IMG/VR virus record: IMGVR_UViG_3300042894_006439 | Location: 1-56,556 of that record | Strand: one strand, 5' to 3' | DNA length: 56,556 nucleotides | Origin: a virus | In this document: positions 1 through 56,556 of the stretch, piece by piece | How positions within the stretch are numbered: position 1 is the first letter of the stretch | Layout of the letters: every line of letters starts with the position of its first letter | The notes under the pieces: generated by a model | What the model saw: only the letters and a program-made list of their open reading frames with translations | Told to the model about the DNA's origin: nothing | Databases searched by the model: none | Position numbers and translations under genes: made by a program

Positions 1-146
1 TAACTTCTTGCAATCTCACCAACCATATAAGTTTTTTTTCCTCTAAAAAAGTCAAATGTTTTATAATACATTATGTGTCTTACTAAACCAATTTCACCAG
101 TTTCTTTAACTCTTACTTGGTCACCTACTTCAATTTCTCTAATCAT
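1..146 (-). CDS. Hypothetical protein, 3' end cut by window edge
   Basis: A reading frame starts at an ATG (complement of 144-146) and runs off the left edge without a stop. The visible 48 residues begin MIREIEVGDQVRVKETGEIG and look like the start of a small beta-rich KOW or SH3-like domain (a G-D-x-V-R-V pattern followed by a glycine turn). Its start overlaps the stop region of the next upstream minus gene (stop at 139-141), so the two are probably translationally coupled. The function is unknown. The KOW resemblance is shared with the neighbouring gene, which hints at a local duplication. Confidence 0.6.
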   Translation of the reverse strand, partial: MIREIEVGDQVRVKETGEIGLVRHIMYYKTFDFFRGKKTYMVGEIARS

Positions 147-498
147 TTAGTAACTGATTTAATTTATAATCTCTTTCATCATCTTTATCTACAAAATCTA
201 ATTCTTCTTCACAAAACCAATGAGGTATTACATTTGGTATTTGTAAATACTTATTAGGATAACTAGATAGTTCAATATAGTAATAGTTGTCACCTTTTTT
301 AGTTTTACTTTTTACTACAAATCCTTCTCTACCTTTTAGACCATCCCATTCACGAGTTAAAACTCTAATCTTATTACCCTTTGAGAACTTGAAATTGTTT
401 TCTGTATTTGAATACTGCAAGGTCTTTGGCTTTCGCTTCAATCTCTGTATCAAAGTCAAGACCAAATGTTTTAATTTCTTCATAAATGTAATCTGCAT
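139..498 (-). CDS. Small KOW/SH3-like hypothetical protein
   Basis: Up to 119 residues. The middle part (KGNKIRVLTREWDGLKGREG) has the G-x-x-I-R-V...G-x-x-G pattern of KOW or SH3-like nucleic-acid or ribosome-associated domains, and the C-terminus is acidic. The start is uncertain. ATG codons exist only at 498 and 483, which makes the first 35-40 residues overlap the 3' end of the UvdE gene in another frame, and no standard start lies closer to the UvdE stop at 374. The basic N-terminal segment may therefore be real or an artefact. It lies downstream of the repair nuclease and just upstream of another small KOW-like frame. No function can be assigned. Confidence 0.55.
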   Translation of the reverse strand: MQITFMKKLKHLVLTLIQRLKRKPKTLQYSNTENNFKFSKGNKIRVLTREWDGLKGREGFVVKSKTKKGDNYYYIELSSYPNKYLQIPNVIPHWFCEEELDFVDKDDERDYKLNQLLND

Positions 499-1297
499 GT
501 GCTGTATTTTTACCTGATGCGTCTTCTAGTGTTTTCGGTGAACTCATATGAGTTAGTACTCTTGTTTTCCAAGTAGAGTGTGCTAATCTTAAAGCTTCTT
601 CCATAGTTTGATCTTGTGGACCATAGTTATAGTGGTGCTGGTCAAACGTAATTGGAATACCAATAACTTGATAAACCCAATCATATAACATTTTAACAGA
701 GTATTGGTTTGCACCATCATCATTCTCTACAACTAATCTTTTCTTACAAGACTCTGATAAGTTTTCAAACTCTTTACAAAATCTTTCTGCTGCCAACTCT
801 CTGGTTGGTTGAGTAGTATTGATATGAATGTTGATTGGATAGAATGTAGTTTGATCTAATTCCATCAAATCCATAAGTTCTGCGTGTTTGTTTAACTCAC
901 TAATAGTTTTTTGAACTACTGATGGATTCTCACTTGCAAGTACATTGAAGGGACCAGGATGGTACGATACACGTATACCGTGGTCTTTTACTTTCTTACC
1001 GATAAGTTTTAAGTAAGTATGAATTGCAGGAAACTTTGGTAGATCACTGAACTCATATTCTGACATCCAAGGAAAGGAGTCACTTGACATTCGATAAATG
1101 TAAATGTTATTTTTAATGTTATACTCTAATAATTTTAAAGTATCTTTTAGATTTTCAATAACTAATTCTGACACATAAGGAAGACCTTTTGCATCAAATG
1201 TTCTACGAACCATACCTCGGTTCACTGTTACGAATTCTTTCTTTTTCTTATCTGCATTTACTCCCATAGAGATGCAACAATAGCCTATATTCTTCAT
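374..1297 (-). CDS. uvdE: UV damage endonuclease UvdE/UvsE
   Basis: 307 residues, the usual length of bacterial UvdE. The enzyme is a TIM-barrel, metal-dependent nuclease that nicks DNA 5' of UV photoproducts and starts alternative excision repair. The start MKNIGYCCISMGVN is typical of the family, as are RMSSDSFPW (about residues 89-97), VSYHPGPFNVLAS with its metal-ligand histidine (about 130-142), INIHINTT, LVVENDD (about 208-214) with its acidic ligand, and ITFDQHHYN (about 236-244). All expected metal-binding His, Glu and Asp positions appear present, so it should be active. A TATCTTTG box lies 4 bases before the ATG (complement 1302-1309), which suggests an almost leaderless, host-polymerase-read early message. 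Phage T4 uses DenV for the same task; this phage carries a non-homologous alternative. Confidence 0.9.
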   Translation of the reverse strand: MKNIGYCCISMGVNADKKKKEFVTVNRGMVRRTFDAKGLPYVSELVIENLKDTLKLLEYNIKNNIYIYRMSSDSFPWMSEYEFSDLPKFPAIHTYLKLIGKKVKDHGIRVSYHPGPFNVLASENPSVVQKTISELNKHAELMDLMELDQTTFYPINIHINTTQPTRELAAERFCKEFENLSESCKKRLVVENDDGANQYSVKMLYDWVYQVIGIPITFDQHHYNYGPQDQTMEEALRLAHSTWKTRVLTHMSSPKTLEDASGKNTAHADYIYEEIKTFGLDFDTEIEAKAKDLAVFKYRKQFQVLKG

Positions 1298-1301
1298 TTT
1301 A

Positions 1302-1309
1302 CAAAGATA
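1302..1309 (-). promoter_or_regulatory. Bacteroidota-type -7 box (TATCTTTG) before uvdE
   Basis: Read on the minus strand the sequence is TATCTTTG, matching the Bacteroidota sigma consensus TAnnTTTG. It ends 4 bases before the UvdE ATG, so transcription would begin at or beside the start codon. No clear TTTG at -33 is seen. The same octamer occurs at 15027-15034 and 18350-18357 on the minus strand. Confidence 0.5.
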
Positions 1310-1415
1310 TGGATTTTTTTTAATTTTTTTAATTTTTTTACTATAAAAAGTCCACTATATTTTATAAGGGGTTTACTTAAATCCAGTCAAAAGTTGACTT
1401 TTTTTTAATTTTTTA

Positions 1416-1427
1416 TTTAATATATAA
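1416..1427 (+). promoter_or_regulatory. Late-type promoter box TTTAATATATAA
   Basis: TTTAATATATAA stands 2 bases before the ATG at 1430. The same box recurs before many plus-strand genes (11660, 18367, 21038, 22202, 28408, 47019) and resembles the T4 late promoter TATAAATA. If transcription starts 6-7 bases after the box, the first ATG (1430) would be at the very 5' end, and the in-frame ATG at 1454 could be the working start. Confidence 0.5.
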
Positions 1428-1429
1428 CT

Positions 1430-3376
1430 ATGAAAAAAAATATCAACCAACCAATGAAAAAAATCTTAACCTTTATGGTAGGATTGTTCTTGTTATGTAG
1501 TTTTTCTACATTTGCACAGACTTGTCCTACGGCTCCTGGAACAGGAGTTTATGTTATGTTTGACAGTACTTACCCAGTTGGGTCAATTACTGCAGGGGAA
1601 ACTCATGTTAGAATGTGTTATGCTAACACTACTTCTACAAAAGTTTCAGGGGTTCAGTTTAGAGTATGGTACGACAAAAATGCATTTAACGGAGATGCAC
1701 CAGTCGTAACTTCTTTAAACACAACGTTCCCACAAAGTTTACAATATGTTACCAACGTTTCTGAAGGTAGCATTACAATTACCATTGTTTATACAGGTTC
1801 GTCATCTACTTTTACGATTCCTGATGGACAGTTATTTGATTTGAAATTAACTCACTCACCTAACTTCCAAAACTTTTCTGGTACAAACCCTATTGCCAAT
1901 ATGGCAGTAACTGGTGTAACTCCATTTCCGAATGGTGCATCAGATATAAATGGTATAGACACTAACTTAGTAGTTCATAACTATGGTGGGGTTTTCCAAC
2001 AACAAATGTTTGCTTACTCTGGTAACTTTAAAACAGTTACAGGAGCAGGTGCTAAAAACATTCCAGTTGTATTACAGAAAAAAGCAACAACTGCTTCTAC
2101 TTGGACAGACGTAACTACAGTTACTACTGATATAAATGGTGCTTTTGCTTTTAATGAACCAATTGACGTATCTTACTATGATGTAAGAGTACACGTTCAA
2201 GGTGATGTACTTCCGTTTGGTAACATCGTAACAACTGCAGATGCACAAAAAGCTAATGATATAGTTGTTGGAATGGCAACTCCTACTGGATTTGATTTCT
2301 ACTCTGCTGACGTAAATGGTTCTAACACTATTACTATTGCTGACGTTTACTCTATCTTTGGTAGAATTGCTGGTAGATTTACTACTTGGCCAAATAGCGT
2401 TAAAGATGTATTATTCTTTAGTGAAACTGAATACAACACAATTAACACTTCGCCAACTAACTTGAGATCTACAATTCCTGGTGTAACTATATTTGACAAA
2501 GTTGTTTTACCAGATGATCCACACACAGGAGTTAATTACTATGTATTAGGTGCAGGAGATGCTAACAACACAGGTTTCCAAATGGCTCGTATGGTGCCAA
2601 TTGAAATTGCTAACCCAGCAAATGCTCCTTATCACATAATTGACAAAACTATCGAATTCGATAATGTGAATAGAGAAATTGAATTGAACTTACCTACTTT
2701 AAATAACATTCAAGAAGGTAACTTAATCAATGTTCCTGTAAAAGTACTTTCTGCAAATCACCTTTTAGGTTCTATGCAATTCGGAGTATGGTATGATCAA
2801 TCCCTTTTAGATTTTAAAGGGATTGAAAGTACAACTTCAGTTTCAAGATGGATTTCTTACACTAACCCTGAAGAAAACATTATTGACTGGGGTGGATATG
2901 ATGCTTTCGGTGGATTAGACTTAGTTAAAAATAATGATGTGGCATTCACATTACAATTTGTTGCAAAACAACCACAGTCTAACTGGGGAACTTCTCCTTT
3001 AGTAGTTACTCGTAAAGCAGCAGGTGATGCACAAGCTCGTGATTTCAACATTAGACCAACAGATGGTTTAGTAGTTATCAATAAAATGAACAATGGTTCT
3101 TTAGTTGATCTAGATAAAGATTCAATGATCGTTTATCCTAACCCAACTAATGGAATGATTACAATTGCTTTTAGTGTTACAAAAGGAACTAAAGCTAATT
3201 TAGGAGTATATGACATCAATGGTAAAAAATGTATTGATGTTATATCAGATAATTTTCCAAAAGGAAAATATAGCTACACAGTTGATTTAGGTATTGTTTC
3301 TGAAGGAACTTATATCGCAGTTTTATCACAAGATACTAATAAACAATTAGTAGCAGAAAAAATAATCAAACAATAA
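1430..3376 (+). CDS. Secreted cohesin-like protein with T9SS C-terminal sorting domain
   Basis: 648 residues. A signal peptide ends at about residue 29 (core MKKILTFMVGLFLLCSFSTF, then AQ). Two cohesin-like or Ig-like beta modules follow (about 40-165, GVQFRVWYDKNAF; about 425-545, GSMQFGVWYDQSLLDF). Between them is a carboxypeptidase-regulatory-like stretch and a dockerin-like EF segment (SADVNGSNTITIADV, about 288-302). The last 85 residues are a Por/T9SS type A sorting domain (VYPNPTNG, LGVYDINGKK, EGTYIAVLS, KIIKQ), which in Bacteroidota sends cargo across the outer membrane and is then removed. The product is therefore predicted to reach the host surface through the host's own T9SS. The start may be 1430 or 1454; the latter gives a cleaner signal peptide. 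The next gene begins in an ATG overlapping the stop. Confidence 0.85.
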   Translation: MKKNINQPMKKILTFMVGLFLLCSFSTFAQTCPTAPGTGVYVMFDSTYPVGSITAGETHVRMCYANTTSTKVSGVQFRVWYDKNAFNGDAPVVTSLNTTFPQSLQYVTNVSEGSITITIVYTGSSSTFTIPDGQLFDLKLTHSPNFQNFSGTNPIANMAVTGVTPFPNGASDINGIDTNLVVHNYGGVFQQQMFAYSGNFKTVTGAGAKNIPVVLQKKATTASTWTDVTTVTTDINGAFAFNEPIDVSYYDVRVHVQGDVLPFGNIVTTADAQKANDIVVGMATPTGFDFYSADVNGSNTITIADVYSIFGRIAGRFTTWPNSVKDVLFFSETEYNTINTSPTNLRSTIPGVTIFDKVVLPDDPHTGVNYYVLGAGDANNTGFQMARMVPIEIANPANAPYHIIDKTIEFDNVNREIELNLPTLNNIQEGNLINVPVKVLSANHLLGSMQFGVWYDQSLLDFKGIESTTSVSRWISYTNPEENIIDWGGYDAFGGLDLVKNNDVAFTLQFVAKQPQSNWGTSPLVVTRKAAGDAQARDFNIRPTDGLVVINKMNNGSLVDLDKDSMIVYPNPTNGMITIAFSVTKGTKANLGVYDINGKKCIDVISDNFPKGKYSYTVDLGIVSEGTYIAVLSQDTNKQLVAEKIIKQ

Positions 3377-3729
3377 TGAGTTTAAAAACATTCTTAGGTG
3401 GAAGTAGTGAGTATGTAAAAGTAGATGATAAAAATCGTTTTTACTTTATGCTACAACAAATGCAATCTAATCGTTGGAGAATAACAGCAATCGTATTAGG
3501 ATTATTCTTTATGATTATTATGGGAATAAATTCTGGTATATTCTTTGGAGTAACAGTAGGAGAAGATTGGAAAGAGTTATTACTTATTCTTTTAGGTGCA
3601 TTTGTAGGAAATCTTAATAAAGTAGTTGACTATTGGTTCAACTCAGAAGATAGAGATAAAATGCTTATTCAGAAAGTAGATGAGGAAGATGGTGTTACAC
3701 TATCTAACACAGCTGATACTGAACAATAA
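3376..3729 (+). CDS. Small two-helix membrane protein, possible holin
   Basis: 117 residues. Two hydrophobic segments are visible: about residues 37-57 (AIVLGLFFMIIMGINSGIFF) and 68-80 (LLLILLGAFVGNL). They are followed by a charged cytoplasmic-type tail (DYWFNSEDRDKMLIQKVDEEDG). The start overlaps the previous stop (TAATG at 3374-3378), so it is translationally coupled to the T9SS cargo gene. Length, two helices and a charged tail fit a holin or another small phage membrane protein, but nothing proves lysis function. Its position at the head of an envelope-protein operon also fits an export helper. Confidence 0.7.
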   Translation: MSLKTFLGGSSEYVKVDDKNRFYFMLQQMQSNRWRITAIVLGLFFMIIMGINSGIFFGVTVGEDWKELLLILLGAFVGNLNKVVDYWFNSEDRDKMLIQKVDEEDGVTLSNTADTEQ

Positions 3730-3744
3730 AATAAAAATAAAATT

Positions 3745-4065
3745 ATGTCAGAAGAAACACAAGATCATAATGATGGATCATGGTCAGGATTAAAGAAAAC
3801 AATAATCGGAGGATTAACAACTTTAATCACAGCAGGTGGAGTTTGGATATCAACTCAATTATTTGGTGGGCAATCAGAAGATGAAGAGAAACCAAAAACA
3901 GAAGTTGCCGCACCAGCACCAGTTGTAGTTAATTTAACTAACAACAACACTAATCAACAAAAACAACAAGGTGGTGGTACAACAACTATCATTAAAGAAA
4001 AAACTGTTGAGAAAGCTACACCAGCTGTAACACCGGCTAAACCAAAAGAAGAAGAACCTTGGTAA
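3745..4065 (+). CDS. Single-pass membrane protein with Pro/Ala/Gln-rich tail
   Basis: 106 residues. A weakly hydrophobic segment (TIIGGLTTLITAGGVWIS, about 19-36) is followed by an acidic stretch and then low-complexity sequence rich in Pro, Ala, Asn and Gln (PAPVVVNLTNNNTNQQKQQG, then KATPAVTPAKPKEEEPW). The design is a membrane anchor plus an extended periplasm-spanning tail. This would fit a spanin-like or envelope-bridging role next to the putative holin, but no family is recognised. A terminator follows at 4081-4113, which closes this transcription unit. Confidence 0.7.
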   Translation: MSEETQDHNDGSWSGLKKTIIGGLTTLITAGGVWISTQLFGGQSEDEEKPKTEVAAPAPVVVNLTNNNTNQQKQQGGGTTTIIKEKTVEKATPAVTPAKPKEEEPW

Positions 4066-4080
4066 AAAACCAAAAATAAA

Positions 4081-4113
4081 AAAGGGATGGTTTTAAACCA
4101 TCTCTTTTTTTTT
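4081..4113 (+). terminator. Intrinsic terminator
   Basis: Hairpin GATGGTT-TTA-AACCATC, extended by flanking A/G and T/C pairs and followed by a run of T's. It ends the 1430-4065 unit and separates it from the CsgG-like gene. Confidence 0.8.
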
Positions 4114-4133
4114 CTAAAAAATAAAAAAATGTA

Positions 4134-4844
4134 ATGAAAAACCTACTATTATTTATAATATTTTCTCTTATAGGATTATCAGCAACTGCTCAAGTTATTG
4201 GTAGTACTAAAACAGAATCTTATCAAGCAGAATTTGAGAAAAAACAATCTATCAATGTTGTTGCTGACTATGATGGTGAACCAATTCCAGTACAAGTACT
4301 TTCAATTGGTATCAATGATGATGTTTATGCAATGTACCCAGAACTTAAAGATAAAAGAGTTGGATTAGGAGTTGCAAACATCGTATTAGAATACTTAGAG
4401 ATGACAAATCGTTTTGTATTTACAGAAGATAAAAATGAAATCAAACAAAAAATGATTGCTCAAGATAAGGCATCTGCAAAGGGTATATCATCAAATGAGA
4501 TTAAAGTGAAGGGTAATGTCCTTTTAGCAAAATACTTTGTTTATATCGAAGTATATGACTTCTCTGTATCTGATGAAGAAGAACTTACTGTTGGTTCTGC
4601 AGAGTTAAAACAAAAAACTATACTTGGTCTTCAAGTTAGATTCGTTGATGCACAAACTGGAGAAGTTATTACTGGTTCAGGAACAAGTGAAGCGGTTACT
4701 ATAAAGAAAGCAACTTTACTTGATGGTGTTGATGAAGTTAAATTTAATCAATCAACTATTGGTATTACAACAAAGAAATCTCTTGAAACCGCTGCTTCAA
4801 GAATTATATCAAAAATGATTAAAAAAGGAGTATTCACTAAATAA
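4134..4844 (+). CDS. CsgG-like outer-membrane secretion channel protein
   Basis: 236 residues. A signal peptide (MKNLLLFIIFSLIGLSATAQ) is followed by a CsgG/HfaB-type domain: VGLGVANIVLEYLEMTNRF (about 75-93), then DKASAKGISSNE, LAKYFVYIEVYDF and LGLQVRFVDAQTGEVI (about 163-178), and a final amphipathic helix. CsgG forms the nonameric pore that exports curli subunits. Curli-type CsgG is a lipoprotein, but no lipobox cysteine is seen here, so anchoring differs. CsgG homologues are known in other phages, with unclear roles. The next gene overlaps its end (TAATG at 4842-4846) and encodes a large exported repeat protein, the obvious candidate partner. Confidence 0.75.
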   Translation: MKNLLLFIIFSLIGLSATAQVIGSTKTESYQAEFEKKQSINVVADYDGEPIPVQVLSIGINDDVYAMYPELKDKRVGLGVANIVLEYLEMTNRFVFTEDKNEIKQKMIAQDKASAKGISSNEIKVKGNVLLAKYFVYIEVYDFSVSDEEELTVGSAELKQKTILGLQVRFVDAQTGEVITGSGTSEAVTIKKATLLDGVDEVKFNQSTIGITTKKSLETAASRIISKMIKKGVFTK

Positions 4845-7057
4845 TGAAAAAATTACTTACATTACTTTTTATATTAGTAGGTCTAACTAGTTTTGCACAA
4901 GCTAGTTATGACTATACTTATATTGAACCCTGTTCTGGTAAGTCAAAGTCTTTGACTATACCTATTGGAGCACCGGGTAGTAATGTAACTGTAAATTACT
5001 ATGGAAATGTTGCGACATTTAATAGTGTGGATTTTAATAATGGTGTATTCCAAAATTGGATGAATAATATTGCGGGAACTAATACAGGTCAGCCGTGTGA
5101 TCAAATAGCAACTATTTTAACAAATAATATAAATATGACTGTTACTCAGAATGTTATTAGTACTGTTATAAATGTTGCTACTATAACAAATATGATGAGT
5201 GATCTTCTATCAGATGTTGGTGGTGTGATGTCAGGTGACTTAGCCAATGCGTTAAATAATAGTGAGAATAGTGAATCAGAAAAGGAAGATAAGAAAAATT
5301 CTAATATGAGTTCTACTAATGTTTCAACCAATTCAAGTTCTACTAATGGTTCTACTGGTTCAACTAACGGTGGTTCTACTAATGTTTCAACCAATTCAAG
5401 TTCTAATGGTTCTACTAATGTTTCAACCAATTCAAGTTCTACTAACGGTTCTAATGGTTCTACTAACGGTGGTTCTACTAATGGTTCTACTAACGGTTCT
5501 AATGGTTCTACTAATGTTTCAACCAATTCAAGTTCTACTAACGGTTCTAATGGTTCTACTAATGGTTCTACTAATGGTTCTACTAACGGTTCTAATGGTT
5601 CTACTAATGGTTCTACTAACAGTTCTAATGGTTCAACCAATTCAAGTTCTACTAATGGTTCTACTAATGGTTCTACTAACGGTTCTAATGGTTCTACTAA
5701 TGGTTCTACTAATGGTTCTACTAATGGTTCAACCAATTCAAGTTCTACTAATGGTTCTAATGGTTCTACTAACGGTTCTAATGATTCAACTAATTCAAGT
5801 TCTACTAATGGTTCTAATGGTTCTAATGGTTCTACTAACGGTTCTAATGGTTCTACTAACGGTTCTAATGGTTCTACTAACGGTTCTAATGGTTCTACTA
5901 ATGGTTCTACTAATGGTTCAACCAATTCAAGTTCTACTAATGGTTCTACTAATGGTTCTACTAACAGTTCTAATGATTCAACCAATTCAAGTTCTACTAA
6001 TGGTTCTAATGGTTCTACTAATTCAAGTTCAACTAACGGTTCAACCAATTCAAGTTCTACTAATGGTTCTAATGGTTCTACTAACAGTTCTAATGATTCA
6101 ACCAATTCAAGTTCTACTAATGGTTCTACTAATGGTTCTACTAATGGTTCAACTAATGGTTCTACTAATGGTTCAACTAGTCCAAATGTATCAACTGATA
6201 GTTCTACATCAACTACAACTACTCAAAACGGTTCTGGATCAGGTTCAACAGCGAATGCTGTTTCAAATGCTGAAGACAATTCAAAAGGAGAAGATAAAAA
6301 AGATGATCCAAAGAATACTTCAAGTAGTTCAAGTTCTCTTAATACGTCAACTACTATTGCGACTGCTGAAGATAATACAAGTTCTGGTGGTAAGGGAAAT
6401 AAAAGTGAGAAGAAAACGGGTTCTATGATTGGAACTGGTGATATTGTTGTAATGAAAAGTGCAGAGGACCCTACTGCAAAAAATCAAGTTAGATTAACAA
6501 GTTCATTAACTAAGGCAAACACTGATAACACAAGAGTTAAAGGAGTATTGGCAAACTTTACGTCAGTAGTAAATAATACAAACGTTACTTTCTATAAGGC
6601 TTGGGTATTTAAAAAGTCTAAACTAACTTTCATTGCAGCAAACTCATCAATGATGAACTTTGAAAAAGATTTCTTTAATACAACTACTACAATTGTTTCT
6701 AAAAGATACAGAGGTAACTGGAAAAAACTAACTACGATGGCCGGTTTAAACTATACATTCGGTAATTATGGTGATGCAAAGTTTATGAATGTCTCTGCAA
6801 TTGGTGGTGGTTTTTACTCTTATAATATAAATAAAAAAATATCAGGTTCAGTCTTGATTATTGGTGTGTACTCACCATTCACACAATTCTATGATGGTAG
6901 ATGGTGGGAAAGTAGTACACTTATCGTTCCTTATTCTACCTGGGATTATAAAATTACAAAGACATTTAAGTTTAATGTAAGTTTCTCAGGAGTATATGAA
7001 ATGAATAAAAACATGTTAAACTATCAAGTTTTAACAGGTGGAAAAATAATGTTTTAA
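4844..7057 (+). CDS. Large exported Ser/Thr/Asn/Gly repeat protein with barrel-like C-terminus
   Basis: 737 residues. A signal peptide (MKKLLTLLFILVGLTSFAQA) comes first, then an N-terminal domain of about 135 residues with two cysteine-containing segments. A low-complexity region from about 156 to 447 is built of STNG, SNG, STNSS and NVSTNSS units. A charged linker follows, then about 200 residues of alternating, aromatic-rich strands (from about 530) ending in LLNYQVLTGGKIMF-like sequence, as in outer-membrane beta-barrels. It is likely a surface-exposed stalk on an outer-membrane base. It is coupled to the CsgG-like gene upstream and lies 1 base from the next gene. The repeat DNA should be unstable in length. 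The function is not known; adhesion, superinfection exclusion or receptor masking are possible. Confidence 0.8.
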   Translation: MKKLLTLLFILVGLTSFAQASYDYTYIEPCSGKSKSLTIPIGAPGSNVTVNYYGNVATFNSVDFNNGVFQNWMNNIAGTNTGQPCDQIATILTNNINMTVTQNVISTVINVATITNMMSDLLSDVGGVMSGDLANALNNSENSESEKEDKKNSNMSSTNVSTNSSSTNGSTGSTNGGSTNVSTNSSSNGSTNVSTNSSSTNGSNGSTNGGSTNGSTNGSNGSTNVSTNSSSTNGSNGSTNGSTNGSTNGSNGSTNGSTNSSNGSTNSSSTNGSTNGSTNGSNGSTNGSTNGSTNGSTNSSSTNGSNGSTNGSNDSTNSSSTNGSNGSNGSTNGSNGSTNGSNGSTNGSNGSTNGSTNGSTNSSSTNGSTNGSTNSSNDSTNSSSTNGSNGSTNSSSTNGSTNSSSTNGSNGSTNSSNDSTNSSSTNGSTNGSTNGSTNGSTNGSTSPNVSTDSSTSTTTTQNGSGSGSTANAVSNAEDNSKGEDKKDDPKNTSSSSSSLNTSTTIATAEDNTSSGGKGNKSEKKTGSMIGTGDIVVMKSAEDPTAKNQVRLTSSLTKANTDNTRVKGVLANFTSVVNNTNVTFYKAWVFKKSKLTFIAANSSMMNFEKDFFNTTTTIVSKRYRGNWKKLTTMAGLNYTFGNYGDAKFMNVSAIGGGFYSYNINKKISGSVLIIGVYSPFTQFYDGRWWESSTLIVPYSTWDYKITKTFKFNVSFSGVYEMNKNMLNYQVLTGGKIMF
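5312..6186 (+). repeat. Degenerate tandem repeat, 12/9-base units (TCTACTAATGGT and TCTAATGGT)
   Basis: About 875 bases of imperfect tandem repeats encode Ser-Thr-Asn-Gly and Ser-Asn-Gly units, with recurring longer blocks (TCAACCAATTCAAGTTCTAC). All unit lengths are multiples of three, so gain or loss of units changes protein length without breaking the frame. This is a likely recombination and slippage hotspot and a place where short-read assembly may be wrong. Confidence 0.95.
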
Positions 7058-7058
7058 T

Positions 7059-7505
7059 ATGAAAAAAATAGTATTAGTATCAGTAGCCTTATTTTTAATG
7101 GCATTTACAAAACCTTGTTACACAGTAACAGAAATTAAGTCATCAGTTGATGCACCAGAAATGAAAAAGGAAAGAGTAGTTTTTGGTATTAAACAAATTA
7201 CAGAAGAAGTTTTATCAGAAAACTTTGATTTATGTCAAGATGGTAAACCAATTGTGGTAGAGATAGTTAGTATTGAAGCACCAACAGTTGGTATGTCTAT
7301 TGGTCCATTTATGAAAGTAAGTAAAGATACTGAAGTTAAAGTTAAAATTACAAAAGATGGTGAAGAATTTGAAGGAGTAGGAACTGCAAAAACATCAGTG
7401 ACTGCAACATTCATTGATTTGAATGATGAAAATTTACCATTTAATAAAACCTCATTTGCTGGGGCATTAAAAAAAAGTATAGAAGATGCAGTTTATAAAA
7501 TGTAA
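7059..7505 (+). CDS. Exported hypothetical protein
   Basis: 148 residues. It has an N-terminal signal-like segment (MKKIVLVSVALFLMAFTKP) with a cysteine at residue 20. The body is probably all periplasmic (VVFGIKQITEEVLSEN; KPIVVEIVSIEAPTVG; KVKITKDGEEFEGVGTAKTS), and its alternating strands followed by a C-terminal helix recall small outer-membrane-associated assembly factors. No family is recognised with confidence. It begins 1 base after the repeat-protein gene and its end overlaps the start of the next gene by 20 bases, so it belongs to the CsgG-like operon and may be an accessory of that export system. Confidence 0.75.
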   Translation: MKKIVLVSVALFLMAFTKPCYTVTEIKSSVDAPEMKKERVVFGIKQITEEVLSENFDLCQDGKPIVVEIVSIEAPTVGMSIGPFMKVSKDTEVKVKITKDGEEFEGVGTAKTSVTATFIDLNDENLPFNKTSFAGALKKSIEDAVYKM

Positions 7506-7974
7506 ATTATTTTTACTTATACTATTATTTTCTTTTACCGTATCAGCACAAATAAAAGTTGATAGAGCTGGTGATTTTTGGGACTTAGAGATTAAAAAAT
7601 CTTTAATACAAATTGAGAAGATAGATCCATTTATGTATGATTATGTAAAAACAAATGTAGATAGAATTAGTGTTTGGAATGGTGATTTTAATTCATTTGA
7701 AGTTATCAATGGTGAGAGAGTTATATTTATATCATCTAAGAATTTTGGAAGAGGATCTATAAATAATTTATCTTCTACTATTATCCATGAATCTTATCAT
7801 ATTGCACATAGAGAAGAACATAACTCAGTTTGTAGTGAAGAAATGCATGCTTATTTATTTGAACTAAACTTTTTATTTAAGATAAAAGACGTTGAAACTT
7901 GGTTAGTTGAGTTTGTTTATAATAAAGCTATGGAGTATAGAACAATGATAGAAAAAGGTACTTGTAATAAGTAA
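7486..7974 (+). CDS. Secreted HExxH metallopeptidase-like protein
   Basis: 162 residues. A signal peptide (KLFLLILLFSFTVSAQ) is followed by a compact domain with STIIHESYHIAHREEH (about 97-112). This contains an HExxH zinc motif (H101-E102-x-x-H105) in a helix, followed by SEEMHAYLFEL, which could supply a third ligand. This is the arrangement of small gluzincin-type peptidases. It lacks obvious propeptide or substrate domains. The start overlaps the previous gene by 20 bases, so it is co-translated with the envelope module, suggesting processing of a surface or periplasmic target. Proteolytic activity is inferred only from the motif. Confidence 0.7.
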   Translation: MQFIKCKLFLLILLFSFTVSAQIKVDRAGDFWDLEIKKSLIQIEKIDPFMYDYVKTNVDRISVWNGDFNSFEVINGERVIFISSKNFGRGSINNLSSTIIHESYHIAHREEHNSVCSEEMHAYLFELNFLFKIKDVETWLVEFVYNKAMEYRTMIEKGTCNK

Positions 7975-7980
7975 TATATA
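7972..7980 (+). promoter_or_regulatory. Late-type box TAATATATA
   Basis: TAATATATA ends 4 bases before the ATG at 7985, the same close spacing as at 26348-26357. It partly overlaps the stop of the metallopeptidase-like gene (7972-7974). It probably gives separate late transcription of the next gene. Confidence 0.4.
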
Positions 7981-7984
7981 GTAT

Positions 7985-8257
7985 ATGAAATATATAAAAA
8001 AGTTTGAAGGGTTTGGTTATTCAGATGATGATTATCAGAATGAAGTTATTTCTATTCTAAAGAAGTTTAATTTAAGACCAACTGAAATCAATACTATTAT
8101 GGATTTCTATTCAGATATGATGATGGAATATGAGGATACTGGTAAAGTACCACAAGTATTCGTGAATGATATACAAGATAAGATAGGATTAGGACAAGGA
8201 GGATATTCAACAATTATAATGCCACCAAAACCGAATACATCAATAAAAAATTTATAA
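7985..8257 (+). CDS. Small late protein with MK-x-x-K-x-F-E leader
   Basis: 90 residues, beginning MKYIKKFEGFGYSDDDYQNE. The first 8-9 residues match the leader shared by about ten late proteins in this window (basic-hydrophobic, then F-x-E or F-E and a small residue). The body is a short, mostly helical, acidic domain with a Gly/Pro-rich tail (GLGQGGYSTIIMPPKPN). No function is recognised. By analogy with T4 internal proteins it may be packaged in the head and cleaved after the leader glutamate. It lies 4 bases from the next leader-bearing gene. Confidence 0.7.
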   Translation: MKYIKKFEGFGYSDDDYQNEVISILKKFNLRPTEINTIMDFYSDMMMEYEDTGKVPQVFVNDIQDKIGLGQGGYSTIIMPPKPNTSIKNL

Positions 8258-8261
8258 AAAG

Positions 8262-8825
8262 ATGAAAATAATTAAGTATAGTGATTTTATCAATGAAGCA
8301 TTTGATACAGTAGAAAACTACAGTAATTCCTTATTAGGAGTATTAAAGAAGAGAATTGATAAGATGTTTGAGTTTCAATCTGAACCAGAAGAAGGATCAG
8401 AAGAAGATAATATGACAGTAAAGAAAGCTAATATAACTTCTAAGAAAGATCAGGGAAAGCCAACATTTAAAGAGTTTGGTGTTAGATTAGATAGTTCAGA
8501 AATATCTAAAAAGAATACTAACTTAACTGTTAAGTTTTCAGATGATGAAAACACTTATTCTATTTTTGTTAAAGTTGATACGTCTGAAGTTGCTAATGAT
8601 ATTGCGGCCGCTGCTGGTGAGGAAGGTAAAGATTTTAGTATTGATGATATTAAAAAATGCCATGTTACACTTAAAAAATATGACATAAACACATTTGAAG
8701 TTATTGGACAACTAGATAAGAATGTAGAAGTTAAAGGTTTAGACGAAGAGTATCTAATCAATCTTAAAATTGAATTAGATGACATGTTTGGAGAAGAAGA
8801 AAAACTTGAAATAGAAACTGAATAG
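8262..8825 (+). CDS. Leader-bearing acidic late protein (FINE|A leader)
   Basis: 187 residues, beginning MKIIKYSDFINEAFDTVENY. The leader ends in F-I-N-E-A, the closest match in this window to the (I/L)-x-E cleavage sites of T4-type prohead proteases. A charged linker (EPEEGSEEDN) is followed by a beta-rich domain (LTVKFSDDENTYSIFVKVD) and a very acidic C-terminus. The family is unknown. Its size and acidity would suit a packaged internal protein or a scaffold-core component. It follows the previous leader gene by 4 bases. Confidence 0.7.
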   Translation: MKIIKYSDFINEAFDTVENYSNSLLGVLKKRIDKMFEFQSEPEEGSEEDNMTVKKANITSKKDQGKPTFKEFGVRLDSSEISKKNTNLTVKFSDDENTYSIFVKVDTSEVANDIAAAAGEEGKDFSIDDIKKCHVTLKKYDINTFEVIGQLDKNVEVKGLDEEYLINLKIELDDMFGEEEKLEIETE

Positions 8826-8853
8826 GAAACAGATTTATTTTAATAAATAAATT

Positions 8854-9351
8854 ATGTTAAATATAGTTTCAAGTTATCAAACCTTACAAGAATTTAAAAA
8901 ATCAAGGTATTTTAGAGTTAGTCTAGGATTAGTTCCTACCGTTGAAAAAAATGGTACTCGTATTTATAATGATCAAGATAGATTTGCTAGATTTTATAAT
9001 ATGCAGTATAACACTACAATTTATGGTCAGGGTAATGTTGGTGATATAAAATTTTATGTAGATCATTATATAAAAGATTCATCATTTGCAGTTTATACAG
9101 AAGATTTCCAAGAGTTTTTATTTCAATTAGAACCAATATTGATAAGAGATAAGGGTATAGAGTTTTATTTAGGACATATTCTAAAAAATACAGAGGAAGA
9201 GTATGATGAACGTGTAAAAGCAAATGAACTTAAAAAGATTGAAGAAAAACCTACAGGAGTTGCTGATAAAGTATTTAGTAATCCAGGTAATGTAAACTAT
9301 GAAGATTTAAAAGCTTACTTAGCTGAGAAGAATAAATCACGTTATAAATAA
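8854..9351 (+). CDS. Hypothetical late protein, possibly virion-associated
   Basis: 165 residues. The N-terminal two thirds form an alpha/beta domain (YFRVSLGLVPTVEKNG, RFARFYNMQYNTTIYGQG, IKFYVDHYIKDSS). The last 60 residues are helical and charged, ending KNKSRYK. No membrane segment or signal peptide is present. An AT-rich element (TTTTAATAAATAAATT) precedes the ATG and resembles the late box. It lies after two leader-bearing proteins and converges with the next, minus-strand gene, overlapping it by 10 bases. No family is recognised. Confidence 0.7.
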   Translation: MLNIVSSYQTLQEFKKSRYFRVSLGLVPTVEKNGTRIYNDQDRFARFYNMQYNTTIYGQGNVGDIKFYVDHYIKDSSFAVYTEDFQEFLFQLEPILIRDKGIEFYLGHILKNTEEEYDERVKANELKKIEEKPTGVADKVFSNPGNVNYEDLKAYLAEKNKSRYK

Positions 9352-9590
9352 AGATAAAGTAATTTATAAACTTCTAATTTATCTTCATCATCTAAATCAT
9401 CAAAGTCAGTTGTATAATCTAATTCATCAATAAATTTATGTAAAGTGATTATATTATTACTTAATTCTATTGTATTAAAAGTTTCAAAACTTAAAGGTAA
9501 ATCAATGATTATCTCGGAAACACCAAGTCCTATATCATTTATTAATCTGATAACTTTTTTTCTAATAACAGAACTAAATATCTCTTTCAT
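9342..9590 (-). CDS. Small acidic hypothetical protein
   Basis: 82 residues from the ATG at 9590 (MKEIFSSVIRKKVIRLINDI). An upstream in-frame ATG at 9614 lies inside the dnaK terminator hairpin and is rejected. The chosen start sits 5 bases after a TTTTTATATATA box on the minus strand. The C-terminal half is strongly acidic (DELDYTTDFDDLDDEDKLEV). It is convergent with, and slightly overlaps, the gene ending at 9351. No function can be suggested. Confidence 0.6.
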   Translation of the reverse strand: MKEIFSSVIRKKVIRLINDIGLGVSEIIIDLPLSFETFNTIELSNNIITLHKFIDELDYTTDFDDLDDEDKLEVYKLLYLYL

Positions 9591-9595
9591 AAGAG

Positions 9596-9608
9596 TATAT
9601 ATAAAAAA
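9596..9608 (-). promoter_or_regulatory. Late-type box on minus strand
   Basis: Read on the minus strand, TTTTTTATATATA is followed by CTCTT and the ATG at 9590. Its T-run is also the T-tract of the dnaK terminator, so the end of one unit and the start of the next are fused. Confidence 0.45.
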
Positions 9609-9630
9609 AGCCAATCAAATGATTGGCTTT
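9601..9630 (-). terminator. dnaK terminator
   Basis: Hairpin GCCAATC/GATTGGC (9610-9627) followed on the minus strand by seven T's. It lies 5-8 bases after the dnaK stop. Confidence 0.8.
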
Positions 9631-9634
9631 TTTA

Positions 9635-11524
9635 TTACTTACTTGTTTCATCAGAAACGTCCTCATAACTTACATCTTGAACATCGTCTGAACTTTCGTT
9701 AGTTGGTTCAGGCTCGTTTTGAGATTGTTCGTACAATTTAGCACTGATTGCATGCCAAGAATCACTTAGTTTTTTAGAACTTTCGTCGATTGCATCAACA
9801 TCTTGATCAGCGTAAGCTTTTTTCAATTCATCTAGGTCTATACCTAAAGCTCTCTTGTCTTCCTCTGTTAGTTTTTCATCAAACTCTTTCATTTGTTTTT
9901 CTGTTTGGAAGATTAAGTTGTCAGCACCGTTAAGTTTGTCAACTTTTTCTCTTTCAATTCTATCAGATTCTGCATTAGCTTCAGCTTCTGCCTTCATATT
10001 CTCAATTTCTTCTTTTGTTAATTGAGAACCACCTTCAATTCGGATTTTGTTTTCTTTACCAGTAGCTTTATCTTTCGCGGTTACTGAAAGTATGCCGTTG
10101 GCATCGATATCCAAAATTACTTCCACTTGTGGAATCCCTCTTGGTGCAGGTGGAATACCATCTAAATGGAATCTACCTAAAGAACGATTGTCTCTTGCCA
10201 TAGGTCTTTCACCTTGAAGACAGTGGATCTCTACAGAAGATTGATTATCTGCTGCAGTAGAGAATGTTTCACTTTTTCTTGTAGGAATAGTAGTATTAGC
10301 TTCAATTAATTTAGTAAACACACCACCCATTGTTTCAATACCAAGTGAAAGAGGGGTTACATCTAATAGTAATACGTCAGTAATACCACCAGTCAACACG
10401 GCACCTTGAATAGCAGCTCCTAATGCAACAACTTCATCTGGGTTTACAGATTTGTTTGCTTTCTTACCAATGAATGATTCGATTGCTTCTTGAATAGCTG
10501 GGATTCTTGTAGAACCACCAACCAAGATAACTTCATCAATGTCAGCTGGTTTTAATTTAGCACTTTTAAGAGCAGACTTTGCACAATCAATAGCTCTTTT
10601 AACTAATGAACTAGTCATTTGGTCAAATTTAGCTTTAGTCAATTGTTTTACAAAGTGTAAAGGTTGATTGTCTCTTGATGTGATGTAAGGTAGATTAATG
10701 TCAGTTGTTGTAGAAGAAGATAATTCAATCTTAGCTTTCTCAGCAGCTTCTTTTAATCTTTGTAATGCCATAGCATCTTTTGATAAATCCACATCATTTT
10801 CAGATTTGAATTCTTGAACCATCCAAGTAATGATTTCGTTATCAAAGTCGTCACCACCTAAGTGAGTATCACCGTCAGTAGATTTTACTTCAAAAACACC
10901 GTCTCCAATTTCTAATACAGATACGTCATGAGTTCCCCCACCACAGTCAAATACTAAAATTTTAGACTCGTCATTTTTCTTATCTAAACCATACGCTAAA
11001 GCAGCGGCAGTTGGTTCATTGATAATTCTTTCAACTTTCAAACCAGCGATTTCACCAGCTTCGATTGTTGCGGTTCTTTCTGCATCACCGAAGTAAGCAG
11101 GAACAGTGATAACTGCTCTTGTGATTTCACATCCTAAATAATCTTCAGCAGTTTTTTTCATTTTTTGTAAAATCATTGCTGAGATTTCTTGTGGAGTATA
11201 TACTCTGTCTCCAATTCTAACACCAGGTACATTAGAGCCAGTTTTTTCTACTTTATAAGGAGTTCTTTTAATTTCATCTGAACAAGATGAGAAATCTTTC
11301 CCTATAAATCTTTTGATTGAGTAAACAGTTTGTTCTGGGTTAGTAACTGCTTGTCTTTTTGCAGGGTCTCCCACTTTTCTATCATCTTTCATGAAGCCTA
11401 CAATAGAAGGTGTTGTTCTTTTACCTTCTGAATTGGAGATTACAATTGGTTCTCCTCCCTCTACTACTGCAACACATGAGTTGGTAGTTCCTAAGTCAAT
11501 TCCAATAATTACGTCTTTTGCCAT
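9635..11524 (-). CDS. dnaK: Hsp70 chaperone DnaK
   Basis: 629 residues, full length for DnaK. The ATPase domain comes first: [18 protein letters not shown] (residues 7-24), then [30 protein letters not shown] and a phosphate loop reading [12 protein letters not shown], where most DnaKs have VFDLGGGTFDVS. The substrate domain follows, with the linker [19 protein letters not shown], then a lid and an acidic tail ([16 protein letters not shown]). Catalytic residues look intact. The Leu to Cys and Phe to His changes in the phosphate loop are unusual. Bacterial-type DnaK is rare in phages; here grpE and dnaJ lie 4-6 kb away on the other strand, so the phage supplies the whole Hsp70 cycle, probably for folding or assembly of its proteins. 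Confidence 0.97.
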
Positions 11525-11590
11525 AAGTTTTTTAATTTTTTTTATTTATTATTATGCAATTTTTGTACCAAACTAATTTTACTGACAAAG

Positions 11591-11607
11591 TATGACAAAT
11601 TGTCATA
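11591..11607. promoter_or_regulatory. 17-base inverted repeat between dnaK and the HNH gene
   Basis: TATGACAA-A-TTGTCATA is a perfect inverted repeat with one central base. It is midway between two divergent genes (dnaK and the gene at 11676). This is the shape of an operator for a dimeric regulator, and could control one or both units. A nearby partial copy (TGACAAAG, 11583-11590) precedes it. Confidence 0.45.
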
Positions 11608-11659
11608 AATAGTTTATACACTAAATATATATCGAAAAAATTAAAAAAGTTTAACAAAA

Positions 11660-11670
11660 TTTAATATATA
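11660..11670 (+). promoter_or_regulatory. Late-type promoter box TTTAATATATA
   Basis: Exact copy of the recurrent box, 5 bases before the ATG at 11676, which predicts a nearly leaderless message. Confidence 0.5.
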
Positions 11671-11675
11671 CTTTT

Positions 11676-13073
11676 ATGTTACAACAAATACTAGATAATA
11701 TAGAAGGAATACTCGTTGAGTTGATAGATAATCAGATTGATTTTGATTTTGATGTAAAAGACAAAAGAGATAAATTTTTAACATTTGATATTAGGTTTTT
11801 TCCAGAATTTATAAGAGATGGTGGTTTAAGTCGTTATTTTCCTTATTTAGAGTTTTATGGTAGAGATGGTAAGTTAAAACCTTATATAAAGGAAGCACTT
11901 TTAACATTAGATACATATCTAAAAAATAAACTAATGTATGTCAAGGTTCATTCTCTATTCGGAAACGAAGGAATTATGATGTCGATTCCTGAATTTACTA
12001 GAGTTGAAGGTTCAATGGCAACTACAATTAAAATTTTTACTATTGGGGTTTCTGTGAATCATTTAGCAAGAGGTAAAGCAAACAGGAATATAAAAGAAAG
12101 AAGGATATACTCATATTCTCAATTTATAAATGAAGAGTTAAAAGATATAACTACAAATGTTTCCGGTTCTGGTAGAAGTAGAGAGGTTACTAAAATCTAT
12201 AATGATGAAGATGCTTATATAAAATCACCTGCTGCAGGTGTCTTATTAAATAATAAGTTTAGAAAAGAAGAAATGGATTCAATCATTACTGCCTTACAAC
12301 AAGGTGCAAAACCCGAGGAATTTAGTATAAAAGATCCTAAACTATTGAGAATTTTAGTTTTGGCAAATAATCTGAAGTTTCTAAAAGATACATTAAAAGA
12401 AAAGGGTAGATTACAATGTGAGTATTGTGATAAAGGACCTTTAATTATATATGATGTTACACCAGATAAATTCAGTAATCTAATTGATAATCCTTATTAT
12501 AGGTTAAATCAAGATTTTGATGCTGAGTGGGGAGCAACTTGTGATCATAAAGACCCACAATCATTAGGTGGTGATAAGTTTGATTATAGTAATCTAGCAG
12601 TTTGTTGTTATAGATGTAATCAACGAAAGAGATCAATGCCTTATAAACAATGGATGGAAAGAATTGGTAAAACAAATGAGAGTTTAGTAGTACCAAGACA
12701 ACCTATCGATCAAATGGCAGATACTTTTATCATTGAAGTATTTGATAAGTTTGATATAGATTATTGTAAGCCAGAAGATGAAGAAAAAATGGATTATGCA
12801 CAAGAAGCTTATTGGACTTTTGTATTTGAAGATAGAGACGGTAAAGGTGGTTTATTAGAAAAACCATATGAACAATTTCTTGAAATATGTTGGTTAGAAA
12901 GTGAGTTATATACAAATGTGATGAATGAGTTACTAGCAGTAAAAAGTATGGTTGAAAGAAGAACTGGTTATACTTATAAGTTAAAACATAGTACCAGTTG
13001 GGGTTATGGATTTATAACTATAGAAACTAGAGATATATATGGTAATTTTTTAAGACCAGAAGAAAATATATAA
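11676..13073 (+). CDS. Large protein with HNH endonuclease domain
   Basis: 465 residues. About 245 N-terminal residues match no family I recognise. An HNH/McrA-type nuclease domain occupies about 247-325, with two CxxC zinc knuckles (CEYCDKG and CCYRC), the catalytic segment ATCDHKDPQSLGGDKFDYSN and NQRKRS. A C-terminal domain of about 140 residues is helical then beta. The H-D...N order fits an active beta-beta-alpha-metal nuclease. Large size, a late-type promoter and its place beside leader-bearing late genes argue against a simple homing endonuclease. A late-acting nuclease (packaging, host DNA or defence) is possible. The next gene starts 3 bases after its stop. Confidence 0.8.
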   Translation: MLQQILDNIEGILVELIDNQIDFDFDVKDKRDKFLTFDIRFFPEFIRDGGLSRYFPYLEFYGRDGKLKPYIKEALLTLDTYLKNKLMYVKVHSLFGNEGIMMSIPEFTRVEGSMATTIKIFTIGVSVNHLARGKANRNIKERRIYSYSQFINEELKDITTNVSGSGRSREVTKIYNDEDAYIKSPAAGVLLNNKFRKEEMDSIITALQQGAKPEEFSIKDPKLLRILVLANNLKFLKDTLKEKGRLQCEYCDKGPLIIYDVTPDKFSNLIDNPYYRLNQDFDAEWGATCDHKDPQSLGGDKFDYSNLAVCCYRCNQRKRSMPYKQWMERIGKTNESLVVPRQPIDQMADTFIIEVFDKFDIDYCKPEDEEKMDYAQEAYWTFVFEDRDGKGGLLEKPYEQFLEICWLESELYTNVMNELLAVKSMVERRTGYTYKLKHSTSWGYGFITIETRDIYGNFLRPEENI

Positions 13074-13076
13074 GAT

Positions 13077-13523
13077 ATGAAACATTTAAAAAAATTTAAT
13101 GAATCTGCTACAGAAGGACTTGATAAAGAATTTCTTGATATGGTTTTTGTAAACTTCCTTGATAGAGGAATTGAAACTAAGATTAGTCCAAATAATATGG
13201 TTTATACAATTGAGATAAAATACGAAATGGTTAGTAGTATAGGTAGGTTAAAAACATATTTAGACCAAGCTAAAGAAGATGCATTAGATATAGAGTCTGG
13301 TATGGCAAAAGTTAAGATAGAGATACCTAAGGCTTGTTATACATTATATCTAAAAGATCAAACTATTCTATTTAAGATCTATAAAGACTTAACTATACAA
13401 TCTTCTCCTAATCCAGAAGGTATTCAAGAAGTAGAAGGTTGGGATCCTGATAATGATGATTTTTTTGATGATGATGAAGCAGGTGAAGAGGATCGTCATG
13501 CTACATGGTTAAGAAATAGATAA
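13077..13523 (+). CDS. Leader-bearing late protein, paralogue of the gene at 19184
   Basis: 148 residues, beginning MKHLKKFNESATEGL, with the shared leader and a predicted cut after FNE. The body begins EFLDMVFVNFLDRGIE, which aligns with YIEMCFVDFIDKGCE in the protein at 19184, so the two are paralogues that keep both leader and N-terminal fold. A strand-rich middle is followed by an acidic tail (PDNDDFFDDDEAGEEDRH). The function is unknown. It is transcribed with the HNH protein and ended by a strong terminator shared with the convergent RNA ligase gene. Confidence 0.75.
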   Translation: MKHLKKFNESATEGLDKEFLDMVFVNFLDRGIETKISPNNMVYTIEIKYEMVSSIGRLKTYLDQAKEDALDIESGMAKVKIEIPKACYTLYLKDQTILFKIYKDLTIQSSPNPEGIQEVEGWDPDNDDFFDDDEAGEEDRHATWLRNR

Positions 13524-13524
13524 A

Positions 13525-13552
13525 TAAAAAACCCACCAATCGGTGGGTTTTA
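13525..13552. terminator. Bidirectional terminator
   Basis: ACCCACC-AATC-GGTGGGT (13531-13548) with A's on the left and T's on the right. It serves the plus gene ending at 13523 and the minus gene ending at 13550. Confidence 0.85.
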
Positions 13553-14809
13553 GTCTTCTACATCTTCTTCAACGTCAATGAAGAATAAAGTTGGGTCAAT
13601 TTTAGATAACCACTCTCTTGCTATTAACAATTTGTTAGTATCTCTTGACAACCAAACTTTAGCCATTTCAAATGGTTCAGAAGTTTTGATCATATTTTCA
13701 TATCTTTCATAGTCTTCAAAGATTTCTAAGATTTCTTCTCTTGATAGTAATGCCATTTCATCTACAGTCGCCATTTTCATTACATAATGAAAGTTCTCTT
13801 CTTTACTTTTAAAGTTGATTGAATAATCTTTTCTTGAACCTACAGTTAAGTAGAACTCATATGATTTTCTTATTTCATCAACTTTTTTAGATAAAGCTCT
13901 TTTAACTATTGAAATGATTTTCTCAATTCTAGCGTGTGCTTCTACTTCATCTTCTGGGATTTGAGCGATAACATCATCAATTTCATCAGTTAAGATGTAG
14001 TTGATTATAACGTTTTCTCTGTAAATATCCTCAGTCAATATACCGTGTCTTTTGAAGTACCAGTCAGTTTTGATTTTCATCAATAAACCGTTAGTAAATT
14101 CAATTATCCACCCTTCTTTATCTTCTGTGTAAGAAGCCATTTCAACTAACTCGTCTAAAGTATAACCTGCTTCAGAAGGAGTTACTCTAACGTCTCCGAT
14201 TACGTCTAAATAGTCATTTAAGTCTAATAGTTCACCAGTAACATTATCTCTCAATCTCAATAAGATTAAGTCTTCTTTAGCATATCTTAAAACTATTTTG
14301 TTTGTCGGAGCGACATACTCAAAGATTGCAGTTATATCAAGATCAAAAGTCCAATCAACAAATCTTTTTACGGACTCGTTTGATTTGTAAACTCTCATGA
14401 TACCTTCTGCTTGGTCAGTGATAACTGACATTTTTGATTTACCAAAAACTGATCCGTCTGGAAGTTTGATAAATGATGCCACAGAACCATCTTCTTTGTT
14501 GTAGATAGATTTGATTTTTAAGTCTTTAACTTCTGAATACATAGTATCTGGTACTTGGTTCAAGTTAAAGAATTTCTCTAATAATAAGTATCTTTTAAAC
14601 AAAGAACCGTCAGAGTTGAACACATAAGTGATCCCTCTCATTTCTTTTGCACCTGGGTCATTGAAATCCGCCCAAGAAGCTAGTCTATAGTTGAAAGTAG
14701 ATACAGCATACCCACCTACAATAGATTTTGATTCGTAAAATGGAGAGTCCACTTTATTAACCAAAGCTAATGCTTCATCGTAAGTTGGTATGTTGTATAT
14801 TTTTTTCAT
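13550..14809 (-). CDS. rnlA: T4 Rnl1-type RNA ligase
   Basis: 419 residues, a little longer than T4 RnlA (374). RNA ligase 1 seals 5'-phosphate to 3'-OH RNA ends, using ATP and a lysyl-AMP intermediate. The nucleotidyl-lysine motif is SIYNKEDGSVAS with K105 as the adenylated lysine. Other family motifs seen are AKEMRGITYVF (about 54-64), LDITAIFEYVAPTNKIVL (about 155-172) and EGWIIEFTNGLLMKIKTDWY (about 230-249, motifs IV-V). The C-terminal helical domain resembles the tRNA-binding region of Rnl1. With the kinase-domain protein at 52300 it could rebuild nicked tRNAs, as in the T4 PrrC response. The preceding 63-residue gene lies 6 bases upstream in the same unit. Confidence 0.9.
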   Translation of the reverse strand: MKKIYNIPTYDEALALVNKVDSPFYESKSIVGGYAVSTFNYRLASWADFNDPGAKEMRGITYVFNSDGSLFKRYLLLEKFFNLNQVPDTMYSEVKDLKIKSIYNKEDGSVASFIKLPDGSVFGKSKMSVITDQAEGIMRVYKSNESVKRFVDWTFDLDITAIFEYVAPTNKIVLRYAKEDLILLRLRDNVTGELLDLNDYLDVIGDVRVTPSEAGYTLDELVEMASYTEDKEGWIIEFTNGLLMKIKTDWYFKRHGILTEDIYRENVIINYILTDEIDDVIAQIPEDEVEAHARIEKIISIVKRALSKKVDEIRKSYEFYLTVGSRKDYSINFKSKEENFHYVMKMATVDEMALLSREEILEIFEDYERYENMIKTSEPFEMAKVWLSRDTNKLLIAREWLSKIDPTLFFIDVEEDVED

Positions 14810-14815
14810 TTTATT

Positions 14816-15007
14816 TTAGTCTTTTAATAAGTTTTCGGCAACAGAGTATTGTTTATCACTTAAAACTTTTACTTGTCTTCCTTTAAAGTCTTCTTTTTTT
14901 AATTTAGTATTTGTTTTTAATTGTTTCTGTAATGATAGTAAAAATGAATTAGTACCATCATAAGATTTAATCTTCTTATTTAATTCTACTTTTTCGTTTA
15001 TTTCCAT
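14816..15007 (-). CDS. Small basic hypothetical protein upstream of RNA ligase
   Basis: 63 residues, lysine-rich, with a helix (SFLLSLQKQLKTNTKLKKED) and the ending RQVKVLSDKQYSVAENLLKD. The ending resembles short C-terminal helical motifs in small phage nucleic-acid proteins, but no family is named. It is co-transcribed with the RNA ligase (6-base gap) from a TATCTTTG box 19 bases upstream, so it may help the ligase or only share its timing. Confidence 0.65.
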   Translation of the reverse strand: MEINEKVELNKKIKSYDGTNSFLLSLQKQLKTNTKLKKEDFKGRQVKVLSDKQYSVAENLLKD

Positions 15008-15026
15008 GTTTTAAATTATATTTTGA

Positions 15027-15034
15027 CAAAGATA
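15027..15034 (-). promoter_or_regulatory. Bacteroidota-type -7 box (TATCTTTG) before the RNA ligase unit
   Basis: TATCTTTG on the minus strand, 19 bases before the ATG at 15007. No clear -33 TTTG is seen. Confidence 0.5.
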
Positions 15035-15086
15035 AGGAAAACTTCTTAGTAAATACATATATAATAATAAAATTACTAAAAATAAT

Positions 15087-15584
15087 ATGAAAATAACAAT
15101 ACGTCCGGAGGAGATTGTAAAAAGATGTCTTTGGGACACATACGTATATTATGTGTTACAATGCACTGAAAAAGAAGCAGAAAAGATACTTAAAGAAAAC
15201 GAAGAAATAGAAGTATCTGAAAGAGATGCCTTAGTAATGGGTTTACTTAAAATAATAGAAACTATAAATTTAATTCATAAGTTTAATACTTATGTTACTG
15301 AATTTTTGAGTAATAAATCTATCAATAATCCTAAAAAAGATGGTACATTATTGATTAGAAAGAAAAACTTTGACTACGCAGTTGATAAGTTTTTAGATAA
15401 ATTTCCTGACTATTGGGAACCTAGTGCCGGATGGGTCAATTCATTAAAAGAACTTGTTGAATACATAGATGAAATGAAAATAAGTTTAGAAAAACTAGAA
15501 GTGATTGAACTTGAAGACAAAAATGTTATATATGAGTTTTATAACTCAAGTGCCGTGAAGAAACTATTAAAATTTAATTATTAA
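15087..15584 (+). CDS. Hypothetical helical protein upstream of grpE
   Basis: 165 residues, predicted largely helical, with no signal peptide or membrane segment. Notable stretches are YYVLQCTEKEAEKILKENEE and LVMGLLKIIETINLIHKFNT, then FPDYWEPSAGWVNSLKELVE. It is the first gene of a plus-strand run (15087-18123) holding GrpE and DnaJ and lies 5 bases before grpE. Being first in a chaperone operon suggests a chaperone client or co-factor, but no family is recognised. Confidence 0.7.
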   Translation: MKITIRPEEIVKRCLWDTYVYYVLQCTEKEAEKILKENEEIEVSERDALVMGLLKIIETINLIHKFNTYVTEFLSNKSINNPKKDGTLLIRKKNFDYAVDKFLDKFPDYWEPSAGWVNSLKELVEYIDEMKISLEKLEVIELEDKNVIYEFYNSSAVKKLLKFNY

Positions 15585-15589
15585 TAAAA

Positions 15590-16042
15590 ATGGAAAACGA
15601 AGAACAAAAAGAAATTTTAGAGGAAACTGTTGTTGAAGTAACAGTAGAGCAAAAACTACAAGAGTCTGAGGACAAATACTTACGTCTTTATGCAGATTTT
15701 GAAAACTACAAAAGAAGAGTTCAGAAGGATAAAGAAGAATTAGTATTAAATACAAAAACTAAAATGTTATCATCTGTTATTGATATGGATAATGACGTTA
15801 CATTAGCTTTGAAATCAATGGATAAAGTTGATAAAGGAGTTTTACTAATTGCACAAAAATTAGAAACTTTCTTAAAGTCACAAGGTATTGAACCAATTCA
15901 AACTGAAACTTATGATGATGAGTTACATGAAGTTATTAGTGTAACTGAATCAGGTGCCAAAAAAGTAATAGACGTAGTATCTAAAGGTTATACATTGAAT
16001 GGTAAACCTTTCAGATATCCAAAAGTTGTTTTAGGAAAATAG
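15590..16042 (+). CDS. grpE: GrpE nucleotide exchange factor
   Basis: 150 residues, short for GrpE (about 180-200) because the disordered N-terminus is reduced. The long helix includes DKYLRLYADFENYKRRVQKD (about 28-47), the GrpE dimerisation signature. The C-terminal beta-wing is present with YDDELHEVISVTESG (about 105-119), VISKGYTLNGK-like sequence and FRYPKVVLGK at the end, as in bacterial GrpE (R-P-A-x-V-x-V). It should release ADP from the phage DnaK. The stop TAG shares its G with the GTG start of the next gene. Confidence 0.93.
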   Translation: MENEEQKEILEETVVEVTVEQKLQESEDKYLRLYADFENYKRRVQKDKEELVLNTKTKMLSSVIDMDNDVTLALKSMDKVDKGVLLIAQKLETFLKSQGIEPIQTETYDDELHEVISVTESGAKKVIDVVSKGYTLNGKPFRYPKVVLGK

Positions 16043-16563
16043 TGAATACTAAGCCATCCATATTAGAAATAAATAAAAACACATCGTATCGAGAAATAGT
16101 TCTTGATACGTTGTGTCAAGGTATTAAAAACACATCTGAATTTAGAGATTTATTGGAATATGTTATTGATAAGAAACTTTATTTATTTGAAGGATTTGAG
16201 TTTCAAGGAAATTTATATGATGGTGATGATGATCTATTAGATTTTATTCTACCGACAATTAGAAGAGTATGGGGTAAAGTTTATGTTACTCCACCTTCTA
16301 TGTTAAGAGAAGAAAGATTACAATTATTTGAATTATTATTTGATATAGATGAATTTTTAGATTATTTGGTTTTAATTATACCAAAGTCTTCAAATAAATT
16401 AGAGATATTTAATAATTTAGATAGAACACAAGAAACATTACAACTTATAGTTGATAATTATATTGCAGGTTTATTTATTCAAGCTTATAACTCAGAAACA
16501 GTTGATGCTGATATGAAAGCTGCAACAAGAGATAAAAATTTAAAGAGAATAATAAATGATTAA
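16042..16563 (+). CDS. Hypothetical protein between grpE and dnaJ (GTG start)
   Basis: 173 residues. The start is GTG, overlapping the grpE stop (TAGTG at 16040-16044), the only clear GTG start in the window. It looks mostly helical with acidic segments (YDGDDDLLDFILPTIRRVWG; LFELLFDIDEFLDYLVLIIP). No motif is recognised. It is tightly coupled to grpE and its end overlaps the next gene by 8 bases. Retention between two chaperone genes suggests a structural or assembly protein that needs the chaperones, but this is only inference from position. Confidence 0.7.
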   Translation: MNTKPSILEINKNTSYREIVLDTLCQGIKNTSEFRDLLEYVIDKKLYLFEGFEFQGNLYDGDDDLLDFILPTIRRVWGKVYVTPPSMLREERLQLFELLFDIDEFLDYLVLIIPKSSNKLEIFNNLDRTQETLQLIVDNYIAGLFIQAYNSETVDADMKAATRDKNLKRIIND

Positions 16564-16870
16564 TTGGTATGTACAAATATCAGAAGATGCTCCGATTGGA
16601 TTTAACTCTGATATTTATCTAGCAAGTGTTATTGATACCGCGAGTCCATTTATGGAATATTTCTGTAAAAGATTATCAGAAATAGATAACTGGATGATAC
16701 AAGATGCGGAAACTATATTCAAGGATATAATTGATGAAATGCCAATTATGTCTTCAATTATTATTGATAATGAATTTGTTATAAGATATAATCGAAAGAC
16801 TTCTATTAGACTGACGGATACAACCAAACAAATATATAGAGATATAAAATTAGAAAAAATACTAACATAA
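16556..16870 (+). CDS. Hypothetical protein upstream of dnaJ
   Basis: 104 residues, no signal peptide, mixed alpha/beta. It begins MINWYVQISEDAPIGFNSDI and ends with IIIDNEFVIRYNRKTSIRL and a basic helix. It overlaps the previous gene by 8 bases and lies 3 bases before dnaJ. No family is recognised, and position is the only clue. Confidence 0.65.
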   Translation: MINWYVQISEDAPIGFNSDIYLASVIDTASPFMEYFCKRLSEIDNWMIQDAETIFKDIIDEMPIMSSIIIDNEFVIRYNRKTSIRLTDTTKQIYRDIKLEKILT

Positions 16871-16873
16871 ATT

Positions 16874-17941
16874 ATGGCAAAAGATTATTATAGCGTACTA
16901 GGTGTTGATAAAACAGCATCAGAAGATGAGATTAAGAAGTCTTATCGCAAAATGGCAATGAAGTGGCATCCTGATCGAAATCCGGATAACCCAGAAGCAG
17001 AAGTAAAGTTTAAAGAAGCGGCAGAAGCTTATGATGTACTTTCAGATCAAGGTAAAAAATCTAATTATGATAGATTCGGATCTGCAGATGGTGGTGGTAA
17101 TCCATTTGGTGGTAATCCATTCGGTGGTGGGAGAGGTCACGGTTTTAACATGGATGATATTTTCAGTCAATTTGGAGATATATTCGGTGGCGGTCAAAGA
17201 CATCATCAACAACAACAAAGACAAGCAAAAGGCTCTGATTTGAGAATCAAAGTTTCTTTAACTATTGAAGAAATAATCAATGGTGTCACAAAGAAATTAA
17301 AATATAAAAGACATGAACCTTGTAATCCTTGTAGTGGGAAAGGTGGTTCCGATTTAAGAAGTTGTATTCCTTGTAATGGTTCTGGACAAAGAACTGTAGT
17401 ACAAAATACACCATTTGGACAAATTAGAAATGTATCTATGTGTCCTGATTGTAATGGAAGTGGATCTCAAATAGCAAATAAATGTAATGTTTGTCACGGA
17501 CAGGGAACAACTGTAAGAGAACAAGCGGTTGATGTTGAAATACCTAAAGGTGTTGGAAATGGAATGCAAATGAGTATGGCTGGATTTGGTAATCATACAA
17601 TCAATGGAGTTCCTGGTGATTTATATATTGTCTTTGATGAAATTAGAGAACCGTATTTTAGAAGAGAAGGTGGTAATATTATAGTTGATTCAGAGATTTC
17701 AGTTATTGATGCAATAATTGGTGCCAATATATCGGTTAAATCACCACACGGTGATATAATGGTTGCTATTGAACCAGGTACAGAACACGGTAAAATTATA
17801 AGAATAAATGGTAAAGGAATTCCAGATGCTCATGAAGGTATGGGTAGTTTAGTAATAAATATTAAAATTAGAATACCAAAGTCAATAAACCTTGAACAAA
17901 AGGCAATGTTGGAAAAACTAAAAAATGCTGGTAATTTTTAA
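16874..17941 (+). CDS. dnaJ: Type I J-domain co-chaperone DnaJ
   Basis: 355 residues with the complete type I architecture. The J domain (1-70) contains [12 protein letters not shown] with the HPD motif that stimulates DnaK. A Gly/Phe-rich region (72-115: [19 protein letters not shown]) follows, then a four-repeat zinc region with [24 protein letters not shown] and CNVCHGQG (about 150-215). Two C-terminal beta-sandwich domains bind substrate. A glutamine/histidine run (HHQQQQRQ) lies after the G/F region. All eight zinc cysteines are present, so it should hold unfolded clients and pass them to the phage DnaK. The next gene starts within its stop (TAATG). Confidence 0.96.
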
Positions 17942-18123
17942 TGTTAATGAATAATGCTTATTCTTTTGGTTCACCACCAAGTAATCCTAAGGATGGTGAC
18001 ATGTATTTTGACTCAAATACAGGTAATAATAATATGTACTCAAAAGGTAAATGGTTTGAGTTAAAAGTAAATTTATCAAAAAATTTAGAAAGAAAAGAAA
18101 AAATAAAAGCCATATTAAAATAA
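17941..18123 (+). CDS. Small tail- or fibre-like structural peptide
   Basis: 60 residues. The motif FGSPPSNPKDGDMYFDSNTG followed by MYSKGKWFEL matches a short beta module often found in phage tail and fibre proteins (P-x-x-P-x-x-G-D-x-Y-x-D...G-x-W). It is translationally coupled to dnaJ (TAATG) and its 3' end lies inside the terminator hairpin. An alternative ATG lies at 17947. It may be a minor virion part or a remnant of a longer fibre gene. Confidence 0.65.
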   Translation: MLMNNAYSFGSPPSNPKDGDMYFDSNTGNNNMYSKGKWFELKVNLSKNLERKEKIKAILK

Positions 18124-18137
18124 TATGGCTTTTTTTG
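18107..18137 (+). terminator. Terminator after the grpE-dnaJ unit
   Basis: AAGCCATATTA-AAA-TAATATGGCTT followed by T's. The stop codon at 18121-18123 is within the stem. Confidence 0.85.
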
Positions 18138-18158
18138 TTTACGTACAGGTATTACATG

Positions 18159-18326
18159 TTAGAACTCTAAATTTCTATGTTTTGGTTTTCTATTATAGTC
18201 TTTTTGAGACTTGTGTACTTTATGAGTTGCTACCCAGCCAGCATTAGCTTCGATCTCCATTTCTCTTGAAGCTTTCTTTCTAGATTTGATGATTTGTTCT
18301 TTTGTTATTTTTCCGATTGAGTTCAT
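18159..18326 (-). CDS. Small conserved-looking basic protein
   Basis: 55 residues from the ATG at 18326 (MNSIGKITKEQIIKSRKKAS). An upstream ATG at 18380 is rejected because it precedes a TATCTTTG box. The C-terminal part, GWVATHKVHKSQKDYNRKPK, is highly basic and aromatic. I believe similar short sequences occur in other Bacteroidota genomes and phages, but cannot name a function. Charge and size suggest RNA or ribosome binding. Confidence 0.7.
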   Translation of the reverse strand: MNSIGKITKEQIIKSRKKASREMEIEANAGWVATHKVHKSQKDYNRKPKHRNLEF

Positions 18327-18349
18327 AGTTTCTATCTTTTTTAGTGATA

Positions 18350-18357
18350 CAAAGATA
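18350..18357 (-). promoter_or_regulatory. Bacteroidota-type -7 box (TATCTTTG)
   Basis: TATCTTTG on the minus strand, 23 bases before the ATG at 18326. It lies 9 bases from the divergent late box at 18367-18377, so early and late promoters are back to back. Confidence 0.5.
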
Positions 18358-18366
18358 ATATAAAAA

Positions 18367-18377
18367 TTTAATATATA
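18367..18377 (+). promoter_or_regulatory. Late-type promoter box TTTAATATATA
   Basis: Exact copy of the recurrent box, here 20 bases before the ATG at 18398, leaving a short A/T-rich leader. Confidence 0.5.
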
Positions 18378-18397
18378 CAATAAATATTAAAATTTTT

Positions 18398-19177
18398 ATG
18401 GCAGATTATATTCCTTATCAAGGTGGTTTAACAATAGATGAATTTATAGATTTGGTACAAACTGAAATAAGTGTTTCTTGTGCTTTACCAAAAACTTTAC
18501 CTGACGCAAATCTACGTCAAATAATTGAAACAAGAGCTCTTCCTTATTTTTATAGATGGAACCAATATGCTGTACAAAAAATGTATTTTCTTCTTAGAAA
18601 AGAAGCTTTTACTTCTGAAGAATTTACAAAATATAGTTACGTAACTGTTCCTTGTGAAATACAATCTGTTGTTTATTTATATGAAGTAAGAGGAACATCA
18701 CTTTTTCAATTAGGTATCAATACACCAAACTTATCTGTAAACTTAGGGGTTACTAATCAACCTTACTTATCTTCTTATGTTACAACAATTGGAGAGTTAG
18801 GGGTTTATAAAACAATGTTAGATAATATGTCTGATATGTTAAACCAATTAAATAAATATACACTTAGATACTCATTTAATCAATTAAATCATAGATTACA
18901 TATTTTAACAAAAGTTGAATATGATGTAATTATTGAAGCTTATGCTAATATTCCACAAGAAAACTTATTTAAAGATGATTTATTCTATAAATACTGTGTT
19001 GGTTGGGCAAAAGTTCAATTAGGAAATATGTTAGGAATGTATGACTTTTCTTTACCGGGTGGTGTTAAGATAAATCATGCTAACTTAATTACACAAGGTC
19101 AGGCAGAATATAAAGAGGTAGAAGAAGAAATCAAGGCACAAAGTAATAGTTCTTGGTTCTACATGGTTAAACGATAG
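18398..19177 (+). CDS. Putative neck/connector virion protein
   Basis: 259 residues, beginning MADYIPYQGGLTIDEFIDLV. Tyr- and Leu-rich helices (LPYFYRWNQYAVQKMYFLLR) and a beta region are followed by a C-terminal segment, KYCVGWAKVQLGNMLGMYDF then SLPGGVKINHANLITQGQAE, which recalls structural proteins of T4-like phages that sit at the portal-tail junction. The assignment is from general appearance and late expression, not a specific motif. It lies 6 bases before a leader-bearing gene and is read from its own late-type promoter. Confidence 0.6.
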   Translation: MADYIPYQGGLTIDEFIDLVQTEISVSCALPKTLPDANLRQIIETRALPYFYRWNQYAVQKMYFLLRKEAFTSEEFTKYSYVTVPCEIQSVVYLYEVRGTSLFQLGINTPNLSVNLGVTNQPYLSSYVTTIGELGVYKTMLDNMSDMLNQLNKYTLRYSFNQLNHRLHILTKVEYDVIIEAYANIPQENLFKDDLFYKYCVGWAKVQLGNMLGMYDFSLPGGVKINHANLITQGQAEYKEVEEEIKAQSNSSWFYMVKR

Positions 19178-19183
19178 TAAGAT

Positions 19184-19567
19184 ATGAAACATTTAAAAAG
19201 AATTTTTGAAAGTACAGAAGAATTAGACACCGATTATATCGAGATGTGTTTTGTTGATTTTATTGACAAAGGATGTGAAATTGAGGTTAATACTGATGAA
19301 GGTGGAAAGTATATTTCTTTAATGCCTAATTTACCTGGTGTTTCTTATTCAAATGGTGAGTGGGTTAGAAAAACTAAAAGAAAGACTCTTGATGATGTTT
19401 TAAAATCAAGCAAGGAACTTTATGATTTCTATGATGAGATAAATACTTGTATAAAAAAAGTAAAGATAAAATATCCAGATATAGAAGTTGAATTTAATAT
19501 AGAGAAAGAAGGATATGAGAACAATGATCCATTTGATGCTTATATACAATTAGATTTTTTGTTATAA
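19184..19567 (+). CDS. Leader-bearing late protein, paralogue of the gene at 13077
   Basis: 127 residues, beginning MKHLKRIFESTEELDTDYIE. The leader ends F-E-S, with predicted cleavage after the glutamate. The following YIEMCFVDFIDKGCEIEV aligns with FLDMVFVNFLDRGIETKI of the protein at 13077. The rest is a strand-helix domain with DVLKSSKELYDFYDEINTCI and an acidic end. The function is unknown. It is co-transcribed with the putative neck protein, which supports a virion-associated role. Confidence 0.75.
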   Translation: MKHLKRIFESTEELDTDYIEMCFVDFIDKGCEIEVNTDEGGKYISLMPNLPGVSYSNGEWVRKTKRKTLDDVLKSSKELYDFYDEINTCIKKVKIKYPDIEVEFNIEKEGYENNDPFDAYIQLDFLL

Positions 19568-19597
19568 AAAATGTATAGATTTCTACTTATAAAAATA

Positions 19598-19626
19598 AAA
19601 AAAACCACTCAGCTGAGTGGCTTTTC
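19598..19626. terminator. Bidirectional terminator
   Basis: CCACTCAGCTGAGTGG (19605-19620) is a perfect palindrome flanked by A's and T's. It serves the plus gene ending at 19567 and the minus gene ending at 19629. Confidence 0.8.
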
Positions 19627-19628
19627 TT

Positions 19629-20648
19629 TTACTTGTTAAATCTATCAAAAGCATTCTGTGATATTTTAACCCATTGAGCTTGACCAATAAAATCTTCTAA
19701 AGTTCTACTATTTGAATAAGACATTGCAGATCTTAAATAATCAGTAAAGTTTTCTCTCCATCCAGATAAAGTGTATTCTACTTTATTGTATTTAGAAATA
19801 CCTTCACCAGTTTTAAGTTCTTTCCTATTCCAAGACTTCTGAACTTCTTTTGTTGACATTCCTCTATAATACTTCCAAACATCAATACCTTCACTAAAGT
19901 TAGTGATAGCTTGTTCTTCTGTTATTAAGTGAAAGACACCAGTAGAATCTTTTAAGAAGTTATCAGAACAACTTTCTAAACATTTGTTGAATATCCCACC
20001 TAACATACAAGCATCTGCACCAAGTGCTAATGCCTTAATTATATCAGAGAAACTTCTAAACCCACCATCTGCTAGGATTTTAGTAGGATTATCAAACTCT
20101 TTGGATATTTCATAACACTCATTTACTAATGATGCCATTGGAAAATGTATTGAAACATTTGCGGATGTAGTACAGGCAGAACCTCCACCAATACCAACTC
20201 TAATCCAATCAACACCAATCTCACAATACTTTCTATAAGTATCAGGGTTAGCAATGTTACCAACCATTAGTTCAATGTTATTACCATATTTCTCTTTTAT
20301 TCTTTTAGAGATTTCCCACAACTTAAACATATGGCCGTTAGCTACGTCAATTAGTACTTTTTTAGGTAGCTCTTTATCAGACTCAAATAACTCAATTATT
20401 TCATCAAGTCCGTAAGAATAGAAGTAATTATCATTCTTTAAACTATCAAATTTAACATTTCTCGGTAAACAAACGTTTACATTGTTTAATTCAAATTCGG
20501 ATATGTTATTTTCATCAATAACCATATCCATTGGTGCGGTAAAGATAGGAAGTTTTCCATTTTGTAATGGATTTATCTCACTACGAGAAGCAATAGTACT
20601 CAGAGTATCTGGTATTATTGTGATGTCATTCCAATCAATTTTTTTCAT
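19629..20648 (-). CDS. GMP reductase / IMP dehydrogenase family enzyme
   Basis: 339 residues, the length of GMP reductase (about 345) and without the CBS domains of IMPDH. GMP reductase converts GMP to IMP with NADPH; IMPDH runs IMP to XMP with NAD. Seen are the N-terminal IPDTLSTIASRSEI, PIFTAPMDMV, VGNIANPDTYRKYCEIGVDW (about 129-148), the active-site loop VGIGGGSACTTS with C159 and T160, and ILADGGFRSFSDIIKALALG followed by DACMLGG (phosphate binding). A mobile-flap equivalent (YRGMSTKEVQKSW) is present. The Cys-Thr pair favours GMP reductase. It would adjust guanine pools in a phage that also carries ribonucleotide reductase. Confidence 0.85.
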   Translation of the reverse strand: MKKIDWNDITIIPDTLSTIASRSEINPLQNGKLPIFTAPMDMVIDENNISEFELNNVNVCLPRNVKFDSLKNDNYFYSYGLDEIIELFESDKELPKKVLIDVANGHMFKLWEISKRIKEKYGNNIELMVGNIANPDTYRKYCEIGVDWIRVGIGGGSACTTSANVSIHFPMASLVNECYEISKEFDNPTKILADGGFRSFSDIIKALALGADACMLGGIFNKCLESCSDNFLKDSTGVFHLITEEQAITNFSEGIDVWKYYRGMSTKEVQKSWNRKELKTGEGISKYNKVEYTLSGWRENFTDYLRSAMSYSNSRTLEDFIGQAQWVKISQNAFDRFNK

Positions 20649-20954
20649 TTAGTAAAAGGTATATTTTTCTTCTTTAACACAGTAGATTGAGATAGGATAA
20701 AGTCTCACATCACCTTGGGTTTCATCAACTAAAAATCTCATTGAACCATCAATGATTTCATTAGTGATCTTAACTGTTGCATTGTTAAGTCCTTTAAAAA
20801 TTGTGTGATTGATTTCATCACTCTCGTCAATTGTTAGGAAGTTTTTCTTACCTAAGATTTTCCCTTTAAATCCTTCTTCAAAGTAAGATTTCTCGATAAG
20901 TGTTTGGATTGTAGTAGAGTCAGAAAATTCTACTTTAATTTCGTGTTTTACCAT
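20649..20954 (-). CDS. Hypothetical protein upstream of the GMP reductase-like gene
   Basis: 101 residues, beta-rich, beginning MVKHEIKVEFSDSTTIQTLI, with KNFLTIDESDEINHTIFKGL and a C-terminus DVRLYPISIYCVKEEKYTFY. No signal peptide or known motif is present. Its stop abuts the start of the next gene, so the two are co-transcribed. A role in purine metabolism is possible from position only. Confidence 0.65.
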   Translation of the reverse strand: MVKHEIKVEFSDSTTIQTLIEKSYFEEGFKGKILGKKNFLTIDESDEINHTIFKGLNNATVKITNEIIDGSMRFLVDETQGDVRLYPISIYCVKEEKYTFY

Positions 20955-21037
20955 TTTTTTGGTTTTTAATTAGACAATAAATTATTTACTTATGTTTTAT
21001 ATTTTTTAAGTAAAAAGTTTGAAACATAAAGTGAATT

Positions 21038-21049
21038 TTTAATATATAA
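21038..21049 (+). promoter_or_regulatory. Late-type promoter box upstream of the nrdB leader
   Basis: TTTAATATATAA lies 7 bases before the first stem of the structured leader. A start 6-7 bases downstream would put the 5' end of the RNA exactly at the stem, supporting both the promoter and the RNA element. Confidence 0.5.
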
Positions 21050-21055
21050 TTTATA

Positions 21056-21138
21056 ACCGGGGGTCATTGAACCCAATCTTAGGACCGGTATAGTTTAGGC
21101 TATAAAAGAAAACACCAAATTCGCTCCTTGGTGTTTTC
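21056..21138 (+). ncRNA. Structured 5' leader RNA of nrdB (candidate riboregulator)
   Basis: Between the promoter and the nrdB ATG lie several nested stems. ACCGG (21056-21060) pairs with CCGGT (21085-21089) around an inner GGGT/ACCC hairpin (21061-21074). ATAG/CTAT (21090-21103) forms a second hairpin. An 11-base-pair hairpin GAAAACACCAA/TTGGTGTTTTC (21108-21138) with a 9-base loop follows. The last could act as a terminator or anti-terminator, although its T-run is short. The region is GC-richer than its surroundings. I do not recognise a known riboswitch class. Control of nucleotide reduction by a leader RNA would be logical but is inferred. Confidence 0.6.
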
Positions 21139-21200
21139 ACTTTATAAACAACTTAATGAAAAAATAGTATATAAAACAAACAAATAAAAATAACATAAAC

Positions 21201-22163
21201 ATGGAAAAAGAACACATATTGACCGAAAATCCTAGTAGATTCGTAATCTTCCCTCTGAAATATCACGATATTTGGGAAATGTATAAAACCGAGGAACATT
21301 CATTTTGGACCAGCGAAGAGATTGACTTATCTCAAGACACTACAGACTGGGAAGAGAAATTAAATGATAATGAGAGACATTACATTAAAAATGTATTAGC
21401 TTTCTTTGCGGCATCCGATGGTATCGTAAATGAAAACTTAGCAGAAAACTTCTTAAAAGAAGTACAATACCCAGAAGCTAAATCATTTTATGGTTTTCAA
21501 ATCGCAATGGAGAATGTTCACTCTGAAACTTACTCTTTATTGATTGATACTTATATCAAAGATAATGATGAGAAAGATCGTTTGTTTAATGCAATTGATA
21601 CAGTTCCTTCAGTTCAAAAGAAAGCTCAATGGGCTTTAAAATGGATTGATTCTGAATCATTTGCAGAAAGATTGATAGCATTTGCAGCAGTTGAAGGTAT
21701 ATTCTTCTCTGGTTCATTCTGTGCAATTTTCTGGTTAAAGAAAAGAGGTTTAATGCCAGGATTATCTTTCTCTAATGAGTTGATTTCAAGAGACGAAGCT
21801 TTACATTGTCAATTTGCTTGTTTATTACATAATAAGTATATTCAAAACAAAGTAACAGAAGAAAGAATCAAAGAAATTATCTGTGATGCGGTTGAAATTG
21901 AAAAAGAATTTATTTCTGAATCTTTGCCAGTATCTTTAATTGGAATGAATGAAAAGCTTATGTCACAATATATCGAGTTCGTTGCTGACTTCTGGTTGGT
22001 TGAATTAGGTTGTTCTAAAGTTTACAACTCTGAAAATCCTTTTGACTTTATGGAAATGTTATCTTTACAAGGTAAAGTAAACTTCTTTGAGAAAAGAAAT
22101 GGTGATTATCAAAAAGTTTCTGATAAAGTAATTGACTTTGATAATCTTAATGAAGATTTCTAA
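21201..22163 (+). CDS. nrdB: Class Ia ribonucleotide reductase small subunit NrdB
   Basis: 320 residues, full length. R2 carries the di-iron tyrosyl radical that drives reduction of ribonucleotides to deoxyribonucleotides by the partner R1 (NrdA), which is not in this window. Ligands and radical site are visible: D73 in [11 protein letters not shown]104 and H107 in [11 protein letters not shown], the radical Tyr Y111, a later Glu in [11 protein letters not shown] (about 165), and the Glu/His pair in [10 protein letters not shown] (about 200). The sequence is closest in feel to eukaryote-like and Bacteroidota R2s ([13 protein letters not shown]). The C-terminal tail ([11 protein letters not shown]) is the peptide that docks to R1. 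A long structured leader precedes it and a UUCG-loop terminator follows. Confidence 0.96.
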
Positions 22164-22164
22164 A

Positions 22165-22192
22165 AACAACCCACTTTCGAGTGGGTTTTTTG
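22165..22192 (+). terminator. nrdB terminator
   Basis: AACCCACT-TTCG-AGTGGGTT followed by T's, with the very stable UUCG tetraloop. Confidence 0.9.
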
Positions 22193-22201
22193 TTTGATAA
22201 T

Positions 22202-22212
22202 TTTAATATATA
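22202..22212 (+). promoter_or_regulatory. Late-type promoter box TTTAATATATA
   Basis: Exact copy of the recurrent box, 5 bases before the ATG at 22218 and 10 bases after the nrdB terminator. It opens the run of leader-bearing genes 22218-24464. Confidence 0.55.
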
Positions 22213-22217
22213 ACTTT

Positions 22218-22553
22218 ATGAAAATATTAAAATTTAATGAGTTTGAAGAAGTAAACGAAGCACTTCCTAGACAACAATCAGTAGATCAGCTAAAAAAAGT
22301 TATGAAAATGTCTGCAAGTACTGACATTGGTAACAGAATTTCTGATATGAATAAACAAGGTGCTAATATAGATTATATTAAAAATCCTATTGATAAAGGT
22401 ATTGAATCATACGAAGATTATGAAAAACATAATAAGAAATTTGTTTCTTCTTGGAATTTAAAAGGTTTAATCGGTCCTTTTGCACCAGAACCTAAACCAA
22501 AAGTTGATTTTGATTTAGATTATGAAAAGAAACAAGGTAAAGTAAAAAAATAA
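22218..22553 (+). CDS. Leader-bearing late protein
   Basis: 111 residues from the ATG at 22218 (MKILKFNEFEEVNEALPRQQ). The upstream ATG at 22194 lies before the promoter box and is rejected. The leader has two candidate cut sites, after FNE and after VNE (VNE-A). The body is helical and basic (SVDQLKKVMKMSASTDIGNR), with a Lys-rich tail (KPKVDFDLDYEKKQGKVKK) that could bind DNA. The function is unknown. Its stop overlaps the next start (TAATG), so it is coupled to the 2H phosphoesterase gene. Confidence 0.75.
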   Translation: MKILKFNEFEEVNEALPRQQSVDQLKKVMKMSASTDIGNRISDMNKQGANIDYIKNPIDKGIESYEDYEKHNKKFVSSWNLKGLIGPFAPEPKPKVDFDLDYEKKQGKVKK

Positions 22554-23164
22554 TGAAAATTAAAAAGTATATACAATTCGTTAAAGAATCAACCGGTTAT
22601 GATTATGGTTGTGTTATGGTTGAAGTTCCGGTATCAAATTGGAATGAGATTTGTTCGGTTATTGATAAGGATGATATTTATGAAGAAGAAAATGATACAT
22701 CTTATGGTATTCAAGAAAATCCACATTTAACTTTATTATATGGATTAAAATCTGATGTAAGTAAAGAAAAGGTAGAAGATATATTAGAAAATATTATGGA
22801 TGAGTGGCGTAATTTTGGTATGGAAGATTTTGATTATAATGATGTTTCTGATAGAATTGCAATAGAAGATGCTAGTGATAAAGGGATTGAGATTGAAATA
22901 GAAAATATAGGAGTATTTGAAAATGAAAAATTTGATGTTGTTAAGTTTAATATTAAAAAAACTGAACTACTACAAAAACTATTTGATGGTCTTTCAGAAT
23001 TACCAAATGAAAATACATTTCCTGATTATAAACCACATATGACAATTGCTTTTGTGAAAAAAGGATTAGGTGAAAAATATAAGAAAAAATATAGTCATAA
23101 AGTATCATCTAATGAAATTTGTTACTCAATGGCAAATGGTGAAAAAGTATACTTTGAGATATAG
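22553..23164 (+). CDS. 2H phosphoesterase-like protein with virion-type leader
   Basis: 203 residues. It begins with the shared leader MKIKKYIQFVKESTGYDYG (predicted cut FVKE-S). The two HxT motifs of the 2H phosphoesterase fold follow: NPHLTLLYGL (H58, T60) and YKPHMTIAFV (H162, T164), about 104 residues apart. 2H enzymes cut cyclic or 2'-5' phosphodiester bonds. They include LigT, AKAP7-type 2'-5' phosphodiesterases and the phage anti-CBASS protein Acb1 that destroys cyclic nucleotide alarms. Which substrate applies here is not known. The leader would place the enzyme inside the capsid and so in the cell at injection, before any phage gene is expressed. Confidence 0.8.
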   Translation: MKIKKYIQFVKESTGYDYGCVMVEVPVSNWNEICSVIDKDDIYEEENDTSYGIQENPHLTLLYGLKSDVSKEKVEDILENIMDEWRNFGMEDFDYNDVSDRIAIEDASDKGIEIEIENIGVFENEKFDVVKFNIKKTELLQKLFDGLSELPNENTFPDYKPHMTIAFVKKGLGEKYKKKYSHKVSSNEICYSMANGEKVYFEI

Positions 23165-23166
23165 TT

Positions 23167-23952
23167 ATGAAGATACTAAAGTTTGAACAGATAAACGAAA
23201 ATAAAATGTGGTATAAAACAATACCAGAAATGTTAAACTTTCTTAAAAGTAAGTCTAACCTACCTTGGTTGTGGTTGGACACCGAAACTACCGGCTTATT
23301 AGGTCCTAAAAAAGAGCAACTAACACAAGTATCTGCACTGGCAACTAAATATAATTTTAGTTCTAATACATTTGATGAGATTAGTTCTTTTGATGATAAA
23401 ATCAAACTAACTTCTGAATTAAAGACAAGGTATAATCAACCAGATGGTGGTAATAGAAGAATTCTAAGTTTTAATCATTATGGATCAGGTGGTTATAAAT
23501 ATAAAGAGGAAAGACAAATCGTTGATGAGTTCTTTCATTGGGTCTCAAAATTTTCACCTTGTTTATTGATAGCACAGAATGCCGGATTTGATATGCAAAT
23601 GTTATCTGGTAGATTTGGTCATAAAATAACAAATGAAGTCTTAGATACTAAAATGTTGATTCAATTATATTTCTTACCACTTATTCAAAAGTTAGCAGAA
23701 ACTGATTTAACTTATCAAAAAATGGTAGATGGTATTGGAACTTCTACGAGAGATAATGGTTTAATCTCATCTTCAATGAGTAAAGTTGGACCAGCACTTG
23801 GAATCAATATGTCTGGTTATCATGATGCATTAACGGATTGTCGTATTACGATAGAAATGTATAAAAGAATAGTTGATTTATTAAATCAGTATAATAATAT
23901 AGATATATCAAAGTATCAAACCGAAAGGATAAAAAGTATTAGAACAAAGTAA
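23167..23952 (+). CDS. DEDDh 3'-5' exonuclease with virion-type leader
   Basis: 261 residues. The leader MKILKFEQINENKMWYK (cut predicted at INE-N) is followed by a DnaQ/RNase T-like domain. Exo I is WLWLDTETTGLLG (D38, E40), Exo II is LIAQNAGFDMQML (about 135-147) and Exo III is YHDALTDCRITIEMYKR (about 218-234). The His four residues before the last Asp marks the DEDDh subtype. All four acidic residues and the His are present, so it should be an active exonuclease on DNA or RNA. No polymerase domain is attached. It lies 2 bases after the 2H gene and overlaps the next start, so three leader proteins are made together. Confidence 0.85.
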   Translation: MKILKFEQINENKMWYKTIPEMLNFLKSKSNLPWLWLDTETTGLLGPKKEQLTQVSALATKYNFSSNTFDEISSFDDKIKLTSELKTRYNQPDGGNRRILSFNHYGSGGYKYKEERQIVDEFFHWVSKFSPCLLIAQNAGFDMQMLSGRFGHKITNEVLDTKMLIQLYFLPLIQKLAETDLTYQKMVDGIGTSTRDNGLISSSMSKVGPALGINMSGYHDALTDCRITIEMYKRIVDLLNQYNNIDISKYQTERIKSIRTK

Positions 23953-24464
23953 TGAAATTAAGAAAGTATAACGAAGCATTTGAAGAAGGTCATTTATATG
24001 ATAAAGAAGGTAATGATGTTGGTAAATTTCAAAAGGCATGGCATGAGGAAGTAGAAAGAAAACTTAAACAGCATATGTTATATTTGAAAACTATCTTTCC
24101 TGAGGTTTTAGAAGATACTAAAGATTTATTAGATGATTACTTTGTAGAAGCACTTGATCGTGATGCAAAAACATCTATATCTAAAGTAAATAAAGCAGAT
24201 CATGTTGGATTCTATGGTAGATATAGAATTGTGGGTAACTATGCTAAATCAGATAAAACTTTATCTGGTTATGCAGCAACTTTTAATGGACTTAGTAATG
24301 ACTTTCTTGATATAGAAACTGGTCTTAAACACTTACAAGCAAAATTCAAAGATGAAAGTATCTTTGGTGAAGAATTTCCAATTACTACACTTACACACAC
24401 TTTAAATGTTACTCATAATGATAGAGGTATCAGTTATGAGTTCATATTAGATATGAAGTTTTAA
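23952..24464 (+). CDS. Leader-bearing late protein
   Basis: 170 residues, beginning MKLRKYNEAFEEGHLYDKEG, with candidate cuts at YNE-A and FEE-G. The body has a long helix (AWHEEVERKLKQHMLYLKTI), a second helix (LEDTKDLLDDYFVEALDRDA), then a beta region (GFYGRYRIVGNYAKSDKTLS; YEFILDMKF at the end). No catalytic motif is recognised. The start overlaps the exonuclease stop (TAATG). The shared GFYGR/PFYGR turn and overall size hint at a distant relation to the protein at 24534, but this is weak. Confidence 0.7.
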   Translation: MKLRKYNEAFEEGHLYDKEGNDVGKFQKAWHEEVERKLKQHMLYLKTIFPEVLEDTKDLLDDYFVEALDRDAKTSISKVNKADHVGFYGRYRIVGNYAKSDKTLSGYAATFNGLSNDFLDIETGLKHLQAKFKDESIFGEEFPITTLTHTLNVTHNDRGISYEFILDMKF

Positions 24465-24500
24465 AATAATCCAAAAATTGTATAAAAATTAGTTTTAAAA

Positions 24501-24512
24501 CTTAATATATAA
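24501..24512 (+). promoter_or_regulatory. Late-type promoter box CTTAATATATAA
   Basis: Recurrent box with one change (C for T), 21 bases before the ATG at 24534. Confidence 0.45.
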
Positions 24513-24533
24513 ATTATAAAAAAAAACATAAAA

Positions 24534-24914
24534 ATGAAATACATTAAAAAGTTTAACGAAGGTTTTGAACCTATAGTAGCACAACGTAAATTGTCAGATA
24601 ATTTTAAAAAAACTGCAGATTCAGTACTTGATATGATTGAAAGTGATGAAAGCCTACATTATCTTAAAGATATGGCAAAAGAAGTAAAAGCAGACGGAAG
24701 TGAGGGTTGGAGTACAGCAGAGAGAGATTTTATTAAAGAATTAAAATCATGTTTCCCTGAAATCGATTTTGGTATGCAAGAACACCTAAAAACTGGTTTT
24801 GATATTCCTTTCTATGGTAGAACTGGTTCAATTGGTATTGGTGGTAATCCATCAGAAACGGTTACATTATCTTCATATATTATTGGAAAACTTGGTGGGT
24901 GGCAATTCGAATAA
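24534..24914 (+). CDS. Leader-bearing late protein
   Basis: 126 residues, beginning MKYIKKFNEGFEPIVAQRKL, with a predicted cut at FNE-G. The body has helices (NFKKTADSVLDMIESDESLH; TAERDFIKELKSCFPEIDFG) and a glycine-rich beta end (PFYGRTGSIGIGGNPSETVT). The function is unknown. It has its own late-type promoter and a strong terminator, so it is a single-gene unit and may be made in large amounts. Confidence 0.75.
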   Translation: MKYIKKFNEGFEPIVAQRKLSDNFKKTADSVLDMIESDESLHYLKDMAKEVKADGSEGWSTAERDFIKELKSCFPEIDFGMQEHLKTGFDIPFYGRTGSIGIGGNPSETVTLSSYIIGKLGGWQFE

Positions 24915-24929
24915 ATCAGTAATAAGAAA

Positions 24930-24963
24930 ACTAAAAAAGTCTAACATTGTTAGACTTTTTTTT
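24930..24963 (+). terminator. Intrinsic terminator
   Basis: AAAAAGTCTAAC-ATT-GTTAGACTTTTT followed by more T's. Confidence 0.9.
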
Positions 24964-25059
24964 GTATACAAACTTTCAACCATTATGGGCAACTGATAAT
25001 TTATCTAAAGGAAATAGATACTCAAACTAAACAAATAACATAAAAAATATAAAAGAGTT

Positions 25060-25257
25060 ATGAAAGAAAAAGGAAAACGAAAAATTAAGATTTATTTTAG
25101 TATGGATCCGGACCTATACGAGGTATTTGAAAAACATATAGATGAAAATCTTTATGACAAGTCAAAAGTTATTGAAAAACTAATTGACGAGTATATACAA
25201 AAAAAAATTGAAAATAACCTAATAAAATATAAACTTTTTTCAATATTTTTCATATAA
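25060..25257 (+). CDS. Small ribbon-helix-helix-like protein
   Basis: 65 residues. The segment KIKIYFSMDPDLYEVFEKHI followed by YDKSKVIEKLIDEYIQKK fits a ribbon-helix-helix (Arc/CopG) DNA-binding fold: a short strand, then two helices joined by a turn with a serine start (DKSKVIEKL). The end is hydrophobic (LFSIFFI). It sits directly upstream of gene 32, so it may regulate that unit or act as a middle/late switch. No toxin partner is adjacent, which argues against a toxin-antitoxin pair. Confidence 0.65.
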   Translation: MKEKGKRKIKIYFSMDPDLYEVFEKHIDENLYDKSKVIEKLIDEYIQKKIENNLIKYKLFSIFFI

Positions 25258-25263
25258 TAAGTA

Positions 25264-25279
25264 ATCGGGTTAAACCGAT
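25264..25279 (+). promoter_or_regulatory. Small hairpin in the gene 32 leader
   Basis: ATCGG-GTTAAA-CCGAT forms a 5-base-pair hairpin 24 bases before the ATG at 25304. T4 gp32 represses its own translation through a leader pseudoknot and A/T-rich sequence; this leader has a similar plan (small stem, then an unstructured A-rich stretch), so autoregulation is plausible but not shown. Confidence 0.35.
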
Positions 25280-25303
25280 ATAGAAAAACAATAAAAAGCA
25301 ATT

Positions 25304-26266
25304 ATGAATGAACTTGATGATTTATTTAACGGCGGGTTAGACTCGAAAATGGACTTCTTAAATGAAGCAAAAGCAACAAACAATGACGGAATCTACAGAG
25401 TAGATTTATCGAAATGTAAAGACAAGAAAAAAGGATGGAGATCAGTAGTTAGATTTTTACCTAACTTAACACAAGAAGGAAAGATAGGCCAATCCGCGAT
25501 TGAAAAGATAACGCATTACGTGGATATTAAAAATCAAAAAGAATTAAGTGGATGGTTTGATTCACCTAAAAACTTTAATGAGAAATGTCCTTTAACAGAT
25601 TTGTATTACACAATGCAAAACTCAAAGAATGCAATCTTGATTGAGAAATCAAAACAATTGAAGTATTCTAAAAAATATTACTCTTATGTATTAGTAATAG
25701 AAGACGATCAACAACCAGAATTAGTTGGTAAAATCTTAATTTTCCAATACGGTAAAACTATTAAAGATAAAATCTCTGCTGAGAAAAATGGAGAAATCTC
25801 TGGCGTTCCTTGTAACGTATTTGATTTATCAGCTGGTAAAGATTTCGTATTAGTTGTTAAAGAAATCCAAACAGGAGACGAAACTTACCCAGATTACAAA
25901 ATGAGTATGTTCAAACCAGAAGCTACTTCTTTACCAATCTACTTTAAAGATAAAGCAGTTTTCAAAAACGCTCCACTTGTAGATGGTAAAATTAATCCAG
26001 CGGCACAAGCTCAAGTAAAAGATTTCTTACTTGAAAGAAGTAATGAATTAGAAGACTTTGCTCCGAAACATTTAACTGACGAACAACAATCAAAAATCAA
26101 TGAAATTACTAATTTCTTAACTGGTAAATCTTCTGCTTCTTATCCAAGTGCTCAACAAGCTAAACCAGCTTCTGAAGACTTTGAATTTGAAGATAGTTTC
26201 ACAAACACTGCAACAACTGCAACTGCTACTACTGAAGATGAAGATGACTTCTTTAGTGACTTGTAA
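25304..26266 (+). CDS. 32: gp32-type single-stranded DNA-binding protein
   Basis: 320 residues, close to T4 gp32 (301). It coats single-stranded DNA at the replication fork and in recombination. Seen are a short N-terminal self-association region, the OB-fold core with GWRSVVRFLPN (about 44-54), THYVDIKNQKELSGWFDSPK, KKYYSYVLVIEDDQQPELVG and ILIFQYGKTIKDKI (about 147-160), and a disordered acidic tail ending DEDDFFSDL that recruits partners. Unlike T4 gp32, the zinc cluster is not intact: only one cysteine (EKCPLTDLYY) lies in that region. The leader has a small hairpin and a strong terminator follows. Confidence 0.92.
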   Translation: MNELDDLFNGGLDSKMDFLNEAKATNNDGIYRVDLSKCKDKKKGWRSVVRFLPNLTQEGKIGQSAIEKITHYVDIKNQKELSGWFDSPKNFNEKCPLTDLYYTMQNSKNAILIEKSKQLKYSKKYYSYVLVIEDDQQPELVGKILIFQYGKTIKDKISAEKNGEISGVPCNVFDLSAGKDFVLVVKEIQTGDETYPDYKMSMFKPEATSLPIYFKDKAVFKNAPLVDGKINPAAQAQVKDFLLERSNELEDFAPKHLTDEQQSKINEITNFLTGKSSASYPSAQQAKPASEDFEFEDSFTNTATTATATTEDEDDFFSDL

Positions 26267-26317
26267 CTATATGATAATCAATTAGTTACATAAAATAAAA
26301 AGAACATTATGTTCAGA

Positions 26318-26348
26318 GAAAAAGTGCTAATTTAGCACTTTTTCTTTT
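26318..26348 (+). terminator. gene 32 terminator
   Basis: GAAAAAGTGCTAA...TTAGCACTTTTTC stem followed by T's. The T-run merges directly into the late-type box of the next gene. Confidence 0.85.
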
Positions 26349-26357
26349 TTATATATA
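26348..26357 (+). promoter_or_regulatory. Late-type box TTTATATATA
   Basis: TTTATATATA ends 4 bases before the ATG at 26362 and begins inside the T-tract of the preceding terminator. Confidence 0.45.
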
Positions 26358-26361
26358 GTAT

Positions 26362-26997
26362 ATGGAAAAAATATGTAAAGAATGTAATTTAGAAAAAGGT
26401 ATAGAGCTATTTGTAAAAAATAGAAATTTATGTAAGGAATGTATGAAGGATTATAAAAAGTCATATCATTTAAAGAATAAGGATAATATAAGTTCATTAA
26501 AAAAAGAATACTATAAGTCTAATAAAGATGATATATTAGATAAAAGGAAAGAAAATTACTCTAATAACAAGGATAAAAAACTTGAGTACCAAAAGGAATA
26601 TGCATCTTTAAATAAGGAGAAGATTTCTGCTTATAAGATGGAGTACCAGAGAAATAGGAGAAAGACTGATCCTGTTTATAAGTTGAAGTATGTTGTTGGT
26701 CGTATGATACGAAATTCTCTTAAATGTAAGGGTTTATCAAAGAATAAGAAATCTATGGATATATTGGGATGTAGTATAGAATTCTTTAAATCTTATATAG
26801 AAGAAAGGTTTGTTGATGATATGTCATGGGATAATTATGGTACTTCTTGGGATATAGATCATAGGATACCATTATCGACTGCGGTAACCGAGGAGCAAGT
26901 TTTGGAGCTAAATCATTATACTAACTTACAACCATTAGACTCTCATATAAATAGAAATGTTAAACGTGATAAAGTAGATTTTTATGAAAACTTTTAG
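26362..26997 (+). CDS. HNH endonuclease with N-terminal zinc knuckle, likely mobile
   Basis: 211 residues. The N-terminus has a small zinc motif (CKECNLEKGIELF...LCKECMKDY), then a lysine/tyrosine-rich helical linker built of repeating K-x-x-Y segments (residues 30-105). The C-terminal HNH domain contains SWDIDHRIPLSTA (about 169-181), LNHYTNLQPLDSHINRNV and KRDK. This matches phage HNH homing endonucleases that sit as free-standing genes beside essential replication genes. Its position just after gene 32, behind its own terminator and promoter, fits an inserted selfish gene. Confidence 0.85.
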   Translation: MEKICKECNLEKGIELFVKNRNLCKECMKDYKKSYHLKNKDNISSLKKEYYKSNKDDILDKRKENYSNNKDKKLEYQKEYASLNKEKISAYKMEYQRNRRKTDPVYKLKYVVGRMIRNSLKCKGLSKNKKSMDILGCSIEFFKSYIEERFVDDMSWDNYGTSWDIDHRIPLSTAVTEEQVLELNHYTNLQPLDSHINRNVKRDKVDFYENF

Positions 26998-27038
26998 TAA
27001 ATAAAAAGTATAATCTATTAAGGAAGACTGAAAAAAAA

Positions 27039-27046
27039 TATAAATA
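27039..27046 (+). promoter_or_regulatory. TATAAATA late-promoter match
   Basis: Exact T4 late promoter consensus TATAAATA, 4 bases before the ATG at 27051, the same close spacing as the TTTATATATA boxes. This links the local motif to the T4 late type. Confidence 0.4.
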
Positions 27047-27050
27047 AACT

Positions 27051-27980
27051 ATGAGTTTAGCAAATAAAAGTTTTAAAAATAACTTAACCGGTGAAGTAGT
27101 TACCGTTATTGATTCATTTGAGAACATTGCAATTTTAGAAAACAAACAAAAATTAAATGTTTCTCAGCTTATGAATCCTGCACTATATACAGAAGAGATT
27201 GATCCGATGAGTTTCTTTAATAATCAAGGAGCTTATAATATATTGGCAGAAAAGATTAAGAGTATACCGCAAGATCAAATAGGTGATGACAATGGTGAAA
27301 TAAATGTTTCTGGTGTAAATAGAATTGATGTACCAAGAGGTATTGATCAAGAAGAATCACTTATTACAATGTCTTCAGAAGAAGATGAGAAAGCAGCTCT
27401 AGCTGCTAAGTATGGTATTGTTTCACCACCAGTAGAATCTTTACAAAGACAGAATGAAGCATTTGCCAAAATATTAGGTGAAGAATCTGAAGATGAGTTA
27501 CCAAGAGTACCACAATATCAACAACCAGCTCAAGAAGTGGTTCAACGTGTTGAAGTAAATAGAGAAGAAAAGGTAGAGTATGTTCAACCAGTTCAAAGAA
27601 TAGAAGTTGAAGACCCTATTATTAAAATGTTTAAAGGAGTAAAAAGAATTGTTGAGTTTAATATCAATTTAGATATTAAGAATAAAATTCCTCGTTTAGA
27701 TTTTATTGAAATGATGGAAGATTCTTATGAAACAAGTATTATTGATTTCTTGGCAGATGAATTTACAAATGAACTTTTGAAAAATCCAGCGACTATTAAA
27801 GATATGATTAAAAGTAAAATAAATACTTTGGTTTATGGTGAGGATAAAGTTGAATCATTTCCAACACCAATAAATGATCAGATAACAGATTCAGTTACAC
27901 AAGTTCTTGAGACTCCTGTTAAGGTTACTAAACCTAGAGCACCACGTAAACCACGTGAAAAAAAAGAAGTAATTAAATAA
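27051..27980 (+). CDS. Hypothetical late protein, possibly tail or scaffold-related
   Basis: 309 residues. The N-terminal 50 residues form a small beta domain (NLTGEVVTVIDSFENIAILE). A long acidic, Gln/Pro-rich flexible region follows (about 80-190), with RVPQYQQPAQEVVQRVEVN. A folded helical domain (about 195-275: KMFKGVKRIVEFNINLDIKN, LDFIEMMEDSYETSIIDFLA) and a basic tail (PRAPRKPREKKEVIK) complete it. No family is recognised. Its stop overlaps the next gene's start (TAATGG). Its place just upstream of virion-like genes suggests a structural or assembly role. Confidence 0.65.
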   Translation: MSLANKSFKNNLTGEVVTVIDSFENIAILENKQKLNVSQLMNPALYTEEIDPMSFFNNQGAYNILAEKIKSIPQDQIGDDNGEINVSGVNRIDVPRGIDQEESLITMSSEEDEKAALAAKYGIVSPPVESLQRQNEAFAKILGEESEDELPRVPQYQQPAQEVVQRVEVNREEKVEYVQPVQRIEVEDPIIKMFKGVKRIVEFNINLDIKNKIPRLDFIEMMEDSYETSIIDFLADEFTNELLKNPATIKDMIKSKINTLVYGEDKVESFPTPINDQITDSVTQVLETPVKVTKPRAPRKPREKKEVIK

Positions 27981-28393
27981 TGGTAGATGAGGTATTTTTA
28001 CAAAATGCAGTAAGGATTAGAAGAACTTATTTAAAGTTATCTAATAATATGGATCTTTACCAAAAGAAGGCTCAAAAAGTCTCGGATAAGTTAGATGAAA
28101 CACTTGCTAGAATTGAGGAGATTGAAAAAGAAGCTAAAGAAAGTAGAAATTCAAAAGCAAGTTCAAATAATACAGAGTATTTTTTAAATGAACTAATGAA
28201 AGCACTACAAGAGGTAGACGATGAGGGAAAATCGCTAGAAGATTTGGTAAATCCTTTAAACAAAGAGATTGAGAAATTAGCATTAGAGGAACAAGAACTT
28301 TATAGAAAAATAAAAGAAAAACATTTTACTTTAACTGATGAGCAGATAATTGAATCCGTTAGAGATAGATTAATTAAAGAAAACCTTTCATAA
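27980..28393 (+). CDS. Coiled-coil late protein
   Basis: 137 residues, almost entirely helical. Two coiled-coil stretches are clear: about 25-50 (KKAQKVSDKLDETLARIEEI) and about 65-112 (LNELMKALQEVDDEGKSLED, KEIEKLALEEQELYRKIKEK). Such small coiled-coil proteins serve as scaffold or tail-assembly helpers in T4-like phages, but the exact role is not known. It is translationally coupled to the gene at 27051, and its 3' end contributes to a strong terminator. Confidence 0.7.
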   Translation: MVDEVFLQNAVRIRRTYLKLSNNMDLYQKKAQKVSDKLDETLARIEEIEKEAKESRNSKASSNNTEYFLNELMKALQEVDDEGKSLEDLVNPLNKEIEKLALEEQELYRKIKEKHFTLTDEQIIESVRDRLIKENLS

Positions 28394-28410
28394 GAAAGGT
28401 TTTCTTTTTT
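28379..28410 (+). terminator. Intrinsic terminator
   Basis: GAAAACCTTTC-ATAA-GAAAGGTTTTC followed by six T's. The T-run is shared with the late promoter box at 28408-28418. Confidence 0.9.
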
Positions 28411-28418
28411 AATATATA
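28408..28418 (+). promoter_or_regulatory. Late-type promoter box TTTAATATATA
   Basis: Exact copy of the recurrent box, 25 bases before the ATG at 28444, overlapping the terminator T-tract. Confidence 0.5.
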
Positions 28419-28443
28419 CAATAAAATATTGTTTCTATAACAA

Positions 28444-30360
28444 ATGTCTAAGATTTCTAAATACATCAAACTTGACAAAAATATTCTATTGGAGTATATC
28501 TATAATGATTCAAATCTAATATCTGAACCTTATAGTATTTTAGTTAATTCTAAATATAAAACAAATGCTTATATGGCTAGTCCATCAAGTATAACTGGTA
28601 ATGATATAAATAATCAATTATTTAAACTAGATACTATTTCTGGAAGATATGGTAAAGTAAGTTATTCACCAAACCAGACACCTGGTATTATTTCTAATAA
28701 CTATTCATTTTTACAAGTAAAAGATTACACATCAGGTAACCCATTAAGACATGATACCTTAAAAATTCACTTACCAATAAATTGGACTTTTGGAGAATAT
28801 TTAGGATTTTATGTAAAAGTTTATGCACATGATTATACAAATAGTAAAATATATGATTTATCAAATTTTTACTTTGATATGACTTCTATAGAACAACAAT
28901 ATTTATTAAACTTTACATCACCACCACTATTATTTCAAGAAAAGTTATGGGGTAAAAATATTACAGTTGAAATTCCTGCATTAAGTGAGTTATCTTCACA
29001 GATTTTAGATGGTAAACCAAGAGAGAATAGTATAAACTATAATCTTACTGATAATATCGGTTTAAGCTCAACCGCACCAATCTTTATTGACTTTCATTTT
29101 ATAACTAATATACAAACAATAAATAGTGTTACATCTTATTTATTAAGTGCAAATAACACAGTGTCAATACCCCAAGCACCAGAATTTGAAAGATTAGGAT
29201 TAGTAATTCAACATTCACCAAATGGTGATTTCTTTGAAATATATGGTGTTTATAATGATACAATATTTGGATTTAAAAAATTCATTGATGATTCATTTAC
29301 TTTAGATAGAAATTACTATGTTCAATATGATATTACTTTATATGAACAAAACATTCGTGGAAAAACTACCACAATAACTGTAACAGACAATTTTAATGAA
29401 ACTATAGAATATAGACCTATAATAAAGTATTCTTCTACAACAGCTATAATTGATGTTGAGATGAGACTTATTGATAGTGTTGATGATAGTACAATTATTA
29501 GAAGGGCATCTTATGGTATGTTACAGGATGAGTTGTCTAAATATGCAATAAACATGATGAAGATCAATGTTAAGAATGTTTCTAAACCAAAAATATATAA
29601 TATTAAATCATCTATCAATACTACTTTAATTGGTGGTTTAGGTAATGCAAACGGTTCATTAGTATTAGGTAATACTGGTACAGGTGTTCCAGGTAATGGT
29701 ATGAATAATGGTAATGGTAATACACAAGGTTTAAATAATCTAAGTTCACAAAATGGTGTAGTTATTGAGACTATTAAAGTTCCTTTCCCAGTTTTAGTAG
29801 ATAGATTTAATATCATCGCTAAATCTGATAATGCACTTTTCAATAATACTATGTTTTATGGATTTGGTAGAATTCAAATATTACTTTACCCATTTGATAA
29901 TGTTATTAAATTTTCAATTGCAACAGGACCTGAGAATAAACCAGATTATTTTAATATGACTAGTATAAGTGAAATTAGTTTTGTTATAAAGAATGATCAA
30001 AATCAAATTACATTCCCTTTATTTACAGAATCTGGTGATATTAATTTGGCAATAGGACAAGTAGTGTTTAAAGTAAATCAAAATAGATTCGCGGAGATTA
30101 AAAAGATATATGATGGTGGTATAAATATATTTTATATTACTGGTAAGAGTCAATCTACTACATCGGTAATATATACAGGTTTATTCAAGATATATGACAG
30201 TAGATCAAATGTAAATGCGTTAAATGATCAAGCAGCTAATATGCAAGCAAATAATCCTAGTATTATTTTAGATCCAAATACAACTAAAGAAACTGCGATT
30301 GTAACAAGAAAACTAATAAATGAACAAGCACCAATTATAAAACCAGGTGCTACATCATAA
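28444..30360 (+). CDS. Large virion-like structural protein
   Basis: 638 residues with no signal peptide, beta-rich throughout and rich in Asn, Ser, Thr and Tyr, as expected for baseplate, tail or head decoration proteins. Sections include LKIHLPINWTFGEYLGFYVK, QYDITLYEQNIRGKTTTITV and a Gly/Asn-rich flexible loop (LGNTGTGVPGNGMNNGNGNT, about 415-434) separating two halves. The protein ends in a disordered tail. I cannot name the exact T4 equivalent. It is co-transcribed with a tail-tube-like protein 15 bases downstream, so a tail or baseplate role is favoured. Confidence 0.65.
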   Translation: MSKISKYIKLDKNILLEYIYNDSNLISEPYSILVNSKYKTNAYMASPSSITGNDINNQLFKLDTISGRYGKVSYSPNQTPGIISNNYSFLQVKDYTSGNPLRHDTLKIHLPINWTFGEYLGFYVKVYAHDYTNSKIYDLSNFYFDMTSIEQQYLLNFTSPPLLFQEKLWGKNITVEIPALSELSSQILDGKPRENSINYNLTDNIGLSSTAPIFIDFHFITNIQTINSVTSYLLSANNTVSIPQAPEFERLGLVIQHSPNGDFFEIYGVYNDTIFGFKKFIDDSFTLDRNYYVQYDITLYEQNIRGKTTTITVTDNFNETIEYRPIIKYSSTTAIIDVEMRLIDSVDDSTIIRRASYGMLQDELSKYAINMMKINVKNVSKPKIYNIKSSINTTLIGGLGNANGSLVLGNTGTGVPGNGMNNGNGNTQGLNNLSSQNGVVIETIKVPFPVLVDRFNIIAKSDNALFNNTMFYGFGRIQILLYPFDNVIKFSIATGPENKPDYFNMTSISEISFVIKNDQNQITFPLFTESGDINLAIGQVVFKVNQNRFAEIKKIYDGGINIFYITGKSQSTTSVIYTGLFKIYDSRSNVNALNDQAANMQANNPSIILDPNTTKETAIVTRKLINEQAPIIKPGATS

Positions 30361-30375
30361 AAATAATAATAGAAA

Positions 30376-30975
30376 ATGAGATTATCCAGTCAGGCCAGTC
30401 AGTTTATATTCAATTTACCTCAAGCTTTTTTAAAGCCAGAGATTATAGATACTTATACACCAATTCTTGAGAAGAATTGGGTACAGTATGAGAATGTTAT
30501 TGATTATTTAAACTCTACTATTAAGGGTGTAAATTTTCCAGGTATCTCATTTGAATTAGTTAAACGTATCGAAGTTAGAGGTAAAGAAAGAATGTTAAAA
30601 CCTGCAAAAAACATTCAGGATATACCAACTACACATGATTTAACTGTTACATTTAGATCAGTTGATTCTGACTTAAATTACTGGTTGATGTTTGATATTA
30701 TAAGTAAACATTATTTAGATGTAGATAATGCGTTTTTAGAACCATTTACAATTACTTGTGTTGATATACATAGAGATGCAATTTATGTAATTCGTTTTTA
30801 TGAAATAATACTTAAATCTTTATCTGAGAATACTTTCAACTACTCACAACAAAAAGTTAATGCGAAAGAATTTACAATTACTTTTCACTTTAACTTTTAT
30901 GATATTGAGTTCTTACTTAATCAAAGTAAGGTACTTGAACTTGGTAATGTACCTCAGATTATTCAGATTATTTAA
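30376..30975 (+). CDS. Tail-tube-like protein (gp19/gp54 type)
   Basis: 199 residues. The pattern STIKGVNFPGISFELVKRIE (about 48-67), then TTHDLTVTFRSVDSDLNYWL (about 85-104), MFDIISKHYL and a final FTITFHFNFYDIEF (about 172-185) resembles T4-like tail tube proteins and the related tube-baseplate junction proteins: strand pairs around a central helix and an N-terminal F-P-G turn. T4 gp19 is 163 residues. The slightly larger size and lack of a closer motif leave the two alternatives open. It is the last virion gene before the minus-strand glycan island. Confidence 0.6.
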   Translation: MRLSSQASQFIFNLPQAFLKPEIIDTYTPILEKNWVQYENVIDYLNSTIKGVNFPGISFELVKRIEVRGKERMLKPAKNIQDIPTTHDLTVTFRSVDSDLNYWLMFDIISKHYLDVDNAFLEPFTITCVDIHRDAIYVIRFYEIILKSLSENTFNYSQQKVNAKEFTITFHFNFYDIEFLLNQSKVLELGNVPQIIQII

Positions 30976-31105
30976 AAAGATTTTCAATCTTAATTTTTCT
31001 TCTATTTCTCTTACTAAATAGTTCTTTCATGATGTCTGCATCAATTGACTTTGTCAGCTCATCTGCTAACATTTGTGTTATTTTATCTACTACATCGATA
31101 CTCAT
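30968..31105 (-). CDS. 45-residue conserved-motif peptide
   Basis: A short frame with ATG at the complement of 31103-31105 and TAA at 30968-30970, encoding MSIDVVDKITQMLADELTKS followed by IDADIMKELFSKRNRRKIKI and a short end. The motif (amphipathic helix, then K-S-I-D-x-D-I-M-K-x-L) is a recognisable type of short phage peptide. Its 5' part is duplicated at 32077-32145, which argues that it is or was a real coding sequence. It overlaps the tail-tube gene end by 8 bases on the other strand. Confidence 0.6.
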   Translation of the reverse strand: MSIDVVDKITQMLADELTKSIDADIMKELFSKRNRRKIKIENLFK

Positions 31106-31110
31106 ATTGA
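31046..31110. repeat. Direct repeat copy 1 (about 65 bases)
   Basis: This stretch and 32088-32152 agree at about 80% of positions in the same orientation; both contain the core ATTTTATCTACTA. They bracket a cassette of two genes. Copy 1 is the 5' part of the intact 45-residue gene. Confidence 0.75.
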
Positions 31111-31713
31111 ATATTTTGATTTATATAAAATCTCATCATTACTTTTAACTTCATTAAAAATAGGTAGATCGGATGTAACACTCATTGTAGTATCAAAGTA
31201 AACCCCTTTTATAATAGATTTATTTTTAAACTTTCTAAATAGATAGTCGTCACCACACCAAATTTTTAATTCTTCTGGTATTTGTACATAATATTTTTTA
31301 TTAAAAATAATCATACAACCAAATCCCCAATTTCTATTATCAGTCTCTTCTAATCTAAAGTTAGTATCACTTGGATCTTTATAAGATTGTTCTGCAACTC
31401 CTATTATTGTTTCATCTGCAACACTTAGTTGATTAAAAAAGTTCACATCAAATACTATATCATCATTTAATAAAGCAACTATTTCAAAATTAGATTTTGA
31501 TACTCCTAAATTCCAGGAAGGGTTTACGTAGATATTTTGATCCATCTTTACATAAATTACTTTATTATATTGATTAGTATCTATATTTTTAGATTCATAA
31601 TCATTGTCAATAATTAAAATCTCCCCAATTACATCACATTTATTTAAGTTATTTAATAATATTTCTAACTTATTTGATTTCCACATTGTTGGTATTACTA
31701 TACTTATTTTCAT
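31102..31713 (-). CDS. GT2-type glycosyltransferase
   Basis: 203 residues. It starts MKISIVIPTMWKSNKLEILL, a GT-A fold N-terminus, with EILIIDNDYES (about 31-41), NPSWNLGVSKSNFEIVALLN (about 64-83) and DD at about 84-85 as the metal-binding pair. It is short compared with typical GT2 enzymes (about 250-300) and may lack the acceptor half. It overlaps the upstream gene by 4 bases. It sits at the distal end of the island between two direct repeats, so it may have been acquired as a cassette. Donor and acceptor are unknown. Confidence 0.8.
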   Translation of the reverse strand: MKISIVIPTMWKSNKLEILLNNLNKCDVIGEILIIDNDYESKNIDTNQYNKVIYVKMDQNIYVNPSWNLGVSKSNFEIVALLNDDIVFDVNFFNQLSVADETIIGVAEQSYKDPSDTNFRLEETDNRNWGFGCMIIFNKKYYVQIPEELKIWCGDDYLFRKFKNKSIIKGVYFDTTMSVTSDLPIFNEVKSNDEILYKSKYSI

Positions 31714-32042
31714 TTTACTTTCTTATTATTTAGTTTAGAATCTATATATTCTTTTATCCATTCATTATTAAAATATTTATCTATTAAATAATTTTGATTT
31801 TTTAAACAGTTTTCATATAAATTCTGATCATTTTTTAAAATAATGATCTTTTCTATAAATTCCTCAGCAGATTTAAAAATGGTTTCCTTACTAAAGTAGT
31901 CATTATTTTCAAATGGAAATACTAAGTCTGTATATTCCATCATCATTAGTGAGTTTTTTGATAGACCCTCAAAAAATCTTTTACATAAGTGTCCAGTACC
32001 ATTTAGGTTTAGAAAGAATTTATATTTTAAAAATGTATTCAT
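31710..32042 (-). pseudogene. Truncated glycosyltransferase (C-terminal part only)
   Basis: The open frame from ATG 32042 gives 110 residues: FLNLNGTGHLCKRFFEGLSK, TDLVFPFENNDYFSKETIFK and a final helix. This resembles the C-terminal donor-binding half of a GT-B or GT10-like enzyme. Upstream the same frame continues without an ATG (reading SSHIDVYNNIPPDIF) and then meets a copy of the N-terminus of the 45-residue phage peptide in another frame. The N-terminal half is therefore missing, and the gene looks like a recombination remnant. It may still be translated, with its end coupled to the GT2 gene. Confidence 0.65.
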
Positions 32043-32076
32043 GAATATATCTGGTGGTATATTATTATAAACATCT

Positions 32077-32145
32077 ATATGACTACTGATTTTGTTAGTT
32101 CGTCAGCCAACATTTGTGTCATTTTATCTACTATATCTATATTCA
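32077..32145 (-). pseudogene. Duplicated 5' fragment of the 45-residue gene
   Basis: On the minus strand this reads MNIDIVDKMTQMLADELTKS, then VVI and a stop (the stop codon is formed at the junction). It matches the first 20 residues of the gene at 30968-31105 with a few changes. The copy ends exactly where the truncated glycosyltransferase sequence begins, marking a recombination junction. Confidence 0.7.
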
Positions 32146-32152
32146 TATTTAC
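32088..32152. repeat. Direct repeat copy 2 (about 65 bases)
   Basis: Second copy of the repeat at 31046-31110, about 80% identical by eye. Divergence between copies implies the event is not recent. Confidence 0.75.
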
Positions 32153-32589
32153 ACATATTTTTCTACATAATCAGAACATATTGCATATGCTTTGTCAATG
32201 TCTTTAAATTCTTTAGTTTCTGGCATTACTGCAACTGAATTACTACTTAGTTCTTTACCTGGATATGTCCAAAAATAACCCATTGAAGTAATAGTGAAAT
32301 CATCTTCTTGATGCCAAAAGTAATTTACATCATATCCACAATTCTTTAATAGAACCAGTGATTCTAAATTTTTACAATGTATCCACAATTTTTCTATTCT
32401 ATCACGTAACCATCTAAAGTCAACTCCGTATTGAGGTTTATCGTGTCCAAGATATATTATATTATCAATAAACCAAATATCAATCTCTACATCAAATCCT
32501 TTTTTAATTGCCATATCAATATAATTTGGTTCATTTTCATATGACTCAAATTTTCCGTTAATGTTTCCTCTATGTGATATTAGTTTCAT
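32149..32589 (-). CDS. Short GDPD-like phosphodiesterase-fold protein
   Basis: 146 residues. It starts MKLISHRGN, the start of glycerophosphodiester phosphodiesterases (the His-Arg pair). NEPNYIDMAIKKGFDVEIDI (about 19-38) supplies the expected E-x-D metal pair and IIYLGHDKPQYG the second catalytic His. GDPDs are normally about 240-300 residues, so this is a half-length TIM-barrel form. Here it sits 2 bases after the RuBisCO-like gene, in a nucleotidyltransferase/cupin/methyltransferase group, so it may hydrolyse or transfer a phospho-linked sugar substituent. Activity is uncertain because of the short length. Confidence 0.7.
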   Translation of the reverse strand: MKLISHRGNINGKFESYENEPNYIDMAIKKGFDVEIDIWFIDNIIYLGHDKPQYGVDFRWLRDRIEKLWIHCKNLESLVLLKNCGYDVNYFWHQEDDFTITSMGYFWTYPGKELSSNSVAVMPETKEFKDIDKAYAICSDYVEKYV

Positions 32590-32591
32590 TA

Positions 32592-33770
32592 TTATTTCTT
32601 ACCCCATTTTTCTATTGCTACCTGGTATTCACCGGATAGATTACCGTCAATTGATTGTCTCATTGCCTTTGTACCAGCTAGTGTACCATTTGGATGACCG
32701 TGTATGGCACCACCTACGTTAGCCATATAATCAATTCCAACTTTAGAATTAATCCAATCAGTTAGTCCAGGATGGAATCCACAACTAAGTGCAGGCATTA
32801 CATTATACTTATGTAATGTTTCAATAGAGTTTATTACTTCACTTTCATCCCATTTATAATACCCACCAATCATTCCGACATGTATAAAGTCAACTCCCAT
32901 CATTCCTGCTAATTTAGAGATAACGTTCCAGTCAATGTGAAAGTCATGGTTTTTATTAGTCAATATTTTATCACCACTTTTTTGAAAATGTATAAATATT
33001 GGTAAGTCTAATTCTCTTACTGCCTTATAGACTCCTAGTCCACACCAAAAGTTAATATGAACTGCATTACCACCTAATTCATAAACTTTTTTTACTCTAT
33101 CAATTATATATGGATAGTCTGAATGTATAGAAACTGCATAAATAACATTTTTGTCTTTTAAGTATTCCATAATTAGTGGTACTCTTTCTTCGATAGTACA
33201 GAAAGATGGGTTACTTAAAATCTCATCTTCTTTAATAAAGTTGACACCCCCTTCTACCAGTTCTTTAACCATCTCCAAAAGAGTTTGTGGTGAGATACCA
33301 GTCTTTGGCTTAACAATAGCACCAAGTATTGGTTTATCAAAACACTTTGTATATTCTCTTATTCCTTTGATTCCGAATTTTGGACCTAAAAATAATTTTT
33401 CAATTGATTCTGGAAATATAATATTTAAAACTTGACATTTTATAATATTATCAATATCTAATTGACCACCCATTATATTTACTAATAAATGTGAAATACC
33501 ATCTGTTTTGAAGTCTATATTTATAGTTGGAAAAGCAATATCAACAGTTCCTAATTTTTTAGTTTTTAATAATTCTTCATCTTCTAATATTATACAGGAA
33601 TGATTATCAAACAACTCCTCTGATTCCCATTGATTTCTGACATTTGGATTACCAACACTTTGACCTATTGCAAGATTCCAAGAAGCATCTCTAAGTGTTG
33701 TAGTAGACTCTAAGAAGTAGGTTACTATAAAGTAGTCTTCTTTATTTATTTTTTTTCTAAAAATATTCAT
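32592..33770 (-). CDS. RuBisCO-like protein (form IV-like large subunit homologue)
   Basis: 392 residues, somewhat shorter than RuBisCO (about 450-475). Clear family motifs: GAIVKPKTGIS (150-160; K154 and K156 correspond to K175 and K177 of spinach), GGVNFIKEDE (174-183; K180 is the lysine carbamylated in RuBisCO, and D182 and E183 are the metal ligands), FIHF (about 249-252), DFIHVGMIGG and GGAIHGHPNGTLAG. Loop 6 reads GGYYKWDE rather than VGKLEG, and the Asn equivalent to N123 appears replaced by Gly. These changes argue against CO2 fixation and for a RuBisCO-like enolase, isomerase or decarboxylase. It sits within a sugar-nucleotide cluster, so a sugar-phosphate substrate is likely. Very unusual in a phage. 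Confidence 0.88.
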   Translation of the reverse strand: MNIFRKKINKEDYFIVTYFLESTTTLRDASWNLAIGQSVGNPNVRNQWESEELFDNHSCIILEDEELLKTKKLGTVDIAFPTINIDFKTDGISHLLVNIMGGQLDIDNIIKCQVLNIIFPESIEKLFLGPKFGIKGIREYTKCFDKPILGAIVKPKTGISPQTLLEMVKELVEGGVNFIKEDEILSNPSFCTIEERVPLIMEYLKDKNVIYAVSIHSDYPYIIDRVKKVYELGGNAVHINFWCGLGVYKAVRELDLPIFIHFQKSGDKILTNKNHDFHIDWNVISKLAGMMGVDFIHVGMIGGYYKWDESEVINSIETLHKYNVMPALSCGFHPGLTDWINSKVGIDYMANVGGAIHGHPNGTLAGTKAMRQSIDGNLSGEYQVAIEKWGKK

Positions 33771-33774
33771 AATT

Positions 33775-34482
33775 TTAATTTGTTTTTTTTATGTAAGCAG
33801 ATGGACAAATATAATTTAGATTTTTTATTTCTAAGTTCATCTCATTTAAAAATTTATCTACACCTTTAGATTCTGACCATTTTGAGTGTGCATACTCATC
33901 GAGTACAATTATACCACCTCTGGAGAGTCTATCCCAAAAGTTTTTAAGAGTATTATAAGTTGGTACTTCTAGATCTAAGTCAATATATAAAAGTGATATT
34001 TTAAATCCTGGATTATCTTCTATGTATTTTTTACTTGTTAGAGAAATATCACCTTTAACTAGTTCAAAGTCTTCATCTTTAAATCCATCTAGTTTAAGTT
34101 TACTATATAATTCAGATTTAAAATCTTTTTCATGTTCAAAGTTTCTTCCATTAAATAAAAGTGACATTGTTTTTTTATCCAAATTATCTAAATTTGATAA
34201 TAGATCTTTAGTGTCAAAAAAGTCAAAACCAACTACTCTTTTTAGTGAGTTTGGGTTCATTATTTTTTTTAATTTCAAGAAGGTATAGAAACCAGATCCT
34301 TTGAACACACCACACTCTACAATATCACCTGGGATATCTTTTACTTCATCATATAATAGTGTTCTTGCGACTAATTTATTAAAGACCTTTCTATCATTAC
34401 TCATAATAAATCCATTAAAGTTATCAAATAAACTTTGATTAGTATTTTCTATTTCTATTTCTTCAATATTCATGTTAGACAT
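33775..34482 (-). CDS. TylF-like SAM-dependent methyltransferase
   Basis: 235 residues from the ATG at 34482 (MSNMNIEEIEIENTNQSLFD); an upstream ATG at 34563 would overlap the cupin gene by 89 bases and is less likely. Motifs: GDIVECGVFKGSGFYTFL (SAM-binding motif I), VVGFDFFDT, LLYIDLDLEVPTYNTLKNFW (metal-binding D-x-D as in TylF/macrocin O-methyltransferase) and GGIIVLDEYAHSKW. TylF-type enzymes methylate sugar hydroxyls and need a divalent metal. It lies 4 bases before the RuBisCO-like gene and overlaps the cupin gene by 8 bases. It probably O-methylates a phage-made glycan. Confidence 0.85.
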   Translation of the reverse strand: MSNMNIEEIEIENTNQSLFDNFNGFIMSNDRKVFNKLVARTLLYDEVKDIPGDIVECGVFKGSGFYTFLKLKKIMNPNSLKRVVGFDFFDTKDLLSNLDNLDKKTMSLLFNGRNFEHEKDFKSELYSKLKLDGFKDEDFELVKGDISLTSKKYIEDNPGFKISLLYIDLDLEVPTYNTLKNFWDRLSRGGIIVLDEYAHSKWSESKGVDKFLNEMNLEIKNLNYICPSAYIKKTN

Positions 34483-34795
34483 TATATTTATCTTCCGGTA
34501 AGGATGGTGTTTTGATGACCAATATTTTACAATCTGTAATAAATATCGGTGTTGCAGTTTCATTTGGATCTATAATAAATATATCACCTTTTTGTATTTC
34601 TTTATCATTCATAATCATCTCACCTTCTACTAATAAATTAATTTCTGTTGCAATTTTATGAATATGAGGTGCCCAAAATTCACCTTTTTTATGTGTTAAA
34701 AGACCGACTTCAAAGCTTTTAGTTTTATAACAGGCTGGTTCAAAGTTACCAATAAACCAACCTCTGTAATATTCTTCTAATTTAGTTATTTTCAT
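34475..34795 (-). CDS. Single-domain cupin
   Basis: 106 residues. The cupin pattern is present: GEFWAPHIHKIATEINLLVE (about 38-57; H-x-H...E motif 1) and GDIFIIDPNETATPIFI (motif 2, with the usual His changed to Glu or Thr). The fold fits small sugar-epimerase or isomerase cupins and metal-binding sensors. With one ligand of motif 2 missing, catalysis is uncertain. It overlaps the nucleotidyltransferase gene by 14 bases and the methyltransferase gene by 8, so the three are made together. Confidence 0.8.
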   Translation of the reverse strand: MKITKLEEYYRGWFIGNFEPACYKTKSFEVGLLTHKKGEFWAPHIHKIATEINLLVEGEMIMNDKEIQKGDIFIIDPNETATPIFITDCKILVIKTPSLPEDKYNV

Positions 34796-35474
34796 TTTTT
34801 AAATATTTTTTTAAATCTTCTGGAGTACCAATTGGGAAATGTTGGTTAAACATGTAGATTCCAATTTTATACTTATTTTTAATCAAATAGTTGTAACTCG
34901 GTGCAACATAAAGTTCGTTATTAGTTCTATCGTTATTTAATTTCATCTCATCATATGATTCAAAGAAGTATTTAGCCTTTTTCCAATAGTGTAATCCGTT
35001 TGTGGCAATATTTGAAATAACAACTTTTTCTTTCACATCAGTAACTAAATTGTTGTCATCAACTTTAACATATGAGTTTTTATTAGAATTTGAGATAAAA
35101 CATCCCAGAACACCGTCATATCTTCTGGCAAATGATAGAAATAAATCTTTATTCCAATCTTTTATTATTTGGTCACAATTAGTTATAATTAACTCTTGCT
35201 CAAGATCAATTAAATCTTTTGCTAAATATGCGGTAGTTGCCGGACCATCAGTAACATAATTAATATCTATTATATTAACTTCATCATTTTCAAAACTGAT
35301 AGTATGCTCTTCTCGTTTAATTATGAAAAAATTGACATCTGATGCAAAAAAATTATCTACAACATGTTGTATCATATTTTTATTATTCCAAGATATAAGA
35401 GGTTTCGGTTCAATAAAATCTGAGTTTATAAATCTGGACCCTCGACCCGCCATCGGTACTAAAATTTGCAGCAT
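34782..35474 (-). CDS. Sugar-phosphate nucleotidyltransferase
   Basis: 230 residues. The N-terminal signature is ILVPMAGRGSRFINSDFIEP (4-23), with the G-x-G-x-R NTP-binding loop, then KPLISWNNKNMIQHVVDNFF (24-43), LIITNCDQII (about 94-103; the D of metal binding) and NGLHYWKKAKYFFES. This is the short form of the NTP_transferase family that activates sugar phosphates as NDP-sugars. The particular sugar is unknown. The gene is preceded at its very start codon by a run of ten ATT-type trinucleotides (35475-35503), a possible slippage switch. Confidence 0.88.
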   Translation of the reverse strand: MLQILVPMAGRGSRFINSDFIEPKPLISWNNKNMIQHVVDNFFASDVNFFIIKREEHTISFENDEVNIIDINYVTDGPATTAYLAKDLIDLEQELIITNCDQIIKDWNKDLFLSFARRYDGVLGCFISNSNKNSYVKVDDNNLVTDVKEKVVISNIATNGLHYWKKAKYFFESYDEMKLNNDRTNNELYVAPSYNYLIKNKYKIGIYMFNQHFPIGTPEDLKKYLKNENN

Positions 35475-35503
35475 ATTATTATTATTATTATTATTATTAT
35501 TAT
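35475..35503. repeat. Trinucleotide microsatellite (ATT)n directly at a start codon
   Basis: About nine and a half ATT repeats, read as AAT/TAA on the coding strand, placed immediately before the ATG of the nucleotidyltransferase gene. Length change would alter ribosome access or spacing rather than frame. Confidence 0.9.
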
Positions 35504-36255
35504 CGTTTAATATTTAGACAGGTATCGATAGATACCTGTGTACTATCTCTTCCTAATTCGTCTATATCTCTTTTATCCCACTTTCTATACTCTCTTATAA
35601 TATAATATTCTTTTATATTGACATTTTCAATCAAGTTAAAATCTATTGAACTTCTTTTAATAATTTCAGTGAAGACTTTCTCAGGACTATCTAGATATGA
35701 AAGTTCATTAATATTTTCAATTGAAATGTTTTTAAAAGTCTTTAAAAATGTATCCTTACTAGATATGAAGAAATGGTCATTTAGTTCATTTGTACTTCCT
35801 TTGTTTTTCCAAAACAATTTCGGTAATGATAAACTTTTAAAGTTAAAATTTTCAATGATAATTTTTAAATCACTTCTACAAAAAACATAATACTCATAAT
35901 CTTGAAATAGATCTGAAATTAGATTAATTTTCTTATAAAAGTGAAAATAACCATATACATTAGACAAGTGTGAGACTTTAGATATATCTAATCCATTTAG
36001 AACGTTTATTTGTGATAAAAGACTATTCTTTGTTGGTTGTTTATCTATTAAATAATAGTCAAAGTTATTATTTATACTGTCTATATCTAAATCATAACTT
36101 TTATAATCCTGATCTAACTGATTGTTATTAAACCATGTTGATAAAAGTGTGTGACATTCATGTTCTTTGAAGTTTTGTAGTAATGTATTTTTTACTTCTA
36201 AAACGGATTCCAAATTTGGTCTAACAAGACCGTGTATAATTAAAAGTATTTTCAT
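35500..36255 (-). CDS. Glycan-island protein, possible glycosyltransferase
   Basis: 251 residues. It begins MKILLIIHGLVRPNLESVLE, then LLSTWFNNNQ, SNVYGYFHFYKKINLISDLF and QDYEYYVFCRSDLKI (about 119-133; a possible R-x-D or DxD-like acidic site). A short hydrophobic-acidic C-terminus follows. It is similar in style to capsule or O-antigen polymer enzymes that act on glycan chains, but no catalytic motif is certain. It sits 3 bases before the next gene and follows another GT-like gene. Role inferred from context. Confidence 0.65.
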   Translation of the reverse strand: MKILLIIHGLVRPNLESVLEVKNTLLQNFKEHECHTLLSTWFNNNQLDQDYKSYDLDIDSINNNFDYYLIDKQPTKNSLLSQINVLNGLDISKVSHLSNVYGYFHFYKKINLISDLFQDYEYYVFCRSDLKIIIENFNFKSLSLPKLFWKNKGSTNELNDHFFISSKDTFLKTFKNISIENINELSYLDSPEKVFTEIIKRSSIDFNLIENVNIKEYYIIREYRKWDKRDIDELGRDSTQVSIDTCLNIKR

Positions 36256-36258
36256 GTT

Positions 36259-37044
36259 TTAATACCAAGCATTTCCATTTAAGTGTTCTACAACTGATTC
36301 TTGATCCCATTGACCATATACAAAGCAACCAAATTTTTCGGAAGCCATATCAAATCCCATTGTATCAATATAAAACTTATAGAATTCATTTAGTGGTCCT
36401 TCTACAAATCCACCCTCATTTGAAGTAGGATAAACAAATGTTGACCACCAGTTTTGAAAAACTTTAGTTTTACATATATATGGATTATTTGACCATCTAA
36501 AAGTAGGTATTAAAGGAATTTTATCAGACGGATTTTTACCATTTTGTATAAGGTTATCATATCTAATATTATTATTATCAAATTGATTTAATCTAATATA
36601 GTTTACCTTATCACTTGATAAAACTTCATCTATGAGTGGATTTAAGTCAATTTCTTTTCTCAATACCCAGTCATGTTCCCAAAAAATATAAGATTCAGTT
36701 TTAACCGAATTAATTAAATTTATGAAGTTTTTTGGTGCGGTAATAATTGGATCAGTTGAATCAGATGAGCTAACTAGTAATTCATAGTTTTTAAATTTAC
36801 TTTTTAGTTCAAGTAGATTTTGATGATATTGTTCATCAACAGGTCGACCATTTCTTTTATCATATCCAATATGTATAAATACATTATCTGGATTTATATA
36901 TGATTTTTTGAAAAAGTCATTAATAACATTTTCAATTAGTCTAGTTGATGGTGCGGAAGGAACTATATTTTGCACACCTCTATAAATTCCTTGACTTTCT
37001 GTTTTTGTACAATGTGTTGTTATACATAGTGTTATTTTATTCAT
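36259..37044 (-). CDS. GT-A-like glycosyltransferase
   Basis: 261 residues. It begins MNKITLCITTHCTKTESQGI, with RLIENVINDFFKKSYINPDN (alpha/beta Rossmann part), YIFWEHDWVLRKEIDLNPLI (about 118-137; acidic E-H-D likely at the metal site) and SNNPYICKTKVFQNWW at the acceptor side. Size and layout fit GT-A enzymes acting on surface glycans. The family number is uncertain. It lies 3 bases from the next downstream gene. Confidence 0.7.
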   Translation of the reverse strand: MNKITLCITTHCTKTESQGIYRGVQNIVPSAPSTRLIENVINDFFKKSYINPDNVFIHIGYDKRNGRPVDEQYHQNLLELKSKFKNYELLVSSSDSTDPIITAPKNFINLINSVKTESYIFWEHDWVLRKEIDLNPLIDEVLSSDKVNYIRLNQFDNNNIRYDNLIQNGKNPSDKIPLIPTFRWSNNPYICKTKVFQNWWSTFVYPTSNEGGFVEGPLNEFYKFYIDTMGFDMASEKFGCFVYGQWDQESVVEHLNGNAWY

Positions 37045-37058
37045 TTCTATTTTTATTT

Positions 37059-38000
37059 TTATAAGTATATTTTTTTGAATTTATCCATTACTACTTCTGG
37101 TAAACAATCATCATAACACTTCCAATTTATATTATAATTTGGTTCAAAGTTTATTAAAATTTTCAATAAATCCTCATAGTTATTATAATAAAAACCCTTG
37201 TCACCCAAGTATTCTATATGATTTCTTTCTTTTGAACCAAACCAAGTTATAACTGGTTTATTTCTCATAGAGAATTCTGCACAAGTACATCCAAAAGATT
37301 CACCAATATCTCTTGCGTGTAACAAAACATCACAAGTATTTATAAATTCAACTTTTTCATCTAAATCCGGAGATGATGGTAAATAAATAATTCTTTCATG
37401 TTCGTAAAAATTATCAGTACCTTGAAATAGGAAGAATATGTCATTTCTTAATTTAAGTGCTTCTATAACAGCGTGTTTTGCAAAGTTTAGGTCAAATGTG
37501 TCATGACCACCATTTCTACCAAATACAACCGCATCTTTTGGTATACCAAGTTTATCTCTCATATCGGTTTCAATATTTGGTAAATTAACCATATATGAAA
37601 CATAGTCAATTTGATTATTTGTTATTTTACTTAACCATTTTGAACCCATTGCATATCTTTGTCCATGAATATCATTAGTATTACATATTGCAATTGCATT
37701 TATCCAATTGTCACAGTAGTTAGATATAACACCATCATATCTACCACCCTTTATCATAAAAAAGGCATCACACTTTTCTTCTCTAAGTATATTATCTATT
37801 TGATTGGTTTCCTTATAGGAAAAAACATCAAATTTAGATTCAAACCTATCTATTGCAACCTTCATATTATGTATAGAATTTTCATTATACATAATAATTG
37901 GTTCAATATTAAATAACTTTTGAGATTGCTCTGCATAGTCCCAAAGTGCATTAGAAGTGCCTCTTACACTTAATCCATTATCGTGAAAACATACTTTCAT
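37059..38000 (-). CDS. GT4-like glycosyltransferase (GT-B)
   Basis: 313 residues. GT-B features: an N-terminal domain (MKVCFHDNGLSVRGTSNALW), a middle with VVFGRNGGHDTFDLNFAKHA (about 167-186), and a C-terminal donor-binding part with CDVLLHARDIGESFGCTCAE (about 233-252) that contains the E-x-F-G-x-x-x-x-E motif, then RNKPVITWFGSKERNHIEYL. This motif grips nucleotide-sugar donors in retaining GT4 enzymes. The N-terminal domain is shorter than usual (total about 360 is typical). Donor sugar unknown. Confidence 0.82.
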   Translation of the reverse strand: MKVCFHDNGLSVRGTSNALWDYAEQSQKLFNIEPIIMYNENSIHNMKVAIDRFESKFDVFSYKETNQIDNILREEKCDAFFMIKGGRYDGVISNYCDNWINAIAICNTNDIHGQRYAMGSKWLSKITNNQIDYVSYMVNLPNIETDMRDKLGIPKDAVVFGRNGGHDTFDLNFAKHAVIEALKLRNDIFFLFQGTDNFYEHERIIYLPSSPDLDEKVEFINTCDVLLHARDIGESFGCTCAEFSMRNKPVITWFGSKERNHIEYLGDKGFYYNNYEDLLKILINFEPNYNINWKCYDDCLPEVVMDKFKKIYL

Positions 38001-38006
38001 TTTATT

Positions 38007-38852
38007 TTAATTTTTTTTTATAAAATCTTCTATTTTTACTTTTAAAGACTTTTTATAGTTATCCCACCACTTTGAGCATAAATAACTTAGTTGTTCTTTA
38101 TTAGAATCTTTCATTTTTTCAAAAGAATCATTCCAATTTTTACCAATTATAAAAGGATGATCACCATATATTTTAGTAAAGTAATCACTACCGTCATTAT
38201 CTAGTACAGATACCGGAATTGATCCACTTTCAAGAGCTTCATTTATTCTAAAACTATCTAAACTTATCCAACCTCTTGGACAAAGAGTAAAGTAGCTTCT
38301 GCTTAGAATATTAGAAAAATCTTTCACTCCTAATCCATTTGGATCTGCCCACCTTTGAGTTAGTAATACATATTTTTTATCTACACTATTAAAGGTATTT
38401 AACATCTCATATCTATCTGATTTTAATTGACCAACGAAGTTAATATCTAAGTCTTTATCTAGGTCTACTTTTTTAATACCACTTTGATATCCTAAAGGTA
38501 TTGTCAATATATTATACTTTTCTATATATTCTTTATTGTAGTAATTCCTAATTATTTTTTTAGAAGTATTATAGAAGTCTATATTTTGTTCAAATGCTTC
38601 ATCAGAAAGATGTAAGATACTATAATTAAGATTTAGTGAGTTATACCCATTGATATAATCAATAAGTCTTGTATTAGGTTCCTTACCAACAGAGACAATT
38701 AGAATAGAATTATCAACAAATAGATCAAATTTATTTTCAATATCATAATGATTTTTAATCAAGAAATTTGAAAAAATATTTTTAATCCAATCAAATGAAA
38801 AAGCTACTTCATAATCAGTTTTAACCAACCATATTAGATTTATTTCTCTCAT
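38007..38852 (-). CDS. Exostosin-like (GT47-type) glycosyltransferase
   Basis: 281 residues. The C-terminal half carries the exostosin pattern: FTLCPRGWISLDSFRINEAL (about 194-213) followed by ESGSIPVSVLDNDGSDYFTK (about 214-233). The same motif occurs in the second half of the protein at 41169, so the two are related. Exostosins add glucuronic acid or other sugars to polysaccharides. It shares one base with the gene upstream (38852). Donor unknown. Confidence 0.8.
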   Translation of the reverse strand: MREINLIWLVKTDYEVAFSFDWIKNIFSNFLIKNHYDIENKFDLFVDNSILIVSVGKEPNTRLIDYINGYNSLNLNYSILHLSDEAFEQNIDFYNTSKKIIRNYYNKEYIEKYNILTIPLGYQSGIKKVDLDKDLDINFVGQLKSDRYEMLNTFNSVDKKYVLLTQRWADPNGLGVKDFSNILSRSYFTLCPRGWISLDSFRINEALESGSIPVSVLDNDGSDYFTKIYGDHPFIIGKNWNDSFEKMKDSNKEQLSYLCSKWWDNYKKSLKVKIEDFIKKN

Positions 38853-39523
38853 TATCTCAAAGTTGATTTATAAGTACCTGATTCTGATCCTTGGAAACAA
38901 GGACTTGGTTCTAACCAATAGGTAGTAAGGTTATGTAAGTAAATATGATAAGCAACCTCCCAATCAGAAACTAGTTGAAATGGTATAATAGTATCTATTA
39001 TTTTCTGTGCTGCTTTTTGTGATATTAAATATGAATCTAAGCATCTAGTAGCAGGATTTTTTGCCTTATAGAACTTTTTATCATTAGTAATATTATCGGC
39101 ATGTAAGTTACACCCAGATCCAACCATTATTAAATCCCAATCATTAGGTAAGTCAGAAATCATTGAATTAAAATCTTCAATAAAATGTTCTTTTAATAAA
39201 AGATCATCTTCTATAATAAAAGCGTCTCCATTTTCGGCGACTTTTTTAATTGCTAAAATATGTTTAATTGTACAAGATATTTCTGCAGGATTAAGAACTC
39301 TAAAGTTATGTACTTGAGGACTCCAAAGTGATACTTTTTTTATCCATTCATCTGATGACGGATAATAAAAACTATTTAGTATTTCAGTAGTTAGTTCATC
39401 CTTATCATATTCATTTATAAATTCTAAATTAGCAAAATTTGAAAATTGTTCTATTATTTTTTCCTTTCTATCTTCTAACTTTGTATAGTGTATAACGTAT
39501 ACTTTTGGTATATTCAATTTCAT
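38852..39523 (-). CDS. GT25-type glycosyltransferase (LPS biosynthesis family)
   Basis: 223 residues. The family start is present (PKVYVIHYTKLEDRKEKIIE, about 5-24), then LNPAEISCTIKHILAIKKVA (about 76-95), the DAFIIEDDLLLKEHFIEDFN acidic metal site (E-D-D, about 99-118), DWDLIMVGSG and LDSYLISQKAAQKIIDTIIP. GT25 enzymes add galactose or other hexoses to LPS or to hydroxylysine. Full domain present, so probably active. Confidence 0.85.
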   Translation of the reverse strand: MKLNIPKVYVIHYTKLEDRKEKIIEQFSNFANLEFINEYDKDELTTEILNSFYYPSSDEWIKKVSLWSPQVHNFRVLNPAEISCTIKHILAIKKVAENGDAFIIEDDLLLKEHFIEDFNSMISDLPNDWDLIMVGSGCNLHADNITNDKKFYKAKNPATRCLDSYLISQKAAQKIIDTIIPFQLVSDWEVAYHIYLHNLTTYWLEPSPCFQGSESGTYKSTLR

Positions 39524-39524
39524 A

Positions 39525-40400
39525 TTATTTTATTATTTTTTCAAAAAAAGAAAGAACTGATTCTGGTTTAGCAAATTCAGGTATTTTATTATCAGTAAAC
39601 CAAGGTTGATTCATTATCTCTTTGTATAAATTTTGATCATTATCTATTTTAATTATCTCCTCAATTAGATGTTCATCTGAATCAAACTTACTCAAATCTA
39701 AAAATGAGTTCGGATTAAAATCATTCTCAACAAGTGTATCACCCCAGTATATAGGAATACTGTCGGCAAACATCGAGTGTATTATTTTTTCTGTACAATA
39801 ACCTGGGTTAGAGCTATTTTCAAAACTAATGTTAAACTTATAGTCTTTTAAGAAGTTTATTTTTTGAATCTGATCACCTCTACCTTCTACAGTATTTATA
39901 TTATTAAAAACTCTCCCACCACAGTCAATATGTTTATATCTATGTAATTTAGGTACAAATTCCATTCTTCTACCTTTAGGTTGAGATGCAATAAAACTAC
40001 AAAATTTTGTTTTATTGATAGACTTCTTATTTAAGAAGTCTTCAACTGAGTGAAGGTATGCTTGATCTCTTTCTGCGTTATATGGTCGATTAAACCAGTT
40101 TAATATAAGAACCCATAGTGGTAGTCGATAATTTCTTGGGTCGTCAGAATAGTCAAAAGATAGTGAATAGTGACACTCATTATAATTTGGTCTATAGTTT
40201 TCACCGGTATATAAAATTTTTATAACCCTATTCATATCATATCTAAGATGATTATTTCCATAAACTGTATAAAAAAGTATATCAGGATTTATATTATCTA
40301 CAATAACCTTATACTTTAATGATAATAAGTTATAAAAATAATTATCATATGGTAATAACTCACCCCAAAAATCAGAGTAACCTATTTTAATTTCTTTCAT
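39525..40400 (-). CDS. GT10-type alpha-1,3-fucosyltransferase
   Basis: 291 residues. GT10 motif: FNISFENSSNPGYCTEKII (about 191-209), then HSMFADSIPIYWGDTLVEND (about 210-229), the GDP-fucose-binding region of alpha-1,3/1,4 fucosyltransferases (F-E-N-S...Y-x-T-E-K...A...P-I-Y-W-G). N-terminal part: GYSDFWGELLPYDNYFYNLL. GDP-fucose is made by the gmd and fcl genes of the same island, so donor supply and use are encoded together. It lies 1-7 bases from both neighbours. Confidence 0.9.
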   Translation of the reverse strand: MKEIKIGYSDFWGELLPYDNYFYNLLSLKYKVIVDNINPDILFYTVYGNNHLRYDMNRVIKILYTGENYRPNYNECHYSLSFDYSDDPRNYRLPLWVLILNWFNRPYNAERDQAYLHSVEDFLNKKSINKTKFCSFIASQPKGRRMEFVPKLHRYKHIDCGGRVFNNINTVEGRGDQIQKINFLKDYKFNISFENSSNPGYCTEKIIHSMFADSIPIYWGDTLVENDFNPNSFLDLSKFDSDEHLIEEIIKIDNDQNLYKEIMNQPWFTDNKIPEFAKPESVLSFFEKIIK

Positions 40401-40407
40401 ATTTATT

Positions 40408-41172
40408 TTATTTTTTTGTAAGCCACTCTTTTCTCCAAGGTTGTCCTCCAGAAAAGTGTCTTATTATTACTTCATCAGGACTTAGTTTATTTATATTAAA
40501 CTGACCATCTGTTTCTCCAACCATCTCAGTGACATTCCAAGCAGTTGGTAATACTTCTACATTCTCGTATAATTCCTCTAAAGAATATACTGTGTTCTCA
40601 TTCTTATCACTATGCCATCCAAAATCAGAAAGATTAAAAAATGGTTCCCAGCTATGTCTCTTTACACCCGCAAGTGAGTACCAAGAAGCTTGTTCTCTAA
40701 ACTCATGCCAAAATGATGAGAAATGTCCAAATGCTTCATGTTGAGTTACTTTATCATTTAATAATTTATATCTATCTTCATCTAAGATAAGATCTATCAT
40801 TTTTCTTGACCAATCATTTATTTTAATACTATAACATCCCATACAATGTGTATTACCAGAGTCAATTGAGTAAGAGAATGATTTATTTGTTACGAATTCT
40901 TGTTCCATGTCAACTATAGCCATATCTGCATCTAGATGAGTTACAATATCACCATCTTTTAGAGTACCATCTTTTATCATATCTCTAACAATAGTAAATT
41001 TCCACCAGGTAGGGTTATTTCTATGAAGTGTTAGATTAGTATCATTTTTTATTTCAATATAATTAAATCCCCACTTCTCACAATACTCTTTATTTCTTGG
41101 AGAAAAATTAGACTCAAAGAATTCCTGTCGCCAGTCGTTATATCTAGCAATTACTATTAAATATTTATTCAT
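40408..41172 (-). CDS. GT-A glycosyltransferase (galactosyltransferase GT34-like)
   Basis: 254 residues. It starts MNKYLIVIARYNDWRQEFFE, with HRNNPTWWKFTIVRDMIKDG (about 50-69), then the metal site VTHLDADMAIVDMEQEFVTN (D-A-D, about 78-97) and a C-terminal IIRHFSGGQPWRKEW (H-x-x-G-x-x-P donor site). These match nucleotide-sugar transferases of the GT34/GT77 type. It overlaps the start of the upstream gene end by 4 bases. Donor unknown. Confidence 0.82.
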   Translation of the reverse strand: MNKYLIVIARYNDWRQEFFESNFSPRNKEYCEKWGFNYIEIKNDTNLTLHRNNPTWWKFTIVRDMIKDGTLKDGDIVTHLDADMAIVDMEQEFVTNKSFSYSIDSGNTHCMGCYSIKINDWSRKMIDLILDEDRYKLLNDKVTQHEAFGHFSSFWHEFREQASWYSLAGVKRHSWEPFFNLSDFGWHSDKNENTVYSLEELYENVEVLPTAWNVTEMVGETDGQFNINKLSPDEVIIRHFSGGQPWRKEWLTKK

Positions 41173-42656
41173 AATTTATTTATTATTTGTTTTGACATAC
41201 TATCTAATGAAAAGTAATTGTCATATGCTTTTATGACATTTTCTTGCATTTGTTTTATTTTATCTTCACTAATATTTGATAGAATACTATCAATATTATT
41301 AATATCAGAACTATGTATTGAAACGGAGAAATCATTCCAGTTTATAGTATCGGTAAATGCTCTCCAATCTTCATCATATATATATACCGGAATACTACCT
41401 AGTTGCATTGCTTCATACATTCTAAATGAGTTTTTACCATATCCTCTTGGACAAAGTGTAAATATACTTCTTGATGTAATATCAATAAAATTGGTTAAAT
41501 CGGATTGACTAACTTTATCTGTCCAATTTTTGTATTGTAAATTATATTTCTTATTATTACCTAATATACTAACCATTTGTTGTCTTATTGGATGTGTAAT
41601 AGATCCAACAAATGAGCAGAAGATGTCTTTATCTTTAGTAACTTTTATCGAGTCTGGAATAGGTGAGCAAACTAAGGGTATTGGAATTCCTGGCATATTA
41701 CCACCTGCTGAGAATTTTTGAACCTCATAAGGAAAATGCTCTTTTATTGCATCATCATGTTGACTAACAGTAAAATACTTTTTAGTTTTATCTAAACTTA
41801 GTAACTTTTCTTGTAGTAAAGAAAGACTTACGTTTTGTATATAGCAAGTTGTCCAGTCAACTGGGATATAGTAAATATCTTTATTAGGTTTATTATTATT
41901 GTAGTAGTCAAAGAAAAATCCTTCTATATATTTACCAGTATGATATGGTGGATAAACTGGATAAGTAGGATTAGGTCTAAATTCTTGAAAGAAGGTATTA
42001 AGAAATTTTTGGTAGTCTTGTTTACCGAGTAAGTTTTGTTTTTTTAGATTATTTTTAAATCTAACAATTTTTAATAGTTCGACTTTCTTATCAATACCTT
42101 CTACCCAGTTTGAATGGTGCATAAGTAAATTATCTGGTATATCAAAGTTTTGTCCTTTCCATTGTGTTCCAAATGATCCAAATGTCCAAAATCTTGTTGA
42201 TAAGACCGTATAGTTGCAATGATTTAGATTCATATTTAATGCGTGTTGATCCTCTAAGTATTGGTCGTGATTATCTCTCATACTTTCAAACATTTTAAGT
42301 GTTCTCTCATTTCCACGACAAACAAAAAATCCAGAACAAAGTCCACCATTATAATCATTTTGTATTGCAATATCAAACTCACCTAATTCTTGTATTAAAG
42401 CATCTTTAATAGGTCCAAAAAACTGTATATCAACATCAGAAAATACAAATATATCTCCCATATTTTCATTTACTGCTTTTATAAAAACATCAACCTTTTT
42501 CATTGTTGTTGTTTTCCAACCATCAGAATAGTAAGAGCCACTTTTACATTCTTGCTCTCCTATTGTTGAATCAATTTCTAAATCTTCTACAGTCTTAGAA
42601 AAATAGTTTTCAAATAAGTCTTTATGACTTTCTGTATAATATGTGTATATTTTCAT
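41169..42656 (-). CDS. Bifunctional glycosyltransferase: GT-A domain fused to exostosin-like domain
   Basis: 495 residues, two complete domains. The N-terminal part (1-210) is a nucleotide-diphospho-sugar transferase: DIFVFSDVDIQFFGPIKDAL (D-x-D at about 74-76), NDYNGGLCSGFFVCRGNERT and QHALNMNLNH. The C-terminal part (about 225-495) is exostosin-like, with IFCSFVGSITHPIRQQMVSI, IFTLCPRGYGKNSFRMYEAM and QLGSIPVYIYDEDWRAF. The C-terminal motif is shared with the gene at 38007. The fusion suggests two sugars are added one after the other by one polypeptide. Confidence 0.85.
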   Translation of the reverse strand: MKIYTYYTESHKDLFENYFSKTVEDLEIDSTIGEQECKSGSYYSDGWKTTTMKKVDVFIKAVNENMGDIFVFSDVDIQFFGPIKDALIQELGEFDIAIQNDYNGGLCSGFFVCRGNERTLKMFESMRDNHDQYLEDQHALNMNLNHCNYTVLSTRFWTFGSFGTQWKGQNFDIPDNLLMHHSNWVEGIDKKVELLKIVRFKNNLKKQNLLGKQDYQKFLNTFFQEFRPNPTYPVYPPYHTGKYIEGFFFDYYNNNKPNKDIYYIPVDWTTCYIQNVSLSLLQEKLLSLDKTKKYFTVSQHDDAIKEHFPYEVQKFSAGGNMPGIPIPLVCSPIPDSIKVTKDKDIFCSFVGSITHPIRQQMVSILGNNKKYNLQYKNWTDKVSQSDLTNFIDITSRSIFTLCPRGYGKNSFRMYEAMQLGSIPVYIYDEDWRAFTDTINWNDFSVSIHSSDINNIDSILSNISEDKIKQMQENVIKAYDNYFSLDSMSKQIINKL

Positions 42657-42671
42657 TTAATCTATTATTTT

Positions 42672-43505
42672 TTACCAGTAACAACCACCCTCAACCATTG
42701 TACTTGTTACAGGTGTTTCTTCTGTATTTGGTCTTACCCAATATTCATTGTAGAACTTTGTAATGTCTTCACTACCTTCCCATCTTTTACCTCTTATACC
42801 AAAATATAATTGAAGTCCACCACCAATATAAACAGCGGATTTGTTCAATTTATTTTTAATATAATCACATAGTGGTAGTCCATATGAACCACAACCTAGT
42901 AAGGCAACATCAAAGTCAATCTTTGATATATCTTCACACATTTTATTATATGATTCATACCAGTCTTTATCTGGACCTTGACTACCAATTGATTGAACAG
43001 ACTTGTATGTAATATAGTCTGCATCAGGTAGTATATTTTTATTTTCCCATATCTTATCTTTAACTAATAGTTGTTTATCTATTGTTTCTTTAAATGGATT
43101 TATAATAAGTATCTTTTTACCTTTTAAATGTTCTGTCCAAGGGTTATCAAATCTAAATGATTCTAACGCACCTACATCAATAAGTTGTTTCTCTTCTGGT
43201 ACTAAAAAGTCTTCCATTTCAATAAACCCTGGATAGTTCCAATATGCGTGTAAGTCACAAGAGTCACATGCAGATTTATAATATTTGGCATAAGTTAAAA
43301 AATCTTGTGATCCATAGAATCCAGCATTTACCGTGAACCAAGTATAAACGTGTTGTGGTATTTGTTGATTTGCTAATACTAAAGCAGATATAGCAGTTTC
43401 ACCTCCTAGTCCTACTCTTGATATTAGAAAACTTTTATTTTCTTTTACTAAGTTAGCAATTGCATCATTACTTTCTTGTGAATTAAATCTTTTATCTACT
43501 CTCAT
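42672..43505 (-). CDS. GT-D fold glycosyltransferase
   Basis: 277 residues. The GT-D pattern is seen as SFLISRVGLGGETAISALVL (about 25-44; phosphate-binding R-x-G-x-x-E) and FDVALLGCGSYGLPLCDYIK (about 199-218), followed by KSAVYIGGGLQLYFGIRGKR (about 223-242). GT-D is a rare fold known from streptococcal adhesin glycosylation (DUF1792-type glucosyltransferases). It uses the Asp and Glu residues of the first motif for the metal and UDP-sugar. Its stop/start overlaps with the gene at 43505 by one base. Confidence 0.8.
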   Translation of the reverse strand: MRVDKRFNSQESNDAIANLVKENKSFLISRVGLGGETAISALVLANQQIPQHVYTWFTVNAGFYGSQDFLTYAKYYKSACDSCDLHAYWNYPGFIEMEDFLVPEEKQLIDVGALESFRFDNPWTEHLKGKKILIINPFKETIDKQLLVKDKIWENKNILPDADYITYKSVQSIGSQGPDKDWYESYNKMCEDISKIDFDVALLGCGSYGLPLCDYIKNKLNKSAVYIGGGLQLYFGIRGKRWEGSEDITKFYNEYWVRPNTEETPVTSTMVEGGCYW

Positions 43506-44197
43506 TAGAAGTGTGGTATTGTTTTCTTTTGGCTATCGATATTTATATCATTGGTTGGTTCAACCAATAGATATGGACCAAATACCATATCTGTATTATT
43601 ATAAGTTCTGTGATTAGAAATATGTAAGTGTTTACTAACTATCTGTATACTTGGATTTTTAACATTATAATTGTTCTCTAAGTAAATCTGAACAATTCTA
43701 TTATCACACCCAGGTTTACCCATTAGAAAGTTACTTCGTTCATCTATTTTTATAGGAGTTTTAAAAATCCAAGAATCTTGTGATAACATTCCAGTTGTTA
43801 CTCCATGTTGATTCCAAGGTTTATTATAGAAATCAACAAACCATTGATTATCTTTAAGTAATAAATCCCATCTTGTTAAAGCTAGAAATGTATTAGTAAG
43901 ATCAGTATTTTTTAAGTGTTCGATTGTCGAATCAAAGAAAATATCCGTATTTGCAACAATACAAATCTCATCTGGTAGATTAGTATTACACCATTCAAAT
44001 AAAAACTTAAATGAAGGTCTATTATCTATTTTAACAATTTCAATTTTATCTGATTGTAAATCTAGTATAGAGTCATCTGATATGAAAACATATATCTTTT
44101 CAATAAAAGTATTTTTAATATTCTCATTTATACAAGATTTATATTCTATATCACGATTTTGATTTGTAGATTTAAAGTATTCAATAATAAGTTTCAT
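43505..44197 (-). CDS. GT-A-like putative glycosyltransferase
   Basis: 230 residues. It begins [20 protein letters not shown], with EICIVANTDIFFDSTIEHLK (about 77-96; N-T-D metal site in place of D-x-D), LTRWDLLLKDNQW and SWIFKTPIKI (about 140-149). The C-terminal part ends near HLHISNHRTYNNTDMVFGPY. Its compact GT-A layout lacks a clear family number. One-base overlaps at both ends (43505 and 44197) tie it to gmd and the GT-D gene. Confidence 0.7.
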   Translation of the reverse strand: MKLIIEYFKSTNQNRDIEYKSCINENIKNTFIEKIYVFISDDSILDLQSDKIEIVKIDNRPSFKFLFEWCNTNLPDEICIVANTDIFFDSTIEHLKNTDLTNTFLALTRWDLLLKDNQWFVDFYNKPWNQHGVTTGMLSQDSWIFKTPIKIDERSNFLMGKPGCDNRIVQIYLENNYNVKNPSIQIVSKHLHISNHRTYNNTDMVFGPYLLVEPTNDINIDSQKKTIPHF

Positions 44198-45243
44198 TAT
44201 GGTGTTTGTTGATTTTTTATATCATGTTTCATCATAATTTTAACTAGATCTTCAAACTTAACTTTTGGTTCCCAACCTAGTTTTTCTTTTGCTTTTGTAT
44301 AGTCTCCTAAAAGTGTATCAACCTCTGCAGGTCTGTAGTACCTTTCATCAATTTCAACAATTACATTACCTTCAAAGTAAGCTTTCTCATTTATTCCTTC
44401 TCCAACCCATTTAAGTTCCATTCCGCATTCTAAAGCAGCCAGATCAACAAATTCTTTAATTGAATGTGTTTCATTAGTTGCTAAAACATAATCGTCTGGA
44501 GTGTCTTGTTGTGTCATTAGCCACATACCATAAACATAATCTTTTGCATAACCCCAATCTCTTTTAGAGTAAAGATTACCTAGTTTTAATGTAGGGAAAT
44601 CAGTTTGACCATGATCTAAATAGTTTTTAATAAGACCTAGTGCCATTGTGACTTTTCTAGTAACAAATGTTTCACCTCTTCTTTCACCTTCGTGATTGAA
44701 AAGAATTCCATTACTAATGTGCATTCCATAAGATTCTCTATAGTTCTTTGTTATCCAAAGACCATACATCTTCGCACAACCATAAGGTGAACGTGGATGC
44801 ATAACTGATTCTTCTGTGTATCCGGTTACTGGCATATTATATCCCATCCCACCATATAATTCAGAAGTAGATGCTTGATAAACTCTTGCCTTAGGACAGT
44901 GGTTTTTTACAGCATCTAAAATTACTAATGTACCTAATCCATCAACTTGTGCGGTATAATAAGGTATTTCAAATGAAACTCTAACGTGTGACTGAGCACC
45001 TAAGTTATAAACTTCATCTGGTTGTATTTTTGTAACTAAATCTGAGATAACTAGTGGATCGGTTAGATCACCATAGTGTAACTTTATTCTATCATAGATA
45101 TGATCTATACGACCAGTATTAAATGATGAACATCTTCTAATAATACCATGTACTTCATAACCTTTCTCTAAAAGAAGATCCGCAAGATGACTTCCTGATT
45201 GACCTGTTATTCCTGTTATTAATGCTTTTTTTATTCTTTCCAT
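44197..45243 (-). CDS. gmd: GDP-mannose 4,6-dehydratase
   Basis: 348 residues, full length. It catalyses the first step to GDP-L-fucose: GDP-mannose to GDP-4-keto-6-deoxymannose with NADP. Seen are [20 protein letters not shown] (8-27; G-x-x-G-x-x-G), [47 protein letters not shown] (catalytic Thr/Ser-Glu), [20 protein letters not shown] (Y-x-x-x-K), [20 protein letters not shown] and [20 protein letters not shown] at the end. All catalytic residues are intact. The fcl gene is in the same run, separated by a methyltransferase gene. Confidence 0.95.
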
Positions 45244-45310
45244 GTGTAAATATTTTTGTATTTCTATATTCTAGTTAAAAGGACAATAGATTATGAGATA
45301 GTAAATCTCT

Positions 45311-46039
45311 TTATTTTAATTTATAAGCAACTGCAACACCATAGTCGTGTTGATTTTCAAAAAATTTCTCTATTTTATATTTAGATGAATCAATAGATGA
45401 TAAGATAGTAAATGATCCTGGATGATAATTCGTATCATGTAATATTACAATTCCATTTTCACTCAGAAGATCAGTGTATTTCCAATCATTTATACAAGCA
45501 TTTACAGAATGGTCACCATCTATAAAAAGAATAGAAACTTTATCAATACCAACTTCACTAATATACTCTCTTACCTTATCTTGATTAAATGAATTTTCTT
45601 GAATTGTGAAAATATTTTTAACTTTATCATTCAAGAAGCTCTTATCATCTATATCAATACCGAGGTAAGGTATACCATCTGGTTTATTAGAAAGAAGAGC
45701 ATGTGTAAATGAGCCATACCCGTTTCGATGAACTCCAATCTCAATTACTCCGTGTGTCATATAATTTTTTGAAATTTGCTTTACCAACTCATAATTTTGC
45801 GGAGAAACCTCATGAGGGAAAGTACAACTCAAAAATGGTGCATATTCATCATTATTGTCTATATTGTCAATTTTGTTGACTTCTGATGAGGTCTCGTCAA
45901 AATCATCATCGGACAAGTTAGACATGTATACAGTTTTTATTTGTGGTTCAAAAAGTAAACCATCTATATTAGTCTTGTTTTCACTAACTATAATTTTGAA
46001 TCTTTGATTCAATACAGGGTTAAATAATTTAAGTATCAT
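45311..46039 (-). CDS. SAM-dependent methyltransferase (class I)
   Basis: 242 residues. The N-terminal 65 residues are acidic (SNLSDDDFDETSSEVNKIDN). The methyltransferase domain then shows GVIEIGVHRNGYGSFTHALL (about 95-114; SAM loop), YLGIDIDDKSF, SILFIDGDHSVNACINDWKY (about 159-178) and ENGIVILHDTNYHPGSFTIL, the pattern of Methyltransf_24-type sugar or rhamnosyl methyltransferases that carry a D-G-D-H metal-binding motif. It lies between gmd and fcl, so O-methylation of the fucose-containing glycan is a good guess. Confidence 0.85.
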   Translation of the reverse strand: MILKLFNPVLNQRFKIIVSENKTNIDGLLFEPQIKTVYMSNLSDDDFDETSSEVNKIDNIDNNDEYAPFLSCTFPHEVSPQNYELVKQISKNYMTHGVIEIGVHRNGYGSFTHALLSNKPDGIPYLGIDIDDKSFLNDKVKNIFTIQENSFNQDKVREYISEVGIDKVSILFIDGDHSVNACINDWKYTDLLSENGIVILHDTNYHPGSFTILSSIDSSKYKIEKFFENQHDYGVAVAYKLK

Positions 46040-46054
46040 ATTTTTTTATTTTTT

Positions 46055-46975
46055 TTATTTGACATAATCTATATATGTTTTTTCTATACCTTCTTTAAGG
46101 TTTGTTTTGTATTTCCAACCTAAATCACTTAGTTTAGAAACATCTAATAATTTTCTTGGTGTTCCATTAGGCATTTGTGAATTAAAAAGTATATTACCTT
46201 TAAATCCAACTACTTCTTTTACTAAGTAAGCTAAATCTTTAATTGTTATATCTTGACCAGTACCAATGTTTACTATTTCAGAGTCATTGTAATTTTCCAT
46301 TAAATGTAAACAAGCATCTGCTAGATCATCAACAAATAAAAACTCTCTCATTGGTGTTCCATCACCCCATATTTCTACGTGTGGATTCTCATTGATTTTT
46401 GCTTCATGAAACTTTCTAATCATTGCCGGAAGAACGTGTGAGTTTTTTAAATCATAGTTATCATTATAACCGTACAGGTTAGTTGGCATAACTGAAATAA
46501 AATTAGTACCATACTGTTCATTGAAACTTTGACACATTTTAATACCCGCAATCTTTGCAATTGCATAAGAATCATTAGTTGGTTCTAATGAACCTGTTAG
46601 TAAGTATTCTTCTTTGATTGGTTGTTGACATAACTTAGGGTAGATACAAGATGAACCTAAGAAAAGTAATTTCTTAACTCCAAAATGTTTAGCCGAGTGA
46701 ATGATATTAGATTGTATCATTATATTATCATAGATAAAGTCTGCTTTGAAGTCACTATTTGCTTTTATACCACCAACTTTGGCAGCACATAAGAATACAT
46801 ATTCGGGTTGTTTACTCCAAAAGAAGTTTCTAACATCTTCTTGATTTTTTAAATTGAGATCTCCTTTGGTAGAAGTTATAATGTTAGTATAACCTAGTTC
46901 TTTTAATTTTCTTAAAATAGCTGAACCGACCATACCTTTATGACCAGCTATATAAATTCTTGAATCTTTTTGCAT
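46055..46975 (-). CDS. fcl: GDP-L-fucose synthase
   Basis: 306 residues from the ATG at 46975 ([20 protein letters not shown]). An in-frame ATG at 47032 would add a basic, membrane-like stretch and is rejected. The enzyme makes GDP-L-fucose from the Gmd product by epimerisation and NADPH reduction. Seen are [20 protein letters not shown] (G-x-x-G-x-x-G), [34 protein letters not shown] (catalytic Ser-Ser-Cys), [20 protein letters not shown] (Y-x-x-x-K) and [13 protein letters not shown]. Full catalytic set present. It is the first gene of the island in transcription order, divergent from the leader-bearing gene at 47055. Confidence 0.93.
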
Positions 46976-47018
46976 TACAAAAATTATTTTCTTTTTATAT
47001 AAAAAATGTGATTTTTGT

Positions 47019-47029
47019 TTTAATATATA
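47019..47029 (+). promoter_or_regulatory. Late-type promoter box TTTAATATATA
   Basis: Exact copy of the recurrent box, 25 bases before the ATG at 47055. It sits in the 80-base space between the divergent fcl and late genes. Confidence 0.5.
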
Positions 47030-47054
47030 CATTATAAAAAAAATAAATTATATT

Positions 47055-47543
47055 ATGAAATACTTAAAATCATTCAAAATCTTTGAAGAATTGGATATAG
47101 ATCATGAAACTAATAGAAGAATGGAAAGTAATACTAAATCTTTGGTAGATATGGCAAAAAGATATGAGTCAGATTTAACTAAAAAAGGATTAAAAGTAAT
47201 TACTAAAAATTCAAATTCAAGTGACGAATCAAGAAAGTTAAGAGAGGAAGCATGTGATAAAGTAAAACAAGGTGATGAAAATGTATATGGTATTATGCAA
47301 TGGACTGGACAAACTTGTCAAAGTTTCTCTATAGTTTCACCAGAAGGTGGTATCGAAGTTCTTAGAAAACCTACAAATAGTCAAGATCTAACTATTAGTT
47401 ATTCGGAAACACCTGGTAAAATGTGTACAATAGATATCTATTCAACACCACGTAATGGAAAATCTAATTATTTACAACAAGATGGTGAAGTTCTATATAC
47501 TTGGGACTCATACGGTAAAGTAGCAAAAGGAAAACTGGCATAG
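47055..47543 (+). CDS. Leader-bearing late protein
   Basis: 162 residues, beginning MKYLKSFKIFEELDIDHETN, with a predicted cut at IFE-E. The body has a helical part (MESNTKSLVDMAKRYESDLT) and a beta part (YGIMQWTGQTCQSFSIVSPE; TCTIDIYSTPRNGKSN-like). No family is recognised. It stands alone on the plus strand between two minus-strand blocks, with its own late-type promoter and terminator, as expected for a protein needed in large amounts late. Confidence 0.75.
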   Translation: MKYLKSFKIFEELDIDHETNRRMESNTKSLVDMAKRYESDLTKKGLKVITKNSNSSDESRKLREEACDKVKQGDENVYGIMQWTGQTCQSFSIVSPEGGIEVLRKPTNSQDLTISYSETPGKMCTIDIYSTPRNGKSNYLQQDGEVLYTWDSYGKVAKGKLA

Positions 47544-47555
47544 CTGGTAAATAAA

Positions 47556-47583
47556 AAAAAGAAGAGTATTACTCTTCTTTTTT
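47556..47583. terminator. Bidirectional terminator
   Basis: AAAAGAAGAGT-ATT-ACTCTTCTTTT with A- and T-tracts on both sides. It ends the plus gene at 47543 and overlaps the stop region of the clpC-like gene (47569). Confidence 0.85.
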
Positions 47584-49674
47584 AATTTTCTTTCTCTTTT
47601 TCAAGTTGACTGTTGTCACTTCTTTTTCAGTATCGTAGTCAAGTACTAAAGTAGTACCTTCTTTTGGTTCACTTTCAATAATGAATTCAGTTACTGCATC
47701 ATCGATACTTCGTTGAATAGCTCTTTTCAAAGGTCGTGCACCAAATTGAGGATCATAACCAATCTCAACTAAATGTTCTTTTAAAGAATCAGATACTTCT
47801 AAAGTAAATCCAATCTCTAAACCTCTTGCTAAAGTTTTTCTTAGTTCAAGATCAACAATTTTCATTATCTCTTCTTTACCTAAATCTCTAAAGTAAATAA
47901 TTTCATCTAATCTATTGATAAATTCAGGTGCGAATTTTTTCTTCAACTCTTTTTCTAAGATACCTTTTATATCATCTTCTCTTTTATCTGTTTTAGTTTT
48001 GGTAGAGAAACCAACACCTGCACCAAACTCTTTAACAACTTTAGTACCAACATTTGAAGTCATTAAGATAACACAGTTTTTAAAACTAACTTTTCTACCA
48101 TGAGAATCTGTAATATGTCCTTCATCTAACATTTGTAAGAAAAGGTTAAATATATCTGGATGTGCTTTTTCAATCTCATCTAAAAGAATAACTGAATAAG
48201 GTTTTCTTCTAATCTTGTCTAAAACATTCGCATCATCATATCCAACATATCCAGGAGCTGCTCCTTGAATTCTTGTTAAAGATATTTTATCCATATATTC
48301 AGACATATCTAATCTGATTAAAGAATCTTCTGATTCAAATAAATACTTAGATAATTGTTTCGCCAATTCTGTTTTACCAACTCCAGAGTTACCAATTAAG
48401 ATACCACTAAAGATTGGTTTGTTAGGATCTTTCATACCAACTCTACCTCTTTGGATAGATTTGATGATTTTCTTAACTGCGTCATCTTGTCCAACAACTT
48501 TACCTGCAATGTTTTCATACATTTTAGAAAGTTTTTTATTTTCACTTTGATTTACTTTTTGAACTGGAATACCAGTAATCATAGCAACAACCTCCGCAAC
48601 ATTTTCTTCACCAACTAATTGTCTGTTTTTCAAAGTTTCTTCTTCCCATCTTTCTTTAGCTACTTGTAATTGATTATTTAATTGTTTTTCAACATCTCTT
48701 AATTTAGCTGCTTCTTCATACTTCTGACGTTTGATTACATCATTTTTCTTTTCTTTGATTTCGACAATCTTTTGCTCTACATCAGTAATTTCTTTAGGAA
48801 CTACTATGTTAGAAATGTGAACTCTTGCACCCGCTTCATCTAAAGCATCAATCGCTTTATCTGGTAAGTGTCTATCAGACATATATCTAACAGTTAGATC
48901 AACACAAGCTTTGATAGCTTCGTCAGTGTAAGTTACGTTGTGGTGAGACTCATACTTATCTTTTATGTTTGTTAAGATTTGTATAGTTTCTTCTGGGGTA
49001 GCAGGCTCAACAACTACTTTTTGGAAACGTCTTTCTAACGCAGCATCTTTTTCAACGTGTTTTCTATATTCATCAAGTGTAGTTGCACCAATGATTTGTA
49101 TTTCACCTCTTGCCAAAGCAGGTTTAAACATATTGGAAGCATCCATAGAACCACTTGATCCACCGGCACCAATCATTGTATGAATCTCATCAATGAAAAG
49201 GATAATAGATTTATCATCTTCAACCTCTGCCATAAGAGCTTTGATTCTCTCCTCGAATTGGCCCCGATATTTCGTACCTGCAACCATAGAAGCTAAATCT
49301 AACATAACAACTCTTTTGTCAAATAAGATTCTACTAACTTTACGTTGAGCAATTCTAAGTGCTAATCCTTCTGCAATAGAAGATTTACCAACTCCTGCCT
49401 CACCAAGCAACATAGGATTATTTTTCTTTCTTCTTGAAAGTATTTGAGAAACTCTTTCGATTTCTTTATCTCTACCTACAATAGGATCAAGTTTACCTTC
49501 TTCGGCGTATTTGGTTAAATCACGACTGTATGTATCTAATACCGGAGTTTTAGATTTAGTGTCAGATTTTTTACCATTACCACCTCCAAATTTGTTGTAG
49601 TCATCGTCATCATCATCTTCTAAGGAAGCTTTAATGTCGAGTGTTTTCGTAAGTAATTGTTTGTTTATCTCCAT
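47569..49674 (-). CDS. ClpC-like AAA+ unfoldase lacking the N-terminal domain
   Basis: 701 residues; ClpC is about 820-850. A short acidic stretch ([10 protein letters not shown]) is followed directly by AAA1 with GEAGVGKSS (Walker A, about 93-101), [10 protein letters not shown] and the R-finger region LERRF. A short middle region with the UVR-type [20 protein letters not shown] (about 319-338) follows, then AAA2 with [22 protein letters not shown] and TSNVG, and the ClpP-loop-like GAGVGFS. The usual N-terminal Clp_N double repeat is missing. The V-G-F tripeptide suggests ClpP docking. With phage DnaK/J/GrpE it could disaggregate or degrade host or prohead proteins, and would need a different recognition element. 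Confidence 0.9.
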
Positions 49675-49729
49675 AATTTATTTAATAAGATTTATAATAA
49701 GTTTTATATTCGGTAATTGTTTAAAGTTT

Positions 49730-50050
49730 TTACTTTTCCTTTAAAATTTGTTCGATAATTGAATCTCTTCTTTCAGATACATCAGTATCAATATGTTCAC
49801 AATAGATGTTTAAATTTAGTTTTGAATTAAAAACTATATCTATAGTTTTTATACGACATCCCTTTGCAATATATTTAGTGTGTTCAATTGTGAAGTTCTT
49901 AACCTTTTCATATTTATCTATAAAAAAGTCGTAGTAGTTTTTATTATTCTCGATGTCTAAATCCAGATAAATGGTTGCATGTTTTGAAATAGAAAGTTGT
50001 ACACTTATATCTTCGACATGAAATACTTCATCGTCAATTTTTACCCACAT
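49730..50050 (-). CDS. Hypothetical protein
   Basis: 106 residues, beta-rich, beginning MWVKIDDEVFHVEDISVQLS, with ISKHATIYLDLDIENNKNYY and FDIVFNSKLNLNIYCEHIDT-like sequence in the second half. No signal peptide or known motif is present. It is the last gene of a minus-strand unit that includes the FMN reductase. No function can be suggested. Confidence 0.65.
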   Translation of the reverse strand: MWVKIDDEVFHVEDISVQLSISKHATIYLDLDIENNKNYYDFFIDKYEKVKNFTIEHTKYIAKGCRIKTIDIVFNSKLNLNIYCEHIDTDVSERRDSIIEQILKEK

Positions 50051-50094
50051 AAAAAAAGTAATTTTTATGTTATACAGAAATGAAAGGATTTTGT

Positions 50095-50577
50095 TTAGTT
50101 ACTTTGTAAATTAAAGTTATCTTCGGGTTCAATGATGTTAAAGTCTTCACATCTTTTTATAAAATCTTCAACAATTGAGAATGTTGATTGTATATCGTCA
50201 AATTTATGTTCTTTGACATCCCATTTAGATTTATCTTGACTCTTTAATTTTCTAAAGATTGTAACTACTGTATATTTTTGTTTATGGAAAGTAAATGTTA
50301 TAGAAGCATAATAGTCGTCTCCATTTACACGTTTTAATGATGTTGCAAAAAGCATGTGTATTTTATGTTCACCTTTTTCAACTATTTTATAATTGAAGTT
50401 ATTAAGTACTGGAAATTGGTATCTCATTACATCTAAAAATCTAATATCTTCACCAGTCTCATAGTTTTTAAACTTACTTATAACTTCCGGCATTTCACCT
50501 TTTAAATAAGGTATCTCATATTGTGATTTAAAATCATCAGTATCGAAAAACTCTAGTAATCTTTTAATCTTTTTCAT
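50095..50577 (-). CDS. Hypothetical protein with possible weak leader
   Basis: 160 residues, beginning MKKIKRLLEFFDTDDFKSQY. The start is basic and hydrophobic like the shared leader, and LLEF-F could be a degraded site, but it does not fit the F-x-E-small pattern well. The body is mixed alpha/beta, with LFATSLKRVNGDDYYASITF and KFDDIQSTFSIVEDFIKRCE. It is the only minus-strand member of the possible group, in a run with the FMN reductase (14-base overlap). I place it outside the leader family. Confidence 0.6.
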   Translation of the reverse strand: MKKIKRLLEFFDTDDFKSQYEIPYLKGEMPEVISKFKNYETGEDIRFLDVMRYQFPVLNNFNYKIVEKGEHKIHMLFATSLKRVNGDDYYASITFTFHKQKYTVVTIFRKLKSQDKSKWDVKEHKFDDIQSTFSIVEDFIKRCEDFNIIEPEDNFNLQSN

Positions 50578-51415
50578 CTAAATAATTTAATAAATTTTCT
50601 ATAAGAACATCTGCTCTTTCTTTAAATTCCTTTTGTTTATCAAAGGTTTTATTTGCAGTATAATAATCTAAACCCTTATTTACATGAAAAGCTTGTACTA
50701 GATTATCTGGTACGAATACACCAGAATATTTCATTTGCATAATATATGGTAATACTGCTGATTTAGGATCAATTGTAAAAGGATCTGATATTACATCATA
50801 TGACTCAGGTAATTTATTTTTTGTATAATCGTTAGCACCATCATCACCGTGTACATAAAAAGCTGCTACTTTACCATCCAAATGATTTCGTAACATATTT
50901 TCATATTTACCTGACTTTGAAAGTTTACCTGTAATTTCTGAGTTTTTAATATTTTTAGGACCCATTAGATTTTTTGCATCATCAACTGCAAGAGTTTGAT
51001 TTACACAAACTAATCTATCAAAAAAAGCTTTTACTTGTGAAGTTAAAGAAAACCAGTGAACAGGAGATATAATAATAAATGCATCACATTCTTGTAGTAG
51101 TTTATATATATCTAAGTCGTGCATTAAATCGGGTTTCTTCTTATCACCTTTGAAGTAACAAGAACAAGGAAAGTGACAGTGATAACCACCTGCAGTTGAT
51201 ATACAACCTTTACACGGTTGAACAATTGGTTGTTTTGCTTGATTAACAGCTAAGTCAATTGTATGAAAGTCAATAAATGGTAGCCATTTATCTTTGATAT
51301 AATCGACTATATCATGACTTTTAGAACTCATATCAGAACAACTATCTTTATCCCTTGGTGAGCCTTGTATTATTAATATTTTTGGTTTATTATCCCCTAA
51401 TTTTCTAATTTGCAT
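50564..51415 (-). CDS. NAD(P)H-dependent FMN reductase/flavodoxin-like oxidoreductase
   Basis: 283 residues, longer than the usual 180-200. The flavodoxin fold is clear: KILIIQGSPRDKDSCSDMSS (12-31; FMN phosphate loop G-S-P-R), CKGCISTAGGYHCHFPCSCY (about 71-90; Cys-rich, possibly iron or zinc), DAFIIISPVHWFSLTSQVKA (about 112-131) and FFDRLVCVNQ. The cysteine cluster and the C-terminal extension (about 215-283) are unusual. It probably reduces flavins, quinones or disulphides with NADPH. A late-type box lies 5 bases before its ATG. Confidence 0.85.
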   Translation of the reverse strand: MQIRKLGDNKPKILIIQGSPRDKDSCSDMSSKSHDIVDYIKDKWLPFIDFHTIDLAVNQAKQPIVQPCKGCISTAGGYHCHFPCSCYFKGDKKKPDLMHDLDIYKLLQECDAFIIISPVHWFSLTSQVKAFFDRLVCVNQTLAVDDAKNLMGPKNIKNSEITGKLSKSGKYENMLRNHLDGKVAAFYVHGDDGANDYTKNKLPESYDVISDPFTIDPKSAVLPYIMQMKYSGVFVPDNLVQAFHVNKGLDYYTANKTFDKQKEFKERADVLIENLLNYLDEKD

Positions 51416-51420
51416 ATTAG

Positions 51421-51431
51421 TATATATAAAA
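51421..51431 (-). promoter_or_regulatory. Late-type box on minus strand
   Basis: Read on the minus strand, TTTTATATATA is followed by CTAAT and the ATG at 51415. It overlaps the T-tract of the terminator at 51428-51457. Confidence 0.45.
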
Positions 51432-51457
51432 AAACTCAGATTATAAATCTGAGTTTT
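51428..51457 (-). terminator. Intrinsic terminator
   Basis: AAAACTCAGATT-ATA-AATCTGAGTTTT hairpin followed on the minus strand by a run of T's. It ends the unit of the gene at 51465-51803. Confidence 0.85.
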
Positions 51458-51464
51458 TAAATAT

Positions 51465-51803
51465 TTATGATAATTGTGTTTTGATTAGTTTCTCAAGTTT
51501 ACTTAAATCTTGAGCATCTACATTTGTTAGAATGCCATCAACAAAAACCTCTGTGATTGTTATATCAGTATCAGTAACAAAAACTTCACAAGAACCTGGT
51601 GTCCACCAGTCTCCACTTTCTTCTTCGATAGTACCTTCAACACAAAGTTCATAGTTTACAGTTACTTCTACATCATCATATTCAAAGGACATATATTGAT
51701 CTTTTTCAGTGAAAGATCCTTCATTCTCATATACCATATCAGAGAAAGAGTCAGAAGATATAAAGTTACCGTCAACGAATTTTAAAGTGTCTATAGAGTT
51801 CAT
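51465..51803 (-). CDS. Acidic hypothetical protein
   Basis: 112 residues, strongly acidic, beta-rich, beginning MNSIDTLKFVDGNFISSDSF, with YMSFEYDDVEVTVNYELCVE and EEESGDWWTPGSCEVFVTDT in the middle and a helical end (DAQDLSKLEKLIKTQLS). High acidity could mimic DNA, a known anti-restriction trick, but nothing else supports this. It has a complete Bacteroidota-type promoter (TTTG, 20 bases, TATATTTG) and so is likely an early gene. Confidence 0.65.
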   Translation of the reverse strand: MNSIDTLKFVDGNFISSDSFSDMVYENEGSFTEKDQYMSFEYDDVEVTVNYELCVEGTIEEESGDWWTPGSCEVFVTDTDITITEVFVDGILTNVDAQDLSKLEKLIKTQLS

Positions 51804-51835
51804 AGTGATATATTTGTTGTTATTTGATTACAGTA

Positions 51836-51867
51836 CAAATATACGGTGATTACCCCGATAATCCAAA
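51836..51867 (-). promoter_or_regulatory. Bacteroidota-type promoter (TTTG...TATATTTG)
   Basis: On the minus strand TTTG (complement 51864-51867) is followed after 20 bases by TATATTTG (complement 51836-51843), the host consensus TTTG/N19-21/TAnnTTTG. The ATG at 51803 lies 32 bases beyond. Confidence 0.6.
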
Positions 51868-51882
51868 TATTATGGGGTAATT
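51849..51882. other. Stable hairpin overlapping a stop codon
   Basis: ATTACCCC, G, ATAAT, then a short loop, ATTAT and GGGGTAAT form a long stem. The stop codon of the gene ending at 51870 lies within it. T's follow only on the plus strand, where no gene precedes it, so it is more likely an RNA-processing or mRNA-protecting 3' structure for that gene, or an operator over the adjacent promoter, than a plus-strand terminator. Confidence 0.5.
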
Positions 51883-52298
51883 TTTTTAATTTCTGAGAAA
51901 ATACTTTTCCTTGGTTGTCTCTGTTTTAATTCAGTCTTTGAATGTGTATGTGATTGTTCAACTTTTTTTACATTCGGTACAGTTTCTTTGAAATTACTTG
52001 CCAGATTATCGTAGATACCCTGCCATTTAGATCTGTTTATACCTGCCTTTTCAAGGTAAGTAAAGATACTTTCTTTAGGTATCTCACCGAATTTTTTTCC
52101 TGATGCAACAACTGCATCTAATAAAATGTTTACTATATCCATATTTTTCATATTTTTGTTTTTTTCTTTTTCCTTCTTTTCTTTATACCAACCTTTTTTA
52201 CCTGCAATTCCTGGAAGTCCTTTTGGACCTGGTAAACCAGCACGACTAAGGTCATGTAATTCTTTCATACGTTCCCATTTTTCAATCATTCCTGCCAT
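51870..52298 (-). CDS. Hypothetical protein with short collagen-like segment
   Basis: 142 residues. After an N-terminal helix (MAGMIEKWERMKELHDLSRA) come five G-x-y triplets (GLPGPKGLPGIAGKKG, about 21-36), a basic linker (KEKKEKEKNKNMKNM), then a helical domain (DIVNILLDAVVASGKKFGEI; YLEKAGINRSKWQGIYDNLA) and a His/Ser/Lys-rich tail. A collagen-like piece with basic linker is seen in some phage tail fibres, but five triplets are too few for a stable triple helix alone. The gene lies 1 base after the kinase gene stop. Confidence 0.65.
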   Translation of the reverse strand: MAGMIEKWERMKELHDLSRAGLPGPKGLPGIAGKKGWYKEKKEKEKNKNMKNMDIVNILLDAVVASGKKFGEIPKESIFTYLEKAGINRSKWQGIYDNLASNFKETVPNVKKVEQSHTHSKTELKQRQPRKSIFSEIKKITP

Positions 52299-52299
52299 A

Positions 52300-52776
52300 T
52301 TATATTAAAATTATTTTATCAAATCCTTCATCATCTGTTGGTAAAACGAAAGAATCCATCATTGATTTAATTACAAATGGTGGTATGAATTTATTTTCAT
52401 TGATTGATCTGAAATCGTTTCTTCTTTTGTATTCTTCTGAATCTAAGATTGGTAATACAACAGATACTTTGTAATAATCATTAGAGAAGTAAGAAAGGTT
52501 TTTAACTCTTACTTTTCTTGATAAGTTAGTCATGTCGATGATAACATCTACTTTTTGAGTAGCAGCATCAGTTATTCTTTTAGCTAATAGTTTATCAACT
52601 GCTTTTTGATCAACAGTTTTAAAAGCTAGGTTATAATCTCTTGTACCTGCAACTTCCATAAGGATCTCATCTCTGGATATAGCAAGAGTATCTGGGTAGT
52701 TTTCTCTTACCCAAGTAGATTTACCAGACATTGGTATTCCTGATAGTATTATAACGAATGGTGATTTTGTTTTCAT
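52300..52776 (-). CDS. Polynucleotide 5'-kinase domain protein (PseT-like)
   Basis: 158 residues. The N-terminus is FVIILSGIPMSGKSTWVREN (7-26), with the P-loop G-x-P-x-S-G-K-S-T, then SRDEIL (Asp 36 as general base), VDVIIDMTNLSRKVRVKNLS (about 76-95) and an arginine (YKRRNDFRS, about 116-124) for phosphate contact. This is the kinase half of T4 Pnkp; the 3'-phosphatase half is missing. It phosphorylates 5'-OH ends, which the Rnl1-type ligase at 13550 can then seal. A consensus Bacteroidota promoter (TTTG, 19 bases, TATATTTG) ends 5 bases before the ATG. Confidence 0.85.
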   Translation of the reverse strand: MKTKSPFVIILSGIPMSGKSTWVRENYPDTLAISRDEILMEVAGTRDYNLAFKTVDQKAVDKLLAKRITDAATQKVDVIIDMTNLSRKVRVKNLSYFSNDYYKVSVVLPILDSEEYKRRNDFRSINENKFIPPFVIKSMMDSFVLPTDDEGFDKIILI

Positions 52777-52781
52777 AATTA

Positions 52782-52812
52782 CAAATATACGAATAAAATT
52801 CGAGTTGACAAA
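52782..52812 (-). promoter_or_regulatory. Bacteroidota-type promoter (TTTG...TATATTTG)
   Basis: On the minus strand TTTG (complement 52809-52812) is followed after 19 bases by TATATTTG (complement 52782-52789), ending 5 bases before the ATG at 52776. This is the best host-type promoter in the window. Confidence 0.65.
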
Positions 52813-52823
52813 TTTTATATATA
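52813..52823 (+). promoter_or_regulatory. Late-type box TTTTATATATA
   Basis: Variant of the late box, 26 bases before the ATG at 52850, directly back to back with the host-type promoter on the other strand. Confidence 0.45.
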
Positions 52824-52849
52824 AGAAATAAATAAAGTTTTATAATAAT

Positions 52850-54751
52850 ATGATAAACAAATATAATGATTTCATTCTCGAAAGACTACTAAATGAGTCG
52901 GTAATATTTTATGCACCTCCATTTAAAAAAGTCTTAAAAAAGTTATCTAATGAGCCTATTTCTAAAATACTATTAGATACAGAAAGAACTGATATAAAAC
53001 CAGATATAACATTTGTCAATTTAGACAAAGAAGGTTATGTTTCATTTACAACGATGAAGAATACCAAAAAGATTTTAGCGGATAGATTCTCAGATGTTTT
53101 TGATGAAGAAGGTTTAGAAAATACATTAAACAATGATCCGCTTATTGGTGATGATATATGGAACTTACATGATGGTGCTAATACTATTAGACACGAGTCT
53201 CCTTTAAGAGGACAAGGTATGTTAGGTGATGCAGATCCATATGAAAAGGCTAGAAATCCTATTAAGTTAGGTCGTTTTATAAATAATATATTCCCTGGTA
53301 AATTTACTGCAAGAGAAGTAGAAGAATTTGTAAATAAATTCAAATCTACATTAGAACAAAGTGGTGAAAGATTTATTGAAGTATCAGGTGATGAAATTGC
53401 AGAATGGTATGACTATAATAGTTATAAAATTATGAATGGCTCATTAGGTAGTTCTTGTATGGCAAGATCAGAAAAAAGAACATTTGAGATTTATACTGAT
53501 AACCCAGAGGTGTGTAGAATGTTAGTTTTATTGGAGGATGATAAACTAATTGGAAGAGCACTTATTTGGAAAGTAATTGATGATGTTGATACAGTTTCTA
53601 AAGAAGATCACTTAAATATTAAATATTTCTTAGACAGACAATATACTATAAAAGATTCTGATGTAGAAAAGTTTAGAACTTATGCAATTGAGAAAGGTTG
53701 GGCTTATAAAACACATAATAATCATCATAATCTAGATTCGGTAACATTTGAAGATAAGAATTATAGACTAGAGATGAAAGTTCAACTTAATCGTAAGGAA
53801 TATAGTAGATTTCCTTATGTTGATACATTTAGAAGATATGATCCAAGAACTGGAATACTTACTAACGATAGTAATAATGAAGAGGATGCGATTGGATGTT
53901 ATATTTTAGATAGTACTTCTGGTGGATATAATGAGGTTACAGATGATGTTTGGTCAGAATGGCATGATTGTGAAATTAGTAGGGATGAAGCTATCTATTC
54001 TGAAGAATTACAAGATTGGATATACGAAGAAACTTCTATTACTGTTAGAAGAGGATCTCGTGCTGGTGTTTATCCTGAAAATTATGATGAACTTTGTTGG
54101 TCTGAATGGGATGATGAATACTATCATAGTGATAATGCAACTTGGTGTGATGATTATCAGGATTATATCTTTGAAGAAGATGCGGTTTCTGTAGTTACTA
54201 GCGTTGATGATGATGGTGATATTTCCAGTGGTTGGAGTGACCAATACTATCATAAAGATGATAAAGATACTATTATCTTAATGGATAAAGTAAAAGAAAA
54301 GGAATGGTATAAAAAATTAAAAACTGAAGATCGTGATTGGAGAGATAAAGAAGCTATTAAGTTAGAACTTGTTACATTAGATTATAAAAATGAATACGTA
54401 TTAAACATTTTCCAAATAGAAACATTTTTACTAAAAACTGATGAAGAAAAAGATTACTTCTATCTAACAGAAGAAGATGCTGAATTACTCGGATATGAAA
54501 TTGATAAAGTAAGTGATGATGATGATAATCTTGATAAGTATAGAAGAATAACTGATTGGTTTGACTATTATAAAGATATAGAAACTTATAAAGACAAACC
54601 TACTTTATTTAGAGACAAACCACTTATAACAGTTGAAGAATTGAAGAATAAAATAGATGGAATCATAGATTCGGAAAAAGAGGATAATGAAAAATTAGAT
54701 CCTCACTATTGGACACAAAGATCTGAATTTTTACAAAAATGGTTTGAATAA
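52850..54751 (+). CDS. Large hypothetical protein with W/Y/D-rich repeats and leader-like N-terminus
   Basis: 633 residues, beginning MINKYNDFILERLLNESVIF. The start has two leader-like sites (FILE-R and LLNE-S). A middle domain includes IMNGSLGSSCMARSEKRTFE and DNPEVCRMLVLLEDDKLIGR (about 195-240), a recognisable hypothetical-phage-protein pattern. The C-terminal part (about 370-500) repeats a W/Y-rich acidic unit (VWSEWHDCEISRDEAIYSEE; DELCWSEWDDEYYHSDNATW; GWSDQYYHKDDKDTIILMD). The repeats may bind metal or glycan; the function is unknown. Read from a late-type box and ended by a strong terminator. Confidence 0.7.
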   Translation: MINKYNDFILERLLNESVIFYAPPFKKVLKKLSNEPISKILLDTERTDIKPDITFVNLDKEGYVSFTTMKNTKKILADRFSDVFDEEGLENTLNNDPLIGDDIWNLHDGANTIRHESPLRGQGMLGDADPYEKARNPIKLGRFINNIFPGKFTAREVEEFVNKFKSTLEQSGERFIEVSGDEIAEWYDYNSYKIMNGSLGSSCMARSEKRTFEIYTDNPEVCRMLVLLEDDKLIGRALIWKVIDDVDTVSKEDHLNIKYFLDRQYTIKDSDVEKFRTYAIEKGWAYKTHNNHHNLDSVTFEDKNYRLEMKVQLNRKEYSRFPYVDTFRRYDPRTGILTNDSNNEEDAIGCYILDSTSGGYNEVTDDVWSEWHDCEISRDEAIYSEELQDWIYEETSITVRRGSRAGVYPENYDELCWSEWDDEYYHSDNATWCDDYQDYIFEEDAVSVVTSVDDDGDISSGWSDQYYHKDDKDTIILMDKVKEKEWYKKLKTEDRDWRDKEAIKLELVTLDYKNEYVLNIFQIETFLLKTDEEKDYFYLTEEDAELLGYEIDKVSDDDDNLDKYRRITDWFDYYKDIETYKDKPTLFRDKPLITVEELKNKIDGIIDSEKEDNEKLDPHYWTQRSEFLQKWFE

Positions 54752-54756
54752 AATAA

Positions 54757-54782
54757 AAAAGACTCCAATTGGAGTCTTTTTC
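54757..54782. terminator. Bidirectional terminator
   Basis: AAAGACTCC-AATT-GGAGTCTTT with A/T tracts on both sides. It serves the plus gene ending at 54751 and the minus gene ending at 54782. Confidence 0.85.
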
Positions 54783-55504
54783 TATTTAAATGCTTTTAAA
54801 ACTTTAACTTTATGTCCTGCGGTTGTATGAACTCTATGATAACCATCAATAAGTCGGTATTTACCCCTACTAAATGTTACAACACCTCTAATTCCTTTAT
54901 AATTTCTATCACTATAGAATTCTAAATCTTTTTTCTTTACTTTACTGTGATGTTCAATAGAGCCAAAGTTTATATCACTTTTATCTACTTCAATAATCTC
55001 ATATTGACAATGTTCTAAGTCTGGTAGTAAACTACCATACTCTAAACCTAATAGGTACTCAACACGACCTGATAAATCATCAATAGAAAAAGCAATGTTT
55101 AATTCTTCCTCTATTTTAGAAGCAATGTTTTGGCTTAAGAAAACACCTTCAATTTCTTGTCCATAGTAACCACCACATACTTCAACAGTATAATAATCTG
55201 GTTCCCATACTTTATATTTTCTTAAAACTCTATCAATAGTATAACGGTTTATATCTTCACCTATTCCATAAAGTATTTGACTTAGTTTACCTTCTCTTTT
55301 ACCAGATAACGTAGTATTGTCAAACAGTTCATCATAAATTAGATTTACCATTTTAGTGACTTCAACATGAGTAACTTCTGTGTCATAAATCATACCACAA
55401 CGACAAATTCCCTCATCATCACAACCGTTATTACTACAGTCGTATTCTGAGTGGTAATCAATATTGACACAACGATAATGTAAATCTATTTTATCTAGGT
55501 TCAT
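54782..55504 (-). CDS. Hypothetical protein with ParB-like C-terminal motif
   Basis: 240 residues. The N-terminus has a cysteine cluster (YDCSNNGCDDEGICRCGMIY, about 20-39) likely to hold zinc. The middle is helical. The C-terminal segment RGKYRLIDGYHRVHTTAGHK (about 214-233) resembles the G-x-H-R motif of ParB/sulfiredoxin-like domains, which bind CTP or ATP or act as nucleases. Only this part matches, so the call is tentative. It overlaps the next gene upstream by 14 bases. Confidence 0.6.
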   Translation of the reverse strand: MNLDKIDLHYRCVNIDYHSEYDCSNNGCDDEGICRCGMIYDTEVTHVEVTKMVNLIYDELFDNTTLSGKREGKLSQILYGIGEDINRYTIDRVLRKYKVWEPDYYTVEVCGGYYGQEIEGVFLSQNIASKIEEELNIAFSIDDLSGRVEYLLGLEYGSLLPDLEHCQYEIIEVDKSDINFGSIEHHSKVKKKDLEFYSDRNYKGIRGVVTFSRGKYRLIDGYHRVHTTAGHKVKVLKAFK

Positions 55505-55814
55505 TTTTTTTTAATTTTTGACTTGGTTTAATGTTTATGTAATAGTTACACCAAGCATCATTTTCATTTAATTTTTGTTTAATATAAACTTCTTCTTTAC
55601 ATAACGCATTATAAATCTTTAAACGTGCTTTAGGACTTACTGCATACCAACTAATTGGTAGTATTTCATCACTTTCGTAAGGATCTAGTTTAATTCTATC
55701 AATGACAACTTTTTTATCATAGATAGGTCTATCAAGCCATATAAATCCGATATGATCTATGGCCTTTACCTTATCTCTAATTTTAATAATTAGATGTGTA
55801 TCTAAAAATGTCAT
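55491..55814 (-). CDS. Hypothetical protein
   Basis: 107 residues. It begins MTFLDTHLIIKIRDKVKAID and contains YESDEILPISWYAVSPKARL with a Trp-Tyr pair, then LKIYNALCKEEVYIKQKLNE and a basic tail. No motif is recognised. Start and end overlap both neighbours (4 bases with the cREC-like gene, 14 with the ParB-like gene), so the three are translated together. Confidence 0.6.
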   Translation of the reverse strand: MTFLDTHLIIKIRDKVKAIDHIGFIWLDRPIYDKKVVIDRIKLDPYESDEILPISWYAVSPKARLKIYNALCKEEVYIKQKLNENDAWCNYYINIKPSQKLKKNEPR

Positions 55815-56227
55815 ACTGGTTTGTTGTTTACGATACCATTGTGGTAGTATCTAAAGTTTGTAATGTCTTTACCTTCTACTTTATCTAAAAAGTTTAATAC
55901 TGCTCCTATTATATTTCTTTTTCCAGAAGTGTTGTCTGTATGAGCATACCAATCTGGAAACTTTTTGTTATTATCTAAACAGTAATCAATTAAATAATCA
56001 ACCGCAGACTTACCTGTGTACTCAACTCCGTCTTTGTAACAAGCTAAATCATGATCAAAAGAAATCAAATCAATTTTGTCAAAGTGTTTATCCACTAAGT
56101 CAATAAAGTCAAAATAATCTCTAACAATTATCCATTTATCTTTTTTAGAATAGTCCACACCAAGACCTTTACTCACATTGTGAGACATTGATGGAATACG
56201 GATATCATCTAAGAATATATTTTTCAT
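55811..56227 (-). CDS. cREC-like (cyclic-phosphate processing receiver-like) protein
   Basis: 138 residues. It begins MKNIFLDDIRIPS (the L-D-D-x-R-x-P start of this receiver-like group) and has LISFDHDLACYKDGVEYTGK (about 54-73; F-D-H-D-L and a T-G), then WYAHTDNTSGKRNIIGAVLN (about 93-112; the H-x-x-N-x-x-G-x-x-N-I end). I recall this fold from comparative studies of RNA-repair loci as a predicted cyclic-phosphate-processing enzyme. Its presence in a genome with RNA ligase, kinase domain and 2H phosphoesterase fits RNA-end repair. It overlaps the upstream gene's stop by 3 bases. Confidence 0.75.
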   Translation of the reverse strand: MKNIFLDDIRIPSMSHNVSKGLGVDYSKKDKWIIVRDYFDFIDLVDKHFDKIDLISFDHDLACYKDGVEYTGKSAVDYLIDYCLDNNKKFPDWYAHTDNTSGKRNIIGAVLNFLDKVEGKDITNFRYYHNGIVNNKPV

Positions 56228-56556
56228 ATTGAGTAATGTTTTAAAAAGTCTTTCTCGACTTGTTTTAATGAGTTTATTCCGACATCAGTTATTCTATCTA
56301 ACACGATGTCTATTTCTAAGTTATTATAAATCCAATGTTCTAGATCATCTAAAAAGAAATCATATTTAAAAAGATTCTTTTCATCTAATTTATCTTCTAA
56401 TTCATACTCAACGTCTATTTTGTTGTAAATTATATCTTGTGATAAATCTAAACACTCGTGAGCAATTAAATTATTAGTAAGTATCTTACTATATTTAGCT
56501 ACTTCAATTGGTGTTGATATAACATAACAACAATAAATATTATTATCTTCATAGTC
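56224..56556 (-). CDS. Hypothetical protein, 5' end cut by window edge
   Basis: An open frame of 110 residues enters from the right edge and stops with TGA at 56224-56226, overlapping the ATG of the cREC-like gene (ATGA). The visible part reads DYEDNNIYCCYVISTPIEVA at the edge and KQVEKDFLKHYSI at the end. The middle is helical and acidic (VEYELEDKLDEKNLFKYDFF). No family is recognised. Its overlap makes it part of the 54782-56556 unit. Confidence 0.6.
   Translation of the reverse strand, partial: DYEDNNIYCCYVISTPIEVAKYSKILTNNLIAHECLDLSQDIIYNKIDVEYELEDKLDEKNLFKYDFFLDDLEHWIYNNLEIDIVLDRITDVGINSLKQVEKDFLKHYSI

Follow-up and report, generated by a model that had tools for sequence, protein, structure and literature searches.

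What a large phage gains from a tightly packed set of genes for exported proteins is the question raised by this viral sequence of 56,556 nucleotides (IMG/VR record IMGVR_UViG_3300042894_006439; hereafter the window). An earlier note on the same DNA had read four such genes as an export module that, together with a T9SS cargo upstream, is made as a block and looks like remodelling of the host surface. The window is from a large phage of Bacteroidota-type bacteria, and many relatives share its conserved gene set. Named relatives are Flavobacterium Immutovirus phages, whose annotation is nearly all "hypothetical"; among MAG contigs only three carry the c1 family of the window, and an obvious host origin is not apparent.

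The four packed genes are present as described. All lie on the plus strand (Table 1), and the junctions in the order c1, c4, c3, and c5 are a 1-nt overlap, a 1-nt gap, and a 20-nt overlap. Each of the four open reading frames across 4134-7974 begins with a signal-peptide-like stretch (signal peptides and membrane segments were assigned by eye; open reading frames were called by a simple script, and gene starts may be wrong). These genes are part of a larger module that begins at the T9SS protein c0 and has two small inner-membrane genes, c2 and c8, which the earlier note had missed, among its members. Five of the module genes stay together in 41 out of 42 non-redundant full-flank viral loci, a set picked by similarity to c1, so that the presence of c1 is built in, and scored with family profiles built from the same loci that were counted. 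Since the module is conserved in 131 loci, its arrangement is not due to chance. Some loci share near-identical contigs and were de-duplicated at 97%; the non-redundant totals are 70 or 71 and 42 or 43 depending on the order of de-duplication, the named phage L082 being in the 43 and not in the 42.

Table 1. Features of the module in the window
Feature	Position	Strand	Evidence
c0 (scaffold), 648 aa, with a signal peptide, an N-terminal region, a dockerin-like F-hand, a cohesin, and a T9SS sorting tail	1430..3376	+	Pfam, family profiles
Dockerin-like domain within c0	2195..2392	+	c0b-domain profile, E = 1.9e-18
Cohesin domain of c0, residues 418-545	2681..3064	+	Pfam
T9SS C-terminal sorting domain of c0, residues 568-645	3131..3364	+	Pfam, TIGR04183
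c8, a small protein of the inner membrane (117 aa) that appears to have two TM segments and is of holin-like size	3376..3729	+	Family alignment
c2, a small protein of 106 aa with one TM segment and a disordered, Pro-rich tail whose last residue is Trp	3745..4065	+	Family comparison; topology inferred from charge
Terminator-like hairpin followed by T run	4078..4110		RNA fold -16.3 kcal/mol, z = -4.2; scan lists minus strand too
c1, 236 aa, of CsgG fold; its membrane hairpins are shortened and it lacks a lipobox	4134..4844	+	Pfam, AlphaFold2 model, fold comparison
c4, 737 aa, a predicted barrel protein of the outer membrane: N-domain with two Cys, helix, low-complexity STNG linker, and barrel of 12 strands	4844..7057	+	Model of relative L031
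STNG tandem repeat, 12-bp unit, ~72 copies	5337..6179	+	Repeat analysis
c3, 148 aa, a small CsgG-like paralogue, exported, with Cys20 invariant	7059..7505	+	hhalign with c1 family
Exported putative HExxH metallopeptidase c5, 162 aa	7486..7974	+	Motif conservation

The claim that the set is made as a block needs qualifying. The genes are kept together, but a terminator-like hairpin in the window parts the T9SS and small-membrane genes from the four export genes; in some relatives (L025 and L031) the flanking genes almost touch at this junction. A promoter scan of the window was uninformative, with fewer promoter-like sites (31) than in shuffled sequences (45.8).

The T9SS cargo upstream is well supported. 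Both Por_Secre_tail (E = 1.4e-10; 41.8 bits, cut-off 27) and Cohesin (PF00963, E = 2.5e-8; 34.6 bits, cut-off 24.1) exceed their thresholds in c0, which thus has the sorting domain (by Pfam) and the signal peptide (by eye) of a T9SS type A cargo. By its profile matches, c0 is a scaffold with a cohesin and a dockerin-like domain, and all three elements (T9SS tail, cohesin, and dockerin-like domain) are found in 96 out of 96 full-length relatives. Compared with the PDB, the window cohesin alone matched only VacA (E = 0.03), which we took as chance. Most relatives encode a second exported protein, c0b, without T9SS tail or cohesin: The CTD and cohesin profiles match all 96 scaffolds and none of the 81 c0b proteins downstream. 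It combines a dockerin-like domain, usually C-terminal, with a variable head (C-type lectin, laminin-G, or PA14). A domain scan of 42 proteins gave Lectin_C in 20, Dockerin_1 in 15 (weak matches, the best 2.6e-4), Laminin_G_3 in five, and PA14 in one. The dockerin-like profile A8 matches solved dockerins, including chain 4uyp_B (E = 6.4e-5); the first F-hand calcium loop appears degenerate by eye. The universal presence of this domain in c0b is partly circular, because c0b was found with the c0 profile, which contains it.

Exactly two dockerin-like places occur in nine of the 12 records searched, and the profile search found no second dockerin-like protein in the window, L002, or L003, these records being fragments. 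In the phage immuto, the scaffold is itself divided between two separately exported proteins, one with the dockerin-like part and the other with the cohesin and T9SS tail (both assigned to it by Pfam), and a third protein with lectin and dockerin-like domains adjoins them. On this domain content, c0 and c0b suggest a phage-encoded, cellulosome-like display system. Like cellulosomes, it would have an anchored cohesin scaffold and dockerin-like exported partners; it differs in being encoded by a phage, in using a T9SS tail as anchor, and in bearing lectin heads rather than cellulases, with the binding itself predicted. Among the matches listed for phage dockerins and cohesins in an open-access library, we found none on phage-encoded cohesin-dockerin modules.

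A sorting tail in every full-length scaffold would also suit superinfection exclusion by saturation of the T9SS: c0 as decoy cargo would occupy the host system and keep T9SS-dependent phage receptors off the surface, while c5 and an exported nuclease of the relatives would act on receptors or incoming DNA. Flavobacterium gliding and T9SS mutants resist phages, and the nuclease gene occurs in 12 of 43 non-redundant full-flank loci. There is also a precedent in Cryophage, whose T9SS type A cargo comprises an endoglucanase, a GH39 protein, and a PA14 protein; the available sections of that report mention no cohesin-dockerin module or CsgG-like partner (PMC7468147). However, a decoy would need neither cohesin, dockerin-like, and lectin domains nor a complex of c1 to c4, and we consider this explanation improbable.

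What the export genes themselves encode is less easily read from sequence, and PHROGs and NCBIfam gave a useful name for none of c1, c4, c3, and c5. The first had been called a CsgG-like pore, of which the fold stands and the pore is doubtful. The match of c1 to Pfam CsgG (PF03783; E = 0.00097, 18.9 bits) is under the cut-off of 20.8, and only three of 30 relatives match that family at E ≤ 0.01. With no PDB match to the c1 profile at E ≤ 1 and no significant single-sequence hhalign of c1 with CsgG, membership of the family at the sequence level was rejected; what convinces is the comparison of folds. The AlphaFold2 model (pLDDT 71) has CsgG as its top Foldseek matches (E = 1.8e-8) and as its best VIA-align matches (Z = 13.2 over 153 residues), PelC being the next named secretion family (Z = 10.6). 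The first membrane hairpin is 22-23 residues long, compared with 27-28 in Escherichia coli CsgG; the second hairpin region is ~10 residues shorter, and a single strand is predicted with no return strand. Because both hairpins are shortened, it is doubtful on the model that c1 forms a CsgG-type pore; the barrel is a separate protein, c4. The lack of a lipobox cysteine, true of the window protein, is not a feature of the family: Among 70 non-redundant relatives, 24 have a lipobox (eight strict and 16 relaxed), the N terminus being unreadable in eight.

The small exported partner c3 appears to be exported (signal peptide by eye), but its CsgG-like nature had been missed. Its family aligns with that of c1 in hhalign with a probability of 96.4 over 115 columns, whereas control pairs match at signal peptides only; E-values from such pairwise runs are uncalibrated, unrelated families having paired via signal peptides at 9e-4 and 6e-5. 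Thus c1 is CsgG-like by predicted fold and c3 by profile alignment to c1. A PDB match of c3 to ribosomal protein S1 (E = 7e-4, a 48-residue stretch) was taken as chance.

The giant STNG-repeat protein with a barrel-like end was described correctly. The repeat region reads as a disordered linker, very variable in length and composition among relatives, and the model of the relative L031 (not the window copy) predicts a barrel of 12 strands with a helix in its lumen, matching NalP (Z = 24.7) and FapF (Z = 18.8). The NalP autotransporter translocator and FapF share this arrangement, but c4 has a long disordered linker between helix and barrel (~100 aa in L031, longer in the window), its passenger would be the small two-Cys domain, and identity is ~7%-10% over the structural alignment. 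PelC-PelB offers another comparison, in which a CsgG-like ring lipoprotein without a pore of its own works with a separate outer-membrane barrel. Here a fold close to PelC accompanies a separate barrel gene, found in all 42 full-flank loci, and c1 may form such a ring in contact with the barrel; a 12-strand barrel with helix and disordered tether differs from PelB, and no polysaccharide synthesis gene is seen inside the module.

Curli (T8SS) modules of phages (HTVC008M, Melnitz, and pelagiphage podoviruses) likewise encode a CsgG-fold envelope protein, but theirs is 37%-40% identical to E. coli CsgG and comes with CsgF (plus CsgA/B in pelagiphages), whereas the window family lies much further from that protein, its hairpins are shortened, and it is accompanied by a T9SS scaffold and a barrel encoded separately. 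Diverged curli/Fap-like amyloid secretion, in which c1 would be the secretion ring, c4 a channel like FapF, and the repeats fibre-like material, would draw on the CsgG fold, the FapF-like barrel, and the complete T8SS of pelagiphages (PMC9599517). We judge it distinctly improbable: The window proteins scanned against Pfam, PHROGs, and NCBIfam include nothing CsgA/B-, CsgE-, or CsgF-like (remote ones could escape), the hairpins of c1 are short, and the STNG stretch has the variability of a linker.

The HExxH peptidase is upheld as a motif. In c5, residues H101, E102, and H105 and the downstream E118 and E119 (HE..H...EE) are invariant in 17/17 aligned relatives, a zinc metallopeptidase signature with a downstream Glu ligand from which activity is predicted; similarity to SprT-like and Tox-MPTase2 proteins is weak, and no match was found in the PDB or among phage records. 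Of the small membrane proteins, c8 or another small family, c6, is present in 36/42 full-flank loci, and the C-terminal Trp of c2 in 64/64 non-redundant relatives.

These small proteins bring in the main rival to surface remodelling, a role in the outer-membrane stage of lysis or egress, in which c2 and c1 would replace spanins, c8/c6 would be holin-like, c4 would act as a pore that stays plugged until lysis, and debris would be cleared by c5 together with the exported nuclease. It assumes that c2 lies N-in, C-out in the inner membrane and that c1 is an outer-membrane lipoprotein in some relatives. The earlier note had missed this rival, which draws its strength from the frequent proximity of endolysin genes to the module: Of the 35 contigs with a GH19 endolysin, 23 have it no more than 8 kb from c1 (5.7 expected), as do 11 of 22 contigs of at least 90 kb (2.2 expected), a GH19 or YkuD-type endolysin is in the flank of 26 of 43 non-redundant full-flank loci, and c6 neighbours c1 in 15 cases and endolysin or holin genes in 12 of 32, counts that do not come from independent events because these contigs are fragments and are related to one another. 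A recognised spanin is lacking in some Bacteroidota phages, and spanins have been sought as a lipoprotein gene adjoining one for a type II membrane protein (PMC6139136); a lysis role has been proposed for the curli pore of Melnitz (PMC9004378). As in two-component spanins, a small, predicted N-in inner-membrane protein adjoins an exported protein facing the outer membrane. Against this, c1 is a 236-aa CsgG fold with a strict lipobox absent in the window and present in just 8/70 relatives, the tail of c2 has no coiled coil (by eye), it is hard to see what a T9SS scaffold of ~630 aa or lectins would do in lysis, and in immuto the module sits amid replication and nucleotide genes. We hold a lysis role to be unlikely, if the most serious of the alternatives.

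Lectin and Ig-like domains occur on phage tails too, which would suit these proteins being virion components. The signal peptides on c0, c1, c4, c3, c5, and c0b and the T9SS tail on c0 point to export and make this very improbable; no virion proteome of immuto is mentioned in the passages of PMC7077304 that were consulted.

The best explanation is, in our estimate with a probability of roughly 0.45, a phage-encoded envelope display module, a reading built on sequence and models. Through the host T9SS, c0 would reach the surface of infected cells, where it would polymerise, capture lectin-bearing c0b, or both, assuming cohesin-dockerin contact. Beneath c4, c1 and c3 would form periplasmic rings, like PelC beneath PelB; the C-terminal Trp tail of c2 would tie the inner membrane to this c1/c3/c4 complex, and the complex would anchor or secrete the lectin partner. 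Displayed lectins would alter cell binding, shielding against further phages or sticking cells to their neighbours. For the window lineage, where a separate lectin partner was not found, the scaffold would work by itself or together with the N-terminal domain of c4. More speculative is the full picture, in which infected cells that are still alive would wear a coat like a cellulosome: a cohesin scaffold displayed by the T9SS, dockerin-tagged lectins with exchangeable heads docked onto it, and two CsgG-like rings with a plugged 12-strand barrel as a private line for secreting and anchoring those lectins. The surface remodelling proposed in the earlier note is thus plausible, given an exported, envelope-associated set with T9SS surface cargo, and is strengthened by the cohesin and dockerin-like scaffold and the lectin-bearing partner of relatives, while remaining unproven.

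Curli-type pores are on record from phages without consensus on what they do, proposals including lysis, uptake, and sibling capture. The present module is more complete and very strongly conserved, and it points to particular partners that can be tested, from the T9SS scaffold and the dockerin-like lectins to the barrel and the two CsgG-like proteins. Since a cultured phage, Immutovirus immuto on Flavobacterium sp. LMO8, carries it, its role is directly testable. If the cohesin-dockerin assembly is confirmed, this would be a virus-made display system of cellulosome type, one that might also serve as a tool for modular display in Bacteroidota. For the phage, the display module may be a means to change what the surface of the infected cell binds.

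Seven ORFs of the window, a virus record of 56,556 bases, make up the gene set considered here; the same labels serve for their protein families. The four export genes described in the earlier note (c1, c4, c3, and c5) share one strand and overlap or almost abut, with c0, c8, and c2 directly upstream. A first scan of viral contigs yielded 115 relatives of c1, and a search with an alignment as query at least 461; the best 80 were retained from each. Relatives also occur in Flavobacterium phage immuto (four records) and, among 84,980 species genomes, in three MAG contigs, which we interpret as prophages or phage contigs that were binned. Across 131 loci, window included and many truncated at contig ends, profiles matched c0 in 124, c4 in 124, c2 in 115, c3 in 111, c5 in 77, the further small family c6 in 63, and c8 in 59. 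In the set of 42 non-redundant loci whose flanks reach 7.5 kb or more on both sides, c0, c2, c1, c4, and c3 are all present in 41, c5 in 28, and c8 or c6 in 36. The tightly packed four-gene block is real and conserved beyond what a reading of sequence alone could tell; the five-gene co-occurrence is far above chance and shows the block to be a portion of a larger module. Because a terminator-like hairpin followed by a T run (z -4.2) lies between c2 and c1 in the window, c0-c8-c2 and c1-c4-c3-c5 may be separate transcription units there; in two related loci (L025 and L031) c2 and c1 almost abut.

Module genes and other features, with positions in the window or in the related contig named
Feature	Sequence	Positions	Strand	Basis
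c0, T9SS protein	window	1430-3376		
c8, small membrane protein	window	3376-3729		
c2, small membrane protein	window	3745-4065		
c1, CsgG-like	window	4134-4844		
c4, STNG-repeat protein	window	4844-7057		
c3, small partner	window	7059-7505		
c5	window	7486-7974		
UV-endonuclease UvdE	window	374-1297	-	PF03851, 1.7e-48
Chaperone set	window	15590-16042, 47569-49674, 9635-11524, 16874-17941		GrpE and ClpB-like, Pfam; DnaK- and DnaJ-like, sequence reading only
IMP dehydrogenase/GMP reductase domain protein	window	19629-20648	-	PF00478, 2e-38
Glycan-gene block	window	31102-47032	-	
RuBisCO large-chain family protein	window	32592-33770	-	PF00016, 1.5e-34
Exported DNA/RNA non-specific endonuclease	L018	2286-2864		
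Same	L041	11423-12010		
Diverged module copy	L085	80-8690		

The main new point is the relationship between c0, a scaffold-like protein, and a set of exported partners. Window c0 matches the Pfam cohesin and T9SS-tail models, both above cut-off, and has an internal dockerin-like segment whose profile finds dockerin 4uyp_B among PDB sequences (E = 6.4e-5). Of the 97 loci whose downstream sequence extends 6 kb or more, 73 encode a second protein downstream of c4; it has a signal peptide and combines a dockerin-like domain with a head that varies. The sharing of this domain is partly circular, because the partners were recognised by means of the c0 profile; the independent facts are their position, their heads, and the absence of tail and cohesin. 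T9SS-tail and cohesin profiles, both built from upstream (c0) proteins, match every one of the 96 full-length upstream proteins and none of the 81 encoded downstream. When 42 proteins, scaffolds and partners together, were scanned against Pfam (E ≤ 0.1), the domains hit were Lectin_C (20), Dockerin_1 (15), Laminin_G_3 (5), and PA14 (1).

Phage immuto encodes the scaffold in two parts: gene 14 corresponds to window c0 residues 9-383 and gene 15, which carries the cohesin and T9SS tail, to residues 408-648, each with a separate signal-peptide-like start; gene 13 fuses a C-type lectin to a dockerin-like region. That a single chain is here split between two proteins, each exported on its own, suggests that they associate. 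Exactly two dockerin-like places occur in nine of 12 records searched, usually divided between the scaffold and a partner; the two of immuto are both in partners or pieces of the scaffold. A single such place is present in each of the window, L002, and L003, so the window lineage may be without a lectin partner, or the partner may lie outside these fragments. Cryophage offers an earlier example of phage T9SS cargo (PMC7468147), and T9SS-domain proteins are reported close to crAss-like BACON genes (PMC6949934); our searches of an open-access library listed no phage-encoded cohesin-dockerin modules.

Of the proposed CsgG-like pore, the predicted fold stands and the pore is doubtful. The c1 alignment yields a model of moderate confidence (pLDDT 71) whose top structural matches are all CsgG (Foldseek 1.8e-8; VIA Z 12-13 over 153-178 residues at 3.0-4.8 A), with PelC next among named secretion proteins (Z 10.6) and the surface-exclusion lipoprotein TraT at Z 8.2. 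The family keeps the order of elements of E. coli CsgG (MG1655). Support from sequence comparison is weak. A CsgG-type pore has 36 strands. The first membrane hairpin is 22-23 residues long in 25 of 30 aligned c1 relatives (the other five lack the anchors for measurement), compared with 27-28 in CsgG, and the second membrane region is ~10 residues shorter and modelled as a single strand without a return strand; it is these shortened regions that make such a pore doubtful for c1. Lipidation varies in the family, with a strict lipobox in eight and a relaxed one in 16 of 70 family members (N-terminus unreadable in eight). Over 115 columns the small protein c3 can be aligned to the c1 family, helices paired with helices (probability 96.4), whereas control families match through signal peptides only; c3 thus resembles a further CsgG-type domain of shorter length. 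Phage curli genes are already known from HTVC008M and Melnitz, whose CsgG proteins are 37-40% identical to that of E. coli, and a complete T8SS is described in pelagiphages (PMC9599517).

The STNG stretch of window c4 is encoded by ~72 copies of a 12-bp tandem repeat. It is best read as a linker, because the equivalent stretch differs in length and composition between relatives. In the c4 model of L031, a small N-domain is followed by a helix of 35 residues, then by a disordered stretch and 12 strands. Its best structural counterparts are NalP, a translocator whose alignment begins at the helix (Z 24.7), further autotransporters, NanC/KdgM porins, and FapF, a barrel for amyloid secretion (Z 18.8). 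Barrels encoded by phages are, as such, no rarity in the viral structure library. Among the small proteins, none of which received a name from any library scanned, c8 and c6 have two apparent membrane segments each, and c2 has one, followed by an acidic Pro-rich tail. In all 64 non-redundant relatives c2 ends in tryptophan, preceded by an acidic stretch. This points to a tip used in binding, and the terminus resembles acidic-aromatic tips that bind partners.

The analysis establishes the anatomy, conservation, and predicted folds of the module, from which we infer its assembly, secretion route, and purpose. Surface remodelling, as first proposed, is the most likely role and now has a specific molecular idea behind it, although the doubtful pore and the lysis reading below leave the proposal partly supported. 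The window also has an extended run of genes that resemble those for sugar nucleotides and glycosyltransferases (an epimerase and GDP-mannose 4,6-dehydratase among them, the rest by sequence reading only), which is another sign of surface glycan change. A review credits the genus Immutovirus, to which immuto belongs, with genes that modify nucleotides and glycosylate components of the cell surface (PMC11500664). Sugar-metabolism and glycosyltransferase-like genes surround a RuBisCO-like protein on this phage contig, which also carries the chaperone set.

A lysis role remains a serious rival. Of 40 records, five lack a GH19 endolysin; in 23 of the other 35 the distance between this gene and c1 is no more than 8 kb, against 5.7 expected under random placement, and in 11 of 22 contigs of at least 90 kb (2.2 expected); the contigs being related, this is an association, not a count of independent events. 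YkuD-type endolysins and a holin family are also nearby, and the authors of the Melnitz study proposed lysis for its curli pore (PMC9004378). Closeness to endolysin genes can mean a lysis role, shared late timing, or a requirement of an envelope-spanning complex for local wall cutting. The module of immuto is placed amid replication and nucleotide genes. Of 43 full-flank loci, 12 have an exported non-specific endonuclease (PF01223, 1.1e-23) within the module or next to it. L085, a Sphingomonadaceae-binned MAG contig with a 1039-aa ORF, has its module copy adjoining a YkuD-like endolysin relative; it probably derives from a phage, which casts doubt on the host assignment. Bacteroides and Croceibacter phages are listed among those without recognised spanins, and outer-membrane proteins have been suggested as able to do the spanin job (PMC6139136); a lysis role for the module would bear on this question.

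Follow-up and report, generated by a model that had tools for sequence, protein, structure and literature searches.

The closest described counterparts of the proteins reported here are the internal proteins (Ips) of phage T4, of which T4 carries three, with at least 10 reported for related phages (available excerpt of PMC12373910). IPI, IPII and IPIII have in common about ten N-terminal residues, of which those at positions 4 and 7 are hydrophobic, and a [hydrophobic]-x-E site. The bodies that follow are unrelated, and the same phage encodes both a protease of gp21 type and a capsid protein of gp23 type. The leader of ipII and ipIII, as translated, is MKTYQEFIAE↓A (arrow, known or predicted cut), and residues 4 and 7 of IPIII carry targeting according to the accessible part of PMC9026906. 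In SPN3US and phiKZ, many head proteins are cut after Glu by the prohead protease and ejected (accessible sections of PMC5694885).

The leader system described here, found in a huge-phage genome fragment of 56.6 kb (hereafter the window, meaning this whole stretch) and in its relatives, resembles that of T4 in leader layout, in the unrelated bodies and, in the relatives, in the protease and capsid genes. It differs in the number of leader proteins, more than 100 per genome, in the leader consensus, which is MK[HY]L[KR]x[FY]... in the huge relatives, and in the presence or absence of the leader on enzymes such as RNA ligase. The inner-body propeptides of SPN3US and phiKZ are mostly longer than 100 residues and have another cut motif, whereas the leaders here are about 8-16 residues long, and the head genes here, unlike those of SPN3US/phiKZ, are of T4 type. 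It is highly probable that the leader serves as a short capsid-targeting sequence at the N-terminus and works like that of the T4 internal proteins, and by analogy the system would represent an extreme new variant of T4 internal-protein targeting.

Leader proteins of the window

All of the eleven starts named in the first-pass annotation translate as described, and start 22218 falls within a longer TTG-started open reading frame (ORF). These proteins and the associated features are as follows.

7985..8257, +, leader protein, 90 aa, MKYIKKFEG..., weakest site (translation)
8262..8825, +, leader protein, 187 aa, MKIIKYSDFINE↓A (translation, site)
11676..13073, +, 465-aa protein with embedded leader-like stretch, then HNH domain (PF01844, E 7.7e-6)
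12099..12134, +, embedded leader-like stretch RRIYSYSQFINE↓E, residues 142-153 of the 11676 protein (sequence)
13077..13523, +, leader protein, 148 aa, MKHLKKFNE↓S (matrix score 20.2)
13550..14809, -, RNA ligase without leader (PF09511, E 4.5e-17; T4 Rnl1 match)
19184..19567, +, leader protein, 127 aa, MKHLKRIFE↓S (translation, matrix)
22203..22215, +, late-like promoter motif TTAATATATAACT upstream of 22218 (score 12.2)
22218..22553, +, leader protein, 111 aa, MKILKFNEFEEVNE↓A (translation, site)
22553..23164, +, leader protein, 2H phosphoesterase, MKIKKYIQFVKE↓S (PF13563, E 1e-7; HLT and HMT motifs)
23167..23952, +, leader protein, DEDDh-type exonuclease, MKILKFEQINE↓N (PF00929, E 2.2e-6; motifs)
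23952..24464, +, leader protein, 170 aa, MKLRKYNEAFEE↓G (translation, site)
24502..24514, +, late-like promoter motif TTAATATATAAAT upstream of 24534 (score 10.8)
24534..24914, +, leader protein, 126 aa, MKYIKKFNE↓G (matrix score 17.5)
47055..47543, +, leader protein, 162 aa, MKYLKSFKIFE↓E (matrix score 17.3)
52814..52826, +, late-like promoter motif TTTATATATAAGA upstream of 52850 (score 9.6)
52850..54751, +, leader protein, 633 aa, multi-copy family, MINKYNDFILE↓RLLNE↓S (relatives' N-termini)

The start motif, [FILVYMW]-x-E at residues 7-20, is present in 10 of the 11 proteins and missing from 7985 (MKYIKKFEG). The best reciprocal matches of 7985 in two related genomes, W01 and W02, are both leader-bearing, as are the counterparts of 8262 in the same genomes (bodies 49-50% identical), and 19184 clusters with W01:455887 and W01:457944, both of which bear a leader. 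The cargo of 24534 had no counterpart in the five relatives searched. A strict leader pattern was matched by seven of 73 N-termini of the window and by none of 209 internal-Met decoys; chance or a generic N-terminal bias as the source of the leader was rejected on decoy comparisons such as this one. When a scoring matrix trained solely on two other genomes was applied to the N-termini of the window, the top scores, 11.7-20.2, were those of five of the eleven proteins, while 8262, 22218, 22553 and 23167, which carry a second leader variant, scored -0.5 to -4.1, and 23952 and 52850 were absent among the 18 N-termini listed.

The bodies proved to be unrelated as claimed, the best pairs among the 11 giving E values of about 0.003-0.005, and the proposed paralogue pair, 13077/19184, turned out to be weak (39% over 18 aa), with 13077/23952 equally weak. 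The location of all members on the plus strand is true locally, but was rejected as meaningful on the strand counts of W01, in which the permissive leader set has 74 members on the plus strand and 68 on the minus strand. Within the window, the motif is not equally common on clearly non-virion proteins: no leader is carried by the enzymes of this kind that Pfam named (UvdE, RuBisCO-type, FMN reductase, gp32-like, RNA ligase) or by others identified on inspection (DnaK, DnaJ, ribonucleotide reductase, Clp). The protein starting at 50095 (minus strand, MKKIKRLLEFFDTDD) is leader-like, but with Asp, and was excluded from the claims.

For 52850, a total of 131 relatives were found in IMG/VR and 80 were kept. 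Among the N-termini of 63 of these 80 loci (near-duplicates and short ones dropped), 56 fitted a loose leader pattern, which 306 of 1268 internal decoys fitted as well. In the predicted structure, a helix at residues 2-13 with low pLDDT precedes the body. The core gave a weak match to the GNAT fold (Foldseek best E 9e-3; VIA-align Z up to 6.7, roughly across residues 170-365), the best viral matches of the fold were uncharacterised proteins, and a PDB sequence search with the family gave a single match, at E 0.89.

Leaders, cut sites and promoters in related phages

Gene calls came from a simple script that takes the longest ORF, not from a trained caller, and were made on W01, W02, W03, PAU and pT24, read whole, and on W04 (160 of 735 kb), Lak-A2 (300 of 541 kb) and G003 (280 of 508 kb), read in part. 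In the two related genomes of ~640 kb, W01 and W02, the strict pattern was matched by 114 of 952 and 141 of 979 ORFs, with about 2 and 5 expected; the estimate of about ten members is right for the window but understates the system. A permissive pattern (142/952 and 179/979 ORFs) was not used for counts, as chance alone would account for about 15% of its matches. The strict pattern also catches a Glu/Gln-tRNA synthetase-like start (W01:408154, W02:423398) and W02:546646, all judged false by eye. In the part of Lak-A2 that was read, no leader was found above decoys, which would count against the targeting reading, although the Lak gene calls may suffer from recoded stops.

The short N-terminal leader is common to otherwise unrelated proteins, as seen from the decoy comparison and from the clustering of 358 leader proteins from six sets into 289 body clusters (BLAST, E 1e-4, 40% coverage; window members 22218, 23167, 23952 and 52850 added by hand), although distant relatives may be split between clusters because of these thresholds. 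For the family tallies, the sets A1, A2, A3 and A4 contained 139 of 142, 150 of 179, 73 of 79 and 122 of 125 proteins, respectively. Bodies are little shared between sister phages. Among ten large W01 leader proteins, eight had no Pfam family at E 0.01, and none of the eight that were compared with PHROG gave a match. The Pfam and PHROG tallies cover the best 25 of 31, 41, 70, 53 and 124 families and give families but not which set member matched. For A1 and A2, which are permissive sets, they contain a tRNA synthetase, the small chain of ribonucleotide reductase, a terminase and an NAD-dependent DNA ligase, besides others. Most such enzyme families are taken to be pattern errors, and it is possible that some non-virion-type enzymes have a genuine leader.

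Residue 7 is F or Y in 64 of 67 W01 leaders, so that hydrophobic residues stand at positions 4 and 7, residue 4 having belonged to the selecting pattern in W01. The hydrophobic-x-E site at residues 7-20 was present in 232 of 255 W01/W02 leaders versus 579 of 1676 other N-termini, the type-2 leader pattern partly selecting for it, and its absence from the remaining 23, and from 7985 in the window, counts against the targeting reading. The leader wording differs by lineage with the Glu site constant, and leader positions mostly use synonymous codons near genome proportions. It follows from this codon use that the leader is conserved as protein and not as DNA.

Neither the protease gene nor the capsid gene lies within the window, a point against the targeting reading. 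The gp21-like protease, whose presence had been proposed as a check, was found in five of five relatives as an S77-type match no more than about 3.5 kb away from a gp23-type gene; four of the five matches are below the Pfam cut-off, a further point against, yet adjoin the capsid gene. The capsid protein carries a site INE↓N in seven of seven close relatives, matching the leader ends; two others have IHE↓N and MNE↓N. These sites align with LME↓N of Sphingomonas phage PAU, and the available part of PMC5646251 gives a cut of the PAU capsid protein at residue 64/65 by N-terminal sequencing, which is within one residue of LME↓N. The leader ends fit the capsid site of each lineage, P3 being Leu in PAU and Ile, Phe or Tyr in W01/W02, and a small W01 leader protein has its post-cut segment in common with the capsid protein.

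In PAU, the strict huge-phage pattern was matched by two of 293 ORFs, not above chance. By an unsupervised pair count, with the pattern fixed after the list was seen, a leader LYE↓ was found on 20 of 293 ORFs, namely 10 of 18 head-module genes versus 10 of 275 other genes. PAU is an isolated phage and, with about 20 tagged ORFs, allows a direct test of the idea.

A late-like promoter motif (TTAATATATA in the huge phages) is common to leader genes and head genes. It precedes 30 of 32 leader genes versus 90 of 267 others in W01, and 23 of 31 versus 78 of 390 in W03. It also stands ahead of non-virion-type genes (UvsX, helicases, methyltransferases), which counts against the targeting reading. 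The motif could be used for annotating huge-phage genomes.

A proposed route into the head and its alternatives

The gp21/gp23-type genes, the capsid sites, the late-type motif and, in PAU, the clustering of leader genes among head genes provide independent support for the T4 analogy drawn in the first-pass annotation; targeting, leader cleavage, packaging and injection are inferred. Late in infection, the tagged proteins would be made from a promoter type that head genes also use. Probably folded as a short helix whose positions 4 and 7 are hydrophobic, the leader would hold the protein in the prohead core. The gp21-type prohead protease would then cleave [I/F/Y/L/V]-x-E↓[S/N/A/G] on the C-terminal side of the Glu, as in the capsid protein, and the freed protein would remain in the head and reach the next host together with the DNA.

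It is conceivable, although unlikely, that the leader targets the prohead for core or scaffold components in head building and not for injected effectors. Half of the PAU leader genes are within the head module, the post-cut segment shared by the small W01 leader protein and the capsid protein fits such a role, and T4 IPIII may itself aid core assembly (accessible part of PMC9026906); however, each genome has more than 100 bodies, most of them unrelated and few of them shared by sister phages, and they include enzymes (RNA ligase, 2H phosphoesterase, exonuclease, HNH nuclease), which looks like variable cargo rather than a conserved scaffold. Delivery elsewhere in the cell (phage compartment, membrane), with the Glu site incidental, would agree with the scatter of leader genes over the W01 and W02 genomes, but is improbable in view of the lineage-by-lineage fit of leader ends to the capsid-protein site, the head-type promoters and the PAU head-module clustering. 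There is very little probability that the shared start is a nucleotide feature (a translation-start or recombination sequence) resembling a peptide motif: A+T makes up about 70% of the genomes and there is bias in some leader codons (W02 His CAC, 31 versus 18.8 expected), but synonymous codons are near genome proportions at most positions and the wording shifts by lineage with the Glu site kept. A nucleotide-level element was rejected on codon use.

If the leader targets proteins for injection, a second proteome might be pre-loaded, in which more than 100 proteins, about 12-14% of predicted ORFs, ride in the head and enter with the DNA, leader and late promoter forming a portable switch by which an enzyme ordinarily made after infection is delivered before any phage gene is read; we regard the chances of this wider reading as even. 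Most huge-phage proteins are without known function, and the leader, by marking likely head cargo, makes hundreds of them one testable class with a predicted site of action, the new host before phage transcription. It offers a sequence rule for finding candidate injected counter-defence and takeover proteins, and might serve as a tag with which proteins are loaded into very large capsids.

Enzymes with and without the leader

Among the cargo of the window are a 2H phosphoesterase and a DEDDh-type exonuclease, along with many proteins without assigned function; roles in counter-defence or takeover are guesses. The 2H protein 22553, which carries the leader, resembles Acb1 weakly (PF23474, E 1.2e-4, below cut-off), and a sequence search of PDB gave no match.

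The RNA ligase, whose body matches T4 Rnl1, appears from sequence to be caught on both sides of the proposed leader switch: the window copy lacks the leader and 17-19 of 25 homologues bear it. The late-like motif stands ahead of 11 of 19 leader-bearing copies and none of six leaderless ones; its absence from eight of the 19 counts against the targeting reading. The leader on most ligase copies of the relatives and on the window 2H protein suggests delivery with the DNA besides, or instead of, synthesis after infection.

In W01, a 23167-type exonuclease is fused to a 2H protein with a joint SINE↓N. The first-pass annotation overlooked the embedded leader copy in 11676-13073, just before the HNH domain. 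As this copy and the SINE↓N joint suggest, the prohead protease may separate fused cargo. The 11676 protein has no leader at its own start and is preceded by a late-like motif (score 12.4), and W02:11122, which corresponds to its HNH part alone, is leader-bearing.

Occurrence of the leader in the window and its relatives

The first-pass annotation had proposed a shared, cleavable-looking leader on ten proteins of the window, a viral record of 56,556 bases (starts 7985, 8262, 13077, 19184, 22218, 22553, 23167, 23952, 24534 and 47055) and, weakly, on an eleventh (52850). The translations of all eleven agree with its description, and the hydrophobic-x-Glu element ([FILVYMW]-x-E at residues 7-20) was found in ten, 7985 being the exception. 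The nearest phage DNA relatives are two uncultured genomes, LR745206.1 (W01; 634,780 bases) and LR756502.1 (W02; 642,428 bases), which match just 4-5% of a 19.1-kb query at 79-80% identity; the neck-type protein of the window is 79% and 72% identical to the W01 and W02 versions, and its identity to the proteins of Tenacibaculum phage pT24 and Sphingomonas phage PAU is 24-26%. With a matrix of residues 2-8 trained on W01 and W02 only, five of the named proteins gave the top scores in the window (11.7 to 20.2), followed at 3.3 by a signal-peptide-like start. The remaining named proteins carry mostly a second variant, approximately MKxxKYxxF[IV]xE, which is invisible to this matrix.

A strict pattern covering both variants, with internal-Met decoys as background, matched 7 of 73 ORFs and none of 209 decoys in the window. 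No signal was obtained in PAU (2/293 ORFs against 1.0 expected) or in the part of phage Lak-A2 that was read (1/494 against 4.5).

ORFs matching the strict pattern in other phages (gene calls are crude)
Phage; matching ORFs; expected
W01; 114/952; 2.4
W02; 141/979; 5.1
W03; 55/932; 8.2
G003 (part); 29/363; 0.7
W04 (part); 8/175; 0
pT24; 7/297; 0.6

In a permissive set of W01 and W02, leader genes occur in both orientations, and neighbouring pairs of them exceed the random mean (45 against 21 in W01, 80 against 33 in W02). A clean cut site is absent from 23 of 255 leaders. One further window gene was noted:
50095-50577, minus strand, leader-like start with Asp replacing Glu, MKKIKRLLEFFDTDD
The start of W02:340065 resembles it (MRIKRFFELFDTTD). 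Since Asp at the cut site of T4 keeps targeting and blocks processing, according to PMC9026906, 50095 could be an uncut member of the leader group.

Bodies with and without the leader

By BLAST, 358 leader proteins from W01, W02, W03, the parts of G003 and W04 and the window fell into 289 clusters, 244 of them singletons. At the leader positions synonymous codons are in use, mostly close to genome proportions with some bias, and the same bodies occur with and without the leader. The leader is thus best read as a signal at the protein level, placed on unrelated bodies.

The T4 Rnl1-type RNA ligase of the window (13550) has no leader, and its W01 and W02 counterparts start MKLFKYIEFINE↓N and MKKLHRYNSFIKE↓S, respectively (the arrow marks the presumed cut point). 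As judged by reading N-termini, 17 of 25 IMG/VR homologues of this ligase bear the leader, five lack it and start near the enzyme body, one has a leader-like start without Glu, and two are undecidable from the called start. Besides the ligase of the relatives, recognised bodies include an HNH nuclease and two enzymes in which the family motifs are present, namely a 2H phosphoesterase (both HxT motifs) and a DEDDh-type exonuclease; among the eleven window proteins just 22553 and 23167 passed the Pfam cut-off. The former, the 2H protein, has a weak likeness to the anti-CBASS family Acb1. These two proteins, the 2H phosphoesterase and the exonuclease, each leader-tagged in the window, form a single 438-aa protein in W01, with the joint SINE↓NKMWYKTIPE retaining the INE↓N of the exonuclease. 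In the 465-aa window protein 11676, RRIYSYSQFINE↓E is embedded at residues 142-153, ahead of an HNH domain that is a stand-alone leader protein in W02.

In the 52850 family, leader-like N-termini were present in 56 of 63 listed members, against 24% of internal decoys; one member (L345) has a leader of the other type, MKHIKSFKVFES. Within a ten-member alignment, the leaderless W01:603271 and W01:531413 start near the end of the second Glu site of the others. As modelled by AlphaFold2 (mean pLDDT 85.6), 52850 has a confident body preceded by a low-confidence helix at residues 2-13 (blocks of 55 and 66); the core gives a weak GNAT-like match, and its viral relatives are uncharacterised.

Relation of the leader to the capsid cleavage site

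Genes for a head protease and a capsid protein are absent from the window, itself a genome fragment. A gp21-type (S77) protease match lies within about 3.5 kb of the gp23-type capsid gene in five of five relatives; four of the five matches are below the Pfam cut-off, so that the identity of these four leans on position. INE↓N is common to seven capsid proteins (W01, W02 and G001-G005), in the N-terminal arm upstream of the conserved core, and the equivalent site is IHE↓N in W03 and MNE↓N in W04. By MAFFT alignment, LME↓N of PAU stands opposite. Table 1 of PMC5646251 gives the PAU capsid protein as shortened from 585 to 520 residues by N-terminal sequencing. Cleavage after E64 (ALME↓N) would leave 521 residues, and the nearest other upstream Glu 526; LME↓N is therefore no more than one residue away from the cut found by sequencing.

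PAU has its own leader, MK[TSG][LIV]xxL[YF]E, brought out by an unsupervised pair count of its N-termini and present in 20 of 293 ORFs and in no internal-Met decoy. By this pattern, set only after inspection of the list, it is carried by 10 of 18 head-module genes, compared with 10 of the other 275 (odds ratio 33, p=6e-9). In the head module, the PAU leader genes are interspersed with the capsid gene and with three neighbours whose roles were assigned from position and appearance: a portal-sized gene, an S77-like protease and a scaffold-like gene. The P3 residue in PAU is Leu both in leaders and in the capsid site; in W01 and W02 it is Ile, Phe, Tyr or Leu in leaders and Ile in the capsid site, which fits an agreement lineage by lineage. 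The W01 leader protein 93266 (84 aa) shares its post-cut segment with the capsid protein (E 1e-5). This segment of the capsid N-terminal arm, GMGxV...QPxx(L/I/V)(A/P)GT...GSGD, recurs in W01 93266-93520, W02 80294-80539, the G003 part at 144451 and W03 233552, and is possibly a capsid- or core-binding arm.

Leaders of this kind are already known from T4 internal proteins and from the propeptides of SPN3US, which are longer than the leaders here (PMC5694885). In T4 IPIII, PMC9026906 describes a ten-residue leader sufficient for targeting, in which residues 4 and 7 weigh most in targeting and 8 and 10 in processing; as a fusion tag it led to packaging and delivery of foreign proteins. Ip1-Ip3 of T4 have only the leader in common and inhibit different GmrSD enzymes (PMC12373910). 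The leaders here match the IPIII layout as far as sequence goes: 64 of 67 W01 leaders, selected blind to residue 7, have F or Y at that residue, which is followed by hydrophobic-x-E and then by Ser at 71 of 193 type-1 sites. Leader proteins would be synthesised late, captured by the prohead core, cut by the prohead protease and ejected with the DNA. Within the portion covered of the open-licence literature on capsid targeting in huge phages, jumbo phages and Bacteroidetes, no report of a leader expansion of such scale was found, which is not proof of absence; a 2026 jumbo-phage review (PMC13282480) was also covered. Three features appear to be new: the scale, with 12-14% of the ORFs tagged in each of two genomes; the lineage-specific leaders matched to the capsid site; and the leader as a portable switch on enzymes.

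Promoter motif and other genes of the window

Leader genes with an intergenic gap of 45 bases or more have the motif T(T/A)AATATATA shortly upstream. The counts below were obtained with a matrix derived from the leader genes of W02; for shuffled upstream regions the rate is 4-5%.

Genes preceded by the promoter motif (shared ancestry of the relatives makes the p-values overstate independence)
Phage; leader genes; others; p
W01; 30/32; 90/267; 2.5e-11
W03; 23/31; 78/390; 1e-9
G003 (part); 9/9; 57/137; not given
Window; 3/3; 7/23; not given

The motif also precedes 11 of 19 leader-bearing RNA ligases and none of six leaderless ones (p=0.017; sequences not independent). TAnnTTTG, a Bacteroidetes promoter of host type, is rare upstream of leader genes (1/32 in W01, 0/35 in W02, against 53/267 and 53/271 of the others). 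Visual inspection places the motif, or one close to it, ahead of the portal, protease and capsid genes and of most others listed from the structural regions of W01 and W02. Tail sheath, portal and major head protein are among the 25 of 53 families listed for non-leader W01 genes with the motif, and so are helicases, UvsX and methyltransferases; the occurrence of the motif extends beyond virion genes. Motif-poor genes include topoisomerase, ribonucleotide reductase, DNA polymerase and DnaB-like helicase (among 25 of 124 families listed). In the window, the neck gene 18398, 28444, 1430, 9342, 11676, 26362 and 50564 score above threshold, and DnaK, ribonucleotide reductase, gp32-like and Clp genes below. 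A small T4 gp55-type late sigma factor gene lies amid the W01 head genes (L017:9151-9513, corresponding to W01 189151-189516; phrog_234, E 1.9e-7); its product is a candidate reader of the TTAATATATA motif, which was not found upstream of the gene itself.

Other window genes were as follows:
374-1297, minus strand, UvdE-family UV-damage endonuclease (PF03851, E 1.7e-48)
1430-3376, plus strand, 648 aa, Por secretion (type IX) C-terminal sorting domain (PF18962, E 1.4e-10) and cohesin domain (PF00963), preceded by a late-like promoter motif
4134-4844, plus strand, CsgG similarity below cut-off (PF03783, E 9.7e-4)
32592-33770, minus strand, RuBisCO-large-like protein (PF00016, E 1.5e-34)

The sorting domain of 1430 points to a host among the Bacteroidetes, whose own system would secrete this phage protein. 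The CsgG-like gene is within a run of small signal-peptide-like proteins (3.4-8 kb), and the RuBisCO-large-like gene sits in a long minus-strand block (about 31-47 kb) of glycosyltransferase- and nucleotide-sugar-type genes.

Follow-up and report, generated by a model that had tools for sequence, protein, structure and literature searches.

The open reading frame at positions 23167-23952 (+ strand) of the analysed window, a stand-alone virus record of 56,556 bp, encodes an intact DEDDh (DnaQ-like, RNase_T) exonuclease, for which 3'-5' activity is predicted. Our preferred reading, to which we assign a probability of roughly 60%, is that this enzyme is made late, packaged in the capsid and injected, and that it works with a 2H phosphoesterase on RNA ends or oligonucleotide signals. 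The 261-aa product, read from an ATG start, matched Pfam RNase_T (PF00929) with E=2.2e-6 and 28.8 bits (curated cut-off 24), and PHROG 192, 'DNA polymerase exonuclease subunit', with E=2.5e-10. The original observation that a full set of Exo I-III residues lies downstream of the leader was confirmed by sequence and alignment. Exo I (motif DTETTG, 23278-23286) contributes D38 (23278-23280) and E40 (23284-23286), Exo II contributes D142 in QNAGFDM (23590-23592), and Exo III (motif HDALTD, 23821-23838) contributes H219 (23821-23823) and D224 (23836-23838). All of them are conserved in the orthologues (13 aligned copies), H219 and D224 being 'nearly invariant' only because one of the 13 copies is truncated. 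Moreover, the AlphaFold2 model (pLDDT 80.7, pTM 0.80) adopts a DEDDh fold, with RNase T found by Foldseek at 4e-8, and with VIA Z scores of 14.2 to ExoI (174 aligned, 3.2 A) and, in a near-tie, 13.9 to Pol III epsilon, followed by about 13 to TREX1/2 and RNase T. While fold and catalytic residues are common to RNase T, Pol III epsilon, ExoI, TREX and the phage enzyme, identity to them is about 20% or less, and only the phage enzyme has the private conserved stretch FNHYGSGxYKY and a leader or 2H fusion. The dN/dS values of 0.08-0.14 against four close orthologues indicate purifying selection.

We then considered whether the protein could be the proofreading subunit of the phage polymerase, made early in infection, as the PHROG label and the nearby gp32 and RNR genes might suggest. 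This appears extremely unlikely, since in the 476-kb relative G001 the family-B polymerase ORF carries its own DNA_pol_B_exo1 domain; the comparison with proofreading subunits that had originally been proposed was thus decided against such a role, and the candidate was rejected. The leader and the late-type promoter also argue against it, and the fusion partner of the exonuclease is a 2H enzyme, not a polymerase. RNase_T genes numbered at most one per genome searched (two fragments in G005 represent one gene), and a search for the polymerase with phrog_17 matched solely the exonuclease itself. As a separate observation, the G001 polymerase ORF (G001:84859-86385) stops after 508 aa, inside the polymerase domain, and resembles the shorter PolB family phrog_2062 (502 positions); it is probably split.

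T4 DexA, a DEDDh exonuclease that scavenges host DNA (PMC12153337), offers a precedent for another early role, and our protein has a fold compatible with DNA exonucleases, ExoI and TREX among them. Nevertheless, we regard a DexA-type scavenger of host DNA, acting early, as very unlikely. Both proteins are DEDDh-type exonucleases of T4-like phages, but DexA belongs to PF16473 and the present enzyme to PF00929, and the BLASTP similarity between them (E=0.12) is not significant, for which reasons orthology was rejected. DexA also has no leader, for which there would be no space ahead of an Exo I motif that lies at residues 6-8, and the exonuclease operon bears a late-type promoter.

The exonuclease is the third of four + strand genes (22218-22553, 22553-23164, 23167-23952 and 23952-24464) that overlap by 1 base or are separated by a 2 bp gap, which confirms that it belongs to an operon. 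The group stands behind the motif TAATATATA at 22204-22212 (+), which ends 5 nt 5' of the first ATG. The first gene encodes a 111-aa protein conserved in relatives (MKILKFNEFEEVNE/ALPRQQ...; the slash marks the putative cut), the second a 203-aa 2H phosphoesterase (MKIKKYIQFVKE/S) assigned by Pfam, HxT motifs and VIA, and the final one a 170-aa protein (MKLRKYNEAFEE/G). Leaders are present on all four products (MKILKFNEFEEVNEA, MKIKKYIQFVKES, MKILKFEQINEN and MKLRKYNEAFEEG); that of the exonuclease, MKILKFEQINE, occupies codons 23167-23199, with a predicted prohead-protease site, INE/N, after codon 11. A second copy of the late-type motif, found by motif search at 24503-24511 (+), is followed by a 126-aa leader protein (MKYIKKFNE/G; 24534-24914, +).

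We read TAATATATA as a putative late promoter from its consensus, and late expression is what this reading would imply. The motif occurs 10 times in the window (3.4 expected) and 143 times in G001 (38.8 expected), there mostly 4-6 or 19-25 nt 5' of ATGs. It, or its variant [AT]ATATATA, lies upstream of the gp23-like capsid, protease-scaffold and portal-like genes, and among the genes inspected it was absent before gp32, RNR, PolB, thymidylate synthase and the helicase gene ('portal' and 'helicase' being labels assigned by reading the sequence). When the comparison is restricted to ORFs preceded by an intergenic stretch of over 40 bp, the motif stands before 22/33 leader ORFs versus 66/259 others in G001 (Fisher p=7e-6), and 11/13 versus 10/77 in G002 (p=5e-7). 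The claim of a late-type promoter is supported for the operon, headed by a motif common to capsid, protease and portal-like genes, but not for the exonuclease ORF taken alone: in the window no promoter motif stands immediately 5' of it, and it depends on the operon promoter.

To describe the leader across genomes, a pattern of basic residues plus an aromatic residue plus [LIFVY]-x-E within the first 16 residues was used, with the same N termini shuffled as control. The pattern was designed on G001, G002 and the window, while LR745206 (634 kb) is independent of the design. Matches were found in 10/72 ORFs of the window (1.7 in shuffled controls), 87/607 in G001 (12.8), 38/232 in G002 (5.9) and 129/894 in LR745206 (23.8), and at about 1% of internal methionines. 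Overall, some 14% of the ORFs of these Mahaphage-type relatives bear a leader, 5-7 times the shuffled controls, and with chance subtracted this amounts to approximately 70-100 leader proteins per large genome (G001, LR745206); some matches, e.g., ClpP and SmpB, are probably due to chance. Further leader proteins of the window, all on the + strand, start with MKIIKYSDFINE/A (8262-8825) and MKHLKRIFE/S (19184-19567), both identified by the pattern, with MKHLKKFNE/S (13077-13523, late-type motif 4 nt 5' of the ATG), and with MKYLKSFKIFEE (47055-47543, late-type motif upstream). Once the leader was stripped, BLASTP sorted the 87 leader proteins of G001 into 85 mutually unrelated families, and the codons of the leader roughly match the codon usage of that genome. 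The repetition is thus not explained by paralogy or by the copying of a DNA cassette, which argues for a modular peptide. Among other phages, the leader count was weak in Tenacibaculum phage PTm1 (10/286 versus 3.7 shuffled), and with the same pattern it was not above chance in the cultured relative MA9V-1. In Sphingomonas phage PAU another leader, MKT[LI][ST]KL[YF]E[ASD], is repeated. As a side observation, MKT[LI][ST]KL[YF]E stands on about nine PAU proteins, including gp154, annotated as 'internal capsid protein', so that PAU is an independent and cultivable example of the leader-tagged arrangement.

The idea that the peptide is a capsid leader gains support from comparison with T4. In that phage, a ten-residue IPIII leader directs proteins to the prohead and gp21 cleaves after L/I-x-E; leader mutants assign targeting to residues 4 and 7, and processing to residues 8 and 10 (PMC9026906). 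The T4 genome holds two ORFs with MKTYQEFIAE (Y4, F7, I8, E10), the capsid-targeting sequence being MKTYQEFIAE/A, and the motif Y-x-x-[FYLI]-[ILV]-x-E keeps both its targeting and its processing positions. Many huge-phage proteins start with this motif, among them MIKKYNQFLNES, MIIKNYIQFVNES and the G001 exonuclease MKILKYSELINEN. Away from N termini the motif is rare, and its internal copies are concentrated in the protease-scaffold protein: 12 of 47 in G001, where it is one of 627 proteins and the next best has 3, and 11 of 50 in LR745206, where the next best has 2. The prohead protease (phrog_207 at 6e-28 for the LR756502 copy, and Peptidase_S77 weakly) is fused to a scaffold half with tandem repeats such as YSEYIAENLDKNI, and a leader profile trained solely on G002 and the window found its single best internal match, out of all proteins of G001, in this same protease-scaffold (LNSKKLNES).

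In the relatives, the protease gene adjoins that of a gp23-like major capsid protein; both the gp21-like protease and the gp23-like capsid protein are encoded in G001, G005 and LR756502. The adjoining capsid protein reads ...HSINE/NAYVNAS, with ...QINE/NAYV in LR756502 and ...SINE/NAYV in G005, to be compared with QINE/NKMWYK in the exonuclease. Leader, scaffold repeats and capsid propeptide thus have a single putative cleavage grammar in common. The scaffold repeat and the head genes are known from the relatives, the 56-kb window being without those head genes. Moreover, the window leader is atypical: compared with T4, the spacing in F-E-Q-I-N-E is shorter by one residue and Q replaces the aromatic residue of the second targeting position, so that it is not a full class-A motif, whereas the G001 orthologue (YSELINE) is.

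T4 IPI, IPII, IPIII and Alt likewise carry a short N-terminal peptide (basic, aromatic, I/L-x-E) on unrelated cargo, and T4 and the huge phages share a gp21-family protease and a gp23-family capsid. The differences are of scale and design: leader proteins number dozens in the huge phages versus a handful in T4 (whose MKTYQEFIAE proteins are missed by our pattern, which requires two basic residues, making T4 unusable as a count control), the scaffold of the huge phages is fused to the protease and has tandem leader-like repeats, and the putative cargo differs from that of T4, comprising the DEDDh exonuclease and, in relatives, an RNA ligase, a CCA-type nucleotidyltransferase and DeoC. Phage PTm1 likewise has a prohead core scaffolding-protease fusion beside its major capsid protein but, unlike the huge phages, few leaders of their type. 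Separately, two further G001 products (395767-397008 and 31915-34797) have internal leader-like sites (KYVSFIKES, RYFDFINEA) and could be polyproteins that the prohead protease processes.

What the sequences show directly is the DEDDh nuclease, its leader and the recurrence of such leaders across the genomes, the operon, the promoter motif, the 2H fusions and, in relatives, the protease-scaffold and capsid sites; from these we infer that the protein is expressed late, docks, is cleaved, packaged and injected, and what its substrate may be. Under the proposed mechanism, the exonuclease would be produced at a late stage of infection, along with the other leader-tagged proteins encoded in its operon, and its N-terminal peptide would act like the T4 capsid-targeting sequence and dock on the prohead scaffold. 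Docking would probably take place by mimicry of the Y-x-x-[FYLI]-[ILV]-x-E repeats of the scaffold, an idea of our own suggested by the shared motif. The gp21-like protease would then cut after INE, so that the mature enzyme, beginning at N12, would stay in the head and enter the next host along with the ejected DNA. In that host its most likely role would be to process 3' ends of nucleic acids jointly with the co-packaged or fused 2H enzyme, which may first open ends that are cyclic or blocked, or signals in the form of cyclic oligonucleotides, leaving a product for the exonuclease to degrade or trim.

The peptide could instead be another kind of N-terminal signal, serving in docking to a different phage structure, or as a translation-start or promoter cassette, and it is true that many leader ORFs begin 4-6 nt after the promoter motif. 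We consider this unlikely. In G001, 53 of the 87 leader ORFs have no TAATATATA within 60 bp, and, as most leader ORFs are in this situation and leader codons vary like those of the genome, the promoter cassette was rejected. In addition, the peptide resembles both the T4 leader and the scaffold repeats of these phages, and the capsid protein has the INE/N site as well, all of which argues for the capsid-type leader.

The orthologues fall into three architectures, with [LIV]-x-E/N immediately before [KN]MWYK in 16/16 tabulated exonuclease copies; a second viral scan, made with the exonuclease alignment, recovered the same loci. Six of the 16 have their own leader (the window, L010, L012 with its duplicate L016, L013, L015 and LR756502), and another six are fused behind a leader-bearing 2H phosphoesterase (L002, L004, L007, L008 with its duplicate L009, L011 and LR745206), with [LIV]NE/N retained at the junction. 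Because both enzymes are fused behind one leader, the fusions suggest a common site of action and a single leader sufficient for the two. The remaining four copies are leaderless and represent two lineages, L003/L014 (MLLKE/N) and L005/L006 (MINE/N). These lineages have lost the leader, and the enzyme can thus function in its absence. Packaging may be dispensable in them, or the E/N motif may be intrinsic to the exonuclease domain and not a protease site.

The leaderless forms also bear on the possibility that the late exonuclease acts inside the cell that makes it, where it would clear nucleic acids or trim DNA or RNA as the genome is packaged, that it is not functional virion cargo, and that leaders are neutrally gained and lost. 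In agreement with such a role, L005/L006 retain a late-type motif 4 nt 5' of the leaderless ATG of MINE, and the leaderless L003/L014 enzyme is under purifying selection. However, 12 of the 16 copies have a leader, either their own or through the 2H fusion, and the four leaderless copies amount to two lineages, so that we regard a role confined to the producing cell as rather unlikely and favor the packaged and injected enzyme.

The substrate of the presumably packaged enzyme was approached through its 2H partner, which matched Pfam 2_5_RNA_ligase2 at 1e-7. Its two HxT motifs (H58-x-T60 and H162-x-T164) are intact and both are invariant in 9 sequences. The model, with a pLDDT of only 63.8, gave a VIA Z of 10.7 to cyclic-nucleotide PDE and penguinpox cGAMP PDE, and of 9.3 to Acb1. 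CBASS signals are destroyed by Acb1, itself a 2H enzyme (PMC9117128), and for the 2H domains found in injected 'polyvalent' proteins of phages, RNA or nucleotide signals have been put forward as targets (PMC5512222). With Acb1, other phage 2H enzymes and the 2H domains of polyvalent proteins, the partner shares the 2H fold, the two HxT motifs and the setting of a probable injected protein (PMC5512222, PMC9117128); unlike them, it is paired or fused with a DEDDh exonuclease. Identification of the partner as Acb1 was not supported, as the Acb1 Pfam score of 22.2 bits is below the cut-off of 27 and the nearest structure is not Acb1.

Either task, on RNA or on signals, could naturally be carried out in two steps, first by a 2H enzyme and then by a 3'-5' exonuclease, and the 2H neighbor or fusion would make RNA ends or oligonucleotides a likelier target than the ends of the phage DNA. 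The 2H partner itself fits RNA ends and cyclic signals equally well. In G001, leaders are also present on an Rnl1-type RNA ligase (MKLFRYKEFLRES), a PolyA_pol/CCA-type nucleotidyltransferase (MKLKRYNQFLES) and DeoC (MKKIKNYTQFIKEN), and because these proteins are leader-tagged the balance tilts, with low confidence, towards RNA end processing. Counter to this reading, the T4 Rnl1-type RNA ligase of the window (13550-14809, - strand) has no leader. Likely orthologues of the Rnl1-type ligase with a leader were noted in G002 (MKLFRYMEFIKES) and LR745206 (MKLFKYIEFINEN), and a P-loop kinase (AAA_33) was noted in the window at 52300-52776 (- strand).

By exonuclease and capsid protein, the relatives are LR745206 (634 kb) and LR756502 (642 kb), and by capsid protein they include other genomes of the Mahaphage clade, which is predicted to infect Bacteroidetes (PMC7162821). 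In the 735-kb LR756501, a search at E<=0.01 gave no PF00929 match, so that the exonuclease gene is not universal in the clade; a scan of a collection of 84,980 species' genomes with the exonuclease family profile found no cellular relatives. The T4 internal proteins are a known kind, and what stands out here is the scale of leader tagging, the proposed mimicry between leader and scaffold, and the 2H-DEDDh pair, of which the open literature searched, with partial coverage, gave no account. The exonuclease is one of probably dozens of tagged proteins that may be packed in the head and injected. More tentatively, and with somewhat less than even confidence, we propose that Mahaphage-type phages pack approximately 70-100 proteins by means of protease-cut peptides mimicking scaffold repeats, and that this cargo includes a nucleic-acid end-processing kit, made up of the 2H enzyme and the DEDDh exonuclease, to which relatives add an Rnl1-type ligase and a CCA-type nucleotidyltransferase; the kit would enter the cell ahead of phage gene expression and counteract host tRNA-cutting or cyclic-oligonucleotide defences. 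If true, huge phages would bring a large ready-made set of enzymes, including a nuclease-phosphoesterase pair, and scaffold-repeat mimicry as the T4-type leader's route to the prohead core would become directly testable.

Several other genes of the window deserve mention. It encodes a full DnaK-GrpE-DnaJ chaperone set, at 9635-11524 (-), 15590-16042 (+) and 16874-17941 (+), with matches to HSP70 (E=2.5e-245), GrpE (1.4e-23) and DnaJ (1.8e-27), and also a ClpA/B-like AAA unfoldase at 47569-49674 (-). A long cluster of glycosyltransferase-like and sugar genes extends over 31102-47032 (-); its members, which include an exostosin-type protein (41169-42656), a GDP-mannose 4,6-dehydratase (44197-45243) and a second NAD-dependent epimerase (46055-47032), suggest phage synthesis of a GDP-fucose-type sugar. 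Right behind a late-type promoter motif, the gene at 1430-3376 (+) encodes a product of 648 aa in which a cohesin domain and, at the C terminus, a Por_Secre_tail were recognized. This tail is the sorting domain of the type IX secretion system of Bacteroidetes, and the product is, judging from its domains, apparently exported by the T9SS of the host.

Follow-up and report, generated by a model that had tools for sequence, protein, structure and literature searches.

A stretch of viral DNA of 56,556 nucleotides (IMG/VR record IMGVR_UViG_3300042894_006439, positions 1 to 56,556; the window) encodes a RuBisCO-like protein (RLP), here termed vRLP, which represents a new clade of a known superfamily, lies in a new and well-defined gene context, and is maintained by selection. 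Huge phages and many other viruses carry this previously undescribed branch of the RuBisCO family. Since the parts needed for carboxylation are lost and the gene is accompanied by a fixed set of sugar-activating genes, vRLP probably helps to build an unusual surface sugar. The relevant features of the window are:

30376..30975, plus strand: conserved phage gene on the left flank of the glycan island, 80% identical to LR745206.1 and 79% to LR756502.1
31102..46039, minus strand: glycan island (the cassette plus glycosyltransferase-like genes), ~15 minus-strand ORFs between syntenic flanks
32149..32589, minus strand: short GDPD-like protein of 146 aa, core member of the cassette, recognised by its HR, ExD and H motif and its fold
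32592..33770, minus strand: vRLP, 392 aa, recognised by Pfam PF00016, AlphaFold, Foldseek, a residue table and a tree
33775..34563, minus strand: TylF-like O-methyltransferase of 262 aa, outside the conserved set (Pfam TylF, E 1.3e-8)
34475..34795, minus strand: small single-domain cupin of 106 aa with an invariant HxH(x4)E metal motif, core member of the cassette for one type of nucleotidyltransferase
34782..35474, minus strand: nucleotidyltransferase of 230 aa, sugar-phosphate NTP transferase family, core member of the cassette (Pfam NTP_transferase, E 1.1e-7)
47569..49674, minus strand: ATP-dependent protease-like gene on the right flank (PHROG 4871, E 1.5e-227)

The vRLP reading frame is intact, with an ATG start and 392 codons. 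A sequence-only reading had claimed the RuBisCO fold from the motifs KPK, GGxNFxKEDE and GxHGHPxG; all three are present, and both the Pfam profile and the modelled fold agree with it. Against Pfam RuBisCO_large (PF00016) the protein scored 120 bits at a curated cut-off of 30.1 (E 1.5e-34), and a PDB search matched 99 RuBisCO or RLP chains (best E 6e-36), with MtnW (2oek) and form III RuBisCO (8dht) tied as top sequence matches at 127.4 bits. The AlphaFold model, made with 52 relatives, had a pLDDT of 94.3; its nearest structure in Foldseek was form III RuBisCO 8dht (TM 0.89, 25% identity), with MtnW ranking behind. An above-cut-off catalytic domain together with the RuBisCO fold places vRLP in the RuBisCO superfamily. 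The NCBIfam models for RuBisCO and RLPs matched at E 1e-25 to 1e-53, every one of them far under its curated cut-off: form III scored best (180 bits, cut-off 497), and the others were the RuBisCO large subunit (161, cut-off 438), MtnW (139-160, cut-offs 409-514) and OiaX (146, cut-off 700). Comparison with the closest relative (91% identity) gave a dN of 0.042 and a dS of 0.661 (dN/dS ~0.06). The gene is under strong purifying selection, and vRLP can therefore be regarded as a maintained enzyme. This value and the existence of at least 147 relatives in IMG/VR exclude chance, and the original observation at 32592-33770 is confirmed.

We then compared active-site residues, in spinach numbering, across viral and cellular members of the clade. 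Kept in vRLP are K175, K177, K201 (the carbamylation site), D203, E204, H327, S379, G381 and G403, and K201, D203 and E204 were retained by every clade member examined. Replaced are E60 (Gly), T65 (Asn), N123 (Gly), K334 (Tyr), G380 (Cys) and G404 (Ala), and further H294 (Gln), R295 (Lys) and H298 (Asp) in a region, 292-298, where the alignment is ambiguous. These replacements were near-uniform over the viral and cellular members examined: all clade members have Tyr at K334 and Gly at E60, and the Q-K-S-G stretch that stands in place of H294-R295 was invariant in 52 sequences. The earlier description of an enzyme with its carbamylation lysine and metal ligands in place and with loop 6 and Asn123 altered was thus accurate. 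When RuBisCO carboxylates, E60 and K334 together close loop 6 over its substrate. With this pair gone and the metal site for enolisation intact, vRLP is predicted to carry out Mg-dependent enolate chemistry without carboxylation. It lacks K334 and E60 as well as N123, H294 and R295, which bona fide RuBisCO of forms I-III would have, and falls under the broad definition of form IV, or RLP, as a RuBisCO homologue without residues essential for carboxylation. The replaced substrate residues and a placement outside forms I-III both support the earlier prediction of a RuBisCO-like enzyme that does not fix CO2.

Scanning IMG/VR with the window protein returned 12 relatives of 65-92% identity, and a profile scan found vRLP on at least 147 contigs, of which 80 were retained (55-92% identity, contigs up to 294 kb). 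None was found in 50,697 GenBank phage records. Searching the GTDB species genomes with two peptide patterns gave six matches, namely three SAR11 single cells, one Patescibacteria MAG, one Crocinitomicaceae MAG contig, and a Desulfosporosinus protein that proved to be an RLP of another kind. The Crocinitomicaceae copy (DORI01000002.1, a 3.3-kb contig of MAG UBA8924) is probably phage DNA binned into the MAG, and was set aside because its RLP is identical in the tree to that of a viral contig. Three Bacteroidota matches at E 3e-4 were, judging from their sequences, aspartate carbamoyltransferase-like false positives. A whole-genome search of 247 Pelagibacterales genomes found vRLP in two; the second copy (47% identity) lies among chromosomal genes that, judging by sequence, include GyrB-like and LepA-like ones. 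In cells, vRLP was thus found only in a handful of SAR11 genomes and a single Patescibacteria MAG. In the SAR11 single cell AG-447-E20 (CACJFS010000004.1), a cupin and an RLP of divergent sequence (39% identity) form a pair at a contig end, preceded by genes resembling prfA and prmC and by a masked stretch of 5 kb, a setting that we take to resemble the SAR11 hypervariable region adjoining the rRNA genes.

In a maximum-likelihood tree, the 27 viral members (window included) and five cellular members grouped together (support 100/100) on a stem ~2.4 changes per site long. Forms I, II and III, MtnW, OiaX and related RLPs, and Bacillota RLPs, used as references, fell outside this clade, and the phylogeny proposed earlier as a check put vRLP in a clade of its own, not inside forms I-III. 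The clade grouped weakly with OiaX and a related RLP (80/21), a grouping that is without SH-aLRT support and joins long branches. The SAR11 copies were nested among viral ones, which indicates that vRLP genes have moved between phages and cells.

The window itself covers part of a huge phage that has LR745206.1 (634,780 bp) and LR756502.1 (642,428 bp) as relatives. Its right-flank ATPase/protease is 69% identical to both, its SSB is 82% identical to that of LR745206.1, and its genes to the left and right of the island show synteny with both genomes. In the slot corresponding to 30975-47055, LR745206.1 carries a different gene set, glycan-like by sequence, in which neither RLP nor cupin, nucleotidyltransferase or GDPD was found. 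From the syntenic flanks and the different contents we conclude that this huge phage has a glycan island whose contents can be swapped, and that the cassette is part of it. Genes that modify the O-chain have also been described in pelagimyophages, where they were proposed to alter the host surface and block coinfection (PMC7029224). Elsewhere in the window, two adjacent plus-strand ORFs (22553-23164 and 23167-23952) correspond to the two halves of a single 438-aa protein of LR745206.1, with 50% and 67% identity, respectively, so that this gene is split in the window.

Within the island the gene order is nucleotidyltransferase, cupin, methyltransferase, RLP and GDPD-like, separated by overlaps or gaps of 2-4 bases. 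The neighbours are those that had been named from the sequence, the cupin by its motif, the O-methyltransferase as TylF-like, and the GDPD-like protein by motif and fold. The nucleotidyltransferase profile matched PDB 4evw at E 2.7e-36, and the cupin profile matched PDB cupins at E 3e-5 to 2e-4. For the GDPD-like family the catalytic residues H6, R7, E35, D37 and H49 were invariant in 31 sequences, its profile matched GDPD at E 1e-4, and its model (pLDDT 96.5) gave a partial Foldseek match to GDPDs (probability 0.99, E 2e-3). None of the 31 members matched Pfam GDPD, and a complete TIM barrel is absent from this shortened fold of 146 aa. In one locus (L058:11265-12425) a single 386-aa ORF encodes a Methyltransf_24-type domain followed by the GDPD-like domain.

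We next counted the partners of RLP in 53 loci dereplicated at 93% RLP identity, in which some absences reflect truncated contigs. A nucleotidyltransferase lay within ten genes of RLP in 49 of the 53, nearly always one to three genes upstream, a GDPD-like gene was nearby in 47, and a cupin in 41 (immediately upstream in 34). The gene order was conserved across these loci, and the partners were constant even where the RLPs differ by up to ~45%. Other neighbours were common at scattered positions, including NAD-dependent epimerases, FkbM methyltransferases, DegT aminotransferases, glycosyltransferases and UDP-GlcNAc 2-epimerases. Searching from the cupin recovered RLP in 73 of 78 loci, a fraction that is biased upward because the 80 loci retained were those nearest to the query cupin family. 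RLP loci without a cupin mainly have a second nucleotidyltransferase subgroup, so that the cupin tracks the type of transferase and not RLP. The TylF-like O-methyltransferase was seen in only three loci, the window and two others. Thus, of the five-gene set suggested originally, four genes recur, the cupin among them following the nucleotidyltransferase type, and the O-methyltransferase drops out. Dozens of viral loci show the proposed linkage to glycan genes, and it extends to cells; with the placement outside forms I-III, neither of the two outcomes named beforehand as refuting the earlier interpretation was observed. In SAR11 SAG-MED47, GDPD, nucleotidyltransferase and RLP lie within what by sequence is an O-antigen-type island, whose other genes resemble those for GDP-mannose dehydratase, O-antigen polymerase and flippase, and which adjoins a pntAB-like pair; the Patescibacteria MAG has all four cassette genes together.

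Querying with the GDPD-like protein retrieved phage loci that have the nucleotidyltransferase and GDPD without RLP. In these sibling loci a HAD protein was present within three genes in 17 of 22 cases, as against 6 of 51 RLP loci (Fisher 9e-8); these six have RLP and HAD side by side in one locus. The HAD proteins were beta-phosphoglucomutase-like, PNKP-like or phosphomannomutase-like and were often fused to the nucleotidyltransferase; in one contig (L185) the place of RLP, between cupin and GDPD, is taken by a phosphomannomutase-like HAD. The arrangement of HAD, nucleotidyltransferase and GDPD is also found in the cultured cyanophages S-CAM9, DSL-LC03 and B23. In Synechococcus phage S-SKS1 (HQ633071.1, L238:5001-6428), one gene of a glycan cluster combines the nucleotidyltransferase with a DHBP synthase domain (Pfam E 5e-65) and is annotated solely as the synthase. 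DHBP synthase converts ribulose-5-phosphate into a four-carbon keto-phosphate via Mg-enediol chemistry, and in S-SKS1 this riboflavin enzyme has apparently been reused for a glycan building block. The exchange of RLP for HAD or DHBP synthase suggests that RLP would supply the phosphosugar that the nucleotidyltransferase activates, although the HAD swap could instead reflect different sugars rather than the same step. On another contig (L182, 7.3 kb) nucleotidyltransferase, cupin and GDPD are directly adjacent and no RLP is present. In the nucleotidyltransferase phylogeny the RLP-linked members did not form one clade, and the RLP label changed 7 times, compared with 19.7 times in shuffles, from which we conclude that the link between the two is old but not exclusive. 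Of note, L185 (IMGVR_UViG_3300017911_001687) also encodes an isocitrate lyase-family protein (3237-4529; Pfam ICL, E 7.6e-94) two genes ahead of its module of nucleotidyltransferase, cupin, HAD and GDPD.

On balance we favour the view that vRLP, as a distinct and mostly viral clade, supplies the precursor of a nucleotide-activated unusual sugar or polyol for a surface glycan. At the level of the pathway, glycan biosynthesis is well supported, and the recurrent cassette and the glycan context in viruses and cells bear out the biosynthetic role that had been suggested for the gene within its cluster. The substrate, reaction, order of steps and final glycan that we infer would be as follows. Mg2+ would be held by carbamylated K180 together with D182 and E183, and K154 would act as the general base, so that vRLP enolises a ketose phosphate drawn from the central metabolism of the host. 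The enediolate would then be reprotonated or rearranged without CO2, as in an isomerase or epimerase type of reaction, and the adjacent nucleotidyltransferase would join the resulting phosphosugar to an NTP. The same phosphorylated building block would be acted on by the GDPD-like protein and, in many loci, by the cupin, and the variable glycosyltransferases would attach the product either to the virion or, while infection proceeds, to the LPS or O-chain of the host. Direct use of a ketose phosphate by a nucleotidyltransferase has been described, with CDP-6-D-fructose in Campylobacter capsule synthesis as the example (PMC10918830). A bolder version, which we hold tentatively and would put a little short of an even chance, is that vRLP is a virus-maintained RuBisCO subfamily with a new enolate reaction leading to a previously unknown activated sugar, and would then be the first case in which the RuBisCO fold serves anabolism and builds glycans. 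As part of this version, and just as tentatively, the new sugar would remodel cell-surface or virion glycans for huge phages, other large phages and SAR11.

Among the other explanations, the one that deserves most attention, though we think it unlikely, is that vRLP, like OiaX, decarboxylates a beta-keto sugar-acid phosphate, and that the chain-shortened sugar so formed is subsequently activated for the glycan. OiaX, a known sugar-acid RLP, was among the matched models, the tree joins the two (if only by the weak grouping of long branches described above), and sugar oxidoreductases are present in the glycan clusters. However, K177, H327 and S379 differ between vRLP and OiaX, and the cassette had no conserved sugar-acid dehydrogenase or kinase across the 53 loci. 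Identity with OiaX itself was ruled out by the score of 146 bits against 700, the residues and the separate clades in the tree. We regard as improbable that vRLP serves catabolism or salvage of sugars or nucleotides during infection and lies in the glycan island merely as collected cargo. Its partners remained constant despite RLP divergence and include a nucleotidyltransferase, which speaks for activation and not breakdown, and the SAR11 copies likewise lie in O-antigen-type islands, even though other RLPs are catabolic and the island slot can be swapped between huge phages. Such a catabolic setting may be exemplified by an RLP of another clade on Vibrio nigripulchritudo plasmid pVNTG1, which has a transketolase-like gene on one side and a gene for an FGGY carbohydrate kinase on the other and is possibly part of a sugar-catabolic RLP operon.

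It is highly improbable that vRLP is MtnW, the 2,3-diketo-5-methylthiopentyl-1-phosphate enolase of methionine salvage. MtnW was the top sequence match by a hair, level with form III, but its Lys at the N123 position is Gly in vRLP, K177 of vRLP is absent from it, and no other methionine-salvage gene was recognised nearby; the equivalog cut-off, the Gly and the separate clade in the tree ruled this identity out. Least probable of all, with hardly any weight left to it, is that vRLP is a true carboxylase and provides the infected cell with CO2 fixation, the function that annotation frequently gives to viral rbcL genes. Form III is the nearest solved fold and gave the best NCBIfam score, and a soil viral rbcL, expressed with rbcS, has been reported as active (PMC12615777). 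Nevertheless, K334, E60, N123, H294 and R295 are all replaced, neither a phosphoribulokinase nor a small subunit was recognised in the cassette, and residues, tree and NCBIfam cut-offs together ruled out forms I-III.

If the favoured reading of vRLP as a supplier of glycan precursors is true, the RuBisCO fold also serves to build glycans, a use that viruses have exploited and spread, and the four small adjacent genes would open the pathway to direct tests in vitro. On the basis of profile annotation, viral copies of rbcL have been described as genes for carbon fixation (for example PMC12615777, in which one was tested with rbcS, PMC8506154 and PMC13390420); another study noted that random IMG/VR viruses carry rbcL and placed its own copy, from a landfill, with 'RbcL-like' proteins (PMC12607003). 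Published calls of this kind may include members of the vRLP clade. Carbon fixation is not expected of such genes, and estimates of virus-driven carbon fixation therefore need a check of K334, N123 and E60. In the openly accessible journal papers that were searched, we found no description of the clade, its residues or the cassette. The GOS survey of 2007 listed 65 RuBisCO homologues outside the known groups (PMC1821046), and the vRLP clade may explain some of the unassigned marine homologues seen since then; compared by description only, those are like vRLP in being marine, in falling outside the then-known forms I-IV and in not conserving N123.

Compared with known systems, vRLP shares its fold (TM 0.88-0.89), metal site, K175 and K177 with form III RuBisCO (8dht, 3a12), but differs from it in the five replaced residues K334, E60, N123, H294 and R295, in its 25% identity, in its own clade and in its glycan cassette. 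MtnW (2oek) is likewise an RLP with the metal site, Gly at E60 and loss of K334, whereas its Lys at the N123 position, its lack of K177 and its place in methionine salvage, of which vRLP has no recognised neighbours, set it apart. OiaX, the 3-oxo-isoapionate-4-phosphate decarboxylase, is an RLP that resembles vRLP in its Gly at N123 and acts on a sugar-acid phosphate, but it keeps H294, R295 and K334 and is catabolic. The modules of S-CAM9, DSL-LC03, B23 and S-SKS1 have HAD or a fused DHBP synthase instead of RLP, but have the same nucleotidyltransferase, mostly the same GDPD-like family, and the same location in glycan clusters as the vRLP loci.
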